Of a DNA stretch of 64,000 nt, positions 1 to 64,000 are shown piece by piece. The stretch is from positions 85,405 through 149,404 of the forward strand of contig UICE01000005.1 in the NCBI GenBank assembly GCA_900471815.1, given 5' to 3'. How positions within the stretch are numbered: the stretch's first letter is position 1; each line of letters starts with the position of its first letter. The notes beneath the pieces are model-generated. The model did no database searches, was not told the origin of the DNA, and saw only the letters and a program-made list of their open reading frames with translations. Made by a program: the position numbers and the translations under genes. This DNA comes from Hyphomicrobiales bacterium. Its GTDB lineage: Bacteria > Pseudomonadota > Alphaproteobacteria > Rhizobiales > Rhizobiaceae.

Positions 1-331
1 GGCCGTGGCCACGGCGGTCATGCGCAACGACCCGGTAGCCTTTGCTGATGAAGAACAGCATCTGAGCGTCCCAGTCGTCGGACGACAACGGCCAGCCGTG
101 GTGGAACACGATCGGCTGAGCGTCCTTAGGACCCCAATCCTTGAAGAAGATTTCAACACCGTCCTTGGTGGTTACGAAACTGGTGGTCATTGGTTCAATT
201 CCTTCTGGGTTATGGGAGGTTTGCTTATTAGAAGCCAAGGCCGGCTTGGCCAAAGCCAGGGAGATCGTGGCGCCGGTCAGCAAAACCTGCCGGCGGGAAA
301 GAGAAAATTCGCTGTCATGAGATGTCTCCAA
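1..331 (-). CDS. Tat-exported alpha/beta hydrolase, chloroperoxidase-like (3' end outside window)
   Basis: The visible N-terminal part reads as an alpha/beta hydrolase of the non-heme chloroperoxidase type: a strand-rich start ([13 protein letters not shown]), the oxyanion segment [12 protein letters not shown], then AHDRRGHG at the left edge, before the nucleophile elbow. An ATG at 190 would give a cytoplasmic protein. The frame stays open upstream to a TTG at 331 and adds a twin-arginine leader (SRRQVLLTG, hydrophobic stretch, then ALA), so I prefer the TTG start and a periplasmic location. It lies 56 bp downstream of the Dps gene on the same strand, possibly co-transcribed. The catalytic Ser, Asp and His are not in the window, so activity cannot be judged. 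Confidence 0.75.
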
Positions 332-387
332 GATTTCGAGCCGGCCAAATCCATATCGGCCGGCATCGCCGTTGACGGCCGATATGC

Positions 388-906
388 TTACTCGGCGCCG
401 CGGGTGCTTTCGAACAGGAACCAGGCGCGGCGCTCGGCCTCATCGACCCAGTTTTCAATCAGGCTGGCGGTTGCAATGTCGCCATGTTCATCGCAGAGAT
501 TGTGAGTTTGCTTCATCAGCGAAACCAGCGTGAGGTTATCGTCGCGCAGTTCGGCCAGCATATCGGCCGGGGTCACGAAATCAGCATCGTTGTCGAGCAG
601 ACGCTTCGTTTTGGAGATATGGCCGATCGAACGGATGGTCGTGCCGCCGATCTTGCGAGCCCGCTCGGCGACGTCATCCGTCATCGCGAAAATCTGCTCG
701 CCCTGTTCATCCAGCATCAGGTGGTAATCGCGGAAATGTGGTCCACTCATGTGCCAGTGGAAATTCTTGGTCTTCAGGTAAAGCACGAAGACATCGGCCA
801 GAAGGGCTGTCAATGCGCCGGCGATATCGGTTGTGGCATTAGTGCCAAGGGCGGTCGGCGTTGCGAGCGGCGACTTGCGGTGTTTTTCAGCGAGGGTGCG
901 GTCCAT
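388..906 (-). CDS. dps: Dps-family DNA-protection ferritin
   Basis: A 172-residue Dps/ferritin-like protein. Dps dodecamers oxidise and store iron using peroxide and shield DNA in stationary phase. The family signature is clear: [14 protein letters not shown] carries the inter-subunit ferroxidase histidines, followed by [21 protein letters not shown] with the acidic ligands, and the length is normal. A lysine/arginine-containing N-terminal tail ([11 protein letters not shown]) may contact DNA. An in-frame ATG exists at 918, but GGAGA sits 7 nt before the ATG at 906, which I take as the start. It precedes the exported hydrolase on the same strand, suggesting a small oxidative-stress operon. 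Confidence 0.93.
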
Positions 907-1129
907 GATGGTCTCCATTGGGGTTATGCGAGTTGATGGAAACTTTTTAGACGAGGCAGCTACCCCGCAATATCCAATGCTTGGTTAGTCGAACCCACAC
1001 CTTGGTATAGTTTCGCATCTCTCTCACTGAAGGTAGGTATTGGTCTTCGGTCCTCCTGAGAAGGCGTGCTGGGCTTCAGCCCTGGAAGTTGGGTGCCCCC
1101 TCTCCCGAACCTTGGATTCGCAATCCGGT

Positions 1130-1160
1130 AAGGCCATCCCGGTCACCCTGGGGTGGCCTT
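1130..1160 (+). terminator. Hairpin with T-rich tail ahead of the kinase gene
   Basis: An inverted repeat AAGGCCATCCC / GGGGTGGCCTT around a 9-nt loop (1141-1149) is followed by TTCCTTCTTT. It resembles an intrinsic terminator on the plus strand. No plus-strand gene ends nearby, so it could instead be a leader attenuator for the kinase gene at 1193, or chance. Confidence 0.35.
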
Positions 1161-1192
1161 TCCTTCTTTGGCGGCCAGCGAATTAAGTTTGC

Positions 1193-2851
1193 ATGGGAAT
1201 AGCCAACTTTGGATTTGCGTTTTTATGGCCGGGATGGCTTGATGGGCAATCGGCATCCATCTGGAAAATCGGCACATTGCGCGCGTTTGTTCTTGTGAAC
1301 CCAAAACAACGTCTGGCACCCTATGAGATCGGGGTCCTGTCATTCGCTTTTATACTCGCGGCCACCCTTTTTTATCTCGATACATTCACGGACATTCAAA
1401 GCGCACTCGCTACTCTCTATGTGATCGCCCTGCTGTTGTCGGCGGAAACGCTGACGGAAAAAGGGACGATGCTCCTGGCGGGCGTCTGCATCGGCCTTTC
1501 AGCGATTTCCTACATCGCAGGCCATGGACTGCACGGCGACCTGGCCGCTGCGCTTCGCCTGACGGTGGCTATCGCCGCAATGGTCATCACCTGCCTGTTA
1601 ATCATTCGAAACCAGCGTGCGCGTCTTGCCTTGATAAAATTCAACGCAGACCTGCAAAGCAGCGAGGAACGGTATCGAACAATCTTCGAACAGAGCCGCG
1701 TTGCCCTCTGGGAGCGTGACTACTCTCAAGTGCGGGCGCTGCTTATGAAGCTCCGTGAAAACGGCGTCTCTGATCTGCGGACACACGCTCGAGACAATCC
1801 CGGTTTCATCGCAGATTGCATCGCTCGCATCCCTACAGTCGCCGCCAACGCCGCCGCCCTTGAACTCCTCGGCCACGTCGACGCGCGAAATATCAGCTCG
1901 ATGCGTCGCTATATTGCGCAGGACGATACAACGTTTCTCGAACTGATGGTGGCAATATTCAATCAAGAGAGTTCTTTTGAAGGAAAAGGCTCCATCATCA
2001 CTAGCGACGGAACAACCAGGTTGGTTTTGTTGACGGTCGGGTTTCCAGAAGACGTCGTTAACTTCAAACGGGTCATCGTTGGCATGTTCGATATCACCGA
2101 GCGCGAGATGGCGCAAAAGGCGTTATTCGAAGCCCAGGCGGAACTCGCGCTTGCGTCGCGAGCAGCCACCGTTGGCGCGCTATCGGCATCGCTGGCGCAC
2201 GAACTCAACCAGCCACTCGGTGCAATTGTCGTCAATGCACAAACCCTTCAGCGCTGGCTAGACCGTGACCCGCCGGATCTAGCGGCGGTCACCCGGTCGG
2301 CCGAACGCATCGTGCGCGACAGCCAGCGTGCTAGCGACATCATCCAAAGTACCCGGTCGATGTTGAGTGAGCACACGCCCGTCCTCGAGACGATTTCGCT
2401 GGCCGATCTTGTCAGTGAGACAGAAGCATTGATGGAGAGCGAGCTTTCGAGAAACAGGATTACATTCGAGATGAGCGAGGCTTCCGGCATCACCAGCGTC
2501 CGTGCTGTCCGCATCGAGCTGCAGCAGGTGTTGATCAACCTAATCACCAACGCCATTCAGGCCATGGCCGCTACGCCGGAAGATCTTCGGCGAATCTCGG
2601 TATCGATCAACCCGGCAGATGGCCGCGCTGTCCGGGTCTGTGTCTGGGACAGCGGGCCAGGTCTCAGCGCAAACATTCTCGAAAAGCTGTTCAAACCGTT
2701 TTGCACCACCAAGAAGACCGGTCTCGGGATGGGCCTTGCCATCTGCCGCAGCATGCTCGAAGCCCGTGGTGGCTCCCTCACCGCCAGTAATCATACGGAT
2801 GGCGGCGCGTTGTTCGAAATGATCGTACCAATGGAGGCTATCCATGAATGA
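1193..2851 (+). CDS. Membrane PAS-type sensor histidine kinase
   Basis: A 552-residue histidine kinase. About four hydrophobic segments lie at residues 45-138, followed by a PAS-like region at about 145-295, then DHp and ATPase domains. The H-box is SLAHELNQPLGA with the phospho-accepting His near residue 326, the N-box is NLITNAIQAM (about 439-448), and the G-boxes are DSGPG (about 476) and GLGMGLAI (about 500). This layout is of the FixL type. Its end overlaps the response-regulator start by 8 nt, implying translational coupling and a cognate pair. The ATG at 1193 has no clear ribosome-binding site; in-frame TTG 1277 or GTG 1295 are possible alternatives. The signal sensed is unknown; the redox genes downstream suggest a redox or oxygen cue (inference). 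Confidence 0.9.
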   Translation: MGIANFGFAFLWPGWLDGQSASIWKIGTLRAFVLVNPKQRLAPYEIGVLSFAFILAATLFYLDTFTDIQSALATLYVIALLLSAETLTEKGTMLLAGVCIGLSAISYIAGHGLHGDLAAALRLTVAIAAMVITCLLIIRNQRARLALIKFNADLQSSEERYRTIFEQSRVALWERDYSQVRALLMKLRENGVSDLRTHARDNPGFIADCIARIPTVAANAAALELLGHVDARNISSMRRYIAQDDTTFLELMVAIFNQESSFEGKGSIITSDGTTRLVLLTVGFPEDVVNFKRVIVGMFDITEREMAQKALFEAQAELALASRAATVGALSASLAHELNQPLGAIVVNAQTLQRWLDRDPPDLAAVTRSAERIVRDSQRASDIIQSTRSMLSEHTPVLETISLADLVSETEALMESELSRNRITFEMSEASGITSVRAVRIELQQVLINLITNAIQAMAATPEDLRRISVSINPADGRAVRVCVWDSGPGLSANILEKLFKPFCTTKKTGLGMGLAICRSMLEARGGSLTASNHTDGGALFEMIVPMEAIHE

Positions 2852-3485
2852 TGCCAGAAAGCTCGTCAAAACCACGAGCAACGACACGCCTGTCGTTTAC
2901 GTCGTGGATGACGATCCCTCGATCCGCGAGGCTCTGGTCGATCTCTTCCTGTCGGTCCGAACGGAGGCGCAGGCATTTGAAAGCGCTCAGGACCTACTGG
3001 ACAAGGCCGACCTCAAGCGACCGGGATGCATTTTGCTCGACGTGAGGCTGCCCGGCGCCAATGGTCTCGACTTCCAGCTTCATCTGGAAAAACTTGGCAA
3101 TCAGATGCCGATCATCTTCATGACCGGCCATGGCGATATACCTATGACCGTGCGGGCGATGAAAGCCGGCGCGGTGGATTTCCTGGCTAAACCGTTCCGG
3201 GATCAGGATATCCTTGATGCTGTCACTGTGGCGTTTGGGAAAGACCGGGACGTGCGCCTCCAATCTGCGGCCAATGGCGCCGTTTCTGAGCTCGCGAAGA
3301 CACTGACCCGTCGCGAACACGAGGTCATGGCAGCGGTCGTCCAAGGCTTGATGAACAAGCAGATCGCCTTCAAACTAGGCATCAGCGAGATCACCGTCAA
3401 ATTACATCGCGGCAATGTCATGCGCAAGATGGAGGCACGCTCGGTCGCGGATCTTGTTCGTAAAGCCGAGCTACTTGGTCTGTAA
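2844..3485 (+). CDS. FixJ-family response regulator (REC + LuxR HTH)
   Basis: A 213-residue regulator: a receiver domain at residues 15-130 with acidic pocket VDDD (21-24), phospho-acceptor Asp66 in ILLDVRLPG, Thr94 and Lys116 (FLAKPF). A LuxR-type helix-turn-helix follows at about 150-213, with TRREHEVM and KLGISEITVKLHRG typical of FixJ/NarL. It starts inside the kinase gene (ATGAATGA overlap) and is surely its partner. It probably activates the downstream genes, but no operator could be identified by eye. Confidence 0.92.
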   Translation: MNDARKLVKTTSNDTPVVYVVDDDPSIREALVDLFLSVRTEAQAFESAQDLLDKADLKRPGCILLDVRLPGANGLDFQLHLEKLGNQMPIIFMTGHGDIPMTVRAMKAGAVDFLAKPFRDQDILDAVTVAFGKDRDVRLQSAANGAVSELAKTLTRREHEVMAAVVQGLMNKQIAFKLGISEITVKLHRGNVMRKMEARSVADLVRKAELLGL

Positions 3486-3576
3486 GTGGCAAAACCTAGA
3501 CCCTTGTATGGTACAAGAGCCGGTCTCGAAGGCGCATATTCCGGACTGTTGATCCAACACGGGAAGGCCAGAAAAA

Positions 3577-3948
3577 TTGTACAAAACACCAGTCATAGCC
3601 ATCGTCGACGATGATCGGTCGATCCGCGAAGCGCTTGACGATCTCGTTTTGTCCTGCGGCTACGAGAGCCGACTGTTCACGTCCGCAGAAGAGTATCTTG
3701 CTGCGCAGGATCGCGCATCAATCGACTGCATGCTCGTAGATGTCAAAATGCCCGGTCTCACTGGGCTCGAGCTCCAGGCTGTGCTTAACAAAGAAAATAC
3801 ACTAAAGCCGCCGATGATCTTCATGACGTCCTATAGCGACAAAAAAACAAGGGTGGCGGCAATGAATGGCGGCGCTTTTGCCTTTCTCGGCAAGCCCGTA
3901 AATTTTAGCCAATTGGTCCATTGTCTCGAACAGGCACTGAAGTCCTGA
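3577..3948 (+). CDS. Stand-alone receiver-domain protein
   Basis: A 123-residue CheY/FixJ-like receiver with no output domain. Acidic pocket DDD at 11-13, phospho-acceptor Asp55 in MLVDVKMPG, and conserved Lys in FLGKP are all present. The start is a TTG at 3577, preceded by GGGAAGG. It follows the kinase/regulator pair by 91 bp on the same strand and may compete for phosphoryl groups or act through protein contact. FixJ-type operons in rhizobia often carry such single-domain receivers. Confidence 0.87.
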   Translation: MYKTPVIAIVDDDRSIREALDDLVLSCGYESRLFTSAEEYLAAQDRASIDCMLVDVKMPGLTGLELQAVLNKENTLKPPMIFMTSYSDKKTRVAAMNGGAFAFLGKPVNFSQLVHCLEQALKS

Positions 3949-3972
3949 TCCACCCCAACGAGGAGTAAATCC

Positions 3973-4278
3973 ATGTCGCACGTTTGTTCTCACACATCGA
4001 CGATCCGAACGGTTCGGCCCAGAACGCTCGGCTGCGAGGAATGCCTTGAAACCGGACAGGCTTGGTTTCATCTTAGGCTCTGCCGCGCGTGTGGCCATGT
4101 CGGCTGCTGCGACCAATCTCCCGGCCGCCATGCCACAGCGCATTTTCATGCCACACAGCATCCTATCATTGAAGGTTATGATCCACCCGAGGGCTGGGGC
4201 TGGTGTTTCGTCGACGAGACCATGGTCGAGCTGCCGGACCAGACTCCGCAGCGTGGCCCCATACCTCGCTATTACTAG
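3973..4278 (+). CDS. UBP-type zinc-finger protein
   Basis: A 101-residue protein dominated by a UBP-type zinc finger (ZnF-UBP, the ubiquitin-C-terminus-binding fold known from eukaryotic deubiquitinases). Ligands visible in order: CSH at 5-7, CEEC at 21-24, CRAC at 37-40, GCC at 44-46, and a His-rich stretch RHATAHFHATQHP. AGGAG precedes the ATG by 5 nt. Stand-alone bacterial members are usually found next to thioredoxin-reductase-like flavoproteins, exactly as here (the next gene starts 53 bp on). Bacteria have no ubiquitin, so the ligand is unknown. Confidence 0.88.
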   Translation: MSHVCSHTSTIRTVRPRTLGCEECLETGQAWFHLRLCRACGHVGCCDQSPGRHATAHFHATQHPIIEGYDPPEGWGWCFVDETMVELPDQTPQRGPIPRYY

Positions 4279-4331
4279 ACCATCGGATCGGCAACGCATT
4301 TTCCCACCGTTTCAAGCCAGGAGCAAAATTG

Positions 4332-6005
4332 ATGGCGGATCTCAGCGCAAGACAGCACCAGATGTTTCCGGAGCTGAGCCCTCGTCAGGTCGAGGCGGCC
4401 AAACGTTTTGCCAGTGGCGGGCCGCAGCATTTTGGACCTGGGGAATTTATTTACAAGGTGGGCGATCACGCGGCACCTGCCTGGCTGGTGCTTGAGGGCT
4501 CTATGGATGTCTTTCGCCATGAAGGCCTGTCGCATGAGGCGCCCGTCACCACGCACGGCGTCGGCCAATTGTCGGGCGAGGTCAATCAACTATCGGGCCG
4601 CCCGACATTGGCGGGCGCACGGGCCGGCTTGGACGGCTGCACCGCGATTGCGTTTGACGCAGCTCATCTTCACGCCCTGGTGATTGGCTCGGCAGATGTC
4701 GGTGAGATTATCATGCGCGCTTTTATCCTGCGCCGTGTCGGTCTGATCGATTCCGGCGCGGGCTCGGTTCTGATTGGTGCTCCCGGGGATTCCGCACTTT
4801 CACGATTGCAGGGATTTCTCGCCCGCAGTGCCTTTCCCTACATCGTGCTCGATTCTTCCGCCGAAGGCGAAGGCCGTGCTCTGATCGAACGCTTGGGCAT
4901 CATCGCATCCGAATTGCCGCTTATGGTTTGCCCCAATGGCACCGTGCTGAAAAACCCGACCGATGCGGAAGCCGCAGCGTGCCTTGGCATGACGCCTGAA
5001 CTCTCACCCGGAAAACTCTATGACGTCGCCGTTGTTGGTGCCGGACCCGCTGGCCTTGCTACCGCGGTTTACGCGGCCTCGGAAGGGCTTGACGTCATCG
5101 TCATCGATGAACGTTCGGTCGGCGGACAAGCAGGCGCTTCCTCACGCATTGAAAACTATCTCGGCTTCCCGACTGGAATATCCGGTCAGGCTCTGGCCGG
5201 CCGCGCTTATAACCAGGCGCTCAAATTTGGCGCCGAAATGATCTTGCCTGTCGCGGTCGATAGTCTGGTCGCGCCTGAGCGCGATGCCGGTGTGTTGACG
5301 TTGGAGCTCGCAGGCGAAAAGGCAGTGACGTCGCGAACGATCGTTATTGCCTCCGGCGCTCACTACCGTCGTCCGGATATCGCCAACATAGAAAGCTTCG
5401 AGGGCAATGGCGTCTCCTATTGGGCATCTCCAATAGAAGCCAAACTCTGCGCGGGCGAAGAAATTGCCTTGGTCGGCGGCGGCAATTCGGCTGGCCAGGC
5501 CATCGCTTTTCTTGCGCCTCAGGTCAAGAAATTGCATCTCGTCGTCCGGCACCCGCTCGAAGAGACGATGTCGCAATATCTGATCGACCGCATCAAGGCT
5601 TTCCCCAATGTCGAACTGCACATGCACTGTGAAGTGGATGCGATAGAAGGTGATCCCGCCGGCGGACTGAAATCCGCCACCCTGCGCAATCGAGTGGATG
5701 GAAGCGAACGGCAGCTTTTACTTCATCATCTTTTTCTCTTCATCGGAGCTGATCCAAATGCAAGTTGGATCAGCGACCGCGTCCATACCGATGAGAAAGG
5801 CTTTATCGTTACCGGCCAAGCCTTCGATGCGCTTTGCGGCTTTTCCCGCAAGCCCCTACCGCTGGAAACCAGCCTGCCGAATGTCTTCGCCATCGGCGAT
5901 GTCAGAGCCGGATCAACCAAACGGGTCGCCTCCGCAGTTGGGGAAGGTGCCGCCGTCGTTTCCCAGATCCACGCTGCGCTCATTCTGATGAAAACTCCGC
6001 ACTGA
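4332..6005 (+). CDS. Thioredoxin-reductase-like flavoprotein with N-terminal cNMP-binding domain
   Basis: A 557-residue fusion. Residues 10-130 resemble a cyclic-nucleotide-binding domain (GPGEFIYKVGD, LVLEGSMDVF). Residues 143-225 form a small thioredoxin-like spacer. The remainder is a TrxR-type oxidoreductase with FAD motif GAGPAGLA, GGQAGASSRIENYLGFP and NAD(P)H motif GGGNSAGQ. The TrxR redox pair CxxC is missing: the matching place reads SYWASPIEAKLC. The enzyme therefore cannot reduce thioredoxin by the usual disulfide and needs another acceptor. AGGAG precedes the ATG at 4332; upstream in-frame ATGs lie inside the zinc-finger gene. A perfect terminator follows. The family is recurrent in proteobacteria and its function is not established. 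Confidence 0.87.
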   Translation: MADLSARQHQMFPELSPRQVEAAKRFASGGPQHFGPGEFIYKVGDHAAPAWLVLEGSMDVFRHEGLSHEAPVTTHGVGQLSGEVNQLSGRPTLAGARAGLDGCTAIAFDAAHLHALVIGSADVGEIIMRAFILRRVGLIDSGAGSVLIGAPGDSALSRLQGFLARSAFPYIVLDSSAEGEGRALIERLGIIASELPLMVCPNGTVLKNPTDAEAAACLGMTPELSPGKLYDVAVVGAGPAGLATAVYAASEGLDVIVIDERSVGGQAGASSRIENYLGFPTGISGQALAGRAYNQALKFGAEMILPVAVDSLVAPERDAGVLTLELAGEKAVTSRTIVIASGAHYRRPDIANIESFEGNGVSYWASPIEAKLCAGEEIALVGGGNSAGQAIAFLAPQVKKLHLVVRHPLEETMSQYLIDRIKAFPNVELHMHCEVDAIEGDPAGGLKSATLRNRVDGSERQLLLHHLFLFIGADPNASWISDRVHTDEKGFIVTGQAFDALCGFSRKPLPLETSLPNVFAIGDVRAGSTKRVASAVGEGAAVVSQIHAALILMKTPH

Positions 6006-6024
6006 GGCATCCAAATGTACTAAA

Positions 6025-6062
6025 TGAAACGACCCGCCGGCAAATACCGGCGGGTCGTTTCA
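6025..6062. terminator. Bidirectional intrinsic terminator
   Basis: A perfect 16-bp stem (6025-6040 with 6047-6062, arms TGAAACGACCCGCCGG and its complement) surrounds the loop CAAATA. It lies between the convergent flavoprotein gene (ends 6005) and monooxygenase gene (ends 6091). The A/T outer pairs give a T-rich 3' side on both strands. Confidence 0.9.
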
Positions 6063-6090
6063 TGAGGTAGGGATAGACAGCTGCAAGTGC

Positions 6091-7206
6091 TCAAATTGCC
6101 GACGCACCGAGCTGGCGACCGTAGGCAACAACTTCCCTGCCAACCACGCTGCGCTCGGCCTCGAACCGCTGTAGGGCGATAGGAAGGTCAGTCTCGGATG
6201 CGAGGCAGTTGCTCAACGCCATGACATCGCCGGCTGCTTTCGACACGCCCATCGCGGTGTGGGGCCGCGCGACGAAGGCGGCGTCACCGACTAGCACGAT
6301 AGACCGGCCAATCATGCGGGGCGCCTCGTAGTCGAAAATGCCGTGGATTGATGGGCTGGGTTCTGCTTCGACCGCCAGTGCAAATTGCGGCGGAAGCACT
6401 TCACACGCATCCGCACGCAAGGCCGTTAGGCGATCGTCCGACAGATCGCCGCGTGGCAGCGAAAACGCATGAGAGCGGTCGTCGCGATCGGTAAATGTGG
6501 CGGCAAGGTCGCTTTGCGGTACTTTGCGATACCAGACCCAGTTGTAACGCCGGCTGCCACGGTTCATCTCGCCCTTCGATCCCGGCACCAGATAGCCGAG
6601 CATATGGACGCCAGGCCGGACATGGAAGGAAAACCGATCGAGTAGCACTAAGGCGGCTGTCGGAAGGCTCGCTTCCGGGATCAGCCCGCGCCACGCGACG
6701 TAGCCGGAATAACGGTTTTCATTGTTGTTCGGATTGAGGGCGGGGCGCACCACAGAGCCAAGACCATCGGCGCCGATCGCCAGATCGGTAGCCTCCCGCG
6801 TCCCATCTTCGAAGACCAGTTCGGCACCGCTCCCGCCGTCCAGCACATCGATGACGCCCCGTCCCAGATGGTAGGTTTCCGGTGCGATACGGGCGGCCAC
6901 GGTTTCGAACAGCACATCCCAGGAGATCTGCGTCTGCGGCATCCTGACGGTTTGCGCAATGCTTCCGTCATGATTGAGATAGATGCGCTCCTTTGCCACC
7001 ACGCCAACCCGCGCGACATGCTCGCATCCGATCAGCCTGAGAATGTGCAGCAGGTCGCTCTGGCCGACCAGACCCGCACCCCGCCCGGCGAGACCGTTTT
7101 TCGAACGCTCGTAGATGCGAACATCGTGGCCGGCCTGCTGTAGCATGATGCCGGCGAAGAGACCGGCGAGCGAGCCGCCGACGATCCTAATCCGAAATTG
7201 TTTCAT
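6091..7206 (-). CDS. FAD-dependent class A monooxygenase
   Basis: A 371-residue flavoprotein of the UbiH/salicylate-hydroxylase type. It has the FAD dinucleotide motif IVGGSLAGLFAG at the N-terminus, the DG motif GADGLGSVVRP mid-protein and the GD motif LVGDAAFVARPHTAMG near the C-terminus, all in the usual order and spacing. GAGGT lies 8 nt before the ATG at 7206. Such enzymes hydroxylate aromatic or related rings using NAD(P)H and O2; the substrate cannot be read from sequence. It is 10 bp downstream of the MFS transporter gene on the same strand, suggesting a transport-plus-oxidation pair, although the transporter is frameshifted. Confidence 0.88.
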   Translation of the reverse strand: MKQFRIRIVGGSLAGLFAGIMLQQAGHDVRIYERSKNGLAGRGAGLVGQSDLLHILRLIGCEHVARVGVVAKERIYLNHDGSIAQTVRMPQTQISWDVLFETVAARIAPETYHLGRGVIDVLDGGSGAELVFEDGTREATDLAIGADGLGSVVRPALNPNNNENRYSGYVAWRGLIPEASLPTAALVLLDRFSFHVRPGVHMLGYLVPGSKGEMNRGSRRYNWVWYRKVPQSDLAATFTDRDDRSHAFSLPRGDLSDDRLTALRADACEVLPPQFALAVEAEPSPSIHGIFDYEAPRMIGRSIVLVGDAAFVARPHTAMGVSKAAGDVMALSNCLASETDLPIALQRFEAERSVVGREVVAYGRQLGASAI

Positions 7207-7216
7207 ATCCACGACC

Positions 7217-8439
7217 TCACTTCCCGACCATTGTTGCTGCGTGACCGCGCGGGTGAACCAGCTTGACCGCGAAGGCTGCGACCCCGAGAGCCGCGCCAAG
7301 CAGGCTAACGAGGTGCCAGCCGCCCTCGCCCCATGCAAACGTTGCCATCGCCGAACCCGCAGCACCACCGAGGAACATACCCGTCATGAAAACGGTGTTG
7401 AGGCGGCTGCGCGCATCGGCATCGAGCGCGTAGATGATGTGCTGGTTGGAAATCAGCGCACTCTGTATCCCGAAATCGAGAACCACGACGCCGATGATCA
7501 GCGAAACGATCGAGGCCCAGACGCCAAAGATGAGCCATGCCGCGATCGTCAGGCCAGCACCGATCCAGACCACGAAATGAGGACCGCGTTTGTCGGCAAC
7601 CCGGCCTGCCAGCGGCGCTGCGAATATGCCGACTGCACCGACGATACCAAAGAGGCCCGCCACGTCGGATCCAAGTTCGAACTTCGGCCCTGCGAGATAG
7701 AGCGCCAGAATGGTCCAGAATGCTGTGAACGAGGCAAACAGGAAGCCTGAATGGTAGTTGCGGCCCTGAGTGCAGGATGGCGTTTCCAGAGGTGGCCAAG
7801 TGATTGGAGCGCCCGATGATACCGCAGGAGCGAAGTCGGGCGGTGATGTGGAAGGACCGCGAACATGAGGCCGGCGGCAACCAGCGCCAGTGGCACACCA
7901 ATCCAGAACATTTCCCGCCAGCCCGCGTGTTCGCCGACGAAACCCGATAAAGTACGGCTGAACAATATGCCCGACAACACGCCAGCCATGACAGTACCGA
8001 TGGTTGCGCCACGCTTTTCCGGTGCTGCCAGCGATGCGGCGAAGGGGACGATCTGTTGTGCGACCGTCGAACAGGCTCCGACGATGACCGAGGCTGCGAC
8101 CAGCATCCAGGCAGACGGCGCCAATGCCGCAAGTCCCAGTGCTGCTGCCAGCATCACGAACTGGCCGATAATCATTTTGCGCCGGTTGACCAGATCGCCG
8201 AGCGGTAACAGCAGGAACAAACCAAGCGCATAGCCGAGCTGCGTGGCTGTGGGCACCATCCCGGTAATGGATTGGCCGCCGAACTCACTCTCGATGATGC
8301 CGAGCATTGGTTGATTATAATAAATGTTGGCAACGGCAATGCCGCCGGCGACGGCCATCGCCAGCAGCGCGACCTGCCCAATTCCGCCACTACGAGCATC
8401 CAGCGCCATCCCGGCCTGGATCGGTCCTGTCTTTTCCAT
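7217..8439 (-). pseudogene. MFS transporter, disrupted by a single frameshift
   Basis: Two overlapping frames together encode a normal-length (about 400 aa) major facilitator transporter. The first starts at 8439 (MEKTGPIQ) with repeated membrane segments such as NIYYNQPMLG and LLLPLGDLVNRRK, the loop motif after helix 2 typical of drug/metabolite exporters. After LRAATTIQA the correct reading (FLFASFTAFWTI) continues in another frame to a stop at 7217. The break is near 7744-7748 and is repaired by one extra base. It is either a recent inactivating deletion or a sequencing error; the rest is intact. It is divergent from the oxidoreductase gene at 8599. Confidence 0.8.
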
Positions 8440-8598
8440 GATCCTGCTCCATTTCCAATCGTGATCTGGCCACAAGCTATGCCGGATGGCGTTGCAGGCA
8501 CATTCAATGGAGGTCTACCCACACCTATACATCGGTCTAGGTTCGCATCGATGCGTTGAATGTTAGATTGGTCGAAACGTGATTGCAGGGAGACATCA

Positions 8599-10884
8599 AT
8601 GAGTAAGAAGCGGCCGGACGGGATCGAAAACTACACCGCACCTGCAGGTGGCTGGGGCGCACTCAAGGCCGTTGCCAAAACGCTTGTACACCAGCAGATC
8701 ATTGCCGAAGGTGCGGCTACCCTGTTGAAGGCCAACCAACCAGGAGGTTTTGATTGTCCCGGTTGCGCCTGGCCAGATCCCAAACACACAAGCTCTTTTG
8801 AGTTTTGCGAGAATGGCGCCAAGGCGATCACCTGGGAATCGACAGCCAAGCGCGTCGGTCCCGCATTCTTTGCCTCTCATTCGGTGACGGATCTCTGGGA
8901 CTGGAGTGATCATGAGCTTGAAGATCAGGGGCGTCTGACGCATCCGCTGATCTACGACCATGGCAGTGACTGCTATATTGCGATCGAATGGGAGGACGCA
9001 TTCACTCGCATCGCTGCCGGACTGAACAGTTTGCCCAATCCCGATATGGCCGAGTTCTATACCTCCGGTCGCACATCGAACGAGGCGGCATTTCTGTTTC
9101 AGCTGTTCGTGCGGGCCTATGGCACCAATAATTTCCCCGACTGTTCAAACATGTGTCATGAGGCAACCAGCGTTGGCCTGCCACTGTCCATCGGCGTTGG
9201 CAAGGGAACGGTGACGCTTGAGGATTTCAACAACGCCGACGCAATCTTCTCGTTCGGCCATAATCCTGGCACCAACCATCCGCGCATGATGACGACGCTG
9301 CACGAGGCTTCGCGCCGTGGCGTGCCCATCGTGGTCTTTAATCCGCTGAAAGAGCGAGCGCTGGAGCATTTTGCCGCGCCGCAGGACCCGATCGAGATGA
9401 CCACCCTGTCATCGACACCGATCGCGTCGGCCTATCACCAGGTCCGCACCGGCGGCGATCTCGCGGCCCTCAAGGGCCTGATGAAGCGCATCTTCGAGCG
9501 AGACGCGGTCGATATCACGTCCGGTGGAGCCGGCGTGCTCGATCGCGAGTTCATCGCCACCCATACGACCGGCCTCGATGCGCTGAAAGCCGATGTCGAG
9601 CAGACCGAATGGTCTGAGATCATTGAAAAATCGGGCCTGACGTTCGAAGCGCTGGACAGCGCCGTCGATGTCTACCTCAAGGCCAAGAACGTCATCCTCT
9701 GTTACGGCATGGGCATCACGCAGCATGCCAATGGCACGGCCAATGTGCAGCAACTCGCAAACTTCCTGCTGCTCCGCGGCAATATCGGCCGGCCGGGCGC
9801 CGGCATTTGCCCTTTACGTGGCCATTCCAACGTTCAGGGCGACCGGACGGTCGGCATCACTGAAATCCCCAACGCGGCTCTCCTGGATGGCATGGAGAGA
9901 GCGTTTGGTTTCCATCCGCCTGCTGAAAAGGGCCACAACGCCGTGGAAGCGATCGAAGCCATTATCAACGGCAGGTCGAGAGCACTTGTCTGCCTTGGCG
10001 GTAATCTCGCTGTCGCCATGTCGGATACTGAAGCGACGTTCGCCGGCATGCGAAAGCTCGATCTGGCCGTCCATCTCGCGACAAAGCTCAATCGCTCGCA
10101 CCTCCTCCTGGCAAAGACGTCGATCATCCTTCCGGTACTGGGTCGCACCGATCTGGACATTCAGGCGTCAGGACGCCAGTCAGTCACGGTGGAGGATTCC
10201 ATGTCTATGGTGCATGCGTCGCGGGGCTTTTTGAAACCGCCAAGCGACCAATTGCGCTCGGAACCCTGGATCGTTGCCGGCATGGCCAAGGCGACACTTG
10301 GTGACAGGTACGGCATCGATTGGGAGGGGATGGCGGGTGACTATGACCTCATCCGCGACAAGATCGAGATCGTCTTTCCAGATTTCGAAGATTTCAATAG
10401 CCGCGTGCAAACGCCTGGTGGCTTCCGCCTCACGGTCCCAGCAGCGGAGCGCGTCTGGCATACGTCGTCCGGCAAGGCCAATTTTCTCGTCGCGCCTGGT
10501 CTCGATGAGGACGCCCGCTTGCGTGACCCCGATGCTCTCGTGCTGACCACATTGCGCAGCCATGACCAGTACAATACCACCATATACGGCCTGGACGACC
10601 GTTACCGTGGAGTCTTCGGTCGTCGCGATGTCATCTTCATGAACAGCAAGGACCTGGAAACGCGCGGCCTTGCCGACGGCGACCTGATTGACATCGAAGC
10701 GATTTCCGAAAGTGCTGCCAAAATCGTCACTGGGTTTACCGCAGTTGCCTATGACATTCCGCCGGGCTCAGTGGCAGGATATTACCCCGAAATGAACCAG
10801 GTCGTTGCGCTGGCCGACTACGACAGGAAATCCGGGACGCCGGCCTACAAGGGTGTTCCAGTCAGGATCTGCGGATGCCGATGA
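8599..10884 (+). CDS. FdhF/YdeP-family molybdopterin oxidoreductase
   Basis: A 761-residue molybdopterin-dependent oxidoreductase of the YdeP branch of formate-dehydrogenase-like proteins. Diagnostic stretches: GGFDCPGCAWPDP near the N-terminus (Fe-S ligand region with fewer cysteines than true formate dehydrogenases), SNMCHEATSVGLP (the Mo-ligand Cys environment) and GNIGRPGAGICPLRGHSNVQG (molybdopterin contact). The C-terminal domain holds LTTLRSHDQYNTTIYG. GGGAG precedes the ATG at 8599; the frame extends upstream but lacks a better start. In E. coli ydeP contributes to acid resistance. No other Fdh subunit or fdhD is adjacent, so it probably acts alone in the cytoplasm. Confidence 0.88.
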   Translation: MSKKRPDGIENYTAPAGGWGALKAVAKTLVHQQIIAEGAATLLKANQPGGFDCPGCAWPDPKHTSSFEFCENGAKAITWESTAKRVGPAFFASHSVTDLWDWSDHELEDQGRLTHPLIYDHGSDCYIAIEWEDAFTRIAAGLNSLPNPDMAEFYTSGRTSNEAAFLFQLFVRAYGTNNFPDCSNMCHEATSVGLPLSIGVGKGTVTLEDFNNADAIFSFGHNPGTNHPRMMTTLHEASRRGVPIVVFNPLKERALEHFAAPQDPIEMTTLSSTPIASAYHQVRTGGDLAALKGLMKRIFERDAVDITSGGAGVLDREFIATHTTGLDALKADVEQTEWSEIIEKSGLTFEALDSAVDVYLKAKNVILCYGMGITQHANGTANVQQLANFLLLRGNIGRPGAGICPLRGHSNVQGDRTVGITEIPNAALLDGMERAFGFHPPAEKGHNAVEAIEAIINGRSRALVCLGGNLAVAMSDTEATFAGMRKLDLAVHLATKLNRSHLLLAKTSIILPVLGRTDLDIQASGRQSVTVEDSMSMVHASRGFLKPPSDQLRSEPWIVAGMAKATLGDRYGIDWEGMAGDYDLIRDKIEIVFPDFEDFNSRVQTPGGFRLTVPAAERVWHTSSGKANFLVAPGLDEDARLRDPDALVLTTLRSHDQYNTTIYGLDDRYRGVFGRRDVIFMNSKDLETRGLADGDLIDIEAISESAAKIVTGFTAVAYDIPPGSVAGYYPEMNQVVALADYDRKSGTPAYKGVPVRICGCR

Positions 10885-10950
10885 GACCGGATTAGGCCAG
10901 CGCTGGCGAGTTCATGATTGCCGGATATGATTCGTCGAAACGCTGGTCTT

Positions 10951-11170
10951 GAATGGAACTGAACCGCAGACCTATAGATTACTGCTGCGTACAAACAGGA
11001 AAGTGATCAGGAACCCTTCGTTTGAAAATGCCGATAATAAACAAATTTCGAGCATTTTTGATTGTAGCTTAAAAGTCTACAATCCACCTCGGTGCTTCAT
11101 TTCATACCGATAGGGAGCCAAACAAACGACTGCTTCGCGCCTTCATTTCAGCCATTGGCGACGCACTTGT
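10951..11170 (+). repeat. Dispersed non-coding repeat R, copy 1
   Basis: Shares with copies at 17771 and 39633: a left part ending in CTGCTGCGTACAAACAGG, the core TTTGAAAATGCCGATAA, a dyad ATTGTAG-N9-CTACAAT (11061-11083) and, with the copy at 39633, the right block CGACTGCTTCGCGCCTTC (11127-11144). The core also occurs inverted upstream of the recombinase at 59731. No coding potential was found here. Together with the unassigned bases 10885-10950 and 11171-11412 it fills the gap between the oxidoreductase and EEP genes. Confidence 0.75.
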
Positions 11171-11412
11171 TATCCCAAAACCGGTCGTTCAGCAAAGTCA
11201 CTGTAAATGTCGGTGATAGAAGTGGAAAGTGGACCGTCTGCGTTTGCTTGCTAATTTGCAGAAACTGTCGTTCGGCAAAGGGCTCAATGTGGCCACCAAG
11301 TCCTGAGCCCTGGGTATGATATAGCTGTGACGATAAGATAGAGAGAATAACGGGACAGGACGAATTGATTCTCCAAGTCCCTTTAGACATGTCATGCCGG
11401 GAACAGGTTGAA

Positions 11413-12213
11413 ATGAGAATCATGAGTCTAAATGGCTGGGGCGGTAAACTGCATGAGCCGTTGATATCGTATCTTCAGTCCGACCAGCCTGACGTCCTTT
11501 GCCTGCAAGAGGTGGTTCATAGCCCGGAGACCGAGAAAGATTGGCTCACCTATCGGGATGAGGACCACATCTTGCCTCAACGCGCGAATTTCTTCCGCGA
11601 GGTTGCTGCGGCTTTGCCCGATCATGCGGCCCTATTTTGTCCGGCAGCGCAAGGTGTGCTCTGGGATGGCGAGAAGGCGGTTCCCTCGCAATGGGGACTG
11701 GCCACGTTCGTTCATCGTTCTCTGCCGATCACGGCGCAAGCACAAGGGTTCGTGCATAAGTCGTTTTCTCCTCACGGATATGGCGATCACCCAAGGTCGC
11801 GGTGCGCCCATGCGATCCGCATCTATGACTACACAAGGGAACGGGCGATATGTATCGGACACATGCATGGACTGCGCGATCTCGGCGGAAAAATGGATAC
11901 TCCCGAAAGACGTGTCCAAGCCGAAAGGCTCGCGGACCTGATGAAGCAAGTCGCGGAGCCGGACGATCCGCTAATCGTGTGCGGGGATTTTAACATTAAG
12001 CCGGGAAGCGAGACGTTCGCCGTGCTGGCCCAAATCGGTCTGATGGACCTTGTCACGACCGGAGGGTTCGAAGGAACGCGAAGCTCGTACTATAGGAAAC
12101 CAGGCAAGTTTGCCGACTACATGCTTGTGAATCAGCACGTCTCTATTAAGCATTTCACGGTGGTGACCGAACCAGAGGTGTCAGACCACTGCCCGCTTGT
12201 TCTTGAGATCTGA
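11413..12213 (+). CDS. Endonuclease/exonuclease/phosphatase-fold hydrolase
   Basis: A 266-residue EEP-superfamily (DNase I-like) metal-dependent phosphodiesterase. Motifs appear in order: RIMSLNGWGGK (Asn), LCLQEVV (metal-binding Glu), GHMHG, CGDFNIKPG (Asp/Asn) and VSDHCPLVLEI (terminal Asp-His). The catalytic set is complete. No signal peptide is visible. The frame is open back to a TTG at 11365, but the family motif begins right after the ATG at 11413, which follows GGGAACAGG. It stands alone, bounded by repeats R1 and B1, so it looks like an accessory cargo. The substrate (nucleic acid, phospholipid or inositol phosphate) cannot be told. Confidence 0.87.
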   Translation: MRIMSLNGWGGKLHEPLISYLQSDQPDVLCLQEVVHSPETEKDWLTYRDEDHILPQRANFFREVAAALPDHAALFCPAAQGVLWDGEKAVPSQWGLATFVHRSLPITAQAQGFVHKSFSPHGYGDHPRSRCAHAIRIYDYTRERAICIGHMHGLRDLGGKMDTPERRVQAERLADLMKQVAEPDDPLIVCGDFNIKPGSETFAVLAQIGLMDLVTTGGFEGTRSSYYRKPGKFADYMLVNQHVSIKHFTVVTEPEVSDHCPLVLEI

Positions 12214-12516
12214 CGATGTCGAGGGTCCACTCACTGTAAAATCAGAACCTAGCTGTTACGAACATGGATCGTTGTTTCACCCTCAATGTCTGCAGCCAGA
12301 TCAAGACAACCGGACTAGTCGCCCTTCGCGTAATCTCCGAAGTTCTCGACCGACGTCCGGCCAACCGACATAGTCCCGGCGATGGTGGGACGTATAAAGA
12401 TCCCCATATTAATCTGCTTCTACGTTTAAGACGTAGTTTCCACCAATGCACTTTGCGCCCAAGTATCGCAGTAATCTAAGTGGATTGACGATGCCATTTT
12501 GGATGCCGGAAGCTAC

Positions 12517-12700
12517 CAGTCCGCAACCGCCCCATCTCAGTCCTCCCAAGGCGCTAGCTCAGTGATTGCTCAGGAGCTGCAAGACTGGGGGGCATCATGC
12601 GAACCTGGCTGAACTAACAAGTACCAGAGATAAGCTCCGACATGCGTGGACTCATGAAAAGTTAAGTTTGGTTTCTCCCGCCTTGAACGGAATCAAACCA
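12517..12700 (+). repeat. Dispersed non-coding repeat B, copy 1
   Basis: Begins CAGTCCGCAACCGCCCCATC and ends near CCGCCTTGAACGGAA. It aligns along about 180 bp with copies at 33069 and 44752: CAGTCC...CATCTC, a central CTAGCTC.GTGATTG, GACTCATGAAAAGTTAA and the terminal CTTGAA hairpin. There is no open reading frame of note. The flanks 12214-12516 and 12701-12800 show nothing recognisable. Confidence 0.65.
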
Positions 12701-12800
12701 TCGGCCTTCGAAGCTTGTCTCCTAAGCCATTCATAATCATCGATACTCAGAAATGCCACCTAACGGCTACGCCGAACAACTGAGCCGGACAATCAGATGC

Positions 12801-13586
12801 TTAATACTCTGCTGGCATAGCATATACTTCTGCAGCCGGATCCGCGAGGAATGAGCGCACCGTCGGTGGTAGGTGGCGCGACGTTAATGGCAAAGGGCCA
12901 CAGCGCGCAAGAAGTTCGCGTAAGTCTGGCTCGACGCCCACATAGCGCCAGATCATCCGTGAGGCATAAGGGAGGTTTTCCCTTCGCCAGGAAATTCCCA
13001 TTGTTGTTCCGCGCAAATAGACGCGCTGGTACTGATCGAAGGGCAGGAGGATCGTCTGAGACAACATGGAGTTCGGGCCGACGACACGCTCCGCAATGAA
13101 GATCCGGTTCCGATAGAAGGCCGCCAAGCCCACATATTTCGAAAACTGCTGGATGCCGTTTCCAGGGTCCCGCAGACGTTCCATTGACTTGACATGTACC
13201 AGCCCCCTCTGCTCGATAAGGCGGCTGCACGAGCAGACGACCATTCCAGGCCAAGACGGCGAGCGATGATAGGTCTGAAAATAGCCGATATGGCGCCGCA
13301 GCGCCGTCAGATTTCCGGGGAACCCCTTTAATAGCTCTGAATTTTCATCGAGGCCGAGGGTCGGTTTCCGAAGGCGCTCGCGAAAATGCTTGGGAGCGAG
13401 ACCAAAGTCGGCTGTGTCGAGATCGAAATAGTTGGCGATACGCGCGAGATTATGGGCAGACGGTCTCGTCTGGCCGTTAATGTATCGATTGAATTGTTGC
13501 CGGTTGATATTTATCGCACGGCACAGTTGCGAAATGGAACGCTGTGTTGCACAGGCAATTTTGAGGTTCTCGACCAGATAAGGCAT
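12801..13586 (-). CDS. HTH (XRE-type) transcriptional regulator
   Basis: A 261-residue protein with an N-terminal helix-turn-helix (QRSISQLCRAININRQQFNRYINGQTRPS, residues about 14-42), where the recognition helix and the 'NRYINGQTRPS' end are typical of Cro/C1-type regulators. The C-terminal 200 residues are a ligand- or partner-domain I do not recognise. GGAG lies 6 nt before the ATG at 13586; an ATG four codons upstream is less well placed. It is divergent from the binding protein at 13709, 122 bp away, so it likely controls that gene and the hydrolase. Confidence 0.78.
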   Translation of the reverse strand: MPYLVENLKIACATQRSISQLCRAININRQQFNRYINGQTRPSAHNLARIANYFDLDTADFGLAPKHFRERLRKPTLGLDENSELLKGFPGNLTALRRHIGYFQTYHRSPSWPGMVVCSCSRLIEQRGLVHVKSMERLRDPGNGIQQFSKYVGLAAFYRNRIFIAERVVGPNSMLSQTILLPFDQYQRVYLRGTTMGISWRRENLPYASRMIWRYVGVEPDLRELLARCGPLPLTSRHLPPTVRSFLADPAAEVYAMPAEY

Positions 13587-13708
13587 CAGCCACTCCATTT
13601 CAGAAAGCCCAGCGTAAACTTGCTTAAAGATGCGTCAAGTCGCGAAATTGCGTGAGCCGACCCGACCTCTACATTCCCCGCTACAAAATAGAAAACGAGG
13701 GAACTGCG

Positions 13709-15289
13709 ATGACGCATTCAAAGGATCAATCTTCACAGCTGAAAATCGGCCGCCGCCACTTCCTCGGCGGTGCCGTCGCGCTTGGCGCTTTACCGAGCCT
13801 TGCCTCGGGGCTGCTGCTGCCGCGTGATGCCCGCGCCCAGGAAATGAAACGCGGCGGCCATCTGAAGCTCGGTCTCAAGGGTGGCGCTAGCAGCGATGCG
13901 CTCGACCCGGCAACATACAGCGCCTCAGTATTGTTCGTCATCGGCCGCCTGTGGGGCGATACGCTCGTCGAGTCCGATCCCAAGACAGGCGCACCCGTGC
14001 CGTCGCTGGCTTCTTCCTGGACGCCGTCAGCGGATGCATCTGTCTGGACCTTCAAGATCAGGAACGATGTGCAGTTCCACGACGGCAGCAAGATGACCGT
14101 CGCCGATATCGTCGCGACACTGAAACGGCATGCGGACAAAAATTCGCAGTCGGGGGCTCTCGGTCTGCTAACTTCGATCGCGGGTATTGAAGAAAAAGCG
14201 GGCGATCTTGTGCTGACACTTTCAGAAGGCAATGCGGATCTCCCGCTCCTTCTCACCGATTACCACCTTATCATCCAGCCGAAAGGGGGGATCGACAAGC
14301 CTGCGGCCGCCATCGGCACCGGCCCTTATATTCTGAAAACTTTCCAACCCGGTGTTCGCGCAACCTTCGAGAAGAACTCCAAGGATTGGCACTCTGAGCG
14401 CGGCTTTGTGGACAGCGTCGAAATACTCGTCATCAACGACAACACCGCCCGTATTACAGCGCTTGCCTCCGGCCAGGTCCATTTCGTCAACACTATTGAC
14501 CCGAAAACGGTCCCGATGCTGCAGCGCGCACCCAATGTCGAAATTGTCCGAAATGCCGGCAAGGGCTTCTACTGCTTTTTGATGCATTGCGATACGGCGC
14601 CTTTTGATAACAATGATTTGCGGCTTGCGTTGAAATATGCCATCGATCGCCAGTCGATCCTGGATAAAATTCTAGGCGGCTATGGATCAATTGGTAACGA
14701 CTATCCGGTCAATTCCAACTACGCCCTCGCGCCTACCGATATCGAGCAGCGCCCATATGATCCAGACAAGGCCGCCTTCCACTTCAAAAAATCGGGGCTC
14801 GACCGTCCGGTTCAATTGCTCACCTCCGACGCAGCCTTTCCTGGCGCCGTGGATGCGGCGAGCCTTTTCCAGCAAAGCGCGCGCAAGGCCGGCATTACGA
14901 TCGACGTCAAGCGTGAACCGGAAGACGGCTACTGGTCAAGTGTCTGGAACAAGCAGCCTTTCTGCGCATCCTTCTGGGGTGGCCGCCCGACCCAGGATTC
15001 GCGCTACTCCACCTCCTATCTGTCGAGCGCCGATTGGAACGATACGCGTTTCAAGCACCCTGACTTCGACAAATTGGTACTGCAGGCCCGGTCTGAGCTC
15101 GATGAAGCCAAGCGCAAGGTGCTTTATCGACAGCTGGCTCTGATGGTGCGGGACGATGGCGGTCTGATCCTGCCCGTTTTTAACGACTACATCATGGCCT
15201 CTTCGAAAACGCTAAAGGGATATGTCGATGATATCGGCAATGATATGTCCAATGGCTATATCGGCAGCCGTGTGTGGTTCAACACCTAA
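13709..15289 (+). CDS. Tat-exported peptide-type ABC substrate-binding protein
   Basis: A 526-residue solute-binding protein of family 5 (dipeptide/oligopeptide/nickel type). The N-terminus has a twin-arginine leader IGRRHFLGGAVALGALP followed by DARAQ cleavage. The mature part begins MKRGGHLKLG and holds the family signature DPATYSASVLFVIGRLWGDTL and WTFKIRNDVQFHDG. GAGGGAA precedes the ATG. No permease or ATPase genes are adjacent, so it is an orphan binding protein that would have to use a transporter elsewhere. The hydrolase follows after 22 bp, pointing to uptake plus cleavage of one compound class. Confidence 0.92.
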   Translation: MTHSKDQSSQLKIGRRHFLGGAVALGALPSLASGLLLPRDARAQEMKRGGHLKLGLKGGASSDALDPATYSASVLFVIGRLWGDTLVESDPKTGAPVPSLASSWTPSADASVWTFKIRNDVQFHDGSKMTVADIVATLKRHADKNSQSGALGLLTSIAGIEEKAGDLVLTLSEGNADLPLLLTDYHLIIQPKGGIDKPAAAIGTGPYILKTFQPGVRATFEKNSKDWHSERGFVDSVEILVINDNTARITALASGQVHFVNTIDPKTVPMLQRAPNVEIVRNAGKGFYCFLMHCDTAPFDNNDLRLALKYAIDRQSILDKILGGYGSIGNDYPVNSNYALAPTDIEQRPYDPDKAAFHFKKSGLDRPVQLLTSDAAFPGAVDAASLFQQSARKAGITIDVKREPEDGYWSSVWNKQPFCASFWGGRPTQDSRYSTSYLSSADWNDTRFKHPDFDKLVLQARSELDEAKRKVLYRQLALMVRDDGGLILPVFNDYIMASSKTLKGYVDDIGNDMSNGYIGSRVWFNT

Positions 15290-15311
15290 ACCTTTTCGGG
15301 AATATGTGATC

Positions 15312-17315
15312 ATGACCGAGCGCAGTTTCACCACCATCGAAAATCAGTGGATCACCCTGAAGGACGGGACGCGGCTTGCCGCACGCATCTGGATGCCGCA
15401 CGGTGCGGAGAGCGACCCCGTGCCTGCGGTTTTCGAGTTTCTGCCCTACCGCAAGCGCGATGGAACGAGCCCGCGTGATGAATCCACCTATCCGGTCTTT
15501 GCCGCTGCTGGCATTGCTGGCGTTCGCGTTGATATACGAGGCTCCGGCGAATCCAGCGGCGTCATCGATGGAGAATATACCGAGCTCGAGCTCGCCAATG
15601 CCCGCGAGCTGATCGGCTGGATCGCCGCACAGCCTTGGTCGAACGGTTCTGTTGGCATGATGGGCATTTCCTGGGGCGGCTTCAACTGCCTGCAGGTCGC
15701 GGCTCTGAAGCCCCCGGCGCTGAAGGCAGTGATATCGATCGCCTCTACGGTCGACCGCTATAATGACGACATCCACTACAAGAACGGCTGCCACCTCTCC
15801 GCCCAGCTTTCCTGGGCGGCAACCATGCTCGGCTACCAATCGCGTTCACCAGATCCGGCAATCGTCGGTGACGACTGGCGAGATATGTGGCTGCAGCGAC
15901 TGAAGCAGGAACCCTTCTTCATGGAGGAATGGCTGGAGCATCAGAGCCGCGATGATTATTGGCGGCATGGTTCGATTTGCGAGAATTTCGCCGAATTCGA
16001 CGTGCCGGCCATGGTCATTGCCGGCTGGGCAGACGGCTATCGCAACACGCCGCTGAAGGCGGTCGAAGGTCTCGGCGACAAGGCGAAAGCGCTCATTGGC
16101 CCATGGGTTCACAAATATCCGCATTTGGCCTGGCCAAAGCCACGCGCCGATTTCCATGGTGAGGCCATCGCCTGGTGGAACCGTTGGCTGCGCGGCGAAG
16201 AAAACGGTGCGGAAAACCTGCCGTCGGTGCGCGCCTATATTCTCGATGCCATCAAACCTGCAACACGACGCGATTTCGATCCTGGCTTCTGGATCGCAAA
16301 ACGAAAATGGCAGCAGCCTGACTTGCAGTGCTTCTATGTCGAGCAGTTCGGCACCTTGACGGAGGGCATGCCGATCCCGCACGCGCCGGAGCACCCAGTC
16401 TATCTGCGCTCGCCGCTCGACACGGGCACCGCCTCGGGCGAGTGGTTTACACTGAAGCCGGATGCAGAACTGGCGATCGATCAGCGCGTCGACGAAGCTG
16501 GATCGCTGACCTTTCAGACCGCGCCGCTGACCGAAGATCATGATTATCTCGGCCGTCCGCTCGTGACGCTGGCGCTCAGATGCGATACGGAAACCACCAA
16601 TCTCTGCGCAAGACTTGTCGATATCCATCCGGATGGTACGGCAACCCGCGTCACTTTCGGCCTGCTCAACCTCGCCCATCGCAACGGCAATGTCACGCCC
16701 GAACCTATGAGCAAGGGTGAACGCACGACTGTGAACCTGGTTCTTGATGCCTGCGGCTACCGTTTCCGCAAGGGGCACCGCCTTCGTCTGTCACTGTCGA
16801 CTGCCTATTGGCCTATGGTTCTGCCACCTCCCCAAGATCCGGGTCTGACGATCGACATTACCTCTATCTGTCTTGGCCTGCCCCTGCTTGGGGCGCATGA
16901 GCTCATCGACGTGAAACAGCCTGACAATCCCGATCCACTACCGAAATATATTGAGCAATCGCCGTCGTTAACGAAGCGGCAGGTGGTACGCGATCTCTCA
17001 GCCGGCATTACCCGTTATGAAATCCAAGAGGATACCGGCCTTTTCGAGCATCCTGTCACTGGCCTGTCTACGCGGCAGCTGCGTGAGGAAACCTGGTCGA
17101 TCGCGCCGGATGACCCGCTGTCGATGTCCGGCATCTCGACCTGGACCTGCGACATGCAGCGCCCCGGTTGGTTCGTTCGGACGGTCGCAACCTCATCCAT
17201 AGCCTGCACGGAAAAGGATTGGATCATCAGCGCCTCGGTCATTGCCTATGAAGGCGAAACGGAGATCTTCCAGAAGATGTTCGAGGAGAAGCGTATCGCG
17301 CGAGATCTGATGTAG
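15312..17315 (+). CDS. CocE/NonD-family (S15-type) hydrolase
   Basis: A 667-residue alpha/beta hydrolase. Catalytic elements: DIRGSGESSG (oxyanion/cap region), nucleophile elbow GISWGGFN (Ser), Asp in AGWADGYRNTP and His in GPWVHKYPH. The second half is the beta-sandwich domain of X-Pro dipeptidyl peptidases and cocaine esterase (ending around RLSLSTAYWPM). No export signal is evident, so it is cytoplasmic. The ATG at 15312 follows GGGA and is 22 bp after the binding-protein gene. Its likely role is hydrolysing an imported peptide, amide or ester. Confidence 0.9.
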   Translation: MTERSFTTIENQWITLKDGTRLAARIWMPHGAESDPVPAVFEFLPYRKRDGTSPRDESTYPVFAAAGIAGVRVDIRGSGESSGVIDGEYTELELANARELIGWIAAQPWSNGSVGMMGISWGGFNCLQVAALKPPALKAVISIASTVDRYNDDIHYKNGCHLSAQLSWAATMLGYQSRSPDPAIVGDDWRDMWLQRLKQEPFFMEEWLEHQSRDDYWRHGSICENFAEFDVPAMVIAGWADGYRNTPLKAVEGLGDKAKALIGPWVHKYPHLAWPKPRADFHGEAIAWWNRWLRGEENGAENLPSVRAYILDAIKPATRRDFDPGFWIAKRKWQQPDLQCFYVEQFGTLTEGMPIPHAPEHPVYLRSPLDTGTASGEWFTLKPDAELAIDQRVDEAGSLTFQTAPLTEDHDYLGRPLVTLALRCDTETTNLCARLVDIHPDGTATRVTFGLLNLAHRNGNVTPEPMSKGERTTVNLVLDACGYRFRKGHRLRLSLSTAYWPMVLPPPQDPGLTIDITSICLGLPLLGAHELIDVKQPDNPDPLPKYIEQSPSLTKRQVVRDLSAGITRYEIQEDTGLFEHPVTGLSTRQLREETWSIAPDDPLSMSGISTWTCDMQRPGWFVRTVATSSIACTEKDWIISASVIAYEGETEIFQKMFEEKRIARDLM

Positions 17316-17770
17316 GTCAGCGCGAACCGAGCGATGAGATAGCAATTTCTCCCCAAGCACAACTCAGCTGGTTGAACGATGCATTTTGCAAAGCAATCGC
17401 TTCGGCGACGTTTCAAGCCCTACCGACAATCTCGTTGTCGATAGTATGGCGACAGTCAATTGAGAGCGGTGGCATGGCCTGTGTTTGACATCGCCATCAA
17501 CTATCTGTTCCTCTATCCGACCAAGATTGGACTGATCTCATAGCGCTGGCCCACGCAGCAATATAGCGATATCGACAATCAGCTCCAAACTTGGGCACAA
17601 GACTTCGTCTCCAGCACCCCAACGGACACCCTGCCCCTTCGTAAGGACGTCAGACTTGGGATTACATCATCGATCTGCAGAGCGCACGCCTTTCAGACAA
17701 TGGAGGTCAACGCGACTGACTTGGCTTACGCTTTTAGCGTTTAGGGTTCAAATCACCCGCCGACCCGCGA
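17316..17770. other. Intergenic stretch, nothing recognised
   Basis: About 450 bp without a convincing gene, RNA or terminator. A TTCAAATC near 17746 recalls a tRNA T-loop, but no tRNA fold can be drawn. Repeat R2 starts just to the right. Confidence 0.5.
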
Positions 17771-18160
17771 TCTTGATTAGAGTCGAACCCTCGACCTACA
17801 GATTACTGTTGCGTATAAATAGGGAAGCTGTCAGCAACCCTTCCTTTGAAAATGCCGATAATAGGCGATTTTTCACCGATTTCGATTGTAGCGCAGATGT
17901 CTACAATGCCCATTAAAGTCTTGTATTGAAATGACTATCCAATGACTGCGTTGTATCGAGCGGTGGAGCGCGTTCCCAGCAAATTTTGCGTAGTTCGCAT
18001 GAAATCCCAGCATCTTTTTGGATGCCGATGCCCTCTGCCAATCTGGATCGTACTTCTATGCCCCCACCTTGGGAAGGCGAGGACACCAAGCACCTCGACG
18101 GTTCAGGAATTTAAGCACGCGCGTCGATGCGATGGCTGCTTTGCACGCCCATGCACGAAC
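17771..18160 (+). repeat. Dispersed non-coding repeat R, copy 2
   Basis: Aligns with the copy at 39633 almost throughout: CGACCTACAGATTACTG, the core CCTTTGAAAATGCCGATAA, TTTCGATTGTAG (dyad 17885-17907 with CTACAAT), CCCATTAAAGT, GAAATGA-TATCCA-TGAC and GATGCGATGGCTGCTT at the right. The 9-nt dyad spacer differs between copies while the 7-bp arms are kept. Confidence 0.75.
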
Positions 18161-18270
18161 CCGCTTCGCGGGAGGGCGAGCGCAGTGAGGTTGGCGTGAT
18201 TATCTGAAGTTCTAGGCACGCCGTTGGTATTGCCTGACGATGGAGTTCCTTTCAACAAGAGGAACTCTCC

Positions 18271-18636
18271 ATGGCCAGCTTCTCCAACGATGCCCCGATC
18301 ACACCGCTTCGCCAGCGCATGCGAGAAGATATGGTGATGCGGGGTCTGGGATCCCATACGCAGCAGGACTACATTCGTCATGTCCGGCGCTTCGCCACGT
18401 TTCTTGGGCGCACGCCTGACACCGCAATGGTCGAAGACATACGGCGCTTCCAGTTGTATCAGCATGAGAACGGTGTGGGTCCGGCGACGATCAACAGCAC
18501 GGTTTCGGCGTTGCGCTTTCTGTTCACGGTGACGCTGAAGCGGCGGGATCTGGCGCGAGCGCTGGTGATAACCCGCAATCCGCGCAAGTTACCTTCGCTG
18601 TTCAAACCTAAACCACCCCTCCTGCGTGCCGCGTGA
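18271..18636 (+). pseudogene. Truncated tyrosine recombinase (N-terminal SAM-like domain), IS91-associated type
   Basis: About 110 residues match the N-terminal core-binding domain of phage-integrase-type recombinases that accompany IS91-like elements: LRQRMREDMVMRGLGSHTQQ, YIRHVRRFATFLGR and INSTVSALRFLFTVTLKR. After ITRNPRKLPS the sequence departs from the family and stops, so the catalytic domain (R-H-R-Y) is absent. The preceding GC-rich inverted segment CCCGCTTCGCGGG (18161-18173) resembles an element end. It lies at the left border of the organosulfur cluster and could mark the insertion that delivered it. Confidence 0.72.
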
Positions 18637-18804
18637 ACCCCAGAGAGTTACCGGTCTCGCCGCTTTCATCCTGAAAATAGAATTCCGGCTTAGGAAACAA
18701 ATTAGCAAATCATTTCTTCTTGGATGTGGGCCACCAATTTATTGTTCGTCTCCACTAACGCCGCGACGTATGGAATATGCGGTCAACTCACAAGGATAAT
18801 GCCG

Positions 18805-19773
18805 ATGGTCACGTTTCGGTCCCTCGTATTGGGTCTCACCGCTGTTGCTCTATCTCTCTCGCCCGCTACATCCAACGCGGCGGAAATTTCGGAGTTACGC
18901 ATAGACTGGGCCACCTACAATCCAGTTGGCCTGCTGCTCAAAAAACAAGGGATTCTTGAGAAGGAATTCGAGAAGGACGGGATTACTATCCGCTGGGTGC
19001 AATCTGCTGGCTCGAACAAGGCTCTGGAGTTTTTGAACTCCGGTTCCATTGATTTCGGATCAACTGCCGGTGCGGCTGCACTTCTCGGCCGGATCAATGG
19101 CAATCCGATAAAGTCGGTTTATGTCTATTCGCGCCCGGAGTGGACCGCGCTTGTCACACGCCCCGATACGGGTATCGATGACATCTCTGACCTTAAAGGC
19201 AAGCGCATCGCCGTGACACGGGGCACAGACCCCCATATTTTTCTCGAACGCGCCTTGGCTGACTCGGGTCTGACTGAAAAGGACGTTACGCTTGTTCTTC
19301 TTCAGCATGCCGATGGTAAGCTGGCACTGCAGCGTGGCGATGTGGATGCGTGGGCCGGACTTGATCCGCTCATGGCCGCAGCAGAGGTGGAAGATGGCGC
19401 CAGACTTTTCTACCGCAAACCTGAAAATAACACCTGGGGCGTTCTTAACACCAGCGAAACTTTCTCCCTCGAGCATCCGGCGATCGTTAATCGTGTGATC
19501 GCGGCCTATGAGAAAGCCCGGGCCGAGGCGATTGCTCATCCAGAAGAATTGAGGGACGTGCTGATCGAAGCTACCAAGTTGCCGGAAAGCGTTATCGCCA
19601 AACAGATAGAACGGACCGACATCAGCCGCTCACGCATCGGTGCTGAGCAAGCGGAAACAATTATCTCTGCCGGTCTTGCCCTACAAAAAGCTGGCATTAT
19701 CGCCTCCGACGTCGATGTAAAGGCAATCGCTGGCAAACTGATCGATATCAGTTTCGCACCGACAAACCAGTAA
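18805..19773 (+). CDS. ssuA: Aliphatic sulfonate-type ABC substrate-binding protein
   Basis: A 322-residue periplasmic binding protein of the SsuA/TauA (NMT1-like) family. A Sec signal (MVTFRSLVLGLTAVALSLSP, cleavage after SNA) is followed by LRIDWATYNPVGLLLKKQG and FGSTAGAAALLGRINGNPIK, the region that forms the sulfonate pocket in this family. AAGGA is 8 nt before the ATG at 18805; the ATG at 18799 is too close to it. It heads a five-gene plus-strand operon with permease, ATPase and SsuD-like enzyme, so it should capture an organosulfonate or sulfone. The symbol reflects family and context; the exact ligand is unknown. Confidence 0.85.
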   Translation: MVTFRSLVLGLTAVALSLSPATSNAAEISELRIDWATYNPVGLLLKKQGILEKEFEKDGITIRWVQSAGSNKALEFLNSGSIDFGSTAGAAALLGRINGNPIKSVYVYSRPEWTALVTRPDTGIDDISDLKGKRIAVTRGTDPHIFLERALADSGLTEKDVTLVLLQHADGKLALQRGDVDAWAGLDPLMAAAEVEDGARLFYRKPENNTWGVLNTSETFSLEHPAIVNRVIAAYEKARAEAIAHPEELRDVLIEATKLPESVIAKQIERTDISRSRIGAEQAETIISAGLALQKAGIIASDVDVKAIAGKLIDISFAPTNQ

Positions 19774-19788
19774 CGACAAGACGGGTTC

Positions 19789-20625
19789 ATGAGCGCAACA
19801 GAAATTAGCTTGACGCAGGCCCTGAACCCGCAGCGTGGCAGGACACCCATTACCAAACCCCGTTCGAACTCTATTTGGCTTGGTATTCTTCTTCCACTTT
19901 TTGCAGCGCTCCTGTGGGAGGCGAGCGTACAAACGGGATTCATGGTTGGACGGCTGATGCCGCCCCCTTCGCATATTATCAAGACCCTTTGGAATCTCTG
20001 GCAAAGCGGCGAACTCACTACGCATGTTATCGCAACGACGTTACGCGTTTTTGCAGGTTTTGCGCTGGGCGCGGTTATCGGAACTTTGTTTGGAGCACTG
20101 ACTGGTTATTCAATGCTCATGCGCCGACTTCTCGATCCCGCTTTACAAGCACTGCGTGCCATTCCCTCCATTGCCTGGGTGCCGTTGTTCATTTTGTGGC
20201 TTGGGATTTTTGAAGCATCAAAGATCGCGCTTATTGCCGTCGGCGTATTCTTTCCGGTTTATCTTGGCGTTAGCGGTGCGGTACAGTCAGTTGATCGCAA
20301 GATTGTCGAGGTTGGACGCATTTTTCGATTAAGCGGCTTTGAATTGATCCGGCGCATTCTTCTACCTGCAGTGCTACCAAGCTATGTGATCGCACTACGT
20401 TCCGGTCTTGGACTTGGCTGGATGTTTGTTGTGGCCGCCGAGTTCATGGGTGCTTCGGAAGGGCTGGGCTATCTGCTAGTGGACGGCCAGCAACTCGGCA
20501 AGCCCGATCAAATTCTCGCTGCGATTATCACTTTCGCCGTTATCGGTAAATTGTCGGACAGCCTGCTTGCGGCAATCACGGCGCCCTACCTGCATTGGGA
20601 AGATCGCTTCGGTCGGGATACTTAG
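19789..20625 (+). CDS. ssuC: Sulfonate-type ABC transporter permease
   Basis: A 278-residue inner-membrane permease (BPD_transp_1) with about six hydrophobic helices and the cytoplasmic EAA-like loop EVGRIFRLSGFELIRRILLP that docks the ATPase. It is typical of SsuC/TauC. The gene is 15 bp after the binding protein and 3 bp before the ATPase, so it is part of one transcript. Confidence 0.9.
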   Translation: MSATEISLTQALNPQRGRTPITKPRSNSIWLGILLPLFAALLWEASVQTGFMVGRLMPPPSHIIKTLWNLWQSGELTTHVIATTLRVFAGFALGAVIGTLFGALTGYSMLMRRLLDPALQALRAIPSIAWVPLFILWLGIFEASKIALIAVGVFFPVYLGVSGAVQSVDRKIVEVGRIFRLSGFELIRRILLPAVLPSYVIALRSGLGLGWMFVVAAEFMGASEGLGYLLVDGQQLGKPDQILAAIITFAVIGKLSDSLLAAITAPYLHWEDRFGRDT

Positions 20626-20628
20626 GAC

Positions 20629-21375
20629 ATGCTTCAGGTCAGCGCCATCGGCAAGGTCTATCAAAACGGTACTCAAGCGCTTGAGGATGTGACGCTCACA
20701 ATTGATGACGGTGAAATTCTCGGCATCGTGGGCGGCTCGGGTTGTGGCAAAAGCACGTTGTTGCGCCTGCTTTCCGGCCTCGACCATGCAACGACTGGAG
20801 CGGTCAGCGTAGACGGTGTAACGATTACTGAACCGCATCCCTACATCGGCCTGGTATTCCAGGAACCGCGACTGCTCCCCTGGTTGAGTATTTCCGACAA
20901 TGTCGGGTTTGGACTCATTGAGCCGGACACCGTTCTGAAAAAGCGGAGGATTGGAGAAGCCCTCGAAAAGGTAGGGCTTTCCCGTTACGGTACGAGCAGC
21001 CCCAAGGAATTGTCAGGCGGTCAAACCCAACGAGTGGCTCTTGCCCGTGCACTGATAACACGCCCGCGCGTCCTTCTGCTTGACGAACCGTTCTCAGCGC
21101 TTGATGCCTTCACCCGCGTCGAGCTGCAGGACCATCTTCTCGATCTATGGAACGAAACCCGTCCAACGCTTGTGCTCGTCACCCATGACATTGAGGAAGC
21201 CTTGTTTCTCGCAGATCGCGTTGTCGTCATGCGACAACATCCCGGTCGCATCGCTGAGACGTTTGAAATTAACTTGCCGCGCCGACGCGACCGCACCTCA
21301 CCCGAATTCGAGACAATGAAGCGTGAAATTCTCCGCTCACTCAACACCACCCTAACTTTGCACAAGATTGCTTGA
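20629..21375 (+). CDS. ssuB: Sulfonate-type ABC transporter ATPase
   Basis: A 248-residue ABC ATPase: Walker [11 protein letters not shown]-loop [10 protein letters not shown], signature [15 protein letters not shown], Walker [12 protein letters not shown] and H-loop VTHDIEEA are all intact. The FQEPRLLPW form is characteristic of the nitrate/sulfonate/taurine group. It powers the permease encoded immediately upstream. Its stop lies 16 bp before the monooxygenase start. Confidence 0.92.
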
Positions 21376-21391
21376 ACCGATAGGATTGACG

Positions 21392-22567
21392 ATGACCATC
21401 ACTGTTTCAGACAAAATCAAGGTTCTGTGGTTTCTGCCCACGCATGGCGACAGCCGATATCTCGGCACATCGGAGGGCGGAAGAGCGGTTGATCTTCCTT
21501 ATCTGCAACAGGTGGCGCAGGCGACCGATACACTCGGCTACTATGGTGTGCTACTGCCAACCGGTCGCAGCTGTGAAGATAGCTGGGTCGTAGCCTCCGC
21601 ATTGGCTCCGTTGACGAAGCAGTTACGCTTTCTCGTGGCCGTGCGCCCTGGTCTGCAATCACCCACTTTGGCTGCCCGCATGACGGCAACGTTGGATCGC
21701 ATATCGGACGGCCGCCTGCTGATCAATGTCGTCACCGGAGGCGACCCGGTTGAGAACAAAGGCGATGGCATTTTCCTTTCTCACGACGAACGCTACGAAG
21801 TTACCCGCGAATTCCTTGATATTTACAAGGCCGTTTTGCGCGGTGAGACGGTGGAGTTTACGGGAAAACACTTCAAAATTGAGGACGGAAGGTTGCTGTT
21901 TCCTCCGCACCAGACGCCGCATCCACCACTCTATTTTGGAGGTTCTTCGGAAGCTGCCAATGCCGTTGCCGCTGAACAAATCGATAAATATCTCACATGG
22001 GGCGAACCACCGGCGGCGGTGGCAGAAAAGATCAACAGCGTCAATGCGCTGGCAGAAAAGGCCGGGCGCAAGGTCAGCTTCGGCATTCGCTTGCATGTGA
22101 TTGTGCGTGACACCAACGAAGAGGCTTGGGCAGCGGCAGACAAACTCATCAGCAAGCTGGACGATGACACCATTGCTGCAGCACAGAAGGTGTTTGCCCG
22201 GATGGATTCCGTCGGTCAATCGCGAATGAGCCAGTTGCATGGCGGTCGCCGCGATCAGCTGGAAGTCAGTCCCAATCTTTGGGCTGGCGTTGGTCTTGTC
22301 CGCGGCGGCGCAGGCACCGCACTTGTCGGCGATGCCGCAACGGTTGCCGAGCGTATGGACGAGTACCGGCGCATTGGCATCGATACATTTATCCTCTCGG
22401 GCTACCCGCATCTGGAAGAAGCATATCGTTTTGGTGAACTCGTATTGCCAAACCTGCCGCTTGATCATGCGATCCGGACAAGTGCAACGTCGGTCAATAT
22501 GGGTCCGTTTGGTGAAACGGTTGCCGGGGATCATCGTCCGCCTACGCTTCGGGCAAGCCAATCGTGA
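21392..22567 (+). CDS. ssuD: FMNH2-dependent alkanesulfonate-type monooxygenase
   Basis: A 391-residue luciferase-like (LLM) flavin monooxygenase. The start [16 protein letters not shown] and [26 protein letters not shown] match the SsuD group, as do [30 protein letters not shown] and YFGGSSEAA. SsuD cleaves the C-S bond of alkanesulfonates to aldehyde and sulfite using reduced FMN from a separate reductase; a candidate reductase is encoded at 31708. AGGA precedes the ATG at 21392 by 7 nt. The end overlaps the next gene by 4 nt. Related enzymes act on methanesulfonate, so substrate range is open. Confidence 0.87.
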
Positions 22568-23952
22568 CGCCTGTCGTCGCGATCATCGGCGGTGGCTTCT
22601 CCGGAACCACCATTGCCTATCATCTGGCGCAGCAGACTTCCCAAGACGCGATTGAAATTATCGTTATAGAGCCACGCGAAAAACTGGGCGGCGGCCTCGC
22701 CTACTCCAGCCACGATCCAGCGCACCGGATCAACGTTCCTGCCGCCAAAATGACCATGGTGTCGGCGGATCCGGGTCATTTTAAGCGATGGCTAGCTCAT
22801 GATACCGTCAGTGTTGAAGACAGCCTTGCCCGGACTGCCAAGGGTGATGATTTTCCGCAACGATCTGTGTTCGGACGATATGTCCATGACCATATCCAGC
22901 CCTTCATTAAAATCAGTCAGGTCCAACACATCAGGGCCAAGGCATTGGGGATCATCCCCGCAGGCGTGCGCTATGCTATTGTTCTTGGCGACGGGAACAT
23001 TCTCAACGCCGATATCATTGTCATTGCAACGACGCATCCCCTGCCGTCCGTGCCAATTGCTTTGCAACATCTCATAGCAGCACCACGCTTTGTGGCCGAT
23101 CCCTATGCTCCAGATGCGTTGAACGACATCCAACGCAATCATTCAGTTCTGGTTGTCGGCACGGGCCTTACTGCAGCGGATATCATTGCCTCGCTCGACA
23201 AGCGTGGACATTGCGGCCCGATCACTGCCCTGTCACGGCATGGCTATCGGTCGCGCGGGCATGCGCCTACGCCGGCTGATGCCTATGGTACTTTCGGCAA
23301 CGACGTCACTGCGCGTTCACTTGTGCGGAGAGTTAGACAGACATTGGAGGAAGCGAACAATGATGGATGGAGTTGGCACACTGTTGTCGATGCCTTGCGC
23401 GATCAAGCTCCGTCCATTTGGGACGCTTTGCCAATAGCGGAACGGCGGCGGGTGGTAAGGCATCTACGATCATTGTGGGATGTTCACCGCTTCCGGATTG
23501 CACCACAGGTGGAGGCGGTTTTGGAACGCCGTTTACAGGAGGGCAGTCTATCTATTATTCCCGCTTCGCTGCGTTCCGCTACTATCGAAAACAACAGTTA
23601 TAATGTCAGCTACAAACGAAGGTTCCGCGCCCACACGGCGTCGGAAAATTTCGACGCTGTTGTGATCACGACCGGTCCTGCCCACACGGCGATCGCGCGG
23701 GAGAGTCCGTTGATTGCATCACTCCTTCAACAAGGGCTACTTGCCACGGACCCCATCGGTTTGGGTTTACACACAGCCAAAACAGGCCATGCTATTACTC
23801 TTGAAGGCACGATTGCTGAAACTATTTATATCGGCGGTCCATTGGCACGAGGCACGTTTGGTGAATTGATGGGCGTGCCGGAAGTAACCCGCTATGCCGA
23901 GTTTATTGCAGAAGCAATCACGAAGCATGTTGCTCAGACCCTTGCGTTGTGA
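22564..23952 (+). CDS. YdhS-like FAD/NAD(P)-binding protein in the sulfur operon
   Basis: A 462-residue flavoprotein of the FAD-NAD(P)-binding family (COG4529, YdhS-like). The N-terminal [18 protein letters not shown] binds [24 protein letters not shown] is a family hallmark; [17 protein letters not shown] is the second nucleotide motif. It begins with GTG, whose four bases GTGA overlap the SsuD stop, so translation is coupled. Members are poorly characterised; position suggests an oxidation step or flavin redox support in organosulfur breakdown (inference). It is the last gene of this plus-strand operon and converges on the SfnB-like pseudogene. Confidence 0.82.
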
Positions 23953-24034
23953 GACAGGCCGGTCTGAAAACCCGCCTGCTCTCATTGCGGCGCCCAAATC
24001 GTCAACATTGCTCGGCCGCTAGTATATATTCGCC

Positions 24035-25281
24035 TCAGCTCCAGGCATGCAGTGGAGGCTTCTCCCCGTTGAGAAAATACCTGCCAAGAATTGCATATTT
24101 CCAACGGACGGGATCATGCAATGTATGAGTGCGCGCATTGCGCCAGTGCCGATCCAGATTGTGTTCTGCAAGCGTCGAACGTGTACCTGCCAGCTCAAAC
24201 AGCTTGTTGGTTGCAGCAATGGCGATCTCGGTGGACAGAACTTTCGCCTCTGCCGTGGCGATCTGGGCTTCCGCGACGGTTTCAGCATCGGGGTTTGCAA
24301 TGGCCCGATCTATAGCGTAACCCGCTTTTTCCAGAAGCGCCTGAGCTGCATGCAAACGCAAGGTAAGATCACCGATCGCTTGAATGGTGTAAGGATCGTC
24401 CCATGCGTGCTCGACACCGCTGTCTACCCAGGCCCGGCTTTTCGTGCGCACGAAATTGATTGTTTCATCAATCGCCGCCTGTGCGATGCCCGTATCAACC
24501 GCCACTTGAATGATCTGGAAAATTGCTCCGTCGGCTGTTGGCGTGTCATACCCTTTGTAGCCCGGCACAAGGTGCGTCTTCGGCACTTTGACATTGTTGA
24601 GAATGACGGTCCCCGACAGGGTCGTACGCTGACCAAAACTTGTCCAATCATCAATAACGGTCAAGCCCGGAGCACCGCGTTCGGCAATTGCGTACCAGGC
24701 GCGCCCCAGATCATCGAGTGCCACAATCGGCACGAGATGGGCAAGCAACGCCCCGACGAATAGAACTTCTGACCGTTGACGAGGACATAGTCGCCATGAT
24801 CGGTAAAACGGGTCTCAAAATCAGCCGCGCGTTTTGATCCGAACTCCGAAAAGGCATTGCCGAAACGCGTGCCTTTAAGCACTTCGGCAAACAGGAGTTC
24901 TTGCTGTTCTTCATCTGACACCGTGCGAATTGCAGCAACAACACCAAGATGGTTCTGCGCGATCTGGCCGATAGAGGAGTCGGCAGCCGAGATAATTTCG
25001 ATCACTTTTGCCAGGGTTGCATAGGAAACCTCGGGACCACCGAATTTTTTGGGAACATTGATCGACCAGAGACCGCTCTGGGAAAATGCATCGAGCTCGA
25101 CAATCGGCCAGATCCGCTCACGGTCGCGCTGCGCTGATCCTGTCACGAACGTTGCCGCCAAAGTCTTTGCAACAGCAATCGCCTCCGCATCGCTGCTAAT
25201 GATGTGGGCGGGTTCGGCCACTCGAGGGAACGGCGGGATCGCCTCAGATGCATTGTCAATGTTCACTTTTGAAATGGTCAT
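24035..25281 (-). pseudogene. sfnB: SfnB-like acyl-CoA-dehydrogenase-fold sulfur enzyme, frameshifted
   Basis: Two frames together give one protein of about 415 residues of the SfnB/DszC group of the acyl-CoA dehydrogenase family. Frame one starts at 25281 (MTISKVNIDNAS) and includes FGGPEVSYATLAKVIEIISAAD and IAQNHLGVV up to NGQKFYSSG. The proper continuation (ALLAHLVPIVALDD) is in the next frame and runs through AGTRSTLAEHNLDRHWRNAR, a conserved C-terminal block. The break is a run of four C on the plus strand (24751-24754); a fifth would restore the gene. SfnB is linked to dimethylsulfone use. It is either a recent loss, a phase-variable homopolymer or a sequencing error. Confidence 0.82.
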
Positions 25282-25305
25282 TGCGGTATCTCCTCATTAA
25301 GGGGT

Positions 25306-26100
25306 TCAGGCCCCAACTGCGGTCAACGAGTGGGTTGGTGCGGAAGGCACGGTCTTTTGACCGAGGTAAAAATTCGTCACATTGCTGCCGTTGCGCAGCT
25401 CTTCGGCAGAACCGCTCAAGACAGCAGTCCCATTTACAAGGATCAGGGCCCGATGCGCATATTTGAGCGCAACCGTGGAATTTTGCTCTGCAACCAAGAT
25501 TGCAAGCCCGGTATCGCGATTGAGCTTGCGCAGGATCTCGAAAATGTCCCTGACAATAAGTGGTGCGAGGCCCATCGAGGGCTCATCAAGCACGAGCAGC
25601 CGTGGCCGCGACATCAACGCCCTGCCGATGGCAGTCATTTGCTGCTCTCCGCCGGAGGTCAGGCCAGCCAGTGTCCGACGCTTTTCCTTCAGACGCGGAA
25701 ACTGGACATAGATTTTTTCCAGATCGCTGGAGATTTCCGATCGGCGTGCGCTGCGGCCAATACCGCCTGTGATGAGATTTTCCTCTACAGTCAAATTGCG
25801 AAAACAGTGGCGCCCCTCCAATACCTGAACCAGACCAGACCGGACGAGATCAGCTGGCGCTGTGGTGGAAACGTCACGTCCGTCAAAGTGGATGGATCCG
25901 GCGGAAATCTGGCCCCGCTCCGCCGGAAGCAGATTGGACAAGGCTTTAAGCGTCGTCGTCTTGCCTGCACCATTGGCTCCCAGCAGCGCAACGATTTCGC
26001 CGCGCTCGACCGTCAGGCTCACACCCTGCAATGCCGTGATGGCATGGTTGTAAGTGGCACGCACGTCATCCACCACAAGCAATAGATCATTATCAGCCAT
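25306..26100 (-). CDS. livF: LIV-type ABC transporter ATPase (LivF-like)
   Basis: A 264-residue ATPase of the branched-chain amino-acid/urea transporter class. Walker A LLGANGAGKTTTLKAL, signature variant LTSGGEQQMTAIGRAL and Walker B LLVLDEPSMGLAP are typical of LivF. GGAGG precedes the ATG. It follows its binding protein, LivM, LivH and LivG in a minus-strand operon that starts with sfnG and the FMN reductase. The symbol denotes subfamily, not leucine transport; the position points to an organosulfur substrate. Confidence 0.88.
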   Translation of the reverse strand: MADNDLLLVVDDVRATYNHAITALQGVSLTVERGEIVALLGANGAGKTTTLKALSNLLPAERGQISAGSIHFDGRDVSTTAPADLVRSGLVQVLEGRHCFRNLTVEENLITGGIGRSARRSEISSDLEKIYVQFPRLKEKRRTLAGLTSGGEQQMTAIGRALMSRPRLLVLDEPSMGLAPLIVRDIFEILRKLNRDTGLAILVAEQNSTVALKYAHRALILVNGTAVLSGSAEELRNGSNVTNFYLGQKTVPSAPTHSLTAVGA

Positions 26101-26181
26101 AGGTTTGCCTCCCGTATTTGGGCAGAACGCCGATAGACGGACCCAGACGAGCGATGAATGGCATCGTCCGGGTCCTTGATA

Positions 26182-27516
26182 TCAGTTGGTTGCAGTTACT
26201 TGGTCTTCCGACGTGCGCAGCTTGATGCCTTTTTCTTTGGCATAAGCTTCTGCCGATTTCTCGATAATGGGCCGGAGCAGCGCCCAATCCGGGGCAATCC
26301 AATCCGAGACGACATTCCATTTCTTGCCATCCCATTGCTGGAAGGTGACGTAGCCATTGCCCTCGTGGTTGTCCCAGGTCACGTTAATTGAATGGAACAG
26401 ATCCTTGGCTCCCAGTGCTTCAACGCGAGCAGGATCAAGTTGCAGATGTTCGAAGCCCCAGCGGACCTCATCGCCCGTCAGCGTCCGTTTGCCGAATTTT
26501 TCCTGCGCTATACGGATAGCTTCGACGTTAAGGATACCGTTGACGATGCCAAGATTATGGTAGACGGAACCAATGCGGCTTTTGTCCTCCAGATTACCCT
26601 TGCCATTGTCGTAGAGGGTCTTAATGATTTCCTTGACCACGGGATATTCAGCGCCGGACGCCTGTGTGGTGATAGCAGTATAGCCCTTCGCCGCATCACC
26701 AGCGGGAATGGCATCCTCTTCCGAATTGGACCAGACATTGCCGACAATATGATCAACCGGAAAGCCGACCTTGGCTGCGCTTTTCAAGGCAACGGGGTTC
26801 ATAACACCCCAGCCACGCAGGACGACATAATCCGGCTTCGCCCGGCGTATTGTCAGCCATTGTGCCTGCTGTTCATTACCTGGATGCGGAACTTCTATCT
26901 GCTGCAGTTCAAAGCCGTATTTCTTGGCCAAAAGCTCATAGATCGGAATGGTTTCCTTGCCATAAGGCGATCCGTGATAGAGCACTGCGATTTTCTTGCC
27001 CTTGAGACTATCCAGGCCGCCTTCCTTGGAGGCAATGTAGTTCACGATGCCGGATGTCTCGCTGTAGGGGTTGAGCAGCAGCGGAAACACATAGGGGAAG
27101 ACGCGTCCATCTGTTGAATCAGTACGACCATGATTGATGGTCACCAAGGGCACTTTGTCCTGGGTAATCCGATCTATCATCGCGTAGGCGATGCCCACGG
27201 ACAACGGATTCCACGCAGCAACACCGGGGTTGTTTTTCAGGCGTTCATAAACTTCGACACCGCGCTCCACCTCATACTGCGTCTCACCTTCGGACCAAGT
27301 AAGTTTGACGCCGTTCACGCCTCCATCTCGGGTATTGATCAGATTAAGATAGTCGATGAACCCACCGAAAAAGCCGGTCCCGCCAGCCGCATAAGGTCCG
27401 ACACGGTAACTTTGCAGCGGAAAATACTGCTCGTCCGCATGGGCTGCAGGGACGGCGACAGACAGGACAAGGGACGCAGCGACCGCAGCTCGTTTGAGTT
27501 TGTTGAATATGCGCAT
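26182..27516 (-). CDS. LIV-type periplasmic substrate-binding protein
   Basis: A 444-residue type I periplasmic binding protein (Peripla_BP_6). A Sec signal (KRAAVAASLVLSVAVPAAHA) ends before DEQYFPLQSYRVGPYA. Further motifs: GGVNGVKLTWSEGETQYEVERGVE and VPLVTINHGRTDSTDGR. It is longer than LivJ/LivK (about 370 aa), closer to the UrtA/amide-binding branch. Surrounded by LivF/M/H/G and sulfur genes, it probably binds an organosulfur compound rather than an amino acid (inference from context). Confidence 0.87.
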   Translation of the reverse strand: MRIFNKLKRAAVAASLVLSVAVPAAHADEQYFPLQSYRVGPYAAGGTGFFGGFIDYLNLINTRDGGVNGVKLTWSEGETQYEVERGVEVYERLKNNPGVAAWNPLSVGIAYAMIDRITQDKVPLVTINHGRTDSTDGRVFPYVFPLLLNPYSETSGIVNYIASKEGGLDSLKGKKIAVLYHGSPYGKETIPIYELLAKKYGFELQQIEVPHPGNEQQAQWLTIRRAKPDYVVLRGWGVMNPVALKSAAKVGFPVDHIVGNVWSNSEEDAIPAGDAAKGYTAITTQASGAEYPVVKEIIKTLYDNGKGNLEDKSRIGSVYHNLGIVNGILNVEAIRIAQEKFGKRTLTGDEVRWGFEHLQLDPARVEALGAKDLFHSINVTWDNHEGNGYVTFQQWDGKKWNVVSDWIAPDWALLRPIIEKSAEAYAKEKGIKLRTSEDQVTATN

Positions 27517-27612
27517 TTCTGAATATACTCCTCTCGCTGACCGGTGAGATTCCGATCGAATGTTGGTTGCAGGTGAGATTTCATTGCAGGAAGCGAAGGT
27601 TCCCCGGATGCA

Positions 27613-28653
27613 TCAACGCTTTTTCAAGCGAGCGATCGTTCGTTTTCGGATTCTGTCCCAGAGCGACACCAAACCGTCCGGCTCCAGAATGAGAAACAGG
27701 ATAATCAGTACTCCCAGAACGATGCGCTGGCTCATTTCCAGCACACCGGAGTTGAAGAGGTCTCCAAGCAGGAAGGATCCAAGTCGTGACAAGATCAGCG
27801 GTGAGACAACGAGGAGGGCCGCCCCAAAAAATGCACCGCGAATGGATGCGAGCCCGCCAATGATAATGATGAAGAGTATCTGGAATGACCGATCAAGGTT
27901 GAAGCCCGCCGGCTCCACGGTCCTTAAGTATGTGAAGGCCCAGAGCACCCCGGCAACGCCGATAATGAATGACGAAATCGCAAACGCCACGAGCTTGGTT
28001 TTTAACACGGGCACGCCGATAATCCGCGCAGCTGCTTCATTATCGCGCACCGCGATAAAATTGCGCCCTGTCTGCGACGAGACCAGCCGATAAGCAAATA
28101 ACGTCAGAAGCGTCACGACCGTCAAAGAAAAGAGATAGCGGCGGACGGCACCGTTGAATGCAACACCAGCTACGGAAAGTAGTGGCGCATCGATAACGCC
28201 GGAAGCGGAGTTATCGGAAAACCAGTTGAACTTGGTTAGCGCCCATTGCACGAAAAACTGTGCAGCCAAAGTGGAAACCGCCAGATAAAAACCTTTGAGA
28301 CGAAGGCTCGGCAGACCAAAGACAATGCCGATCGCCGCTGCTGCAAAACCCGCAAGAACAATGCAGCCAATCAGCGGCAAGCCCTCGACGCGCAGATTGA
28401 AATTGTACGCCGCAAAGGCACCCACTGCAAGAAAAGCTGCGCTGCCAAGAGACACTTGCCCGGCGTATCCGGTCAGGATGTTGAGCCCCACACCAGCAAG
28501 GCTGAGCGCAAGAAAGGGCAGAAGAATTGCCTCGAAAAGATAGTTTGTACCGATGATGGGAATGATGAGATAGGCACAACCCAACAGGAGAACAGGATAA
28601 AGCCAATGCAACATGCGAAGAGGTGCTGAGACTTCGAGGGTGGCAACAGGCAT
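27613..28653 (-). CDS. livM: LIV-type ABC permease (LivM-like)
   Basis: A 346-residue permease with about ten hydrophobic helices and the family signatures LNILTGYAGQVSLGSAAF, FGLPSLRLKGFYLAVSTLA, AVRDNEAAARIIGV and IIGGLASIRGAFFGA. The ATG at 28653 lies 2 bp after the LivH stop; an open frame upstream of it overlaps livH and is not used. It pairs with LivH to form the membrane channel. Confidence 0.9.
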   Translation of the reverse strand: MPVATLEVSAPLRMLHWLYPVLLLGCAYLIIPIIGTNYLFEAILLPFLALSLAGVGLNILTGYAGQVSLGSAAFLAVGAFAAYNFNLRVEGLPLIGCIVLAGFAAAAIGIVFGLPSLRLKGFYLAVSTLAAQFFVQWALTKFNWFSDNSASGVIDAPLLSVAGVAFNGAVRRYLFSLTVVTLLTLFAYRLVSSQTGRNFIAVRDNEAAARIIGVPVLKTKLVAFAISSFIIGVAGVLWAFTYLRTVEPAGFNLDRSFQILFIIIIGGLASIRGAFFGAALLVVSPLILSRLGSFLLGDLFNSGVLEMSQRIVLGVLIILFLILEPDGLVSLWDRIRKRTIARLKKR

Positions 28654-28655
28654 CC

Positions 28656-29552
28656 TTAAACCCTTTCCACCAGCTTTTGCCCGAAAATTCCGGAAGGGCG
28701 TATCAGGAGAAAAGCCAGGGCAACCACATAAGCAAACCAGCTTTCGATGCCGCCGCCGAAATATTCGCCGATATAGACCTCCGCAAGCTTTTCTGACGCT
28801 CCAATGATAAGTCCACCAACGATAGCTCCAGGGACGGAGTCGAATCCGCCCAGGACGAGTACTGGAAGCGCCTTCAGAACAACTAGCGATAACGAGAACT
28901 GCACCCCCAGCCGCGCGCCCCACAGCAGTCCGGCGACAAGAGCGACGAGGCCGGCAACAGCCCAGACGGTTGCCCATATCCGTGGCAAACGCAGTCCGAC
29001 GGCAAGCGCCGCAAACTGATCATCTGCCACTGCGCGGAACGCGAGACCGACACGGGCATAGCGAAAGAAGATCGACAAGGACAACACCAGGGCCGCGGCA
29101 ACTGCCGCCGCAAAGAAATCGAACTGGCTAATGAAGATGCCGCCGACTTCAAAAGGAACATCGTCAATGCCAAGATTGAGACCATGGACCTGTGTGCCCC
29201 ATAGTAACTGCGCCGCACCTTCGAGAACGTAGGATAGACCCAGAGTTGCCATGAACAAAGTCATAGGCGGCCTGTTCGTCAACGGTCTGAGCACAACGCG
29301 CTCGATGGCAATACCGATGGCGACCATTACGGCAAAAGTGATGATCAGTGCCAGAGCGAATGGCACGCCTCGTTCAACCAAGCTGACAAAAGTCAAAGCA
29401 GCAAAGAGCAACATCGCTCCCTGCGCAAAATTCAAGACGCCTGACGTCTTGTAAATCAGCACAAAGCCAATCGCGACAAGCGAGTACATGACGCCGGAAA
29501 GCAGGCCTCCGATCAAGACTTCAAGAAAGAACTGCCAGTCGAACCCGGACAT
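28656..29552 (-). CDS. livH: LIV-type ABC permease (LivH-like)
   Basis: A 298-residue permease: GGLLSGVMYSLVAIGFVLIYKTSGVLNFAQGAML near the N-terminus and VLGGFDSVPGAIVGGLIIG near the C-terminus are classical LivH. The ATG overlaps the LivG stop by one base, and its own stop is 2 bp before livM, so the genes are tightly coupled. Confidence 0.92.
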   Translation of the reverse strand: MSGFDWQFFLEVLIGGLLSGVMYSLVAIGFVLIYKTSGVLNFAQGAMLLFAALTFVSLVERGVPFALALIITFAVMVAIGIAIERVVLRPLTNRPPMTLFMATLGLSYVLEGAAQLLWGTQVHGLNLGIDDVPFEVGGIFISQFDFFAAAVAAALVLSLSIFFRYARVGLAFRAVADDQFAALAVGLRLPRIWATVWAVAGLVALVAGLLWGARLGVQFSLSLVVLKALPVLVLGGFDSVPGAIVGGLIIGASEKLAEVYIGEYFGGGIESWFAYVVALAFLLIRPSGIFGQKLVERV

Positions 29553-30454
29553 CAGATTCCCTCGCCACCAATATTCTCTGCCGCAATGCCGAGATAGGCA
29601 TCAATTACCCTTTGATCAGAGCCGATTTCTTCCGGTGTTCCATCGGCGATTTTCCGGCCGTAATCGAGGACAGCGATGTTGTCGGAGAGTTCCATGACGA
29701 CGCCAATATCGTGTTCGATCAGAACAATAGTCGTACCGTGCTCACGGTTGGCAGCCCGAACAAACTCTGTCATTTCGGCTTTTTCGGGCTCAGTCATTCC
29801 CGCCATCGGCTCGTCAAGCAAAAGGATTGCCGGCTCGGCGACAAGTGCACGGGCGAGCTCAACACGCTTCTGCAAGCCATAGGGCAAGCTGCCTGCGAGA
29901 CGGTGGCTAACATGGGTCAGATTGAGGAAATTCAGAACCTTGGTCGCCCGGCCGTGTACATCCGCCTCTTCGCTTCGCGACCGGCCAACACCCAATACCT
30001 GTCCAAGAAACGTCGACCTGACTTTATATGCCCGCCCCGAGATTACATTGTCGACGACGCTCAAACCTTTGAACAAAGCCAGGTTCTGGAATGTCCGGGC
30101 AATTCCCAGATGAGCCAGTTTTTGCGTGGGCACGCTGGTAAAACGATTAGCGGCCATCCTGACACGGCCATGATCTGGCCTGTAAACACCGCTGATAATA
30201 TTAATGAGCGAGCTCTTGCCCGCGCCATTGGGTCCAATAATAGCTTTTATTTCTCCCCGGCGCACAGCCAGATCAATATTCTCCAGAGCAACCACACCGC
30301 CAAAGGATAGGCTCACACCCTCGAGCCCGAGAGCGATGTCGGCTGCGGCATATGCCTCTTCGCCAGGGCCGTCCAATTCCCAGCGCTCTGCCGCGACATC
30401 GGCAGGGAAATACGCGGTGGCTGGCCCTCCCAGTACGCGGTTCATCGAATTCAT
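29552..30454 (-). CDS. livG: LIV-type ABC transporter ATPase (LivG-like)
   Basis: A 300-residue ATPase with Walker A IGPNGAGKSSLINIISG, LGIARTFQNLALFKGLSVVDN, signature LPYGLQKRVELARAL and Walker B LLLDEPMAGMT, all LivG hallmarks. An unusual 50-residue N-terminal extension (GGPATAYFPADVAAERWELDG) precedes the ABC core. The ATG at 30454 follows GGAGAAG. The gene lies 119 bp after sfnG. Confidence 0.88.
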   Translation of the reverse strand: MNSMNRVLGGPATAYFPADVAAERWELDGPGEEAYAAADIALGLEGVSLSFGGVVALENIDLAVRRGEIKAIIGPNGAGKSSLINIISGVYRPDHGRVRMAANRFTSVPTQKLAHLGIARTFQNLALFKGLSVVDNVISGRAYKVRSTFLGQVLGVGRSRSEEADVHGRATKVLNFLNLTHVSHRLAGSLPYGLQKRVELARALVAEPAILLLDEPMAGMTEPEKAEMTEFVRAANREHGTTIVLIEHDIGVVMELSDNIAVLDYGRKIADGTPEEIGSDQRVIDAYLGIAAENIGGEGI

Positions 30455-30573
30455 CAGACTTCTCCAGCAATATCTCGTTCGACAGAACGGCAGGCATAAG
30501 ATCTTGTTCACAGACCAGATCATACCGGTCGGCGTTTCACGTCTATCAAAGACCAGTCAGGTGTTTCGGGTTG

Positions 30574-31680
30574 CTACTCGGCAGCGACCGCCGTAGCCAA
30601 TCTTTCTTCTTCTTCCAGTTCACGCACCAGTGGAATGACATGCTTGCCAAAGAACTCGACTTCCTCCTGGAAATGTAGGAAGCCAAGCAGAATGAGATCT
30701 GCTCCAGCCTCCTTCAACGCGATGATACGCTCGGCAATTTGCACTGGTGTTCCAATGAGATTGCTACGGAACCCGTCATTATATTGAACAAGGTCTTCCA
30801 ATGACGATTTCGCCCAATTGCCTTCGCCTTCCGGTGAGGCCTTTCCAGCATTCTTTACCTGATCTGCAAACCCCTGCACCGCTTCAGGATTGGCCTTGGC
30901 GATGATCTCATCAAGGACGGCGCGCGCCTCTTCTTCGGTTTCGCGCGCAATAGCAAAAGCGTTCACGCCAATCTTGACCGAATGACCATTGGCAGTTGCT
31001 TTCGCGCGGATGTCATCCACCTGTTTGCGTATTTCCTCCGGCGTGTTGCCATTGGTGAAGTACCAGTCGGAAACCCGTGCTGCCATATCGCGCGCGGCGC
31101 GGGAAGAACCTCCCTGAAAGATTTCAGGCTGCGGATCAACCGGCTTTGGCTTCATCGTGTAGTCATTGAAGCGGTAGAAATCGCCCTTGAAGGTAAAGTT
31201 GTCCTCGGTCCAGATACCGCGCAGTGAGCGGATAAATTCTTCCGACCGGCGATAGCGTTCATCATGATCAAGCCAATGTTCGCCGATAGCGGCAAACTCA
31301 CCACGAAACCAGCCACTGACGACATTCACGGCAACGCGGCCATTGGTCAGATGACTGATGGTAGCAATCTGTTTGGCCGCCAGCGCGGGATTCCAAGGTC
31401 CGGGCAACAGCGCTGCAATCACTTTCAGCTTGGTCGTAGCAGCGAGAAGCGCATGACTGAACGACACGGACTCATGCTGGTTGTCAGCGCCATAGCCCGC
31501 CGTAAAACGAATCTGGCTCAATGCGTATTCAAAGCCATTGGCCTCCGCGATCTGCGCCAACTTACGATTGTAATCGATATCCCAGCCTGTTCGCTGCTCG
31601 ATGTTGCTGATGACAAGCCCGCCCGAAACATTGGGTACCCAATAAGCGAATTTGACTGGTTCGTTTTGCTTCAGTGACAT
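30574..31680 (-). CDS. sfnG: Dimethylsulfone monooxygenase (SfnG)
   Basis: A 368-residue LLM flavin monooxygenase closely fitting SfnG: FAYWVPNVSGGLVISNIEQR, RKLAQIAEANGFEYALSQIR, FTAGYGADNQHESVSF, NVVSGWFRGEFAAIGEHWL, and EIFQGGSSRAARDMAARVSDWYF. SfnG oxidises dimethylsulfone to methanesulfinate with reduced FMN. Length is normal. It is next to an FMN reductase gene that can feed it and upstream of a LIV-type transporter and the SfnB-like gene. Expected to be derepressed under sulfate limitation, but no regulator gene is adjacent. Confidence 0.92.
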   Translation of the reverse strand: MSLKQNEPVKFAYWVPNVSGGLVISNIEQRTGWDIDYNRKLAQIAEANGFEYALSQIRFTAGYGADNQHESVSFSHALLAATTKLKVIAALLPGPWNPALAAKQIATISHLTNGRVAVNVVSGWFRGEFAAIGEHWLDHDERYRRSEEFIRSLRGIWTEDNFTFKGDFYRFNDYTMKPKPVDPQPEIFQGGSSRAARDMAARVSDWYFTNGNTPEEIRKQVDDIRAKATANGHSVKIGVNAFAIARETEEEARAVLDEIIAKANPEAVQGFADQVKNAGKASPEGEGNWAKSSLEDLVQYNDGFRSNLIGTPVQIAERIIALKEAGADLILLGFLHFQEEVEFFGKHVIPLVRELEEEERLATAVAAE

Positions 31681-31707
31681 GAGTTCATAGCTCCAAAATA
31701 AAATTGC

Positions 31708-32292
31708 CTATACGGTTTCGGGGTGATGGCTCGTTTGAGCGTTGCGCCCCCCAGCGTCGGTATTCGGGATGAGTTGGATGAGTTCGGCCACAGCGCGCTC
31801 AATGCGTTGTGTTACAGCTGCACTTGTCAGTGCATGCCCGGTAAAATCACTCTCGGTTGCGTAAATTGCAGTTGGAACGGTCAGAGCGTTAAAGAATCCA
31901 AACAGCGGCCGCAACTGATGCTCCGTCATCAGTCCGTGCAAAGGCGTACCGCCGGTCGCGGCAAGAACGACCCTTTTTCCACTCAATGCACGAAAGTCAA
32001 CAAGATCGAACAGATGCTTGAGCGCTCCGGTATAGGACGCCCTGTAGACCGGAGAACCAACAACCAGAATGTCCGCGGCTTCCACCGCATCGACGATAGC
32101 TCTGCCCGCGTGATCCAATTGATCGGCTCGCAGCGCCCGAAACAAGATCGGCGCCGCATCTACCAGTTCAATCACACGACCTTCCACAGAGAAGTGCTGT
32201 TCGATGGCCGCAACAACGGACCTGACAACCGACGCCGTGCGCGATGGCTGTTTGACATTGCCTGATAGGCCGAGAATTTTTATGCTTCCCAC
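31708..32292 (-). CDS. msuE: NAD(P)H-dependent FMN reductase of the MsuE/SsuE type
   Basis: A 194-residue flavodoxin-fold reductase. KILGLSGNVKQPSRTASVV is the phosphate-binding loop, VVGSPVYRASYTGALKHLFDL the flavin loop, and LAATGGTPLHGLMTEHQLRPLFGFF a stretch shared by SsuE/MsuE. It supplies FMNH2 to two-component monooxygenases, here most likely SfnG (27 bp downstream) and possibly the SsuD-like enzyme. It is the first gene of the minus-strand operon. SsuE, MsuE and SfnF cannot be told apart with confidence by eye. Confidence 0.88.
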   Translation of the reverse strand: MGSIKILGLSGNVKQPSRTASVVRSVVAAIEQHFSVEGRVIELVDAAPILFRALRADQLDHAGRAIVDAVEAADILVVGSPVYRASYTGALKHLFDLVDFRALSGKRVVLAATGGTPLHGLMTEHQLRPLFGFFNALTVPTAIYATESDFTGHALTSAAVTQRIERAVAELIQLIPNTDAGGRNAQTSHHPETV

Positions 32293-32628
32293 GCGACGCT
32301 TTCCTCTTACCGACTGTGAGCAAGTCTAAGAGGATCAATTGCCTTTCGTAAAAGAAACTCATTCTAAAATCGATGCAGAGAACGAAACTGCCGGTGCGTT
32401 TATCTACACATAGTGAGCCAAACGGAATGGCTGGTTGAAGTAAAGGTCATTGGCGAAGACGCGGTAGATGCCAGTGAAGTGCCACCATAGACAGCGGTCA
32501 TCTAATAGTCTCGACCGGTCTGCTTAAGGCTTGCAAATGTGTCTGGCGCTGGGGAAGCTTGCCGCGGCTGGCTACTTCAAGAAATTACCGTCCGTTTTCC
32601 GGGACGCATTGAAGGAGCCACGACATTC

Positions 32629-32781
32629 AGCTCAGCAACTGAGTTGGCAGCGACGCTTCGCCGGGCCGGTGCTGCCCATGGCGAACACGAAAAGCGGACG
32701 GGAGGTGAATACGATGTCAATTGGCCTGACTGGTATGCTGAATACATCGTACAAGAACAGGCCGGGGGGACGCTCCCTCTG
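32629..32781 (+). pseudogene. Fragment of a small conserved protein (DWPDWYA motif)
   Basis: About 50 residues read SATELAATLRRAGAAHGEHE then NWPDWYAEYIVQEQAGGTLP, a block seen as small proteins or tails of glyoxalase-like proteins in many bacteria. The surrounding reading frame lacks a fitting start and diverges afterwards, so this is a remnant. The rest of 32293-33068 shows nothing recognisable. Confidence 0.4.
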
Positions 32782-33068
32782 TGGCGTGGCCGTAACTGCT
32801 TTGAGGGCGAATTTGACCCAATACGTCTCGCCGACAAACATTGTTTGGCCGTCCAGATCGAGCAGGGTATCAAGACTCGTATCACGCGCACTTATGCCAC
32901 CCTGTCATCATTTAGTGATAACCGTAGCAAGTTCAATATCTCATGGCATTCCTTAGGAGGCATTATGCTCAAGCAGTTGTACCCGCAAAGTTAGAATGCA
33001 TCTGTTTCTGCAAGGTTGGAATGTCACACTCCCAGGGTCTGGGATTGATTGCGATTAGCAAAAGTACA

Positions 33069-33215
33069 CAGTCCGCGATCGGCTCTATCTCGGTCATTCA
33101 ATGGCACTGGTCAGCAATCACTAGCACCGCAAACTTGTTTAGCTCAACTATCAAGGAGCAGATCGATGGCTCATTGGAAAGCTAACTTTTAATCCCACCG
33201 TCTTGAAGGGATCTG
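33069..33215 (+). repeat. Dispersed non-coding repeat B, copy 2
   Basis: Aligns with the copies at 12517 and 44752: CAGTCCGCGATCGGCTCTAT, CTCGGTCATTCAATGGCAC, GATGGCTCATTGGAAAGCTAA and a closing CGTCTTGAAGGGA. It is shorter in the middle than the other two. It lies just right of the organosulfur cluster. Confidence 0.62.
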
Positions 33216-33267
33216 GACTGAAAGCCATCGTCTGAGCACGCAGACAGGCCTCCTCCAGACACCAGGT

Positions 33268-34458
33268 TTAATATTGTGCTAGATATCGCTCTGTCAGCCG
33301 CGCCCACATTGCTGCGCCGACGGTAAGGCTTTCATCCGCGAAATCATATTTGTCGCTATGCAAAATTGGCGAATTCACGCCATTGCCAAGACGCAGGAAG
33401 CTTCCCGGCTTATGTTGCAGAAAATGTGAGAAGTCCTCACTGCCCGGAATAAGAGGGCAGATTGAAACCTTATCCGCGCCAACCAATTCCTCGGCCACGG
33501 TCCGCGCAAATCCGGTTTCCGTTTCCGAATTCACGACAACCGGGTTGCCCCGCGTATAATTGATATCCGTCTTCGCTCCAAATCCATCGGCGACGGCACT
33601 TGCCAGTTTGGTGATGCGCGCCTCCAGAAGGTCACGGATTTTCGGATCAAAAGATCTTACGGTGATAAGCAATCTTGCGCTTTCGGGAATGACATTTGCC
33701 ACCTCCCCGCCATGTATCGCTCCGACCGTTACAACCGCTGTTTGCGTGGGATCAATATTGCGGGAAACGACCGATTGGAGAGCAACCACAATATTGCAGG
33801 CAATCACGACCGGATCAATTGTCAGATGAGGGCGCGAGGCGTGACCGCCTTTGCCGTGAACCTTTATCTCGACAGTATCGGCTGCCGCCATAAGCGGACC
33901 TGAGCGCATCAACCATGTCCCTTCCGGTGCGCCCGGATGATTGTGCAGGCCAAAAATCGCGTCAAAGGGGAACCGTTCAAAAAGACCATCGGCGATCATT
34001 GCCTGCGCACCACTCCATCCTCCTGCCTCTTCGGCAGGTTGGAAGATGAGGTTCACTGTTCCGCTGAAACAGCGTGTCCGCGCGAGATATTCGGCTGCTC
34101 CCAGCAATACTGTCGTATGGCCATCGTGACCGCAGGCATGCATCTTTCCCGTAAACTTGCTGGCATATGGCTGATTGGTTTGCTCTTCGATCGGCAAAGC
34201 ATCCATATCCGCCCGAATGGCAATGCTCTTGGTTCCGGCGCCTACGGTCAGACGGGCGACCACGCCATGACCGCCGACATTGCGGGTGACCTCATATCCC
34301 CAAGCCTCAAGCTTTTCTGCAACGAAACGCGCAGTTTCGGTCTCCTCGAACGAAAGCTCAGGGTTGGCGTGAAGGTGATGCCGGATCCGGGTCAGTTCGC
34401 TTTTCATCGAGTCAAAATCGGCAAGGCGAGCAAAGTCATTATCAGGTGTCATGATCAT
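33268..34458 (-). CDS. M20-family amidohydrolase/aminoacylase
   Basis: A 396-residue zinc peptidase-fold amidohydrolase of the HipO/IAA-amino-acid hydrolase type. Metal and catalytic residues are visible: ADMDALPIEEQ, MHACGHDGHTT (Cys, His and Asp), FQPAEEAGGWSGA (Glu pair), LHNHPGAPEG, GKGGHASRPH and PGSEDFSHF. It would cleave N-acyl or N-carbamoyl amino acids in the cytoplasm. It is the last gene of a minus-strand operon with a polar amino-acid-type ABC transporter 60 bp upstream, suggesting import and deacylation of a conjugated amino acid. The ATG at 34452 is a possible alternative start. Confidence 0.9.
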   Translation of the reverse strand: MIMTPDNDFARLADFDSMKSELTRIRHHLHANPELSFEETETARFVAEKLEAWGYEVTRNVGGHGVVARLTVGAGTKSIAIRADMDALPIEEQTNQPYASKFTGKMHACGHDGHTTVLLGAAEYLARTRCFSGTVNLIFQPAEEAGGWSGAQAMIADGLFERFPFDAIFGLHNHPGAPEGTWLMRSGPLMAAADTVEIKVHGKGGHASRPHLTIDPVVIACNIVVALQSVVSRNIDPTQTAVVTVGAIHGGEVANVIPESARLLITVRSFDPKIRDLLEARITKLASAVADGFGAKTDINYTRGNPVVVNSETETGFARTVAEELVGADKVSICPLIPGSEDFSHFLQHKPGSFLRLGNGVNSPILHSDKYDFADESLTVGAAMWARLTERYLAQY

Positions 34459-34518
34459 TCCGGTGATTTGGAGATAAAACCACCCTGGAACGGGTGGCGC
34501 TTTTTCGATGCGGATAGG

Positions 34519-35298
34519 CTAAATGAAGCGCGAAAGGAAGCTTCTTGTTCTCGGGTGCTGAGGATTACCAAGAACATCTTCCGGCTTTCCGTGCTCAACC
34601 ACTTTGCCATCATCCATGAACACGACGCGATCAGCCGCTTCGCGGGCAAACCCGATCTCGTGGGTCACAACGATCATTGTCAGCCCCTGGTCTGCCAAAT
34701 CGCGCATGGTCGCCAGCACTTCACCGACAAGTTCCGGATCGAGTGCAGATGTCGGCTCATCAAAGAGCATCAACTTTGGTTTGATTGCCAGCGCACGGGC
34801 GATAGCTACGCGCTGTTGCTGTCCGCCAGACAATTGCCGCGGATAGCTGTCTGCCTTTTCCGAAAGGCCAACCCGCTTTAAAAGTTTTCGCGCGTTTTCA
34901 GCCGCTTCTTTGCGGCTCTCACCATGAATACCAACAGGTGCCTCCATAATGTTCTGTAAGGCTGTCATGTGCGGATAGAGGTTGAACTGTTGGAAAACCA
35001 TGCCGATCTTGCGTCTTTGCAGGGCGATGGAATAATTTGACAACCGTTGCAGCCGGTCCTTGTGGAGCTTATACCCTATCTGCTCGCCATCCACTTCAAT
35101 CGACCCCCGATTGATTGATTCCAGATGGTTGATGCAGCGCAGAAAGGTGGATTTACCTGAGCCCGAAGGCCCGAGAACGACCACCACTTCACCCGGCGCA
35201 ACATCAAGGTCAATGCCTTTGAGAACTTCCAGTTGCTCATAAGATTTGTGCACATTTCGCGCTCTAACAAGCGGAGCTGTATCGACGATTGCGTTCAT
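34519..35298 (-). CDS. Polar amino-acid-type ABC ATPase
   Basis: A 259-residue ATPase of the GlnQ/HisP/ArtP group: Walker A LGPSGSGKSTFLRCINHLE, FQQFNLYPHMTALQN, signature LSGGQQQRVAIARALA, Walker B LMLFDEPTSALDPE, H-loop VTHEIGFAREAADRVVFMDDG. Its start overlaps the permease stop by 4 nt, so expression is coupled. Confidence 0.92.
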   Translation of the reverse strand: MNAIVDTAPLVRARNVHKSYEQLEVLKGIDLDVAPGEVVVVLGPSGSGKSTFLRCINHLESINRGSIEVDGEQIGYKLHKDRLQRLSNYSIALQRRKIGMVFQQFNLYPHMTALQNIMEAPVGIHGESRKEAAENARKLLKRVGLSEKADSYPRQLSGGQQQRVAIARALAIKPKLMLFDEPTSALDPELVGEVLATMRDLADQGLTMIVVTHEIGFAREAADRVVFMDDGKVVEHGKPEDVLGNPQHPRTRSFLSRFI

Positions 35299-36257
35299 TG
35301 TGCCATCTCCTGCTGCGCCACGTTACGGGAAGGCACGGCTGTCGCCGCTGGAGCGTCGTCCCGCGCCGCCTTACCGGCTCCCGATTGGCGGTCGCCACGG
35401 CTGTAATAGCGTTCGATATAACTCTGCCCGATATTCAAGACCGACGTGATGAGAAGATACCAGATGACAGCAACAAGCAGCATTGGAACAACTTCAAAGG
35501 TACGGTTGTAAATTGACTGAACGGAATAAAGCAGATCCGCCATCGCAATAACGCTGACAAGCGACGTTGCCTTGATCATGCTGATCAGCTGGTTGCCGGT
35601 CGGCGGAACGATTGAACGCATAGCCTGAGGTATGATGATGCGACGGAGCGCGCGGGCACGCGTCATGCCGAAGGACTCCGCAGTTTCAAATTGTCCCCGG
35701 TCGACCGATAGAAGGCCGCCGCGAATAATTTCGGCCATATAAGCCGCTTCATTCAGGGCAAGTCCTGCGATCGCAGCAGTCATCGGGCTGATTACCGAAT
35801 TGGTATCCCAGCTCATGAAGGTGGGTCCGAACGGAATGCCGATCGATATTGTGGGAAACAGTGTGGAGAGATTGTACCAGAAAATCAGCTGCACAAGCAG
35901 CGGTGTTCCTCGAAAGAACCAGATGAAAAGCGAGGCCAATGACTTGGCCAGCCCGTCCTTCGACATTCTTGCAACAGCAAGGAGCAAGCCGACGGCGATG
36001 CCGATCACCATCGCGACAACCGTCAGGCCGAGCGAGACGTAAAGCCCGCTTATCACGGTCGGATCGAAAAAATATTCCGCAACGACCGGCCATCCGAAAT
36101 TCTCGTTCATGGCGACCGACCATGCGCAATAGGCTGCAACTGCCAGGGTCAGAAGCCAGGCGGCAAAGCGCCCTTTTGGAAACGGAACGTGGGCCTCGGC
36201 AACGTCCTTTCCGATGCCGCCGCCGGGCGGCATCAATCCTTCATCAACTCTGCTCAT
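35295..36257 (-). CDS. Polar amino-acid-type ABC permease
   Basis: A 320-residue permease of the HisM/GlnP class with one hydrophobic helix near residue 35 and about five more after residue 75. The family motif FFRGTPLLVQLIFWY and the EAA-like loop ESFGMTRARALRRIIIPQAMR are clear. Both ends overlap neighbouring genes by 4 nt. A single permease gene implies a homodimer. Confidence 0.9.
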   Translation of the reverse strand: MSRVDEGLMPPGGGIGKDVAEAHVPFPKGRFAAWLLTLAVAAYCAWSVAMNENFGWPVVAEYFFDPTVISGLYVSLGLTVVAMVIGIAVGLLLAVARMSKDGLAKSLASLFIWFFRGTPLLVQLIFWYNLSTLFPTISIGIPFGPTFMSWDTNSVISPMTAAIAGLALNEAAYMAEIIRGGLLSVDRGQFETAESFGMTRARALRRIIIPQAMRSIVPPTGNQLISMIKATSLVSVIAMADLLYSVQSIYNRTFEVVPMLLVAVIWYLLITSVLNIGQSYIERYYSRGDRQSGAGKAARDDAPAATAVPSRNVAQQEMAQ

Positions 36258-37141
36258 TTCGGCAATGTCCCGCCAAGATTTATACCAGGCTCCTTGAGCA
36301 TATTGTTCTCAAGGCCCCATTTTTTCATGATCGCTGCATAGGTGCCGTTGTCCATAAGCACTTTTATAGCATCACGCAGAACTGGCCCGAGCGGCGAGCC
36401 TTTCGGCACAACCGCGCCTTGGTAGAGGTTCTCAAAACCGTTTTTTTGACCAACCCCGGTCAATTCAAGCTGACCATTGGCTTGGGTAACGAAATAGGTA
36501 AGCGGTGCTTGCGACGAGAAGAAGGCGTCGGAACGCTTCGAACGCACTGCTAAAATGGAACTTGGTTGGTCGGTAAACGACTGAACCTCAATCGGCTCCT
36601 TGCCATCCGTTTTGCATTTCTCAGCCTGAACCTTGATCACCTTTTCAGCCGAACCACCCGCCATCACAGCAATGCGCTGCCCGCACGCGGAATCTAGCGA
36701 AGTTATCGCTTTCGGATTGCCCTTCTGCACGGCGAAAACCACAAATTCCTGAACCCAGTCGACAAAATCATTGGCCTCTTCCCGCGACTTGAAATCACCG
36801 ACCGGGCCGAACGCGAACTGATAACGACCCGAATTGACACCGGCGAGGAGAGCCGGCAGGCCACCAACGGTTGCGTGTTCGATCTTGACGCCAAGTATCT
36901 GACCCAGCGCATCCGTCAGGTCCGCGCTTGCGCCGCTCATTTCAGTACCCGTTACAATCTCGTAGGGAGGAAACGATCCATTGTTAACGGTTATCATTTT
37001 TCCAGCCGAGCGAATATTTTCGGGCAGTTTGGCGTGGAGCTCGTCATTTAGCGGAAGCTTGGTGGCATTTTCTTGCGCCAAAGCAGAGCCGCAGATCATT
37101 ACACTCGCCAGTGCGAGACAGGCTAAATTTTTATGCAACAT
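36254..37141 (-). CDS. Family 3 ABC substrate-binding protein
   Basis: A roughly 295-residue periplasmic binding protein (SBP_bac_3). A Sec signal (LACLALASVMICGSALA) precedes QENATKLPLND. KMITVNNGSFPPYEIVTGTEMSGASADLTDALGQILGVK is the family's opening block and FGPVGDFKSREEANDFVDW the central one. AAGGGG is 7 nt before the ATG at 37141; the ATG at 37147 is too close to it. The start overlaps the end of the upstream gene. The ligand is likely an amino-acid derivative. Confidence 0.9.
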   Translation of the reverse strand: MLHKNLACLALASVMICGSALAQENATKLPLNDELHAKLPENIRSAGKMITVNNGSFPPYEIVTGTEMSGASADLTDALGQILGVKIEHATVGGLPALLAGVNSGRYQFAFGPVGDFKSREEANDFVDWVQEFVVFAVQKGNPKAITSLDSACGQRIAVMAGGSAEKVIKVQAEKCKTDGKEPIEVQSFTDQPSSILAVRSKRSDAFFSSQAPLTYFVTQANGQLELTGVGQKNGFENLYQGAVVPKGSPLGPVLRDAIKVLMDNGTYAAIMKKWGLENNMLKEPGINLGGTLPK

Positions 37142-38153
37142 GTTCATTCCCCTTTGTATTCATTTTCATTTTTGCAATAGCAATGCTGGTATCACTGCCA
37201 TCAGTATCGAGCGGAAAAATTACCTCCGGCAAAAGTCGCTGCGGGAGAATCCCTTGGGTATAAAGTTCGTCGACAAAGCCGTTTATCATCGCGTGATTTT
37301 CGGCAAAGCCGCTCGCATCCCATCCGGTCGGCAGATCGGAGGAGCTCCGGAGAAGCTCATCGAACATCCATGGCGTTGTCTCGGCATATTTACGACGCTT
37401 GCTCAGCCAGACACGTTGGGATTCATCGATTAGGTTACTAAGCTCGGCGATGATCCATGGATGCTCAGCCACGATATCTGCTTTGATGCCGATAAGGTGC
37501 ATGCCGGGCACATAGCCTACCTCGCCGAAATAACGGCGTTCAGCGCCACGAAAATCAGCAAGCACCTGCCGAAACGGGGAACTATCAGAAAAAAAGCCAT
37601 CCGGCATAAAGGGCGTGAAGATCGCATCGAGTTCGCCGTCCACCAGCAGGTCGACCATGGGTTTTTCGCCGGGTGTAGCCTCAATCCTTCCGGGGCGGCC
37701 AAAGCCATCGAGACGATCGGTAATTGGATGAGCCGCTGTCAGCCTGCCCGCGTACCACATCGCATCTTCAACACCTACGCCTTCCCTGCGAAGTGCTGCC
37801 CGCGTCCATGTATTGCCGGAGTCACGCCAGCCGGTGACGCCGATACGTTTACCGGCAAGATCAGCCAGTTTCCAAATTGAACTGTTTTTAGTCGTGATGA
37901 TGCAGCGGTGCCGGAAACCTCGCATGATGAAATTCGGAATGCCGACTATGCTCTTATCGCCCTCAAAGCATAGTTGAGTATAACGGCTGAAAGACACTTC
38001 GGCAGCGTCATAGGCATCGCTCTTTCCCACGTGAGGGATCAATGTGCCGACACGATCAACCTTGATTTCCAGTCTTGGTGAGGTCACGTCCCCAAGAACT
38101 AGAGGGGTCATATAATCCCAATCCCGGAGAGCAAGACGGAGGGTAATCGGCAT
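37131..38153 (-). CDS. 4,5-dihydroxyphthalate-decarboxylase-like / SBP-fold protein
   Basis: A 340-residue cytoplasmic protein (no signal peptide) resembling 4,5-dihydroxyphthalate decarboxylase, a family with a periplasmic-binding-protein fold. Matching blocks: LRLALRDWDYMTPLVLGDV, DAAEVSFSRYTQLCFEGD, FRHRCIITTKNSSIWKLADL and AGKRIGVTGWRDSGNTWTRA. It opens a five-gene minus-strand operon with the transporter and M20 hydrolase, divergent from the MocR regulator. It may decarboxylate or otherwise process the imported compound. Homologues also include thiaminase-like binding proteins, so enzymatic function is uncertain. Confidence 0.7.
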   Translation of the reverse strand: MPITLRLALRDWDYMTPLVLGDVTSPRLEIKVDRVGTLIPHVGKSDAYDAAEVSFSRYTQLCFEGDKSIVGIPNFIMRGFRHRCIITTKNSSIWKLADLAGKRIGVTGWRDSGNTWTRAALRREGVGVEDAMWYAGRLTAAHPITDRLDGFGRPGRIEATPGEKPMVDLLVDGELDAIFTPFMPDGFFSDSSPFRQVLADFRGAERRYFGEVGYVPGMHLIGIKADIVAEHPWIIAELSNLIDESQRVWLSKRRKYAETTPWMFDELLRSSSDLPTGWDASGFAENHAMINGFVDELYTQGILPQRLLPEVIFPLDTDGSDTSIAIAKMKMNTKGNEHVA

Positions 38154-38190
38154 AGACAGTCACTCACAAATTATTCTTATCCACCTCACG

Positions 38191-38242
38191 TTAAATGTTC
38201 AAATTCAGGTGATCAAATGTTATTACGTTATTGAACATTTAA
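38191..38242. promoter_or_regulatory. Probable MocR operator in divergent promoter
   Basis: Two perfect 12-bp inverted copies, TTAAATGTTCAA (38191-38202) and TTGAACATTTAA (38231-38242), lie 40 bp apart centre to centre, about four helical turns. A third partial copy, TCAAATGTTA, lies between them (38213-38222). The site sits between the divergent operon (start 38153) and the MocR gene (start 38257), as expected for autoregulation by a dimeric GntR-type protein. Confidence 0.72.
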
Positions 38243-38256
38243 AAATGGGTGATGAA

Positions 38257-39585
38257 ATGAATGAAGCGCGGGACGCCGACTGGTTTGCTCAAAAGCTGAA
38301 AGACCGGACAATTCGCGGTATTGCAATAGAAACCAGCGCATTAATCCGTGGGGGTGCATTGCCCGTGGGAACCAAGCTCCCGGCCATCCGCGATCTTGCT
38401 TTTGCGCTCGGAATTAGCCCTGCAACCATTTCGCATGCATGGCATGAGTTACGTCGGCAAAAGATTATCAGCGGGCGAGGCCGCAATGGGACATGGGTCA
38501 GCGGTGACCGTTTTATGGCGCAGCCGGCGCGTCTGGCGAGTGTTGGCAATTACGGAAAGGGCGCGTTGGATCTCACTGCCGCCGTGCCGGATGTCACGCT
38601 GCTGCCCCAACTTGCCCAGGCCATGGCTTATGGTGCTTCGGCTGAAAATCTTAATAGCTATGAGCGCAGCCGCATCCTTCCCGAACTGGAAATCGAAGCA
38701 AGAAAGACCTGGCCCTATGAGCCGGAAGCCTTCCTTGCAACAAATGGTGGCTACAATGCTGTTTATACACTGATACACGCTCTGGTCCTTCCGGGCGCCA
38801 GCGTAGCGGTAGAAGACCCCACCGGGATGCGCTTGCTGGATATTCTGGAAGATCGCGGTGTGCGTATCATTCCCGTGACGTGCGATAATGAGGGCCCAAC
38901 ACCTTCATCGCTGGAGGAAGCGCTGAAATTTCGGCCCGTCGCCTTCCTGTTTCAGCCACGTGTTCATTCCGTCACAGGCCAAAGCGTCAGTCCGCAGCGC
39001 ATGGAGCGCTTGGCCGAGATTTTGCGTGAGACGGATACATTGATTGTTGAAGACGATGGCGTTGCCGATATTAGCGAGTCCCCGAGGCATTCGCTTGGCC
39101 GTTTTTATCCCGACCGGGTCATCCACATTTTGTCTTATTCAAAAACGCATGGCCCTGATCTGCGCCTGGCTGTGCTTTCAAGTTCGCGGGCGATCGTTGA
39201 ACAGATACAGTCTTATCGCAGCTTTAGCGCAGGCTGGACAAGCCGTATCCTGCAGGCAGCCGCGGCTTGGCTGCTGCGCGATGAAGCAACACACGAAACA
39301 TTGCGCCAGGCGCGGGCAATCTACCAGACAAGACGCGGCAACCTTGTTGCGGCATTGCGGGAAAGAAATGTCAAAGCAGCTTCTGGCGGAGGCTTATGCG
39401 CCTGGGTTTGCGTTTCGTCCGAGCCCTTTGCCATGGTGACAATGGCGGCGCGCGGCATAGCTGTTCATCCCGGAGCCAAATTTTCAATTCTCCCCAGCAG
39501 CCACCTGCGGGTGGCTACGGCCACTTTGTCAAATCGCTGCAAGGAGGTGGCCGATGCCATTGCTCTGGCGGCAGTGCATCGTTGA
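38257..39585 (+). CDS. MocR-type (GntR HTH + aminotransferase fold) regulator
   Basis: A 442-residue regulator. The N-terminal winged helix holds LPAIRDLAFALGISPATISHAWHELRRQ; the rest is a fold-type I aminotransferase-like domain with ATNGGYNAVYTLIHALVLPG, EDDGVADI and the PLP-lysine segment SYSKTHGPDLRLAV. Such regulators sense PLP or amino-compound aldimines. GGTGA precedes the ATG at 38257. Upstream in-frame ATGs at 38209 and 38245 would run across or abut the operator. It likely controls the divergent amino-acid-type transport operon and itself. Confidence 0.9.
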   Translation: MNEARDADWFAQKLKDRTIRGIAIETSALIRGGALPVGTKLPAIRDLAFALGISPATISHAWHELRRQKIISGRGRNGTWVSGDRFMAQPARLASVGNYGKGALDLTAAVPDVTLLPQLAQAMAYGASAENLNSYERSRILPELEIEARKTWPYEPEAFLATNGGYNAVYTLIHALVLPGASVAVEDPTGMRLLDILEDRGVRIIPVTCDNEGPTPSSLEEALKFRPVAFLFQPRVHSVTGQSVSPQRMERLAEILRETDTLIVEDDGVADISESPRHSLGRFYPDRVIHILSYSKTHGPDLRLAVLSSSRAIVEQIQSYRSFSAGWTSRILQAAAAWLLRDEATHETLRQARAIYQTRRGNLVAALRERNVKAASGGGLCAWVCVSSEPFAMVTMAARGIAVHPGAKFSILPSSHLRVATATLSNRCKEVADAIALAAVHR

Positions 39586-39632
39586 ATAATTTCACGTTTT
39601 CGTTTGCAAGGGGCAGGCCAAAGTAGATACGC

Positions 39633-39960
39633 CGTGATTGAAGTTGAATCCACTACCTACAGTTTTCTGCTGCGTACAAACAGGGAAGTTGTGAGAAAAC
39701 GTTCCTTTGAAAATGCCGATAAGAGGCCAATTTTTCCTATTTCGATTGTAGCGTCGATGTCTACAATTCCCATTAAAGTTTGTAACGAAATGATTATCCA
39801 CTGACCGCTTTGTACTGAGAGGGCGACTGTGTTCCGGAAAGTTTGGCGCAAATTCGCGTGGTATATAAGCATTTTTGTGCAAACTGTCTAAGCATATTGA
39901 GGCTCAAGAACCTAGGCACGTGTGCTGATGCGACGACTGCTTCGCGCCTTCGTCTCGTCA
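39633..39960 (+). repeat. Dispersed non-coding repeat R, copy 3
   Basis: Full-length copy: CTACCTACAG-TTTCTGCTGCGTA, core CCTTTGAAAATGCCGATAA, dyad ATTGTAG-N9-CTACAAT (39745-39767), CCCATTAAAGTTTGTA, and the right block CGACTGCTTCGCGCCTTC (39934-39951), identical to 11127-11144. No gene is seen in it or in 39961-40107. Confidence 0.75.
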
Positions 39961-40107
39961 TAGGGTCCACTCTAACGGCATCTCCAATGAGGACATGGAG
40001 CGGTCTGAGGTGGCTGCATGTTTGTATCAACAGCGGTCCTTCCGCGTGAGAATGGAGGCGGGAACAGAATCCGCCGCCATTTCATTGACGTCACCTGCAT
40101 GGGAAGC

Positions 40108-40520
40108 TTAGATATCAGAGAGAACAGTCAGATCACCCATCCGCCAGACATTGTCGACCGTGTTGCGGGTGATGACCCAGACGTCGCCGCTTCTAGCCAG
40201 CTCGACGTCGTAGCGGTTCTTCATGAGGTAATAACGCGAGGGATCGCTGCGAGGAACGTGCTGGGCTTCCACGAGCACGTCCATGCGTGCCGTGTCACCA
40301 TTGATGGTCACACGTGGATTGCTGACGGAGTGGGTGGTGTCCAGTGTACCAAGCGACGTCAACAGGGCCGTGACAATGAAATCCCCGCCTTCAATGACTG
40401 GATATTCGAACCCGGCCTTGGCGGCGGCCGGTCGGAAGTCCGAGATCGCGTTTTCTGCGAGCGACGACGAGAGAAGCTCCTTGTCTCGGAGGTCGATACC
40501 TGCTGCGAAGCGATACGCAG
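40108..40520 (-). pseudogene. NTF2-like (SnoaL-type) protein, N-terminally truncated
   Basis: An open frame from about 40520 to the stop at 40108 reads AYRFAAGIDLRDKELLSSLA, DFRPAAAKAGFEYPVIEGG, LGTLDTTHSVSNPRVTINGD and ARMDVLVEAQHVPRSDPSRY: a SnoaL_4/NTF2-like fold protein. The first 20-30 residues and any start upstream are missing, because the sequence abuts the NTPase fragment near 40515-40525. The only internal ATG (40362) would give a half-domain. I take it as a gene cut at an insertion or deletion junction. Confidence 0.68.
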
Positions 40521-43152
40521 TCGCCGCCGGCCACGTGGGGCGCCCCGAGGATGCGCCGCACCTCAGCGCCCTTGTCAGGTTTATCGCGCTGCTGCAGCCG
40601 GTCGCCCTTAACGACGACGAAACCTGGTCGGCCTATGCTACCTTTGCCAACCTGCCACTTCATGAGATTAAGCGGCTGCTTGACGCCTTGGCGCGTGCCG
40701 GCGTGCTGTTCCGGCGCGGCCAAACCTATCGTCTGTCACCCGACGTTCTTGCAGACTATCTGATTGAAGATCGCTGCGTGGCTTTCGACGGCAGTTCGAC
40801 CGGCTATGCTGAGCAGGTCTTCGACATCATTGATGACCGACTGAAGGGTCAGCTGCTGATCAACCTCGCGCGTCTCGACTGGCGTCGCAAGAATGGCGAC
40901 GTGGGAGAGAGCCGCCTGCTGGACGGGGTATGGGCGAAGCTGAACCCCTCGAATGAGCCATGGGACCCACAACTCGATGCAGTTGCCGACATCGCATTTT
41001 ACCAGCCTCGGCGTTGCCTGGACTTCGTCGAGAGGAAAGTCGCCGAAGACAACATCACGCCCAAGCTGGCAAGAATCTGCAAGTATGCCGCCTACAACCT
41101 AGATCACCTTGAGCGTGCCCTGGAGCTGTTGTGGGAACTTGGCCGGGATGACACTACGCTTCAGAACTCGAACACCGAACATGCCATCCGTATCTTAAAG
41201 GAACTGACGGAGCCCGAGCCCAAGAAGCCGCTGGCCTACATTGAGGGCGTGGTCGATTTTGGGCTGCAGCTTGCAAAGGAGAAGGATGCTTGGTCCCATC
41301 ACGCCAACCCGCTCGATTTCCTGTCGGGCGTGCTTTGCACGGAAGGCCACGAGACGGAGCCGGACAGACGGCAGTTGATTTTTCGCCCCTTCTTCATCAA
41401 TCCCGAAGGAATTCGCCCGTTACGGGAACGCGTGCTGGCGCTGATTTTTTTCTTCTCACCAACACAGACCCGGCAGTCGGGGCGAAGGCCGCCCAGGCGC
41501 TTCAGATCGCCATAAGATTTCCCATGGGCATGATGGGTGCTGACCCTGGCCCAATGAACCGCAAGCAGTGGACGGCGCAATTCGCCGAGACCATGCGGCA
41601 GTTGCTTGCGTTGGTTAGGGCCAATCCCCTTCATTCCGCGGTTCAGCTTGAGCTTGAGCGGGCGTTGGCGTGGCAGGCGGGGCATGGCCCGGCAGAGCTG
41701 TCAAAACTGGCGCACGAGATTATTGATGCCTTCTCCATGACGCTTGAGGCGAGAACGGATCGCGCTCTCGCGGATGGCTACGGCATGCATGCGCGGCTCG
41801 TGTCGCGGGCAGATGGGGAAGCCACGTGGAAGTCCTCCCTTGATACCCTCACGCTTGAGCTGATCGACAAATTTCCTGACAAAGGGGAACTGGTCGCCTT
41901 TGTGGGGGCCCGGTTGCGCGACCTCAGCCGGGGATCGCGACTGGATAACGGAAGCGCCTATGTCCTTGTCGACAAGCTGCTGGCCGCTGACACGGAGCTC
42001 TGCCGCACGATCATTGCCGAAGCGGAGAAAGACCCGGAAGGTATGATCGCAAACTACGCCGCCGTGGCCCTCAGTTACCTGTTTGGTGCTGACGCGACAG
42101 CCTTTCGCGAGGTCGTAGCCCGCTTTGCAGACTCGTCCCCAGAGCCGCTCCAAGCTATCGCTGCGAACGCGGTGGGCTTTCGCGTGTATGACCAGCAAAA
42201 CACCGAACCTAGTGATATCGCCATCGTACGGCAACTGCTGGCGCACAACAGCGAAAACATCACGCTGAGAGCTTTGAGGGCTATACGGCAACTCGCCAAA
42301 AATAACCCCGAAGCAGCCAAGGACCTCATTCTGGACCTGAACATAACGTCCGAACGCATGGCGGATGATGTTGCGGTGCTGTTCGCGTTCCAGAACGAAA
42401 TCCCGCTGGACCTTCTCTCAGATGATGAACTTGGCCGCCTGTTGGACAAGTTTGCCGACCTGCCTAAACTCGAAGGGCACTGGGTACAGATCCTTTTCAC
42501 CGCGCTCAGCCGCAGGATTCCACACCGGGTGCTGAGGTTCTTTATCGCCCGTCTTGAGGCCGCAGCTGGCCACCGAGAGGATGATGAGGTCTTCAGGGCG
42601 GTCAATCACGGTCCATGGCTGCAAAGCCGTCTGGCGTTCAGGCAGACGCCATATACACGCGACCTCATCATGGAATTCACGAACTGGTGGAGGGGTGCCA
42701 GCAACGACGTGTGGTTGCTGGACTATAGCGCGCGGACGGCGTTTGAGGCCATGTTTGCCCCCTTCGATGACGAGCTTGTTTCGATCCTCGACGAGTGGTT
42801 GGAGACGGCTCAACTGGACGACTTCAAATATATCGCTGCGATTCTGCGGGAAGCCGACAGCTCCTTCATCTTCCGTTACCCGGCCTTCTTGCTCCGGCTT
42901 TTCGAGCAGGCGCGGCAGTTCGGTGTAAAAACGAAGAAAATGGTGTTGACGGAACTGTTCTGCTCGGCGATTGCCGGGCCGCGCAGCGGGACAGCAGGTG
43001 AGCCGTTCCCCCAGGATCTTAACATGAAGAAAGCGGCGGAAGAGGCCTTGGTCAAGTGTCCGCCGAATTCGCCGCTGCGCCAGCTTTATGAGCAGGTCAT
43101 CAGGCACGCCGATGCCGAGATACGGCGTCAGAGCGAATGGGAGGACGACTAG
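40520..43152 (+). pseudogene. Large STAND/NACHT-like NTPase, 5'-truncated and frameshifted
   Basis: A long coding stretch without its N-terminal ATPase domain. It starts abruptly with a winged-helix-like region (ETWSAYATFANLPLHEIKRL, GQTYRLSPDVLADYLIEDR), as follows the P-loop domain in STAND-type NTPases, and continues as about 800 residues of helical HEAT/TPR-like repeats to DAEIRRQSEWEDD. At 41444-41452 (ATTTTTTTC) the frame changes by -1; the heptamer T TTT TTC is a classical slippery site, but a homopolymer indel explains it as well. No P-loop is present, so the protein cannot function as an NTPase here. The nuclease and membrane-protein genes follow. Family assignment rests on architecture only. 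Confidence 0.62.
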
Positions 43153-43154
43153 GC

Positions 43155-43334
43155 GTGGCACGCGTACCCCGCCCCGGCAAGCACTGCAGTCTGCGCTTCG
43201 GCGGTGGCGAAAAGCTTGTCATCCAAGCGGACGGGGCCCTAGCTGTTGGTGCGTTGGTAGCGATCGTCGCCCTGATTTTTGTGTTTAGCGGAGGCACCGA
43301 ATTGCTGCTGTGGCTCAACGGCAGTTCGTCGTAA
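43155..43334 (+). CDS. Small single-span membrane protein
   Basis: A 59-residue protein starting with GTG 2 bp after the NTPase stop. Residues 1-28 are polar (RVPRPGKHCSLRFGGGEKL); one hydrophobic helix follows (ALAVGALVAIVALIFVF), then a short tail. GGGAGG lies about 10 nt upstream. I recognise no family. Tight spacing suggests co-expression with the NTPase and nuclease; short membrane proteins often act as effectors or anchors in defence modules (inference). Confidence 0.5.
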   Translation: MARVPRPGKHCSLRFGGGEKLVIQADGALAVGALVAIVALIFVFSGGTELLLWLNGSSS

Positions 43335-43427
43335 TAAAGCGGAACCGCGCGTGACCGTCTCGATTTGCTGCTTCTCTTCAGCCGTCTCGGGCGGCTGATA
43401 CGCTGGTTTCTAATGATGGGCGCTATT

Positions 43428-43976
43428 ATGGCAGAACACGATCCTCGCGCAATTCTTTCGGCATTCGCCGAAGCTCTTGCAGACCTCCTACAAGATGCCG
43501 ATCTTGTGCGAGCGGGGCCGGAGGAAATCTCCATCACCACTGAACTCGCGATGAAGATAGACCGTTACTTTACCGGTTGGCGGGCCAGTCCGGAATGGAC
43601 ACGGCGCGAGGCGGAAGAGAAAAAGATTGCCTGGAATGACGAAGCCGGCGCGCTAAGACTTAAGAAAATCCGACCCGACATTATCGTACATCATATGCAC
43701 AAGCAGGACGAAAACTTGCTGGTGGTGGAAGCCAAACGGGTTCAGAATACGTCATTCGAGGACGATATCCGCAAGCTCACCCTCATGACGCTCGAACACA
43801 GCGTCCATCCCGAATATCACTATGGCCACGTCGTTGGTGTCCAGCTGGTGATAGACCTGCCGAACAGGTTTGTCGCCCGGCATGACGTTTACCGATTGGG
43901 TTCCATTAACGCCGAGTTGACAACATGGTTCGCCACCGCTCTCGCTGCGGCTATTCAGCGTAGGACCCCCGCTTAA
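43428..43976 (+). CDS. PD-(D/E)XK nuclease-like protein
   Basis: About 182 residues with the PD-(D/E)XK core: IRPDIIVHH (Asp84), then LLVVEAKRV with Glu101 and Lys103, spaced 17 residues apart as in restriction-type nucleases, and an N-terminal helix carrying a Glu. The fold prediction is from motif only. Start choice is uncertain: ATG 43428 is used, with ATG 43413/43416 and TTG 43365 in frame. It is the third gene after the NTPase fragment and membrane protein, and I infer that it belongs to the same module. It appears intact, so it may still be active. Confidence 0.65.
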   Translation: MAEHDPRAILSAFAEALADLLQDADLVRAGPEEISITTELAMKIDRYFTGWRASPEWTRREAEEKKIAWNDEAGALRLKKIRPDIIVHHMHKQDENLLVVEAKRVQNTSFEDDIRKLTLMTLEHSVHPEYHYGHVVGVQLVIDLPNRFVARHDVYRLGSINAELTTWFATALAAAIQRRTPA

Positions 43977-44062
43977 GAGATGGCAAGGGGGACAATGGCG
44001 AGTGTGTTATTCCAACCGTGCCGCGACGGAAGCAGATACGTCCCAGCGAAGAGGAGTAGAAT

Positions 44063-44690
44063 ATGGCTCCCCTTACATTCAGCGCGCAGGGCTTCGTTTT
44101 TCAAGACGGTATGAATATCCTACTCAAAAGCTACTCGGCGGCTCAGGATGCCTTGAATGAGGTTATAGACCGGCAGCGTGATGACGCGTTTGCATACCAG
44201 CAAGAACTCGAAATGGGCGGCAATGGATCGGCGAGCGCGACGAAGACGGCGCGGTTATTTGGGACCAAGAGCAGATCCTCTCTCATCGCGTAGAGGAAGC
44301 CGAAGGAGCGTCTGCCGCACTCCGGAAGGCGTTCGTCATCAGCTTCTACCATCGTTGGGAGCTGTCGGCGCTCAAGTGGGTCGGGAAGGATCGATTGGAT
44401 CACCTCGAGCTTGAGGCGGAAGTTAAAGCGTTGGGGTACCCCATCGACCCTGCGCTCAATGATGTGCGGCTGTTGGTCAACACCTTGAAGCACGACAACT
44501 CGAAGTGGGGCTTGCAGTTGTGAGAACGACGTCAAGGCGCATTCTTCACCGGCTTCACTCCCGACGCGAAGAACATCAGCTGGTACGATAGCATCCGGCT
44601 CAAAACGATGATGTTGAGATGATCTGGAATATCGTCGCGTCGTCAGGTCCGACAATAAAGACGGTACGGTCCAGCGAGCCCAATCCATAA
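44063..44690 (+). pseudogene. HEPN-like protein broken by two frameshifts and one stop
   Basis: Conceptual repair gives about 205 residues: MAPLTFSAQGFVFQDGMNIL, a helical LLKSYSAAQDALNEVIDRQR, a shift near 44212 to QWIGERDEDGAVIWDQEQIL, SFYHRWELSALKWVGKDRLD, and LLVNTLKHDNSKWGLQL. An in-frame TGA at 44521-44523 is followed by FFTGFTPDAKNISWYDSIRL, then a shift near 44604 to DDVEMIWNIVASSGP and a stop at 44690. The NTLKH block resembles the helix end of HEPN-fold proteins. GAGGAG precedes the ATG. Clearly decayed. HEPN proteins are common in toxin-antitoxin and defence loci. Confidence 0.6.
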
Positions 44691-44751
44691 GCTTTGCATT
44701 TGCCGTCCCGGACGAACGGCAGCAATCACGCTTGGACCAGCCGAAAGCCGC

Positions 44752-44930
44752 CAGTCCACTCCCGGCCCCATCTCGGTCAGTCAAGGGCACTAGCTCCGTG
44801 ATTGTTTAAGGGAAGGTGCATAATGCGTATTTGGCTAAGCTAACGGTGCCAGTGATTAGCTCGAACTAATGACTGATGGCTCATGAGAAAGCTAATTTTG
44901 ACTTCCCTTCGCCTTGAAGGGAAATGAAAC
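44752..44930 (+). repeat. Dispersed non-coding repeat B, copy 3
   Basis: Best-preserved copy: CAGTCCACTCCCGGCCCCAT, CTCGGTCAGTCAAGGGCACT, AGCTCCGTGATTG, GATGGCTCATGAGAAAGCTA and the closing hairpin TTCCCTTCGCCTTGAAGGGA. It lies right of the HEPN-like pseudogene. 44931-45191 holds no gene, but 45148-45180 resembles the motif region at 47350. Confidence 0.65.
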
Positions 44931-45191
44931 GCAGGCCCACTCAATGCGGATACTTGGACTTTAGCTTCAACTTCGAACTTATGAACGCTAAGCGAAACAG
45001 TTGGGCGCTATGCGATTAGCTGGTATTGCGGGAAAGTTTTCCCAAATAGAGGGCAGTTTCATAGTTGGGATCGCGATTTTTGCGTCATGTGTTTGCAGCG
45101 ATGGTATCATGCAGTGTGGCTATAGCGTCCAGCGAAACCCGCCTGATAAAAATTGCATCAATAGTTTCGACTTTATTGCGTCAAACGGCGT

Positions 45192-45225
45192 AATGGAAAG
45201 GGCGGCTGAAGCCGCCCTTTCCATT
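45192..45225. terminator. Intrinsic terminator downstream of MFS gene
   Basis: A perfect 15-bp stem (AATGGAAAGGGCGGC, loop TGAA, then its complement) directly follows the stop of the minus-strand MFS gene at 45231. A/T-rich flanks on the plus side (ATTATTATTT) make it usable in that direction too. Confidence 0.82.
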
Positions 45226-45230
45226 ATTAT

Positions 45231-46829
45231 TTACCCCGCCCCTGGCCGATTGATCGTCAGGAAGTGACGAACAACGGGTTTGTCCGGACCAATATGGTAG
45301 GTCAGAACCTTTCCCTGCAGGTCGGCATCAGCGTTGGAAACCCGCTTGTGCTGGCGAAGGTGTTCGGCCCAGGATTCTACCATGAACCACTCGACGATCT
45401 TTTCCGGATCTGCGGAGTCTTCGGTTACACCCCACCCATAGGCACCATCGCGGCGGCGTTCGTTAGAAAGGTGATCGATAGCACGCAGGAAGGCAGAACG
45501 ATGCTCTTTCGTTACCTTGTACTCGATGAGGATCAGGACAGGACCACGGTCATGGGCAACAGGCTCGGCGACCAGTGGTTCGGGCCAGTGGTTGGACGGC
45601 ACCATGTTGGCGTCACCAGCCGGGAGTTTTACGCGGTGCATGATGAGCCCCGCGACGAGCAAGCCGGTTGCACCGACAAGCAATGTCATCTGAATGCCAA
45701 CGGCCTCGCCCACAGCACCCCAGCCGAGACTGCCTGCCGTCATGGCTCCGTTGAATACGGTCAGATAGACAGCAAGGCCGCGTCCACGCACCCAGTTGGG
45801 AAGAACAGCCTGGGCTGCTCCATTAAGGGTCGTCAGGGCGGTGATCCAAGCACCACCGAGGAACAGGAGAGCGATAATGGCGACGATCTTCGTCGGGGCG
45901 AGAGAAAGGACACCCATGACGACTGCGGTGATCAGCGCAGCGCCAAGAAGCAGACCATCCGAGCTCAGGCGTTCGCGCAGCTTCGGCATGACCAGGGCAC
46001 CGCCGATCGCACCGGCACCGACCGCACCAAGCAGAATACCGTAGAAGCTGGCGTCGCCACCCAGCAATTGGCGGGCGACGAGAGGAAGAAGAGCCCAGAT
46101 TGCACTGGCAAAAGCAAAGAAGATTGCTGCTCTCAGAAGGATTACATGTAGCAGTCGGCTGGACCGGGTGTAGCGAAGCCCGGCTCGGAATGCGCCGAAG
46201 AAGTTTTCCTGCAACGCATCGTTGCCATTCTTGGGCCGCGGCCACCAGACAAGGGCAGCGATCACGACGATATAACTTGCGACGTCTGCGCCATAGGTAA
46301 TACCCGCACCGAAGGCTGCGAGGAGCAGGCCGCCGGCGGCAGGGCCAATCGAACGAGCAATATTGATGCCGAGTGAGTTGAGCGCCACTGCGCTTTTCAC
46401 GTCCTCATGCTTTACCAGTTCCGGCACAATCGCCTGCCAGGTTGGCCCCATCAGCGCGGCGCCGATGCCGCCGAGAAAGGTGAGGCCGATCAGTGCGCTG
46501 ACGGAAAGCATTCCTGTCTGCGATAGAACCATCAGCGAGATACTCACGGAGGCCAGCAGGACCTGGACCGCGATCAGGAATTTGCGGCGATCGAGAATGT
46601 CTGTGAGAACGCCCGCAGGAATCGCCAGAAGAAAGATTGGCAGTGTTCCGGCCGCCTGAACCATGGCGACCGCGGCAGGCGATGCCGAGAGATCCGTCAT
46701 CAGCCAGGAGCTGGCGACATCGCGCATGAAGCTTCCGGTATTGCCGAGAACCGTTGCAATCCACAGGACCGCGAAGACGGGCTGTGCGAGAGGAGCAAAG
46801 GTGCCCCCGGATGTTTTCGTGGTGCTCAT
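45231..46829 (-). CDS. MFS transporter with C-terminal monooxygenase-like extension
   Basis: A 532-residue transporter of the MFS_3 (EntS-like) group: FAVLWIATVLGNTGSFMRDV, AAGTLPIFLLAIPAGVLTDILDRRK, GGIGAALMGPTWQAIVPELV, NSLGINIARSIGPAAGGLLL. After about residue 415 it carries a soluble 110-residue tail (VLILIEYKVTKEHRSAFLRA...HLRQHKRVSNADADLQGKVL) resembling small antibiotic-biosynthesis-monooxygenase (dimeric alpha/beta barrel) domains; this fusion is known in the subfamily. Its start overlaps the DoxX stop by 4 nt. It probably exports a toxic or signalling small molecule. Confidence 0.88.
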   Translation of the reverse strand: MSTTKTSGGTFAPLAQPVFAVLWIATVLGNTGSFMRDVASSWLMTDLSASPAAVAMVQAAGTLPIFLLAIPAGVLTDILDRRKFLIAVQVLLASVSISLMVLSQTGMLSVSALIGLTFLGGIGAALMGPTWQAIVPELVKHEDVKSAVALNSLGINIARSIGPAAGGLLLAAFGAGITYGADVASYIVVIAALVWWPRPKNGNDALQENFFGAFRAGLRYTRSSRLLHVILLRAAIFFAFASAIWALLPLVARQLLGGDASFYGILLGAVGAGAIGGALVMPKLRERLSSDGLLLGAALITAVVMGVLSLAPTKIVAIIALLFLGGAWITALTTLNGAAQAVLPNWVRGRGLAVYLTVFNGAMTAGSLGWGAVGEAVGIQMTLLVGATGLLVAGLIMHRVKLPAGDANMVPSNHWPEPLVAEPVAHDRGPVLILIEYKVTKEHRSAFLRAIDHLSNERRRDGAYGWGVTEDSADPEKIVEWFMVESWAEHLRQHKRVSNADADLQGKVLTYHIGPDKPVVRHFLTINRPGAG

Positions 46830-47269
46830 TTGCCCGCTCCCTTTGCAAGGTCGACCGCTGCAACGAAAATGAATGCACCAGCCAGACCGATGTGTTCGAA
46901 GAAGGCGTTGGTTGCCATCATACGGTCCATGCCGGGCGCCATTTCCCAGAAACGAAGAGCGATGAGCGTTGCGAGAAGCGTAAAGCCTGCAAGCGCGAGT
47001 GCGCCTGCCCAGCGCAGGAAGCCCGAGACCACCATGGCGGAGGCCGTCAACTCAAACACAATAACGGCGACTGCAAAGAGAACGGCAGGATGAAGACCAA
47101 AATGATTCATCTCGGCAAGGGCGCCATTGAAGTCAAAGAGCTTGGTGAGTGGGCCCTGGATATAGGCGGCACAAAGAGCAAGCAGCGAAGCCATTCTCGT
47201 AATGGGAGAGCGGACGACACGTGCCAGACCGCTTGAGGCTGAATTCGATACAGAGGATTGGTGGGTCAT
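46826..47269 (-). CDS. DoxX-family membrane protein
   Basis: A 147-residue integral membrane protein with four hydrophobic helices (ASLLALCAAYIQGPLTKLFDF, AVLFAVAVIVFELTASAMVV, LALAGFTLLATLIAL, EHIGLAGAFIFVAAVDLA), the DoxX layout. DoxX-type proteins are tied to redox and thiosulfate/quinone chemistry and often sit beside aromatic-detoxification genes. First gene of a two-gene operon with the MFS transporter. The promoter region 47270-47443 carries the shared ATTGCAATATT motif. Confidence 0.87.
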   Translation of the reverse strand: MTHQSSVSNSASSGLARVVRSPITRMASLLALCAAYIQGPLTKLFDFNGALAEMNHFGLHPAVLFAVAVIVFELTASAMVVSGFLRWAGALALAGFTLLATLIALRFWEMAPGMDRMMATNAFFEHIGLAGAFIFVAAVDLAKGAGK

Positions 47270-47345
47270 ATTCTGCTCCTTTATGGTCGCTGACGTGATC
47301 GAGCGGCCGCGTTTGACGGAGCGATATTGGCCGGTGATCGCTCTG

Positions 47346-47394
47346 GCAACAATTGCAGCAATAGTTTCGATTTAATTGCCAATATTGCAATTAT
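47346..47394 (-). promoter_or_regulatory. Candidate LysR-type operator upstream of doxX-MFS operon
   Basis: Read on the minus strand, AATTGCAATATTGGCAATTA (47374-47393) is followed by AATCGAAACTATTGCTGCAA. The first 12 bases are identical to motifs at 50634 and 53280, each upstream of another transcription unit of this region. A related copy lies at 45148-45178. Confidence 0.5.
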
Positions 47395-47443
47395 GGGATC
47401 GGGATCGCTTGGGCGAACAGAGGCCGCCCAAGCGAGGACAGGA

Positions 47444-49426
47444 TCAGACTGCCCAGCAAGAGCAGCCAAGAGCGCCGAAGAAACCCTTGAGGTCGGCGAT
47501 CGGCAGTTTCGAGGTCCAGGCTCCCGCATGGTCGTGACCATGCACGCCGCAATCGCTGGCGCAGCCACAGGTTGAGATCGCCGTGCGCCGTAGAGATCGC
47601 GCGCCAGCACCTTCCGGCTCGCCCCATGCAGCATACCCACCGAACTTGCGCACCGGTGACCAGTCCGGCATCGCCGGCGGCACGTCATTCTCGTCGAGCG
47701 TTTTGAAGTCACCCGCGCCATAGACGATCTTGCCGCCGACCATGGTCAGCTCCGATATCAGGAACGAGATCTCGTCCTCGGCGCAGGAGAAGAAGTCCTT
47801 ATCGGGAACGACAAGGTCAGCGAACTGGCCTTTCTCGATGCGACCTTTCTTGCCTTCTTCGTTCGAAAACCAAGTGACTTTTTCAGTCCACATGCGCAGA
47901 GCCGTCTCGCGATCAAGGCAGTTGGCACGCGGGTAGAGCTGCATGCCGCCAACCGTCTTGCCCGTGACCATCCATGAGAGCGACACCCACGGATTATAGG
48001 AAGCGACGCGGGTGGCGTCCGTGCCGGCGGAAACGTTGACGCCCTTGTCCAGCATCTTGCGGATCGGTGGGGTGGCTTCGGCCACGCCGTGTCCGTAACG
48101 CTCGGCGAAATACTCGCCCTGATAGGCCATGCGATGCTGGGTGGCGATGCCACCGCCAAGCGCTGCGATACGGTCGATAGAGCGATCCGAAATCGTCTCC
48201 GCATGGTCAAAGAACCAGTTCAGGCCTTCCAGCGGTATATCCTTGTTGACCTTTTCAAAGACATCCAGCGCACGGGTGATCGTCTCGTCATAGGTAGCGT
48301 GCAGGCGCCATGGCCAACGGTTTTCTGCCAGAACCCGCACCACCTCTTCCAACTCGCCCTCCATTTCCGGGGCCATTTCCGGCCTCGGTTGGCGGAAGTC
48401 CTCGAAATCGGCTGCGGAAAAGACCAGCATTTCGCCCGCGCCATTGTGGCGGAAGTAATCATTTCCCTGCTTGTATTTGACCGAAGACGTCCATTTGAGA
48501 AAGTCCTCTTTCTCTTCCTTTGGCTTTTGCGTGAAGAGATTGTAGGCGAGACGAACCGTCATCTGGTTTTCGTCGGAGAGTTTCTGGATCACCTCATAAT
48601 CATCAGGATAATTCTGGAAGCCACCACCTGCATCGATGACACCGGTCACACCAAGCCTGTTCAGCTCGCGCATGAAGTGGCGGGTGGAATTGACTTGATA
48701 ATCGAGAGGCAGCTTCGGACCCTTGGCGAGCGTCGAATAGAGGATGCCGGCGTTCGGCTTGGCGAGCAGCAGGCCGGTCGGATTGCCATTGGCATCGCGA
48801 GTGATTTCGCCACCAGGCGGGTTCGGCGTGTCGCGGGTGTAGCCAACGGCACGCAGGGCCGCGCCGTTGAGGAGCGCTCGGTCATAAAGGTGCAGGAGGA
48901 ACACTGGGGTATCTGGCGCGACCGTATTGATTTCCTCAATGGTCGGCAGACGCTTCTCCGCAAACTGGTGTTCAGTGAAGCCGCCGACGACACGCACCCA
49001 TTGCGGGGCGGGCGTAACCGCCACCTGCCGTTTCAGCATGTCCATCGCATCGGCCAGCGAGCGAACGCCATCCCACCGTAGTTCCATGTTGAAGTTTAAC
49101 CCGCCGCGCACGACATGAGTATGATTGTCGATCAAGCCAGGCAGGACGCGCTTGCCCTTCAGGTTCACGATCTTCGTATCCGGACCTTCGAGTGCCAAGA
49201 TCTCGGCATCGGTGGCGACTTCCATGAACAGACCGTCCTTGATGGCCACCGCTGTCGCGCTCGGATTGGTACGGTCAAGGGTCGTGAAGCGACCGTTATG
49301 GAGGATCAGGTCGGGATGCATGGTGTCTACTCCGGTTTTTTTGGGATCGGCAGCATTGGCCGTTGAGAAGAGGCTCGAGAACGCCAGGCTCGACGCCCCT
49401 CCGAGAAAGGTCCGACGCGTCGTCAT
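47444..49426 (-). CDS. Tat-exported YtcJ-like amidohydrolase
   Basis: A 660-residue metal-dependent amidohydrolase (Amidohydro_3). A twin-arginine leader TTRRTFLGGASSLAFSS ends at ANA. Then DLILHNGRFTTLDR, metal-binding HTH in LPGLIDNHTHVVRGG, HATYDETITRALD, FDHAETISDRSIDRI and AGTDATRVASYNPW (Asp) follow. The C-terminus has a Cys/His-rich tail, STCGCASDCGVHGHDHAGAW and a final GCSCWAV, suggesting an extra metal site. Its start overlaps the XapX stop by one base. Substrate unknown; export and neighbours suggest periplasmic handling of an amide or lactone-type compound. Confidence 0.9.
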   Translation of the reverse strand: MTTRRTFLGGASSLAFSSLFSTANAADPKKTGVDTMHPDLILHNGRFTTLDRTNPSATAVAIKDGLFMEVATDAEILALEGPDTKIVNLKGKRVLPGLIDNHTHVVRGGLNFNMELRWDGVRSLADAMDMLKRQVAVTPAPQWVRVVGGFTEHQFAEKRLPTIEEINTVAPDTPVFLLHLYDRALLNGAALRAVGYTRDTPNPPGGEITRDANGNPTGLLLAKPNAGILYSTLAKGPKLPLDYQVNSTRHFMRELNRLGVTGVIDAGGGFQNYPDDYEVIQKLSDENQMTVRLAYNLFTQKPKEEKEDFLKWTSSVKYKQGNDYFRHNGAGEMLVFSAADFEDFRQPRPEMAPEMEGELEEVVRVLAENRWPWRLHATYDETITRALDVFEKVNKDIPLEGLNWFFDHAETISDRSIDRIAALGGGIATQHRMAYQGEYFAERYGHGVAEATPPIRKMLDKGVNVSAGTDATRVASYNPWVSLSWMVTGKTVGGMQLYPRANCLDRETALRMWTEKVTWFSNEEGKKGRIEKGQFADLVVPDKDFFSCAEDEISFLISELTMVGGKIVYGAGDFKTLDENDVPPAMPDWSPVRKFGGYAAWGEPEGAGARSLRRTAISTCGCASDCGVHGHDHAGAWTSKLPIADLKGFFGALGCSCWAV

Positions 49427-49713
49427 CAGCTCTCCTCCTCTACCCGGGGTTCTGCGTTGTGGGCAACATCATGACGGGCCCCACCCTTGGGGAGGTGCCC
49501 AAACATATGCGGCTTGACCTGATTGAGCCAAGAGACCGCAGCAGGCTCCTTACTCCAGAGCGTCTTCGCCAGCGGGACGATCTGTTCGCCGACGAGGATG
49601 CCAAGTAGTCCGACAAGCGCGATCACCGGCGGAGCCGGAGAGCGTACGTTGAGAAGGCTGTAGACGATGCCGACCAGAAGACCGGCGCCAAGAGATAGAA
49701 GATAGATTTTCAT
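49426..49713 (-). CDS. XapX-domain membrane protein
   Basis: A 95-residue protein with an N-terminal XapX (DUF1427) domain: MKIYLLSLGAGLLVGIVYSL, then RSPAPPVIALVGLLGILVGE, two membrane helices, followed by a polar tail (KPHMFGHLPKGGARHDVAHN). GAGG precedes the ATG at 49713. XapX proteins are typically encoded between isochorismatase-like hydrolases and amidohydrolases, as here. Function unknown. Confidence 0.87.
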   Translation of the reverse strand: MKIYLLSLGAGLLVGIVYSLLNVRSPAPPVIALVGLLGILVGEQIVPLAKTLWSKEPAAVSWLNQVKPHMFGHLPKGGARHDVAHNAEPRVEEES

Positions 49714-49774
49714 GAGAGTCACCCTCGTTAAAACGGACAACCGCTCCGATGATCACCGGAGCGGTCGATTTGGC

Positions 49775-50464
49775 TTACTTCGCGGGGTTCGGGCCGATGC
49801 GGTTGCCATGGCCAACGCGTTCGGCACCACCATGGACGTGCGTGATCGCGTAATCGATTCCCATGCCGTAAGCGCCGGAATGCTCTTTCACCAGTGTGGT
49901 GACCGCATCGTAGGTTTCCTTGCGAGCCCAGTCGCGCTGCCATTCGAGCAAAACCTGCTGCCAGGTGACGGGTATGACGCCAGCCTGCACCATGCGGTCC
50001 ATTGCATATTTGTGCGCATCGGAAGACGTGCCGCCGGAAGCATCGGCGACCATGTAGATCTCGTACTCCGGGACGTCATGCAGTGCAGAGAGTGCAAAAG
50101 TCGTGTTGCAGACTTCTGTCCATAGACCGGAGACGACAATCTTCTTGCGGCCGTTGGCAGCATTTTTTGCCAGCGCATCGCGTACGTTCTGATCATCCCA
50201 GGAGTTCATCGAGGTGCGTTCAAGGATGTCATTCTGCGGATAGACTGCCAAAAGTTCGGGGAAGGTGTTGCCGGAGAAGCTTTCGGTCTCGACGGTGGTG
50301 ATCGTGGTTGGCACGTTGAAAATCCTGGCAGCCTTGGCCAAGCCGACAACGTTGTTTTTCAGGGTCTGGCGGTCGATCGACTGGACGCCGAAGGCCATCT
50401 GCGGCTGCTGATCGATGAAAATGAGCTGGCTGTTGGCGGGGGTCAGGACTTCAAGCTTGGACAT
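49775..50464 (-). CDS. Isochorismatase-fold hydrolase (YcaC-like)
   Basis: A 229-residue cysteine hydrolase. SQLIFIDQQPQMAFGV carries the catalytic Asp, ILERTSMNSWDDQNV lies in the region that should supply the Lys/substrate loop, and SGLWTEVCNTTFAL the nucleophile Cys. The C-terminal 30 residues (AITHVHGGAERVGHGNR) are His-rich. The length and motifs fit YcaC-like proteins of unknown substrate. First gene of the operon with XapX and the amidohydrolase. Confidence 0.88.
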   Translation of the reverse strand: MSKLEVLTPANSQLIFIDQQPQMAFGVQSIDRQTLKNNVVGLAKAARIFNVPTTITTVETESFSGNTFPELLAVYPQNDILERTSMNSWDDQNVRDALAKNAANGRKKIVVSGLWTEVCNTTFALSALHDVPEYEIYMVADASGGTSSDAHKYAMDRMVQAGVIPVTWQQVLLEWQRDWARKETYDAVTTLVKEHSGAYGMGIDYAITHVHGGAERVGHGNRIGPNPAK

Positions 50465-50632
50465 GGTAATTCCTCTTCGGTTGTTTTGGACCGCGAATGC
50501 GGCCGGTTAAAATGAGCAGGACCTGTCGGACGAACGCCATGCCCTGGGACACGACTTGTAAGACCCGAGGGCTTCCGTTCAATCGCTGCCTCGGCTGCTG
50601 AAAGGAAACGTAGCGTGACTTGCCCCCCTGCA

Positions 50633-50680
50633 GAATTGCAATATTAATTGCGAATGAATTGTCTTTATCGCAATAATTAC
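50633..50680 (+). promoter_or_regulatory. Candidate LysR-type operator upstream of isochorismatase operon
   Basis: GAATTGCAATATTAATTGCG (50633-50652) followed by AATGAATTGTCTTTATCGCA and ATAATTAC. It matches the site at 53279 in 12 consecutive bases plus ATT.CGA.TG further on. It lies 170 bp upstream of the isochorismatase start (50464). Also contains its own dyad (TTGCAATA / ATCGCAATAATT). Confidence 0.52.
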
Positions 50681-51159
50681 TCTGCGGTCCGGTTGGTCTG
50701 TGAACGTCACACGGGGTTGCGCTACGCGACCGCCTGTTCCGAAAATTTCTGAAGGAAGCGTCATTCGGGGAGGACGTCTTGAAATAGCTCCCGGTGTCCA
50801 TGGGCACGCTGTTCGCCGTGAAGCGATTTGGTTGAGCTGGCTTTGCGCGAGACAGCAGCCGGCAGTTGAGCCGTGTGTATTCCCCGAAATGCCTGGCAGT
50901 CTGCCGTTGACGAACGATGCGACCAGATAGTGAATACGCCTTCGGCGCAAAGGCTCCATACCGAGTTCACATCGTCTTTTATTTGCTTTCAACAACCGTT
51001 GTTCCAAATTGCAGGTGTTTACACGATCCCGAACCGATACAGCCGACTCCCAAACGGGATAAAGCTATCATACAGGCCGTGCCGTCAGACGAGGGCTTAC
51101 ATCAGTTGCGGGGAATACCTTCAAAGGAGAGATTGGAGAAGCCTGTGGTTGTGGAGTCA
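50681..51159. other. Intergenic stretch, nothing recognised
   Basis: About 480 bp between the isochorismatase promoter region and the LysR stop. Short open frames occur on both strands but show no family motif or credible ribosome-binding site. Confidence 0.5.
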
Positions 51160-52101
51160 CTATCCATGAATATGGATAAAGCTGTCAGGACGGGGCGGTG
51201 CATCGTCGTAGGCAGAAAACACGCCCGCGACCCAGTCTGCAAAGACCTGATACTTAACACTCGGAAACCGGCCCGCCGGCCTGACTATGTGAACAGGATA
51301 ACGTGGTGGCGCCCAATCGTTCATGATAGGGACCAGGGCGCCACGAGCAATATGTGGTCGTGCCAGGAATTCAAATGTCTGTCCAATACCCAGTCCTGCT
51401 AATATTCCATGCAAATGCGCGGTCGCATCACTGGTGGAGAGCTTGATGGGGCTGTAGATTTCTAACTTCTCGTTACCATTCATTAGTCGGACGGGTGCAG
51501 CTTTCAAGCTGCGTGCGAAAAAGTACTGAACGAAAATATGATCACGCTGCAGATCCGATGGCGAAGCTGGCACGCCATATTTTTCGAGGTATGACGGGGT
51601 GGCACAGGTCACTATCTCGACGCTGCATAGTTTCTTCGCAACGAGAGATGCGCTGGGTAGATCGCCGGCACGTATTACGCAATCTATTCCCTCCTCAACA
51701 ATGTCGGCCTGACGTTCTGTTACACCAAGATGCAACTCGATCTCTGGATAGAGGGCGTAAAACTCTGGCAACCGAGGGATCAGAACGGTATTGGCGAAGG
51801 TCCCTCCTATATCAACCCGAAGTTTCCCCCTGGTGGCCAGGCGCCCACGGGTCGCCTCGTTGTTCATTTCATCGAAATCGGCGATCAGGCGGATGGCGCG
51901 CTCGTAATAAGCAAGGCCCTCAGGTGTCACGGCAAGTGAACGCGTCGTTCGTTCTAGCAGTTTCAGACTCAAGCTTGCCTCAAGATCCTGAACAAGCTTA
52001 CTCACGGAGGACCGCGGCGCACCCATCGTATCTGCGGCCTTTGCAAAGGATCCGGCCTCGACGACGCGAACAAAGGCTCTGATTGCTCCCAATTGATCCA
52101 T
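51160..52101 (-). CDS. LysR-family transcriptional regulator
   Basis: A 313-residue LysR regulator. The winged HTH is MDQLGAIRAFVRVVEAGSFA, TMGAPRSSVSKLVQDLEASL, LLERTTRSLAVTPEG; the effector domain begins LRVDIGGTFANTVLIPRLPE. Subgroup resembles DhcR/PgrR-like regulators. GGAG lies 7 nt before the ATG at 52101. It is downstream of the dioxygenase on the same strand (173 bp gap) and upstream of the isochorismatase operon; either could be its target. Confidence 0.92.
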   Translation of the reverse strand: MDQLGAIRAFVRVVEAGSFAKAADTMGAPRSSVSKLVQDLEASLSLKLLERTTRSLAVTPEGLAYYERAIRLIADFDEMNNEATRGRLATRGKLRVDIGGTFANTVLIPRLPEFYALYPEIELHLGVTERQADIVEEGIDCVIRAGDLPSASLVAKKLCSVEIVTCATPSYLEKYGVPASPSDLQRDHIFVQYFFARSLKAAPVRLMNGNEKLEIYSPIKLSTSDATAHLHGILAGLGIGQTFEFLARPHIARGALVPIMNDWAPPRYPVHIVRPAGRFPSVKYQVFADWVAGVFSAYDDAPPRPDSFIHIHG

Positions 52102-52274
52102 TGGCATCTCTCCATCGAAATCTATATGTACGATGTTTTGGGGCTCAGTTATCGATTGTTGGACAGGACACAGGGCGTAGTAATGTCTGAGAATCTTACT
52201 TGCAAAAGCGTCATGGCGCCGCCTGGACAGATATATGGCGTCCCGAATTTGAGACGCCCCGTTCAATGGTATTA

Positions 52275-53207
52275 TCAGGCCGCCAGTGGTTCGAGATTTG
52301 CCTGGATCTGGTCCCGAAATTCCTCATATCGGCTGGGCAGCTTAAGCGCCTCGCCCAGATGTGCTGTGTCCTCGTCCCGGTTAAACCCCGGCTCGTTCGT
52401 GGCAATCTCAAACAGCACGCCACCCGGCGTCCTGAAGTAGATTGCCCAGAAATAATCGCGGTCAATGACTGGCGTAACCTGATAACCGGTGTCCATCAGT
52501 GCCTTGCGAACTTCGAGCTGCTTTTCGCGGTTCTCTACGGCAAAGGCTATATGGTGGACCGAACCGGCGCCCTGACGGGCAAACGGCGTTTTCGGCAGCG
52601 CTGCGACATCAATCGTGTCAGCGCCGTTTCCATTGGGAATGATAAAGCGGGTCACGTCACCCTCCTTCCCGGCGCGTTGATAGCCCATGAAGCCCAGAAG
52701 CTCTTCTGTCGCGGCGGTATCGTGCAGGCTAAACCGGGCGCCAGCAAATCCGAGGATAGCTGCATCGCTCGGAATGCCGTCCGCCAGCCATGGCGCGCGG
52801 TTATCATCGGCAGATTCAATCAGCGCCAGGCTGTCCCCGTCCGGACCCTTGAAATGAAGTCTGTTGGCGCCAAAGACGGTTTCAGTTTTCAAGCCATCGA
52901 CACCGTGCGCGGTAAACCGATCCTGCCAGAACCTCAATGCCCCCTTTGGCACGGAGAACTGCGTTTCCCCGACCTCGCCAACACCGGGACGACCCAGCAT
53001 CATGTTAGGGAACGGGAAGTAAGTCATGACGGTGCCTGCGGAGCCGTTCTGGTCGCCGTAGTAAAGGTGGTAGACGTTCGGGTCGTCGAAGTTGACGGTC
53101 TGCTTGACGCGGCGCAGGCCCAGCGTGTCAGTGAAGAAGCGATTGTTCAGACGCGCATCCGAAGCCATTGAGGTTACGTGATGCAGTCCCTTGATATCCT
53201 TGATCAT
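52275..53207 (-). CDS. VOC-family ring-cleaving dioxygenase (MhqO/YkcA-like)
   Basis: A 310-residue two-domain vicinal-oxygen-chelate protein. The first metal His is in IKGLHHVTSMASD, followed by FYTDTLGL-type FFTDTLGLRRVKQTVNFDDP; the second half starts SVHHIAFAVENREKQ, with the Glu in GGVLFEIATNEPGF. Homologues of MhqO respond to and degrade quinones or catechols. The ATG at 53207 follows AAGG closely. Divergent from the LysR gene at 53328 with 120 bp between them containing the shared motif, so it is probably that regulator's main target. Confidence 0.9.
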   Translation of the reverse strand: MIKDIKGLHHVTSMASDARLNNRFFTDTLGLRRVKQTVNFDDPNVYHLYYGDQNGSAGTVMTYFPFPNMMLGRPGVGEVGETQFSVPKGALRFWQDRFTAHGVDGLKTETVFGANRLHFKGPDGDSLALIESADDNRAPWLADGIPSDAAILGFAGARFSLHDTAATEELLGFMGYQRAGKEGDVTRFIIPNGNGADTIDVAALPKTPFARQGAGSVHHIAFAVENREKQLEVRKALMDTGYQVTPVIDRDYFWAIYFRTPGGVLFEIATNEPGFNRDEDTAHLGEALKLPSRYEEFRDQIQANLEPLAA

Positions 53208-53278
53208 GTCCTTGCCTTTCAAAGTCGCCGTTAGTGTTTGACTGTTGACGAATATCTAGGCCGATTGATCACGCCCGA

Positions 53279-53320
53279 GAATTGCAATATTCATTTCGAG
53301 TGCGTTGCTCTTTTTGAAAC
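53279..53320 (+). promoter_or_regulatory. Candidate LysR-type operator between dioxygenase and lysR
   Basis: GAATTGCAATATTCATTTCG (53279-53298) followed by AGTGCGTTGCTCTTTTTGAA. It lies in the divergent intergenic region and is close to the lysR start (53328), as expected for autoregulation. Same 12-bp core as at 50633 and, inverted, at 47374. Confidence 0.58.
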
Positions 53321-53327
53321 AATCCCA

Positions 53328-54227
53328 ATGAACGATTACAAAGCTCTGCGAACCTTCCTCCTTGCAGCCGAAAAGCGAAACTTCGCCCAGGTTGCCCGCG
53401 AACTGGACATGACGCCCGCAGCCGTCACGCGTGCCATTGCCGCGCTCGAGGCGGAACTTGGGGTGCAACTCTTCGTGCGGACGACGCGCCAGGTCTCCCT
53501 AACCACAGACGGCGCGATCTTCGCCGCACAGATCCAGCCAGCGGTAAAGACGCTCGAAGAGGCGCGCCGCGATGTGATGAACGCCCACAAGGCCGACGAA
53601 GGGCGTCTCAGGATCAGTGCGCCGACGTGGTTCGGCAAGGCGGTGCTGCCACCGATCCTCTCCGGCTTCAAAGAGCGGTACCCGAAGATGGGCTTTGAGA
53701 TCTCACTGTCCGACGGACTGGTGAATATCGTCGATGACGACTACGATCTGGCAATCCGCATCTCAATTCAGCCGTCGGACAAGTTCACGATATGGAGAAA
53801 AATCCGCGTCGTACCGCGCATTCTGGTTGCCGCACCGGGAAGTCGGTTTGTCGACATGCAGCATCCAAATGAACTGACACCAGATGATTGCCTCGCCTAT
53901 AGCGGCGAAAGTCGTCGAGAGAACTGGGTGCTTTCGGACGGCGGCTTGAGCATGACGATATCGGCAGGGCGTGCCTTCAGCGCCAACAATGGCGAGGTCC
54001 TGGCCGACATGGCAGCGGATGGCGCAGGCGTTGCCATGCTGCCGAACTTTCATGTCTCGGAGCATTTGCGCACCGGGCGCCTCGTACATGTGTTCAAGGG
54101 GTGGGTACCGCCCGACTTGTGGTTGACCCTTTATTATCCGCCTTATCAGGCACTGCCTCCGCGGATTGCTTCATTCTCGAAATTCTTCGAAGAACAGGTT
54201 GCGGCTCGCATGGTCATGTTGGACTGA
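53328..54227 (+). CDS. LysR-family transcriptional regulator
   Basis: A 299-residue LysR regulator: MNDYKALRTFLLAAEKRNFA, LDMTPAAVTRAIAALEAELG, LFVRTTRQVSLTTDG, then effector domain LRISAPTWFGKAVLPPILSG. Complete and of normal length; the ATG at 53328 starts exactly at the family N-terminus. Divergent from the VOC dioxygenase. I infer that it controls a small regulon spanning the dioxygenase, isochorismatase and doxX operons through the shared motif. Confidence 0.92.
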   Translation: MNDYKALRTFLLAAEKRNFAQVARELDMTPAAVTRAIAALEAELGVQLFVRTTRQVSLTTDGAIFAAQIQPAVKTLEEARRDVMNAHKADEGRLRISAPTWFGKAVLPPILSGFKERYPKMGFEISLSDGLVNIVDDDYDLAIRISIQPSDKFTIWRKIRVVPRILVAAPGSRFVDMQHPNELTPDDCLAYSGESRRENWVLSDGGLSMTISAGRAFSANNGEVLADMAADGAGVAMLPNFHVSEHLRTGRLVHVFKGWVPPDLWLTLYYPPYQALPPRIASFSKFFEEQVAARMVMLD

Positions 54228-54719
54228 CAGGCATCGGTTGATCGAGGCCTGTGGCATATCGTTCGTTACGTAGCATTGCTCGCTGCCTGACGGTAGCCAG
54301 TTTCTGTAGCTCCCAAAGATTTCTGTCAAAGATCTTTCGTTTTGCCACATCTAGAACGGCTCTATGCAGGTACTCTGCACGGGGCGGGCCGGTCCACCAG
54401 TCTGAGCGATCAACGCTGCGCCTCATCAAGAGGGATATTGTGCGTGAGTTGCGACGCGTTTGGGGTGGCCCAGAACGTGAGTGAGCGGCATTCCTGTCGG
54501 TGTCCTGACCGAAACCTATCGGACCATTTCACACACGTCGGCATAGCGGATCTCGCGCGCCAGAAGCGCGCGAGGGCGCGGCGCCGACCGCGCATCCAGC
54601 GAAGCCAGCCACTCGGCGCTCATTTCCATCGCGCCCAGCAGCACCTATAAGTGTACCGCCGCGCCTCGACGGTTTCAAGATTCCACCAAGGCTGCTTTCG
54701 GCTCCAACGGGACGTGACA
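54228..54719. other. Gene debris, unassigned
   Basis: About 490 bp of GC-rich sequence with short conflicting frames. A minus-strand stretch near 54510-54645 reads WLASLDARSAPRPRALLARE, coding-like but without start or recognisable family. No RNA gene was seen. Confidence 0.4.
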
Positions 54720-55017
54720 ATGCACTTTCCTTTTGCTCAAATGTCGGAATGGAAAATGGTTGTAATCGATAAGAAACTTACGGTGCCCTTCACCTATACT
54801 GCGACGGATTACGAATTTGACGGACCTATACCTGCACTCGATGCTGTCTTTCGGATCGGTTGCTGTTGCCGAAAACGGTGAGTTTCTTGGTGAATTCGAA
54901 GGTGTCTTGGAACGCCTTGAAAGCGCCGAGAGTGATCCCACAACGATGAATTTCTGGCGCAGGTACCATCACCGCGCTATTCTTGTCACTGGGGACGCGG
55001 ACAGTGATCTGGTTTGA
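54720..55017 (+). pseudogene. Remnant of a 3'-5' exonuclease-like protein
   Basis: Frame one (from ATG 54720) ends its useful part in TATDYEFDGPIPA, matching the DxE motif at the start of RNase T/DnaQ-like exonucleases. The continuation LHSMLSFGSVAVAENGEFLG, then LERLESAESDPTTMNFWRR, is in the next frame. A break lies near 54825-54838. The protein then stops at 55017, far short of the remaining catalytic residues. Confidence 0.55.
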
Positions 55018-55408
55018 TGCCTCCTTGGAGAGGCCGGCCGATGATGGCCTCCTGCAGAGTTGCATAGCGGCCATGCTCAACTTTTCCACCGAGAGCGTGG
55101 ACGTTGTCCACAGCATCAGCGAAATTAGTGATGCACCCGTCACGTGCATCGTTGAAGCTCATTCTCCGCACAAGTACTCGCAACTGATCACTCTCTACAT
55201 CTCTGAACCTTTGCCACGTCCTGATGTTCCTGAGGCAGCCGCTCATTTAGCGCAGACGCTCGATAGAGCTTTGCTCTTGGCCAACGATGAAACAGCAAAT
55301 CCATATTCATTCGTTCGTGTCTCCAATACCGGCCAACGCTCGGTTGTCTTGGTTGACCCGGACGAATTGGACGAGAATAACCGCTATGTCATTCAGGAAC
55401 CCGGCTAA
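54983..55408 (+). CDS. Hypothetical protein, possibly partial
   Basis: A frame of about 141 residues: RTVIWFDASLERPADDGLLQ, VDVVHSISEISDAPVTCIVE, ITLYISEPLPRPDVPEAAAH and ENNRYVIQEPG. Acidic, soluble, no signal peptide or membrane helix. The only starts are TTG 54983 and GTG 55004; neither has a strong ribosome-binding site, so it may be the tail of a longer gene. I recognise no family. Codon use looks genuine. Confidence 0.5.
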   Translation: MSLGTRTVIWFDASLERPADDGLLQSCIAAMLNFSTESVDVVHSISEISDAPVTCIVEAHSPHKYSQLITLYISEPLPRPDVPEAAAHLAQTLDRALLLANDETANPYSFVRVSNTGQRSVVLVDPDELDENNRYVIQEPG

Positions 55409-55495
55409 TAGTGGTGGTGCCGAGCTAACGTTGCCTCAAACTCAAGTATCACAACGGTTTTTAGGAGTTGTGCGGCCTTACAGAGTGCTCCTCGG

Positions 55496-55812
55496 CTAGC
55501 CATATGCTTTCAACACACGCACGCTTTCCGGTTTAGCTCCGGGCCAGAGCTGAACCACGTATTGGTCATCTCCTTTAAGACCATCTTCACTGAGCGTGTC
55601 GAGACCGGAAAAGCACGCACGCCAAGTGTTCCCGCGTTCACCGAAAGTCGCGGAGCGGTGGGCTCGTAATCCGTCAGGCCAGCCAGCACAAGTTGACCGG
55701 AGGGACAATCGAAATGTGTCTCGACAACGTGTTGGTACCTTAGACCTTGAGTTCGTTGTCGATCACCGACATGCTGTCGCGTCCCTTTTTGCCTGTGCAG
55801 GATTGATGCCAA
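55496..55812 (-). pseudogene. Frameshifted small conserved protein
   Basis: Frame one carries [20 protein letters not shown], then [18 protein letters not shown]; its proper continuation [20 protein letters not shown], then [18 protein letters not shown], is in another frame and ends at 55496. The break is near 55612. The combination resembles a family of small soluble proteins of unknown function seen in proteobacteria. Inactivated. Confidence 0.55.
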
Positions 55813-55855
55813 AGGTCGCGGCCGAATGCCGGATAAAGTCGATCAATGCCCTACG

Positions 55856-56755
55856 CTACGTCGCCGCAATTCGTTGAACAAAATCCAGAAAAGCCCGCAC
55901 CTTGGCAGGCGGCATGTGGCGTGACGGATGATAGGCGTAAAGTGGAAACTGCTCGCCGGACCATTCCGTCAAGATCGTCGTGAGCGCCCCGCTCTCAAGC
56001 CACTCGTCGAGACCGATGGCGAAGCTCTGGAATATGCCTTGCCCCGCAAGACAGGCCGCGACGGCAGCGGAGGGATCGTCCATGACCAACCGCCCCGCTG
56101 CCTTGATCTCGATGGCACCGTTGTCCCCCTGGAATTCCCAGGTGAACGCCCGTCCGGTCTGCGGGTCGCGAAACAGGATGCAATCGTGGTGCATCAGGTC
56201 GTGGGGCGTCGCTGGAACTCCGTGGCAGGCAAGATAGCCTGGGGCGGCACAGGTCAGCACGGGTACGTCCAGCAGTTTGCGCGCGATCAGCGACGATTCG
56301 TCCGGCGGACCAAAACGCACGGCGACATCCGCGCCGCTCATCATCTCTTCGCGATAGTTGCTGGTGGTCAGATCGAGCGTCAGAGCGGGATAGCGCGCCA
56401 GAAATTCACCGATCCTCGGCGCCAGCACCATGCGCGCGAACCAGGGATCAATCGAAACCCTTAGCCGCCCGCCGACGAATGCCGCCGAACCGGCGGCTTC
56501 GGAAGCCGCCTCCTCCAACCCGGCAAGCAACGGCATTATCTTTGCATGGAAGCGGGCGCCTTCTTCCGTTAGCGTAACTTCGCGCGGATTGCGGTCGAAC
56601 AATCTAACACCGACGCGTTGTTCGAGCCGCGCTACCGCACGACTGACTCCCGATGGCGTGAGGCCGAGAACATCCGCCGCCCGCACGAAATTGCCCGCTT
56701 CCATCACCGCCCCGAAAATGCCGACCCCGGTCAGCAGCCGCGTGTCGAAACTCAT
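55856..56755 (-). CDS. LysR-family transcriptional regulator
   Basis: A 299-residue LysR protein: LLTGVGIFGAVMEAGNFVRA, VLGLTPSGVSRAVARLEQRV, LFDRNPREVTLTEEG, effector domain LRVSIDPWFARMVLAPRIGE. GGAGAGAAG precedes the ATG at 56755. Divergent from the NmrA-type gene at 57012, which it probably regulates. The pairing of this LysR type with an NAD(P)-binding reductase is common. Confidence 0.92.
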   Translation of the reverse strand: MSFDTRLLTGVGIFGAVMEAGNFVRAADVLGLTPSGVSRAVARLEQRVGVRLFDRNPREVTLTEEGARFHAKIMPLLAGLEEAASEAAGSAAFVGGRLRVSIDPWFARMVLAPRIGEFLARYPALTLDLTTSNYREEMMSGADVAVRFGPPDESSLIARKLLDVPVLTCAAPGYLACHGVPATPHDLMHHDCILFRDPQTGRAFTWEFQGDNGAIEIKAAGRLVMDDPSAAVAACLAGQGIFQSFAIGLDEWLESGALTTILTEWSGEQFPLYAYHPSRHMPPAKVRAFLDFVQRIAAT

Positions 56756-57011
56756 GTCTTCTCTCCGTCGCAAGGTCGGTCTTTGCCGACCGTCTTGTCA
56801 TGATGATTTGAAGTCATCTTATCTTTGATTTTAATGCGCGTGAATCATCTTTCTGCGTCCGGTAGATACTTCCTCCTCGCCCGGATGGCGCCAGCGGCCT
56901 GCCGGAACCGTGGAAGTCTCCGGCCTTGCAGAGCTCTACGGCACATTTGAGCGCCGCCTCTACGACGGCGTCGCCTGATCCATCCCCGACCCCAACACCA
57001 GGAGACATATC

Positions 57012-57893
57012 ATGTATGCGATTACAGGAATTACCGGCAAGGTCGGCGGCGCGCTGGCGAAAGCCCTGATAGGAGCCGGAGAACCGGTCCGTGCGGTGCT
57101 GCGCGATCCTGCCAAGGCGGAAATCTGGCGCAAGCGCGGTTGCGACATCGCCTTTGCCGACATGGGCGACGCGACGCAGCTTGCCGCCGCGTTCAAGGGC
57201 GCCACTGGCGTCTTCATCCTGCCGCCGTCGGAGTTCGATCCGGCGCCTGGCTATCCGGAGGCGGCGAAGCAGAATGAAGTGCTGACGACCGCTCTGCTTG
57301 CTGCCCGCCCGGAAAGGGTCGTCTGCCTCTCCACCATCGGCGCCGATGCAGAAGTGGACAATCTATTAAGCCAGCGGACGATGCTGGAAGAAGCCCTCAG
57401 CGAGCTTGATCTCCCCGTTACCTTCCTGCGACCCGGCTGGTTCATGGAGAATGCGGTCTGGGACGTGGCCTCAGCCCGCGACGAAGGCGTGCTGCACAGC
57501 TTCCTCCAGCCTGCCGACAAGACCTTCGCCATGGTGGCGACGCAAGATATCGGCCAGCTTGCCGCAGAGCTGATCCGCGAGCAATGGATCGGCAAGCGCG
57601 TGGTGGAACTGGAAGGTCCTGCACGGGTCTCGCCCAATGATCTCGCCAATGCCTTCGCGTCGGTGCTCGGGCATCCAGTGCGGGTGGAGATCGTCCCGCG
57701 GGAAAGCTGGGAGGGCCTGTTCCGTGCTCAGGGGTCGCGTAACCCGCAGCCGCGCACGCGTATGCTCGACGGCTTCAACGAAGGCTGGATCGACTTCAAG
57801 GCCGCGGGCGGAAATCGTGCCAGGGGCACGACGTCACTTGAGCAGGTAATCGAAGCACTGGTCCGGCAGGCAACGGCGAGCGAGATCGTCTGA
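57012..57893 (+). CDS. NmrA-family NAD(P)-binding protein
   Basis: A 293-residue atypical short-chain dehydrogenase: nucleotide motif ITGITGKVGGALAKALI, RAVLRDPAKAEIWRKRG, FILPPSEFDPAPGYPEAAKQ, FLRPGWFMENAVWD and VATQDIGQLAAELI. No canonical YxxxK pair is evident, as in NmrA/TMR-type proteins that act as reductases or redox sensors. AGGAGA precedes the ATG. The 250 bp upstream include a 20-codon coding-like tail ending at 56980 (GLAELYGTFERRLYDGVA) that is probably a remnant. 57894-58153 shows nothing else. Confidence 0.88.
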   Translation: MYAITGITGKVGGALAKALIGAGEPVRAVLRDPAKAEIWRKRGCDIAFADMGDATQLAAAFKGATGVFILPPSEFDPAPGYPEAAKQNEVLTTALLAARPERVVCLSTIGADAEVDNLLSQRTMLEEALSELDLPVTFLRPGWFMENAVWDVASARDEGVLHSFLQPADKTFAMVATQDIGQLAAELIREQWIGKRVVELEGPARVSPNDLANAFASVLGHPVRVEIVPRESWEGLFRAQGSRNPQPRTRMLDGFNEGWIDFKAAGGNRARGTTSLEQVIEALVRQATASEIV

Positions 57894-58153
57894 GGGACGA
57901 GCAGAAGGTCGTGTTTGCCAATGGGTTCGGGACAGACATAGAGAGCTGGTAGTGGCCTTGCCACCCAAAGCCTCGGAAGGGGAGATGGTCAAACAAAAGT
58001 ACAATACGGTCGCCGATTGATATCTTTGAGCGCTCATCCGCGAATAGGTTGAGTGATCGGGCGCGTCTGATCCGTGGTACAGATCAAATGAACCGGCTCG
58101 ATGGGTGCACGAGGAGGTCGCCACGTGTGAAACCACGACCTCCTCTATCGTCG

Positions 58154-58462
58154 TTAGATCACCTGCCCGCCCGAGACTTCGATGCGCTGTGCGGTGATCC
58201 AGCGATTATCAGGACCGAGTAAGCTGGCGACCATTGGTCCGATGTTAATCGGGAACACCGACCCGGCCCAGCGCGATCATGCCTGCAAACTGCCTGTTAA
58301 GGTCGGGCATGTCGCGCACGGCACCGCCGAGGAAGTCCGTTTCAATAGCGCCAGGCGCTACCGTATTGGCGGTGATACCACGAGCGGCCAGTTCCTTGGC
58401 CATGTAGACAGTGAGGATTTCGACTGCGCCCTTCGCGGCAGAGCATGCCGAGAAGCCAGGTG
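58154..58462 (-). pseudogene. Short-chain dehydrogenase C-terminal fragment, frameshifted
   Basis: Reads FSACSAAKGAVEILTVYMAK (Lys of the active site; the Tyr position of the YxxxK motif holds Cys), ELAARGITANTVAPGAIETD, FAGMIALGRVGVP. Then one extra base near 58245 shifts the frame to IGPMVASLLGPDNRWITAQR, IEVSGGQVI and a stop at 58154. The N-terminal nucleotide-binding half is missing; the sequence is fused at about 58460 to a transporter fragment. Confidence 0.75.
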
Positions 58463-58682
58463 CGGAGAAGGGTTGCGACAGCGCCGCAATGGCCAGCGGA
58501 AGAAGGTCGGAGATCAGCGCGACAATTCCGGTTGGCATCTTTTGCTCGATGGCAAGCGCGAAGCCTCCCAGATAGAGGAATACCGCCATGATGCCGAACA
58601 CCGCCTGATCTCTGACGGCACGCATAGATATTCTCGGTCCGATGGCAAACGCGAATGGCAGGAGGATCAGACCCGAAGATCG
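58456..58682 (-). pseudogene. EamA/DMT transporter fragment
   Basis: About 70 residues (SSGLILLPFAFAIG, AVRDQAVFGIMAVFLYLGGF, PTGIVALISDLLPLAIAALS) match the N-terminal EamA repeat of drug/metabolite transporters. It is fused at both ends to unrelated fragments (resolvase upstream, dehydrogenase downstream), so it cannot work. Confidence 0.65.
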
Positions 58683-59022
58683 CAAAGATCAGCCGCCCAT
58701 TGGCCGTTGTCGTGTCGATCGAAGCGCCCTCACCGGCAAGAAACTTCAGGCCGATGTTTCGGTTGGTGAGATCGCCAACCAGGTTGACCAGATGGCGAAG
58801 ATCACGGCCAAGACGGTCAAGCTTCCAGACTGTGAGCGTGTCACCTGGGCGCAACGCTTTGAGACATGCTTCCAGACCTGGTCGATCATCGCGGCGCTCG
58901 GAAGCTGCATCCTCATAGATGTGAGCGGGAACGCCAGCTTTGATCAGCGCATCGTACTGCAGGTCATGAACCTGACTGTCATCCGCTTTCGAGACCCGTG
59001 CATAGCCAATAAGCATTGTCAT
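58683..59022 (-). pseudogene. Truncated Tn3-type serine resolvase
   Basis: The N-terminal 113 residues of a resolvase: LIGYARVSKADDSQVHDLQY (catalytic Ser in YARVS), DRPGLEACLKALRPGDTLTV, WKLDRLGRDLRHLVNLV, and GRLIFAIFG, after which the sequence switches to the transporter fragment. The DNA-binding HTH is gone. The upstream 59023-59323 is non-coding and includes an imperfect hairpin (TTCGCTTGGC / GCCAAAGCGAA near 59048-59073), possibly its old res site. Confidence 0.82.
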
Positions 59023-59323
59023 TTATACGTCCGTCTATGTGACAACGTTCGCTTGGCACCGCCAAAGCGAATAGAGTGTCATTTATCCCGTCCTGTAATG
59101 TAAGTACCATAAAAGGTGTATCCGATCATTTTATGGACACAAGGCGAACTCCAGTCCCTGTGTACACTCTGACAAATGCCGAGCCACGACTTTCACCCTG
59201 CCTGCGTATGACAATGCCTTGACCTACAGGGGAATAATCCATTGATCAGTATGAAGAATTCCTGCTGTGCCAACGCTTCATGAGAACCGCCGCCGACACT
59301 TTCGTAGTGCAGTCCTTAACTAA

Positions 59324-59365
59324 AAAAACGATCGTTTTTACCTTGGAACTGCAAAATTGCAGTTC
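59324..59365. repeat. Two adjacent palindromes within short direct repeats
   Basis: AAAAACGATCGTTTTT (59324-59339) and GAACTGCAA-AA-TTGCAGTTC (59346-59365). They are bracketed by related 15-bp direct repeats, CAGTCCTTAACTAAA (59310-59324) and CAGTTCTTAAGTAAA (59360-59374), and an inverted TTTACTTAA lies near 59446. This is a protein-binding-site-like arrangement; the role is unknown. Confidence 0.45.
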
Positions 59366-59573
59366 TTAAGTAAAAGCTACAGCCACACCCCGCTTACAGT
59401 TTGAAATTGCATAGACGAGCGTTTCGTGGACGGTCGTGCATTGTTTTTACTTAATATTTATCGTTATCCCGCATCTAAACCCTGCTTCGCTTCAACTCGT
59501 CTGACTATAAAATGAAGAATTCCCAGTCTGCCGTGGATAACTCCCTCTACCAGTCCTGCAACCGAAGGACTAT

Positions 59574-59701
59574 GCGTCTCTGTGGTCGTCCAAATACCCG
59601 TTTTCCTTGTATTTCGGGCGTTCTGTCGGTCGCAGAGACGCTCATTTTCCTATTATCGGCATTTTCAAACGACCGTTTTCTGATAACTTCCGATATTCTA
59701 C
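59574..59701. promoter_or_regulatory. Probable res site of the adjacent recombinase (repeat R core, inverted)
   Basis: Directly upstream of the recombinase start (59731). A nested inverted repeat GCGTCTCTG (59574-59582) / CAGAGACGC (59633-59641) encloses AAATAC / GTATTT. The following block TATCGGCATTTTCAAA (about 59656-59671) with CGTTTTCT and AACTTCC is the reverse complement of the core of repeats R1-R3. Position and multiple dyads fit a resolvase recombination site. Confidence 0.55.
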
Positions 59702-59730
59702 AAGCGTGCTTTTCTGCCTAGAATCCTGGT

Positions 59731-60642
59731 ATGAAACTCCAATCCAAGCCACGACTGATTGGATATGCCCGCGTTTCCACGGAAGATCAGTTGAGCGATC
59801 CTCAGCTGATTGAATTGCAGGCAGTTGGTTGTCACAAGGTTTTCGAAGAGCGGGGTTCTGGTGCGTCCCGCGCGCGGCCAGTTTTGGCAAAGCTGTTACG
59901 GGAGATCAATGCAGGAGAAGTCCTGGTAGTGGTTAGCCTGGACCGCTTGGCGCGTTCTGTCAGTCATCTGCTGCAGGTCATCGAAAAATTTGAGGACAAG
60001 GGCGCACATTTCCGCTCGTTGAACGATCCGATCGATACCTCGACACCACAGGGTATGTTCTCGCTGCAGGTATTGGGTGCCGTTGCACAGTTAGAAAGGG
60101 CCTTGATTTCGGAGCGCACCAAAGCGGGTATCAAAGCTGCCAAAGGCCGCGGCAAACTTCCCGGCAATCCAGGTCTCCGCGCGCGGACACCCGAGGCCAT
60201 TGCCAAAACATCAGGCGCAAGAAAACGCGATCATCTCGCTGATCTGACCGCAATGATGTCTTCCTGGTTGCCAATCGTCCAGCGCATGTGTCCAGACCAC
60301 CTATGGGAAGACGTGACGCGAAGCCTCAATCGTGAAAGCAGGCAGAAATGGTCTGTCGATCAACTGCGGCGTTCTGTAAACCGCCTCGTGCACGAAGGTT
60401 TGGCTGATCCGGGATTGGTCAGTGCTGCTCATCGTCGCTTGCCGGAGGACCGGCTGATGGCTCTGATCACCGGCATTGCCAACGCGAACCCGAACCTCAC
60501 CTTGCGTGACATTGCCGCCCAGCTTGAAGCTATGTACGAGCGCACACCGCGGGGATCGGCAACCTGGACAGCCTCGCCGGTCAAGCACCTGCTCGATCGG
60601 GCAAAGAAGCTAGGCCTGGTCTCGGCTTCTTTAAGCGATTGA
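59731..60642 (+). CDS. Serine recombinase (resolvase/invertase family)
   Basis: A 303-residue serine recombinase. Residues 1-145 are the catalytic domain: RLIGYARVSTEDQLSDPQLI (nucleophile Ser), FEERGSGASRARPVLAKLLR, VVVSLDRLARSVSHLLQVIE, GAVAQLERALISERTKAGIK. It then has a long C-terminal region of about 155 residues (RSVNRLVHEGLADPGLV, LTLRDIAAQLEAMYERTPRG, VKHLLDRAKKLGLVS), longer than classical Tn3 resolvases (about 185 aa) and containing an HTH-like end. It appears intact. Its end overlaps that of the VapC gene by 12 bp in convergent orientation. It could serve plasmid multimer resolution or a transposon. Confidence 0.9.
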   Translation: MKLQSKPRLIGYARVSTEDQLSDPQLIELQAVGCHKVFEERGSGASRARPVLAKLLREINAGEVLVVVSLDRLARSVSHLLQVIEKFEDKGAHFRSLNDPIDTSTPQGMFSLQVLGAVAQLERALISERTKAGIKAAKGRGKLPGNPGLRARTPEAIAKTSGARKRDHLADLTAMMSSWLPIVQRMCPDHLWEDVTRSLNRESRQKWSVDQLRRSVNRLVHEGLADPGLVSAAHRRLPEDRLMALITGIANANPNLTLRDIAAQLEAMYERTPRGSATWTASPVKHLLDRAKKLGLVSASLSD

Positions 60643-61044
60643 GGTGTTTGGTGTAATTAGTGCCAGGGTTGGAAAATAAGTCCGGTATCGGCTGATATCG
60701 CGCGTTAATAGCGTAAATCCACTTACGGCGGCTTGAGCCCCAATAAAGAAATCGGGAAGAACGCCGGTTCGCGAACCTCCGAACTTGCGATACCGTATAA
60801 ATGCTTTTCCGGCCAAATAGAGTGCAGCTCGGGGCATTGGCTGAATTTCAAGGCCTGCGGCATCAATAAATGCGTCAAGTTCCTCGATAGCCTTATACCG
60901 CACAGCTAGCTCGGCGTAGACGATATCGTTAATCAGTAGCGGGCCGCGCAACGAAGCGGTTTCCAATTGTGCAATCGACCAATCCGCCCAATTTGGGTCA
61001 TCTGTAACAAGATCAAGAAGCACATTCGTATCGATAAGTGTCAT
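60631..61044 (-). CDS. vapC: PIN-domain toxin (VapC-like)
   Basis: A 137-residue PIN-domain RNase. Acidic metal ligands are visible: Asp5 in TLIDTNVLLD, Glu in DIVYAELAVRY, Asp in GVLPDFFIGAQA and Asp in LLTRDISRYRTYF. Toxins of this type cut RNA until bound by their antitoxin. The start overlaps the antitoxin stop (ATGA, 4 nt), a standard operon. Location beside a resolvase and parS-like sites fits plasmid maintenance. Confidence 0.92.
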   Translation of the reverse strand: MTLIDTNVLLDLVTDDPNWADWSIAQLETASLRGPLLINDIVYAELAVRYKAIEELDAFIDAAGLEIQPMPRAALYLAGKAFIRYRKFGGSRTGVLPDFFIGAQAAVSGFTLLTRDISRYRTYFPTLALITPNTSIA

Positions 61045-61274
61045 TCTTCACCGCGCGTGAGCGCCATGATCGCGTCCGTATTAAGCCCCTCACCGGCATG
61101 ACCACGCAGATTGTTAAATCGGCTTGTCGGCTGATGTCTGTCAGCGCGAGTAATCACAACGCTTCCGTCGCTCGCTCTATGAAAATCGACTTTGCTACCA
61201 GGTACGATACCAAGAAAATCACGCACCGGCTTAGGAATGGTCACCTGGCCCTTTGTCGTCACGGTAGTTGTCAT
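61041..61274 (-). CDS. AbrB/MazE-type antitoxin
   Basis: A 77-residue antitoxin with a swapped-hairpin AbrB DNA-binding domain: TTTVTTKGQVTIPKPVRDFL, then GIVPGSKVDFHRASDGSVVI; the C-terminal SRFNNLRGHAGEGLNTDAIM should wrap the toxin. GAGG precedes the ATG at 61274; the longer frame upstream crosses the recombinase-like remnant and is not used. The complex normally represses its own promoter. Confidence 0.92.
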   Translation of the reverse strand: MTTTVTTKGQVTIPKPVRDFLGIVPGSKVDFHRASDGSVVITRADRHQPTSRFNNLRGHAGEGLNTDAIMALTRGEE

Positions 61275-61369
61275 TTCTGCCTCGGTAATGATTGTTTTGC
61301 AGAAAGTAATACCTTTACGGCAAGGTTTCAAGTATTCGCCGTCCTGCTTCAACAGAAGACCCATTGCCA

Positions 61370-61691
61370 ATGCCAATCGTGCAGCGCCTACGTTCAGCCA
61401 TCCATGGGAAGACGTGGCCCGCAATCTCAGCCGGGAAGGCGGGCAGAAATGGTTCGTCGATCGACTGCGCGTTCTGTAAATCGTCTTGTGCGTGAAGGTT
61501 TGGCCGACTCGGATTGGACCCGCCCTGCCCGTCGCCGCTTGCCCGGCGGACGTCCTTGGTCACCGGCATCGCCAATCCAAATCCGGACCTCACCTTGCGT
61601 GACATCTCAGCCCAGCTTGAAGCGATATACGAACGCACCGCGAGGATCGGCAACCTGGTCGGCTCCTTCGGTCAAGCACCTACTCGATTGA
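61370..61691 (+). pseudogene. Second, decayed copy of the serine-recombinase C-terminus
   Basis: This stretch is homologous to 60268-60600 at roughly 75-80% by eye (CCATGGGAAGACGTG, GGCAGAAATGGTTCGTCGAT, ACCTCACCTTGCGTGACAT, CAGCCCAGCTTGAAGCGATA). Reading it needs several frame changes, and the catalytic domain is absent. With the intact gene it brackets the VapC/AbrB pair. Confidence 0.78.
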
Positions 61692-61798
61692 ACTAGAAGC
61701 TTGGCCCTACTACACAATAGTTTTGCCATTTGTTGATATCACTTCCAGGAAGCGCTTGTTCGTGTGAAACATTTTGGCTCGAACGGAGTTCGAGAATC

Positions 61799-62045
61799 AT
61801 GGTTGACATCTTTTGGCAGAAGATTGGAGTGGGAGCGCAAGAGCCGTCGCATGAATTTACAGCGATTGCGCCCAACGGCATTGATATCGGTCGTATCTAT
61901 CGCATCGAAGGAGGCCCGTTCAACGGGCGCTGCGCTGGCGCTTCCTGCTTGGCCATTAGCAATTTCGCCAAGGTATAATGAGCGGTCACCAGGCGTCAAA
62001 GCAACGAGCCACAAAGATGGTGCGAAAGACCCACCAGCTCTACCT
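61799..62045 (+). pseudogene. Remnant of a small conserved hypothetical protein
   Basis: One frame reads MVDIFWQKIGVGAQEPSHEF, then IDIGRIYRIEGGPFNGR; another continues YNERSPGVKATSHKDGAK. The GRIY...GGP...GR layout recalls small rhizobial proteins of unknown function. The frame is broken near 61975, and the fragment is short. Confidence 0.35.
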
Positions 62046-62141
62046 TGAAACACCGGGCAGCGGCGGCGAAAGTCGAATACCCCTCAAAATACGCTCAGAT
62101 TAAGAACTGGCTATTTGCAGCCCGGTCCGCCGTGAGTTGGG

Positions 62142-62325
62142 TTATGCCACATTGTAGACGACGGCGTTATCCTGCAATTCGCGCAGACCCTTGTAGGAGG
62201 CATGCCTGAGGTTGCCAGCATGGGTCCAGGCGCAAATTCAATTTCCGCAATCAGCGTTGGCGAGACGAATGGCACACCCTTTTCCTGGATCGGAACCGGT
62301 GGCTTGGTGGTTTTTAGCTACTCCA
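62142..62325 (-). pseudogene. ligD: C-terminal fragment of an ATP-dependent DNA ligase D
   Basis: Reads PVPIQEKGVPFVSPTLIAEI, EF, then after a one-base deletion AWTHAGNLRHASYKGLRELQ, DNAVVYNVA and a stop at 62142. The PTLIAEIEFRAWT...LRHASYKGLRE block is the end of the OB domain of LigD-type ligases used in bacterial non-homologous end joining. Ku and the remainder of ligD are absent, so this is a relic. Confidence 0.7.
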
Positions 62326-62996
62326 GTTCCTTGGGCCGTTGCCGTGCGTTAGTTTAACCCGGTGCCCCTACTCCTCCCAACGTAAACGAGATCATGACCA
62401 AGCCAGACAGGGCTCGACACGCTCCGGCATGGGATCAAGCGCCAGTTGCGGCTGTGCCGGATCACGAAGCTTGCGCGGCTTGCTCTGCAAAGGACTCTCT
62501 GTTTCACGGAGTAGCAGTCGAGAGGATTGACGAGCAGTTGTTGCTATAGGGGCATTTGACGCAGAGACTGGTTAAAGAGTCGAGTCTGCGAGTATTTTGC
62601 CCGGTGCCGTCTGCAGATGCGCTCCGGTCGAACGAAGTGCCGCCACCCGCATTGATCCGGCAGAGAACTCTTTTGCCCTCGCCGGTCAATGCGCAGATAT
62701 CCGCCGTCCGACTTGATGGATTTGCGCTGAGTATCGGGGCAGTGGTTATCGTATTGGTGATCGAGCTCATGCACTCGCAATCCGTTGGGTGGAGCGAACA
62801 CAAATGCCGACTCGCTATACACAATTCTGCGACGGTAAGGGCACGTCGTTAAATGCGGCACGCCATGTGGTTGCGGAAGCCATCTCACTTTCAACTTTTG
62901 TCTGCTGACAAATTGCGCAATTATTCTGTAAAATCATAATTAATGACTTCGTCGTGAAGCTGGCTCCTTTTTTGAATTAATCTGGTGCTAACTTAA
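62326..62996. other. Non-coding stretch, nothing recognised
   Basis: Short frames on both strands conflict and carry no family motif. It becomes A/T-rich after 62900 (near 62930-63000), in line with approach to a regulatory or origin region. Confidence 0.45.
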
Positions 62997-63012
62997 ATTC
63001 TCAGCTGAGAAC
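62997..63012. promoter_or_regulatory. parS-like partition site (one mismatch)
   Basis: ATTCTCAGCTGAGAAC differs by one base (first G to A) from GTTCTCAGCTGAGAAC at 63802. The RepB-binding parS consensus of repABC replicons is a 16-bp palindrome of the form GTTNNCNGCNGNNAAC. A shorter relative, GTTCTCAGAGAAC, lies at 63214-63226. Confidence 0.6.
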
Positions 63013-63623
63013 TTTTCCTGCTCCATATATCGCCCGCCCCGCATTCGTCGCCGAGCATCGGCGCTCGGGTTCTGTTCCGGCGGCATTTTACAACTACAGC
63101 GCCCCAGGTCTGGATCCGTGATTTCGAGATATCACAGGTTTGCAGTGTGCGAGCCTATGAAGACTGTCTGATGGCAAAGCGAGCTGTTCATCCAGCACAA
63201 TAATAAATGTAACGTTCTCAGAGAACTGCAGCTTATAATGGTGTCGCTACGATGATCGCGATGATGCGGATTTTAAGCTCTATTGCTATCGGCTGGTTCA
63301 CCGCGCTCCGCCCGCGACTTCAATCAGGCAGGGGCACGCTCCTTCCAGTGCGGAACTGATCGCAACTTTCATCCAGTCGACATGCTCTCCCTGACTTTGT
63401 CTACTTCTGGCGGATGAAACAAGTCTCAACAGTCGAGCTCTTCGCACGTCAAATGCATCGCTGCAGACTGCCACCTACATCCGTGGAGACAGAAAAGACA
63501 GCTAACATGTCTGAAGTCACGATCGGGAAAGATATGCCCCTACATTTTTTAAAGCACAAACACGACACGGCAATCGACTGCCCTGAGGGTCATTTAGGGG
63601 CGGGCATGGAGCGACTCGGTTTC

Positions 63624-63657
63624 CAGCTAAGAGTTGGCTTCCGCCAACTCTTAGCTG
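63624..63657. other. Perfect 15-bp hairpin
   Basis: CAGCTAAGAGTTGGC, loop TTCC, then GCCAACTCTTAGCTG. It lies between the two parS-like sites in non-coding sequence. No T-tract follows, so it is not a classical terminator. It could be a single-strand initiation or recombination structure. Confidence 0.55.
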
Positions 63658-63801
63658 ACCGGTACAGTCATGCCGACGAAGGCACCGAGACAGTCGACGC
63701 GGGAGGTTGCGTTGAAACCGAGCGCGTACGACCGCCAAGCTGCACCAGCGGTGACCGAAGTCTAAACCGAGTTTCTGGGGGGGGGGCAGGAGAGATCAAG
63801 A

Positions 63802-63817
63802 GTTCTCAGCTGAGAAC
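63802..63817. promoter_or_regulatory. parS-like partition site (perfect palindrome)
   Basis: GTTCTCAGCTGAGAAC fits every fixed position of the repABC parS consensus GTTNNCNGCNGNNAAC. The symmetry extends to 18 bp (A...T) and more weakly to flanking GAGATC / GATCTC. Nothing coding is seen between here and the right edge, so a repABC operon could begin just outside the window. Confidence 0.68.
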
Positions 63818-64000
63818 TTTTTGAGCGATCTCACGGCTGCTCAGTGCTTACAGCATAAACAATTGATTTCGCAGCTTACGAGCCTTCCATAGGCTCAGGC
63901 AATCACATATCTTTGGTCAGGCCCGCTCGTTTCACACGCCGATCTAGCGGAAACCAACTTGCTTTTAGCTATTGTTATACGGCGTTGCTGATTGTTTATC

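What the first reader, a model, noticed from the sequence alone, without database searches (positions are those of the whole stretch)
10951..44930. Three cargo units each delimited by repeat R on the left and repeat B on the right
Two unrelated non-coding repeat families alternate in the same orientation: R1 (10951), B1 (12517), R2 (17771), B2 (33069), R3 (39633), B3 (44752). Each R-to-B interval holds a functionally closed cargo: an EEP enzyme (1.8 kb), the truncated integrase plus organosulfur cluster (15.4 kb), and a decayed defence-like module next to a truncated NTF2-like gene (5.3 kb). The B-to-next-R intervals hold other operons. Strict alternation and constant polarity are unlikely by chance and suggest R and B are the two ends, or recombination sites, of an undescribed family of cargo-carrying elements.
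Basis: partly seen in the sequence, partly recalled or inferred. Interest (0 to 1): 0.75.

Follow-up and report, generated by a model that had tools for sequence, protein, structure and literature searches.

The report
Oriented recombination sites shuffle megaplasmid blocks
The repeats mark exact points where Phyllobacterium plasmids have swapped blocks of genes, nearly all pointing the same way on each plasmid, and the same short motif also sits just in front of a plasmid recombinase gene that probably does the swapping.

Summary
The repeats are real, but they are not the left and right ends of one kind of cargo element. R has a nearly invariant 17-bp core (TTTGAAAATGCCGATAA). Across Phyllobacterium, when two R loci share a homologous flank, homology stops at that core: 42 stops, 2 pass-throughs, and all 42 partners carry an R core at the break; random anchors gave 134 stops, 639 pass-throughs. 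Identity falls to family background across the core. So R is a crossover point. B ends in a second motif (core') that also looks like an exchange point, on less evidence. Window 12679-17870 (B1 core' to R2 core) is 97.4% identical to a block in P. sophorae whose outer flanks differ; an R-to-core' block moved elsewhere. Thus both kinds of interval are exchangeable. R copies lie on one strand per contig (117 of 122), B on the same strand (32 of 32). The R core also lies, inverted and 61-62 bp upstream, before a RinQ/y4cG-like serine recombinase gene in five plasmids or contigs. I infer a resolvase-type recombinase whose single site multiplied into a one-direction shuffling array, akin to pdif modules or integrons but distinct.

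The parts
10946..11095 (+). R1: core' (10946-10965), left arm, R core 11021-11037, right arm
12510..12699 (+). B1: B arm ending in core' 12679-12698; left edge of the exchanged 5.2-kb block
12679..17870 (+). Exchanged block (HTH regulator, family-5 solute-binding protein, S15 peptidase), 97.4% identical to a block of P. sophorae with unrelated outer flanks apart from B-like and R-like arms
17769..17930 (+). R2: diverged core' 17769-17789, R core 17845-17861; right edge of the exchanged block
33060..33220 (+). B2: B arm and diverged core' 33199-33218
39630..39960 (+). R3: diverged core' at left (39630-39650), R core 39706-39722, long right arm
44748..44930 (+). B3: B arm and core' 44910-44929
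59649..59704 (-). P: inverted R-type site (core 59653-59669, 17 of 17) 61 bp upstream of the recombinase gene
59731..60642 (+). Serine recombinase, 303 aa (PF00239; best solved-structure matches are DNA-invertase and gamma-delta resolvase); y4cG / RinQ-like; YARVST present (recalled as the catalytic serine motif)
60631..61044 (-). PIN-domain (VapC-like) gene next to the recombinase, as in NZ_CP017941 where repABC follows
18271..18636 (+). Truncated tyrosine integrase (N-terminal SAM-like domain only), right of R2; not shown to be part of the system

Best explanation
R is the crossover site of a site-specific recombination system, mostly on secondary replicons of Phyllobacterium. Exchange falls inside a 17-bp core; the left arm stays with the left block and the right arm with the right block (shown by sequence comparison). 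The enzyme is most likely the plasmid-encoded RinQ/y4cG-like serine recombinase, before whose gene the same core and a similar left arm lie in the opposite orientation, the P site (inferred). In other rhizobial plasmids the related site was found once per plasmid and probably serves plasmid resolution or cointegration (inferred); in Phyllobacterium it has multiplied to tens of copies per genome. Because a circle that carries one site always integrates to give direct repeats, and excision removes direct repeats, repeated integration, excision and plasmid fusion build an array in which the sites point the same way (inferred). P is kept inverted, which would protect the recombinase gene from excision (inferred). 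B is a second site type with its own core', carried in the same orientation and apparently also an exchange point; which enzyme acts on core' is unknown. Segments between neighbouring sites of either type are the exchanged blocks.
For: (1) Junctions (>=84% identity, >=300 bp): 42 stop and 2 through events at 109 R sites versus 134 and 639 at 6,000 random anchors (4 and 356 further events ended elsewhere); by site 27:2 versus 111:539, Fisher p 6.5e-18; all 42 partners have an R core within 90 bp of the break. (2) Step profile on 22 chosen pairs: left-sharing pairs 92% identical at -15..-2 and 58% at +17..+30; right-sharing 55% and 90%; unrelated R pairs 57% and 55%. (3) Chains: one left block at four loci with four right flanks that do not match each other, and one right block at four loci with four left flanks. 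(4) Whole blocks moved: window 12679-17870 against P. sophorae, 97.4% over 5.2 kb, edges at core' and R core; a 1.06-kb R-to-core' block shared by NZ_CP104972 and P. myrsinacearum, 95.9%. (5) Polarity: 117 of 122 R copies, 32 of 32 B on contigs with R. (6) P core 61-62 bp upstream of the recombinase gene, 17 of 17 letters in the window, NZ_CP104970 and NZ_CP104968, 16 of 17 in NZ_CP017941 and NZ_CP017943. A P-type site is inverted to the R majority on 7 of 7 replicons or contigs that have one and any R. (7) Related P sites in Sinorhizobium, Rhizobium, Mesorhizobium and kin: 125 places in 125 plasmid records and 33 in 33 at E <= 0.01; alignment. (8) The two genomes without the recombinase at E 1e-40 have no R at E <= 0.01.
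Against: No experiment links the enzyme to R. The recombinase is broken or fragmentary in several R-rich genomes (G001, G004, G009, G011, G017), and on NZ_CP104972 and NZ_CP017943, so those arrays may be fossils or served by another copy or enzyme. One R-free genome (G010) has a recombinase remnant. Plasmids of Phyllobacterium T1293 and 628 have the gene without a P core (best 11 and 10 of 17); genomes G007 and G013, whose gene coordinates match them, still have 1 and 4 weak R matches. Two of the 7 replicons with an inverted P-type site have no recognised gene beside it, and two P-type partial matches on G019:C4 are not inverted. P and R share left arm and core, not the right arm. No case was found with A-R-x-R-B in one plasmid and A-R-B in another, so clean excision or insertion between two R sites is not documented. 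Core' junction counts are mixed: 12 stop and 21 through events over 157 motif matches, many of them probably chance matches.
Confidence: 0.66

Rival explanations
1. R is an ordinary dispersed repeat, and RecA-dependent homologous recombination between copies produced the mosaics; no dedicated recombinase acts at R.
For: R copies are similar over about 100-300 bp, and recombination between direct repeats would also give integration and excision with uniform polarity. The core is the longest run of near identity.
Against: Breaks fall at the 17-bp core, while the arms of recombining pairs are at family background identity (about 55-60%) on the unshared side. The core is nearly invariant over 111 sites, which suggests a selected function, and the same core sits 61-62 bp upstream of a recombinase gene.
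Confidence: 0.17
2. Another site-specific recombinase (host XerCD, or an unlinked tyrosine integrase) uses R, in the manner of Acinetobacter pdif modules; P is only a regulatory or fossil site.
For: Arrays persist in genomes with a broken RinQ-like gene. pdif module shuffling by XerCD is documented in plasmids (PMC13141974, passages seen).
Against: P with the R core and left arm lies at constant spacing upstream of the serine recombinase gene in five plasmids or contigs, and part of that site is recognisable upstream of homologs in pNGR234a and M. ciceri. The exact core pattern was found only in Phyllobacterium in a genome-wide scan (17 of 17 stretches), whereas Xer is near universal (recalled).
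Confidence: 0.14
3. One reading: R and B are the left and right ends of one family of cargo-carrying elements.
For: A 1.06-kb block running from an R core to a core' has moved as a unit. B shares the polarity of R on every contig where both were counted (32 of 32).
Against: R acts as a breakpoint at loci without B. The block exchanged in the window runs from B1 to R2. Alternation fails outside the window.
Confidence: 0.06
4. R is a mobile miniature element inserted with a strand bias set by replication or conjugative transfer.
For: Uniform polarity; two copies in NZ_CP017941 (187189 and 275332) are near identical over about 275 bp with unrelated flanks on both sides.
Against: An inserted element would leave co-linear flanks on both sides in relatives; instead one flank is shared and the other replaced in nearly all cases. 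On the 990-kb circle NZ_CP104972 the 14 counted R copies lie on one strand on both sides of repC at 302 kb.
Confidence: 0.05

Closest known systems
dif modules / pdif sites of Acinetobacter plasmids (PMC13141974, passages seen)
   Same: Short asymmetric sites scattered on plasmids at which gene modules are shuffled between plasmids, with the crossover inside the site.
   Different: pdif sites alternate in orientation (C and D modules), consist of two 11-bp Xer sites and a 6-bp spacer, and use XerCD; here sites share one orientation over whole contigs, have extended arms, and a plasmid serine recombinase is the likely enzyme. Blocks can hold several genes.
RinQ recombinase near repABC of Rhizobium etli pRetCFN42d (Quintero et al. 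2002; seen only as cited in passages of PMC10194956)
   Same: Serine recombinase of the invertase/resolvase family coded near repABC. Identity of the Phyllobacterium enzyme with RinQ itself was not tested. The homolog on pNGR234a is 64% identical; that it is called y4cG is recalled, the name appears on another hit.
   Different: In other rhizobial plasmids the related site was found once per plasmid; in Phyllobacterium it occurs many times.
Integrons and superintegrons (recalled)
   Same: Many sites in one orientation, one differing site beside the recombinase gene, modular cargo.
   Different: Serine not tyrosine recombinase; sites spread over a whole replicon; blocks reach several kilobases; no consensus fold was predicted for R.
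IntA attA/attD recombination in Rhizobium etli (search listing only, PMC4928290)
   Same: Site-specific recombination linked to large rhizobial plasmids.
   Different: One pair of 23-bp sites and an integrase, not an array.

Membership tests
pdif/dif modules | Neighbouring sites in inverse orientation so that C and D modules alternate | tested here: not met
   117 of 122 R copies on the majority strand of their contig
pdif/dif modules | Crossover inside a short conserved site with module shuffling between plasmids | tested here: met
   42 stops and 2 pass-throughs at R; step profile
pdif/dif modules | XerC and XerD binding sites; XerCD catalysis | not tested
   no biochemical data; no alignment of R with dif was run
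Integron | IntI-type tyrosine integrase beside the primary site | tested here: not met
   the gene beside P is a PF00239 serine recombinase
Integron | attC sites that fold as a hairpin | tested here: inconclusive
   RNAalifold gives no consensus pair for one strand of R; single-stranded DNA folding of each copy was not run
Integron | Array sites in one orientation | tested here: met
   117 of 122
RinQ/res-type plasmid recombination system | Resolvase/invertase-family serine recombinase | tested here: met
   translation
RinQ/res-type plasmid recombination system | Cognate site beside the gene | tested here: inconclusive
   conserved P core 61-62 bp upstream in five plasmids or contigs, absent in T1293 and 628; partial likeness in pNGR234a and M. 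ciceri; binding not tested
RinQ/res-type plasmid recombination system | One site per plasmid | tested here: not met
   up to 15 R copies on one Phyllobacterium replicon versus one place per record in other genera
Cargo element with R left and B right end | Unit boundaries are R on the left and B on the right | tested here: not met
   B1-to-R2 block and R breakpoints without B; one R-to-core' block does fit

The most novel reading that the evidence does not exclude
Phyllobacterium megaplasmids are giant integron-like arrays: a plasmid recombinase of the RinQ type has become the shuffler of the whole replicon, with many same-facing sites at which multi-gene blocks are exchanged between plasmids and species.
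Probability: 0.55. Interest if true: 0.9.

Novelty: new variant of a known kind. Interest (0 to 1): 0.8.

Why it matters
It would show a way in which large rhizobial plasmids assemble metabolic genes: not only by transposons and homologous recombination but by site-specific exchange at an oriented array of sites. It explains a contig-wide strand polarity of non-coding repeats, gives exact block borders that annotation misses, and would be an example of a plasmid-maintenance type recombinase turned into a gene-shuffling machine. The main step is testable with one recombinase gene and one site of about 100 bp.

Tried and rejected
tRNA idea: core' resembles the reverse complement of a tRNA T-arm by eye, but ARAGORN found no tRNA in the window or in 29 loci and a permissive Rfam scan of 12 loci found no tRNA; kept as a resemblance only. 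RNA structure: no consensus pairs for R, weak folding for B. Coding: by reading, R2 has a short open frame through the core that R1 and R3 lack. Replication-strand bias: cumulative GC skew did not turn at repC of NZ_CP104972; the idea is not excluded for NZ_CP017941, whose one inverted full R copy lies beyond repABC, but a core' match there is inverted too, which fits a local inversion. Excision pairs A-R-x-R-B versus A-R-B: none found among 111 sites. Structure prediction of the recombinase was not run.

Rows dropped before counts: one search used hits typed. Of 74 rows, 59 were counted as R, 9 listed as P-type and 6 fragments left out (G019:C5:1329276, G018:C1:3468007, G019:C3:65052, G019:C3:280240, G018:C3:14690, G019:C2:272305; at least the fourth and the last are against the R strand). 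The list was cut by the tool, and G011:C1:199860 (a fragment) was left out. Of 10 P-type rows, 7 are inverted to the R majority, 2 on G019:C4 (529259, 920297) are not and have no recombinase match beside them, 1 is on a contig without R. Of 41 B copies 9 lie on contigs without a counted R. In one search, 118 hits gave 112 with at least 13 of 17 core letters and 111 unique sites; 109 were usable. In one search only 1 of 211 segments had both ends at sites (21 had one); the P. sophorae block was split over loci there and is not among them. The profile used 22 of the 31 one-sided pairs: 11 of 13 left and 11 of 18 right pairs; the 7 right pairs left out are matches of 173-242 bp that may be only R-family similarity. 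Events are not independent (a pair can be counted from both sides), so the by-site figures are safer.
Full report
What is there. The window is positions 85405-149404 of contig C10 (276,704 bp) of a 4.6-Mb, 19-contig genome; its genus mates in the search are Phyllobacterium. R1-R3 and B1-B3 exist at the stated places, all on the + strand. In this genome R matches at E <= 0.01 number ten, all on contigs C6 and C10 and one of them the inverted P site; strong B copies occur only on C10, with a weaker partial one on C9. A pattern scan of 84,980 species genomes for the R core plus a right-arm word found 17 stretches, all Phyllobacterium. Profile searches found R in 17 of 20 and B in 14 of 20 Phyllobacterium genomes.

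Anatomy of R. From 111 unique sites the invariant part is TTTGAAAATGCCGATAA (positions 0-16), preceded by a left arm with conserved AA at -9/-8, TTC at -4 to -2 and a TGTTCAA/TGTACAA-like word near -30, and followed by a weaker right arm to about +64; some copies stay alignable further right. The left end of R1-R3 and the right end of B1-B3 share a second motif, core' (about CGCCTTGAAnGGAATCGAACC), diverged in R2, R3 and B2; in NZ_CP017941 it joins a B and an R directly.

R is a crossover point. Of nine chosen pairs aligned, six R pairs share one flank and begin or end homology at the core; two others (NZ_CP104972 25118/842003 and NZ_CP017941 187189/275332) break elsewhere, and one is a pair of P sites. 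Over 33 pairs with one flank of at least 84% identity and 150 bp reaching the core, 18 share only the right, 13 only the left and 2 both. With a 300-bp requirement there are 22 left stops, 20 right stops, 2 pass-throughs and 4 other ends at 109 usable R sites; at 6,000 random anchors there are 134 stops, 639 pass-throughs and 356 other ends; by site 27:2 against 111:539, p 6.5e-18; every stop at R has an R core in the partner too. An earlier control with 1,500 anchors and looser limits gave 58 stops and 2 pass-throughs at R against 45 and 234. The identity profile of 22 pairs falls to the level of unrelated R pairs on the far side of the core, from both directions. Chains exist: the right block at NZ_CP104972:16784 is found at three other loci with other left flanks, and the left block of L063:8013 at three other loci with other right flanks.

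Blocks in and near the window. Window 12679-17870 (an HTH regulator, a family-5 solute-binding protein and an S15 peptidase) is one 97.4% identical block in a contig of P. sophorae (G011:C5, taken as NZ_PGGM01000014 by its equal length of 198,107), with its left edge in core' of B1 and its right edge within ten bases of the core of R2, and unrelated DNA outside apart from B-like and R-like arms. So segments between neighbouring sites of either type have moved; R-to-B is one case, B-to-R another. These are the only two whole blocks that I documented.

Polarity. On 29 contigs with at least two counted R copies, 117 of 122 lie on the majority strand (20,000 random draws: mean 82.6, maximum 99); 5 contigs are mixed. 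32 of 32 B copies on contigs with R lie on the R majority strand; 9 further B copies are on contigs without a counted R. On the 990-kb circle NZ_CP104972 all 14 counted R lie on one strand. The largest contig of G018 (C1, probably the chromosome) has 3 and 1.

The recombinase. An R-type site in the opposite orientation lies before a serine recombinase gene: in the window core 59653-59669 (-) and gene 59731-60642. The protein matches PF00239 and, among solved structures, DNA-invertase and gamma-delta resolvase. The core lies 61-62 bp upstream of the gene start in the window, NZ_CP017941, NZ_CP104970, NZ_CP017943 (gene split there) and NZ_CP104968, with 16 or 17 of 17 letters. In NZ_CP017941 the gene is followed by vapBC and repABC; on contig C10 no RepC was found. 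In NZ_CP104972 the gene is a remnant further from its P site, and G018:C3 and G019:C3 have an inverted P-type site without a recognised gene. On all 7 replicons or contigs with such a site and any R it is inverted to the R majority (G019:C2 has one R only). In T1293 and 628 the gene lacks the P core and their plasmids gave no R match, though G007 and G013, which match them by gene coordinates, have 1 and 4 weak R matches. P sites of pNGR234a and M. ciceri align in part with the Phyllobacterium ones and were found once per record in 125 of 125 and 33 of 33 plasmid records. A RinQ recombinase near repABC, needed for incompatibility toward the R. etli symbiotic plasmid, is cited in PMC10194956 (passages seen); I did not see the original paper.

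How it probably works. Shown by comparison: exchange at the R core, uniform polarity, P before the recombinase gene. Inferred: the recombinase acts on R; integration and excision of circles keeps direct orientation; P is kept inverted because a direct P would allow loss of the gene. Core' is a second exchange point on less evidence: window B1 shares its right flank from core' onward with P. sophorae, and NZ_CP104972 753892 with NZ_CP017941 582607, NZ_CP104972 17819 with L256, and L263 4405 show stops at core'; but the motif set of 157 (150 usable), which includes many matches that look like chance, gave 12 stops, 21 pass-throughs and 18 other ends. Whether one enzyme serves both sites is open.

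Comparison. It works like pdif module shuffling or an integron array but fails a defining feature of each (see membership rows). No paper on such an array turned up in searches of the held library for Phyllobacterium with serine recombinase, Phyllobacterium with megaplasmid or recombination sites, P. zundukense, RinQ, and serine recombinase cassette arrays (listings seen, capped at 8 to 15 rows); most subscription papers are not held there.

Noticed in passing
L060 (NZ_CP017943), right of its R site: PIN-domain, reverse-transcriptase-domain, ATP-binding and S8 peptidase genes near each other beside an R site, possibly a defence cluster carried as a block.
   Followed up: no
NZ_CP017941 187189 and 275332: Two nearly identical ~275-bp copies running from core' through the R core to about +190, with unrelated flanks on both sides.
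   Followed up: partly
NZ_CP017941 113607 and G019:C3 107011: The shared right block contains what looks like the 3' end of a tRNA gene (by eye).
   Followed up: no
G000:C6 near 94330 and G000:C10 near 23390: Two R copies with 96% identical right flanks both contain NN at the same place; assembly join or masking.
   Followed up: no
NZ_CP017941 581584-582607: The one full R copy against the replicon's polarity lies near a core' match that is inverted too, as if a small segment had been turned round.
   Followed up: partly
NZ_CP017941 57394 and 58248; NZ_CP104972 936344: Opposite-strand core'-like matches; the first lies in a region 97.7% identical between the two plasmids; no recombinase annotated next to it in NZ_CP017941.
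   Followed up: partly
L064 (NZ_CP104970), about 2 kb right of its R site: Two adjacent genes annotated as tyrosine-type and site-specific integrase; relation to R or core' unknown.
   Followed up: no
window 18271-18636: Integrase fragment holding only the N-terminal SAM-like domain, right of R2.
   Followed up: partly
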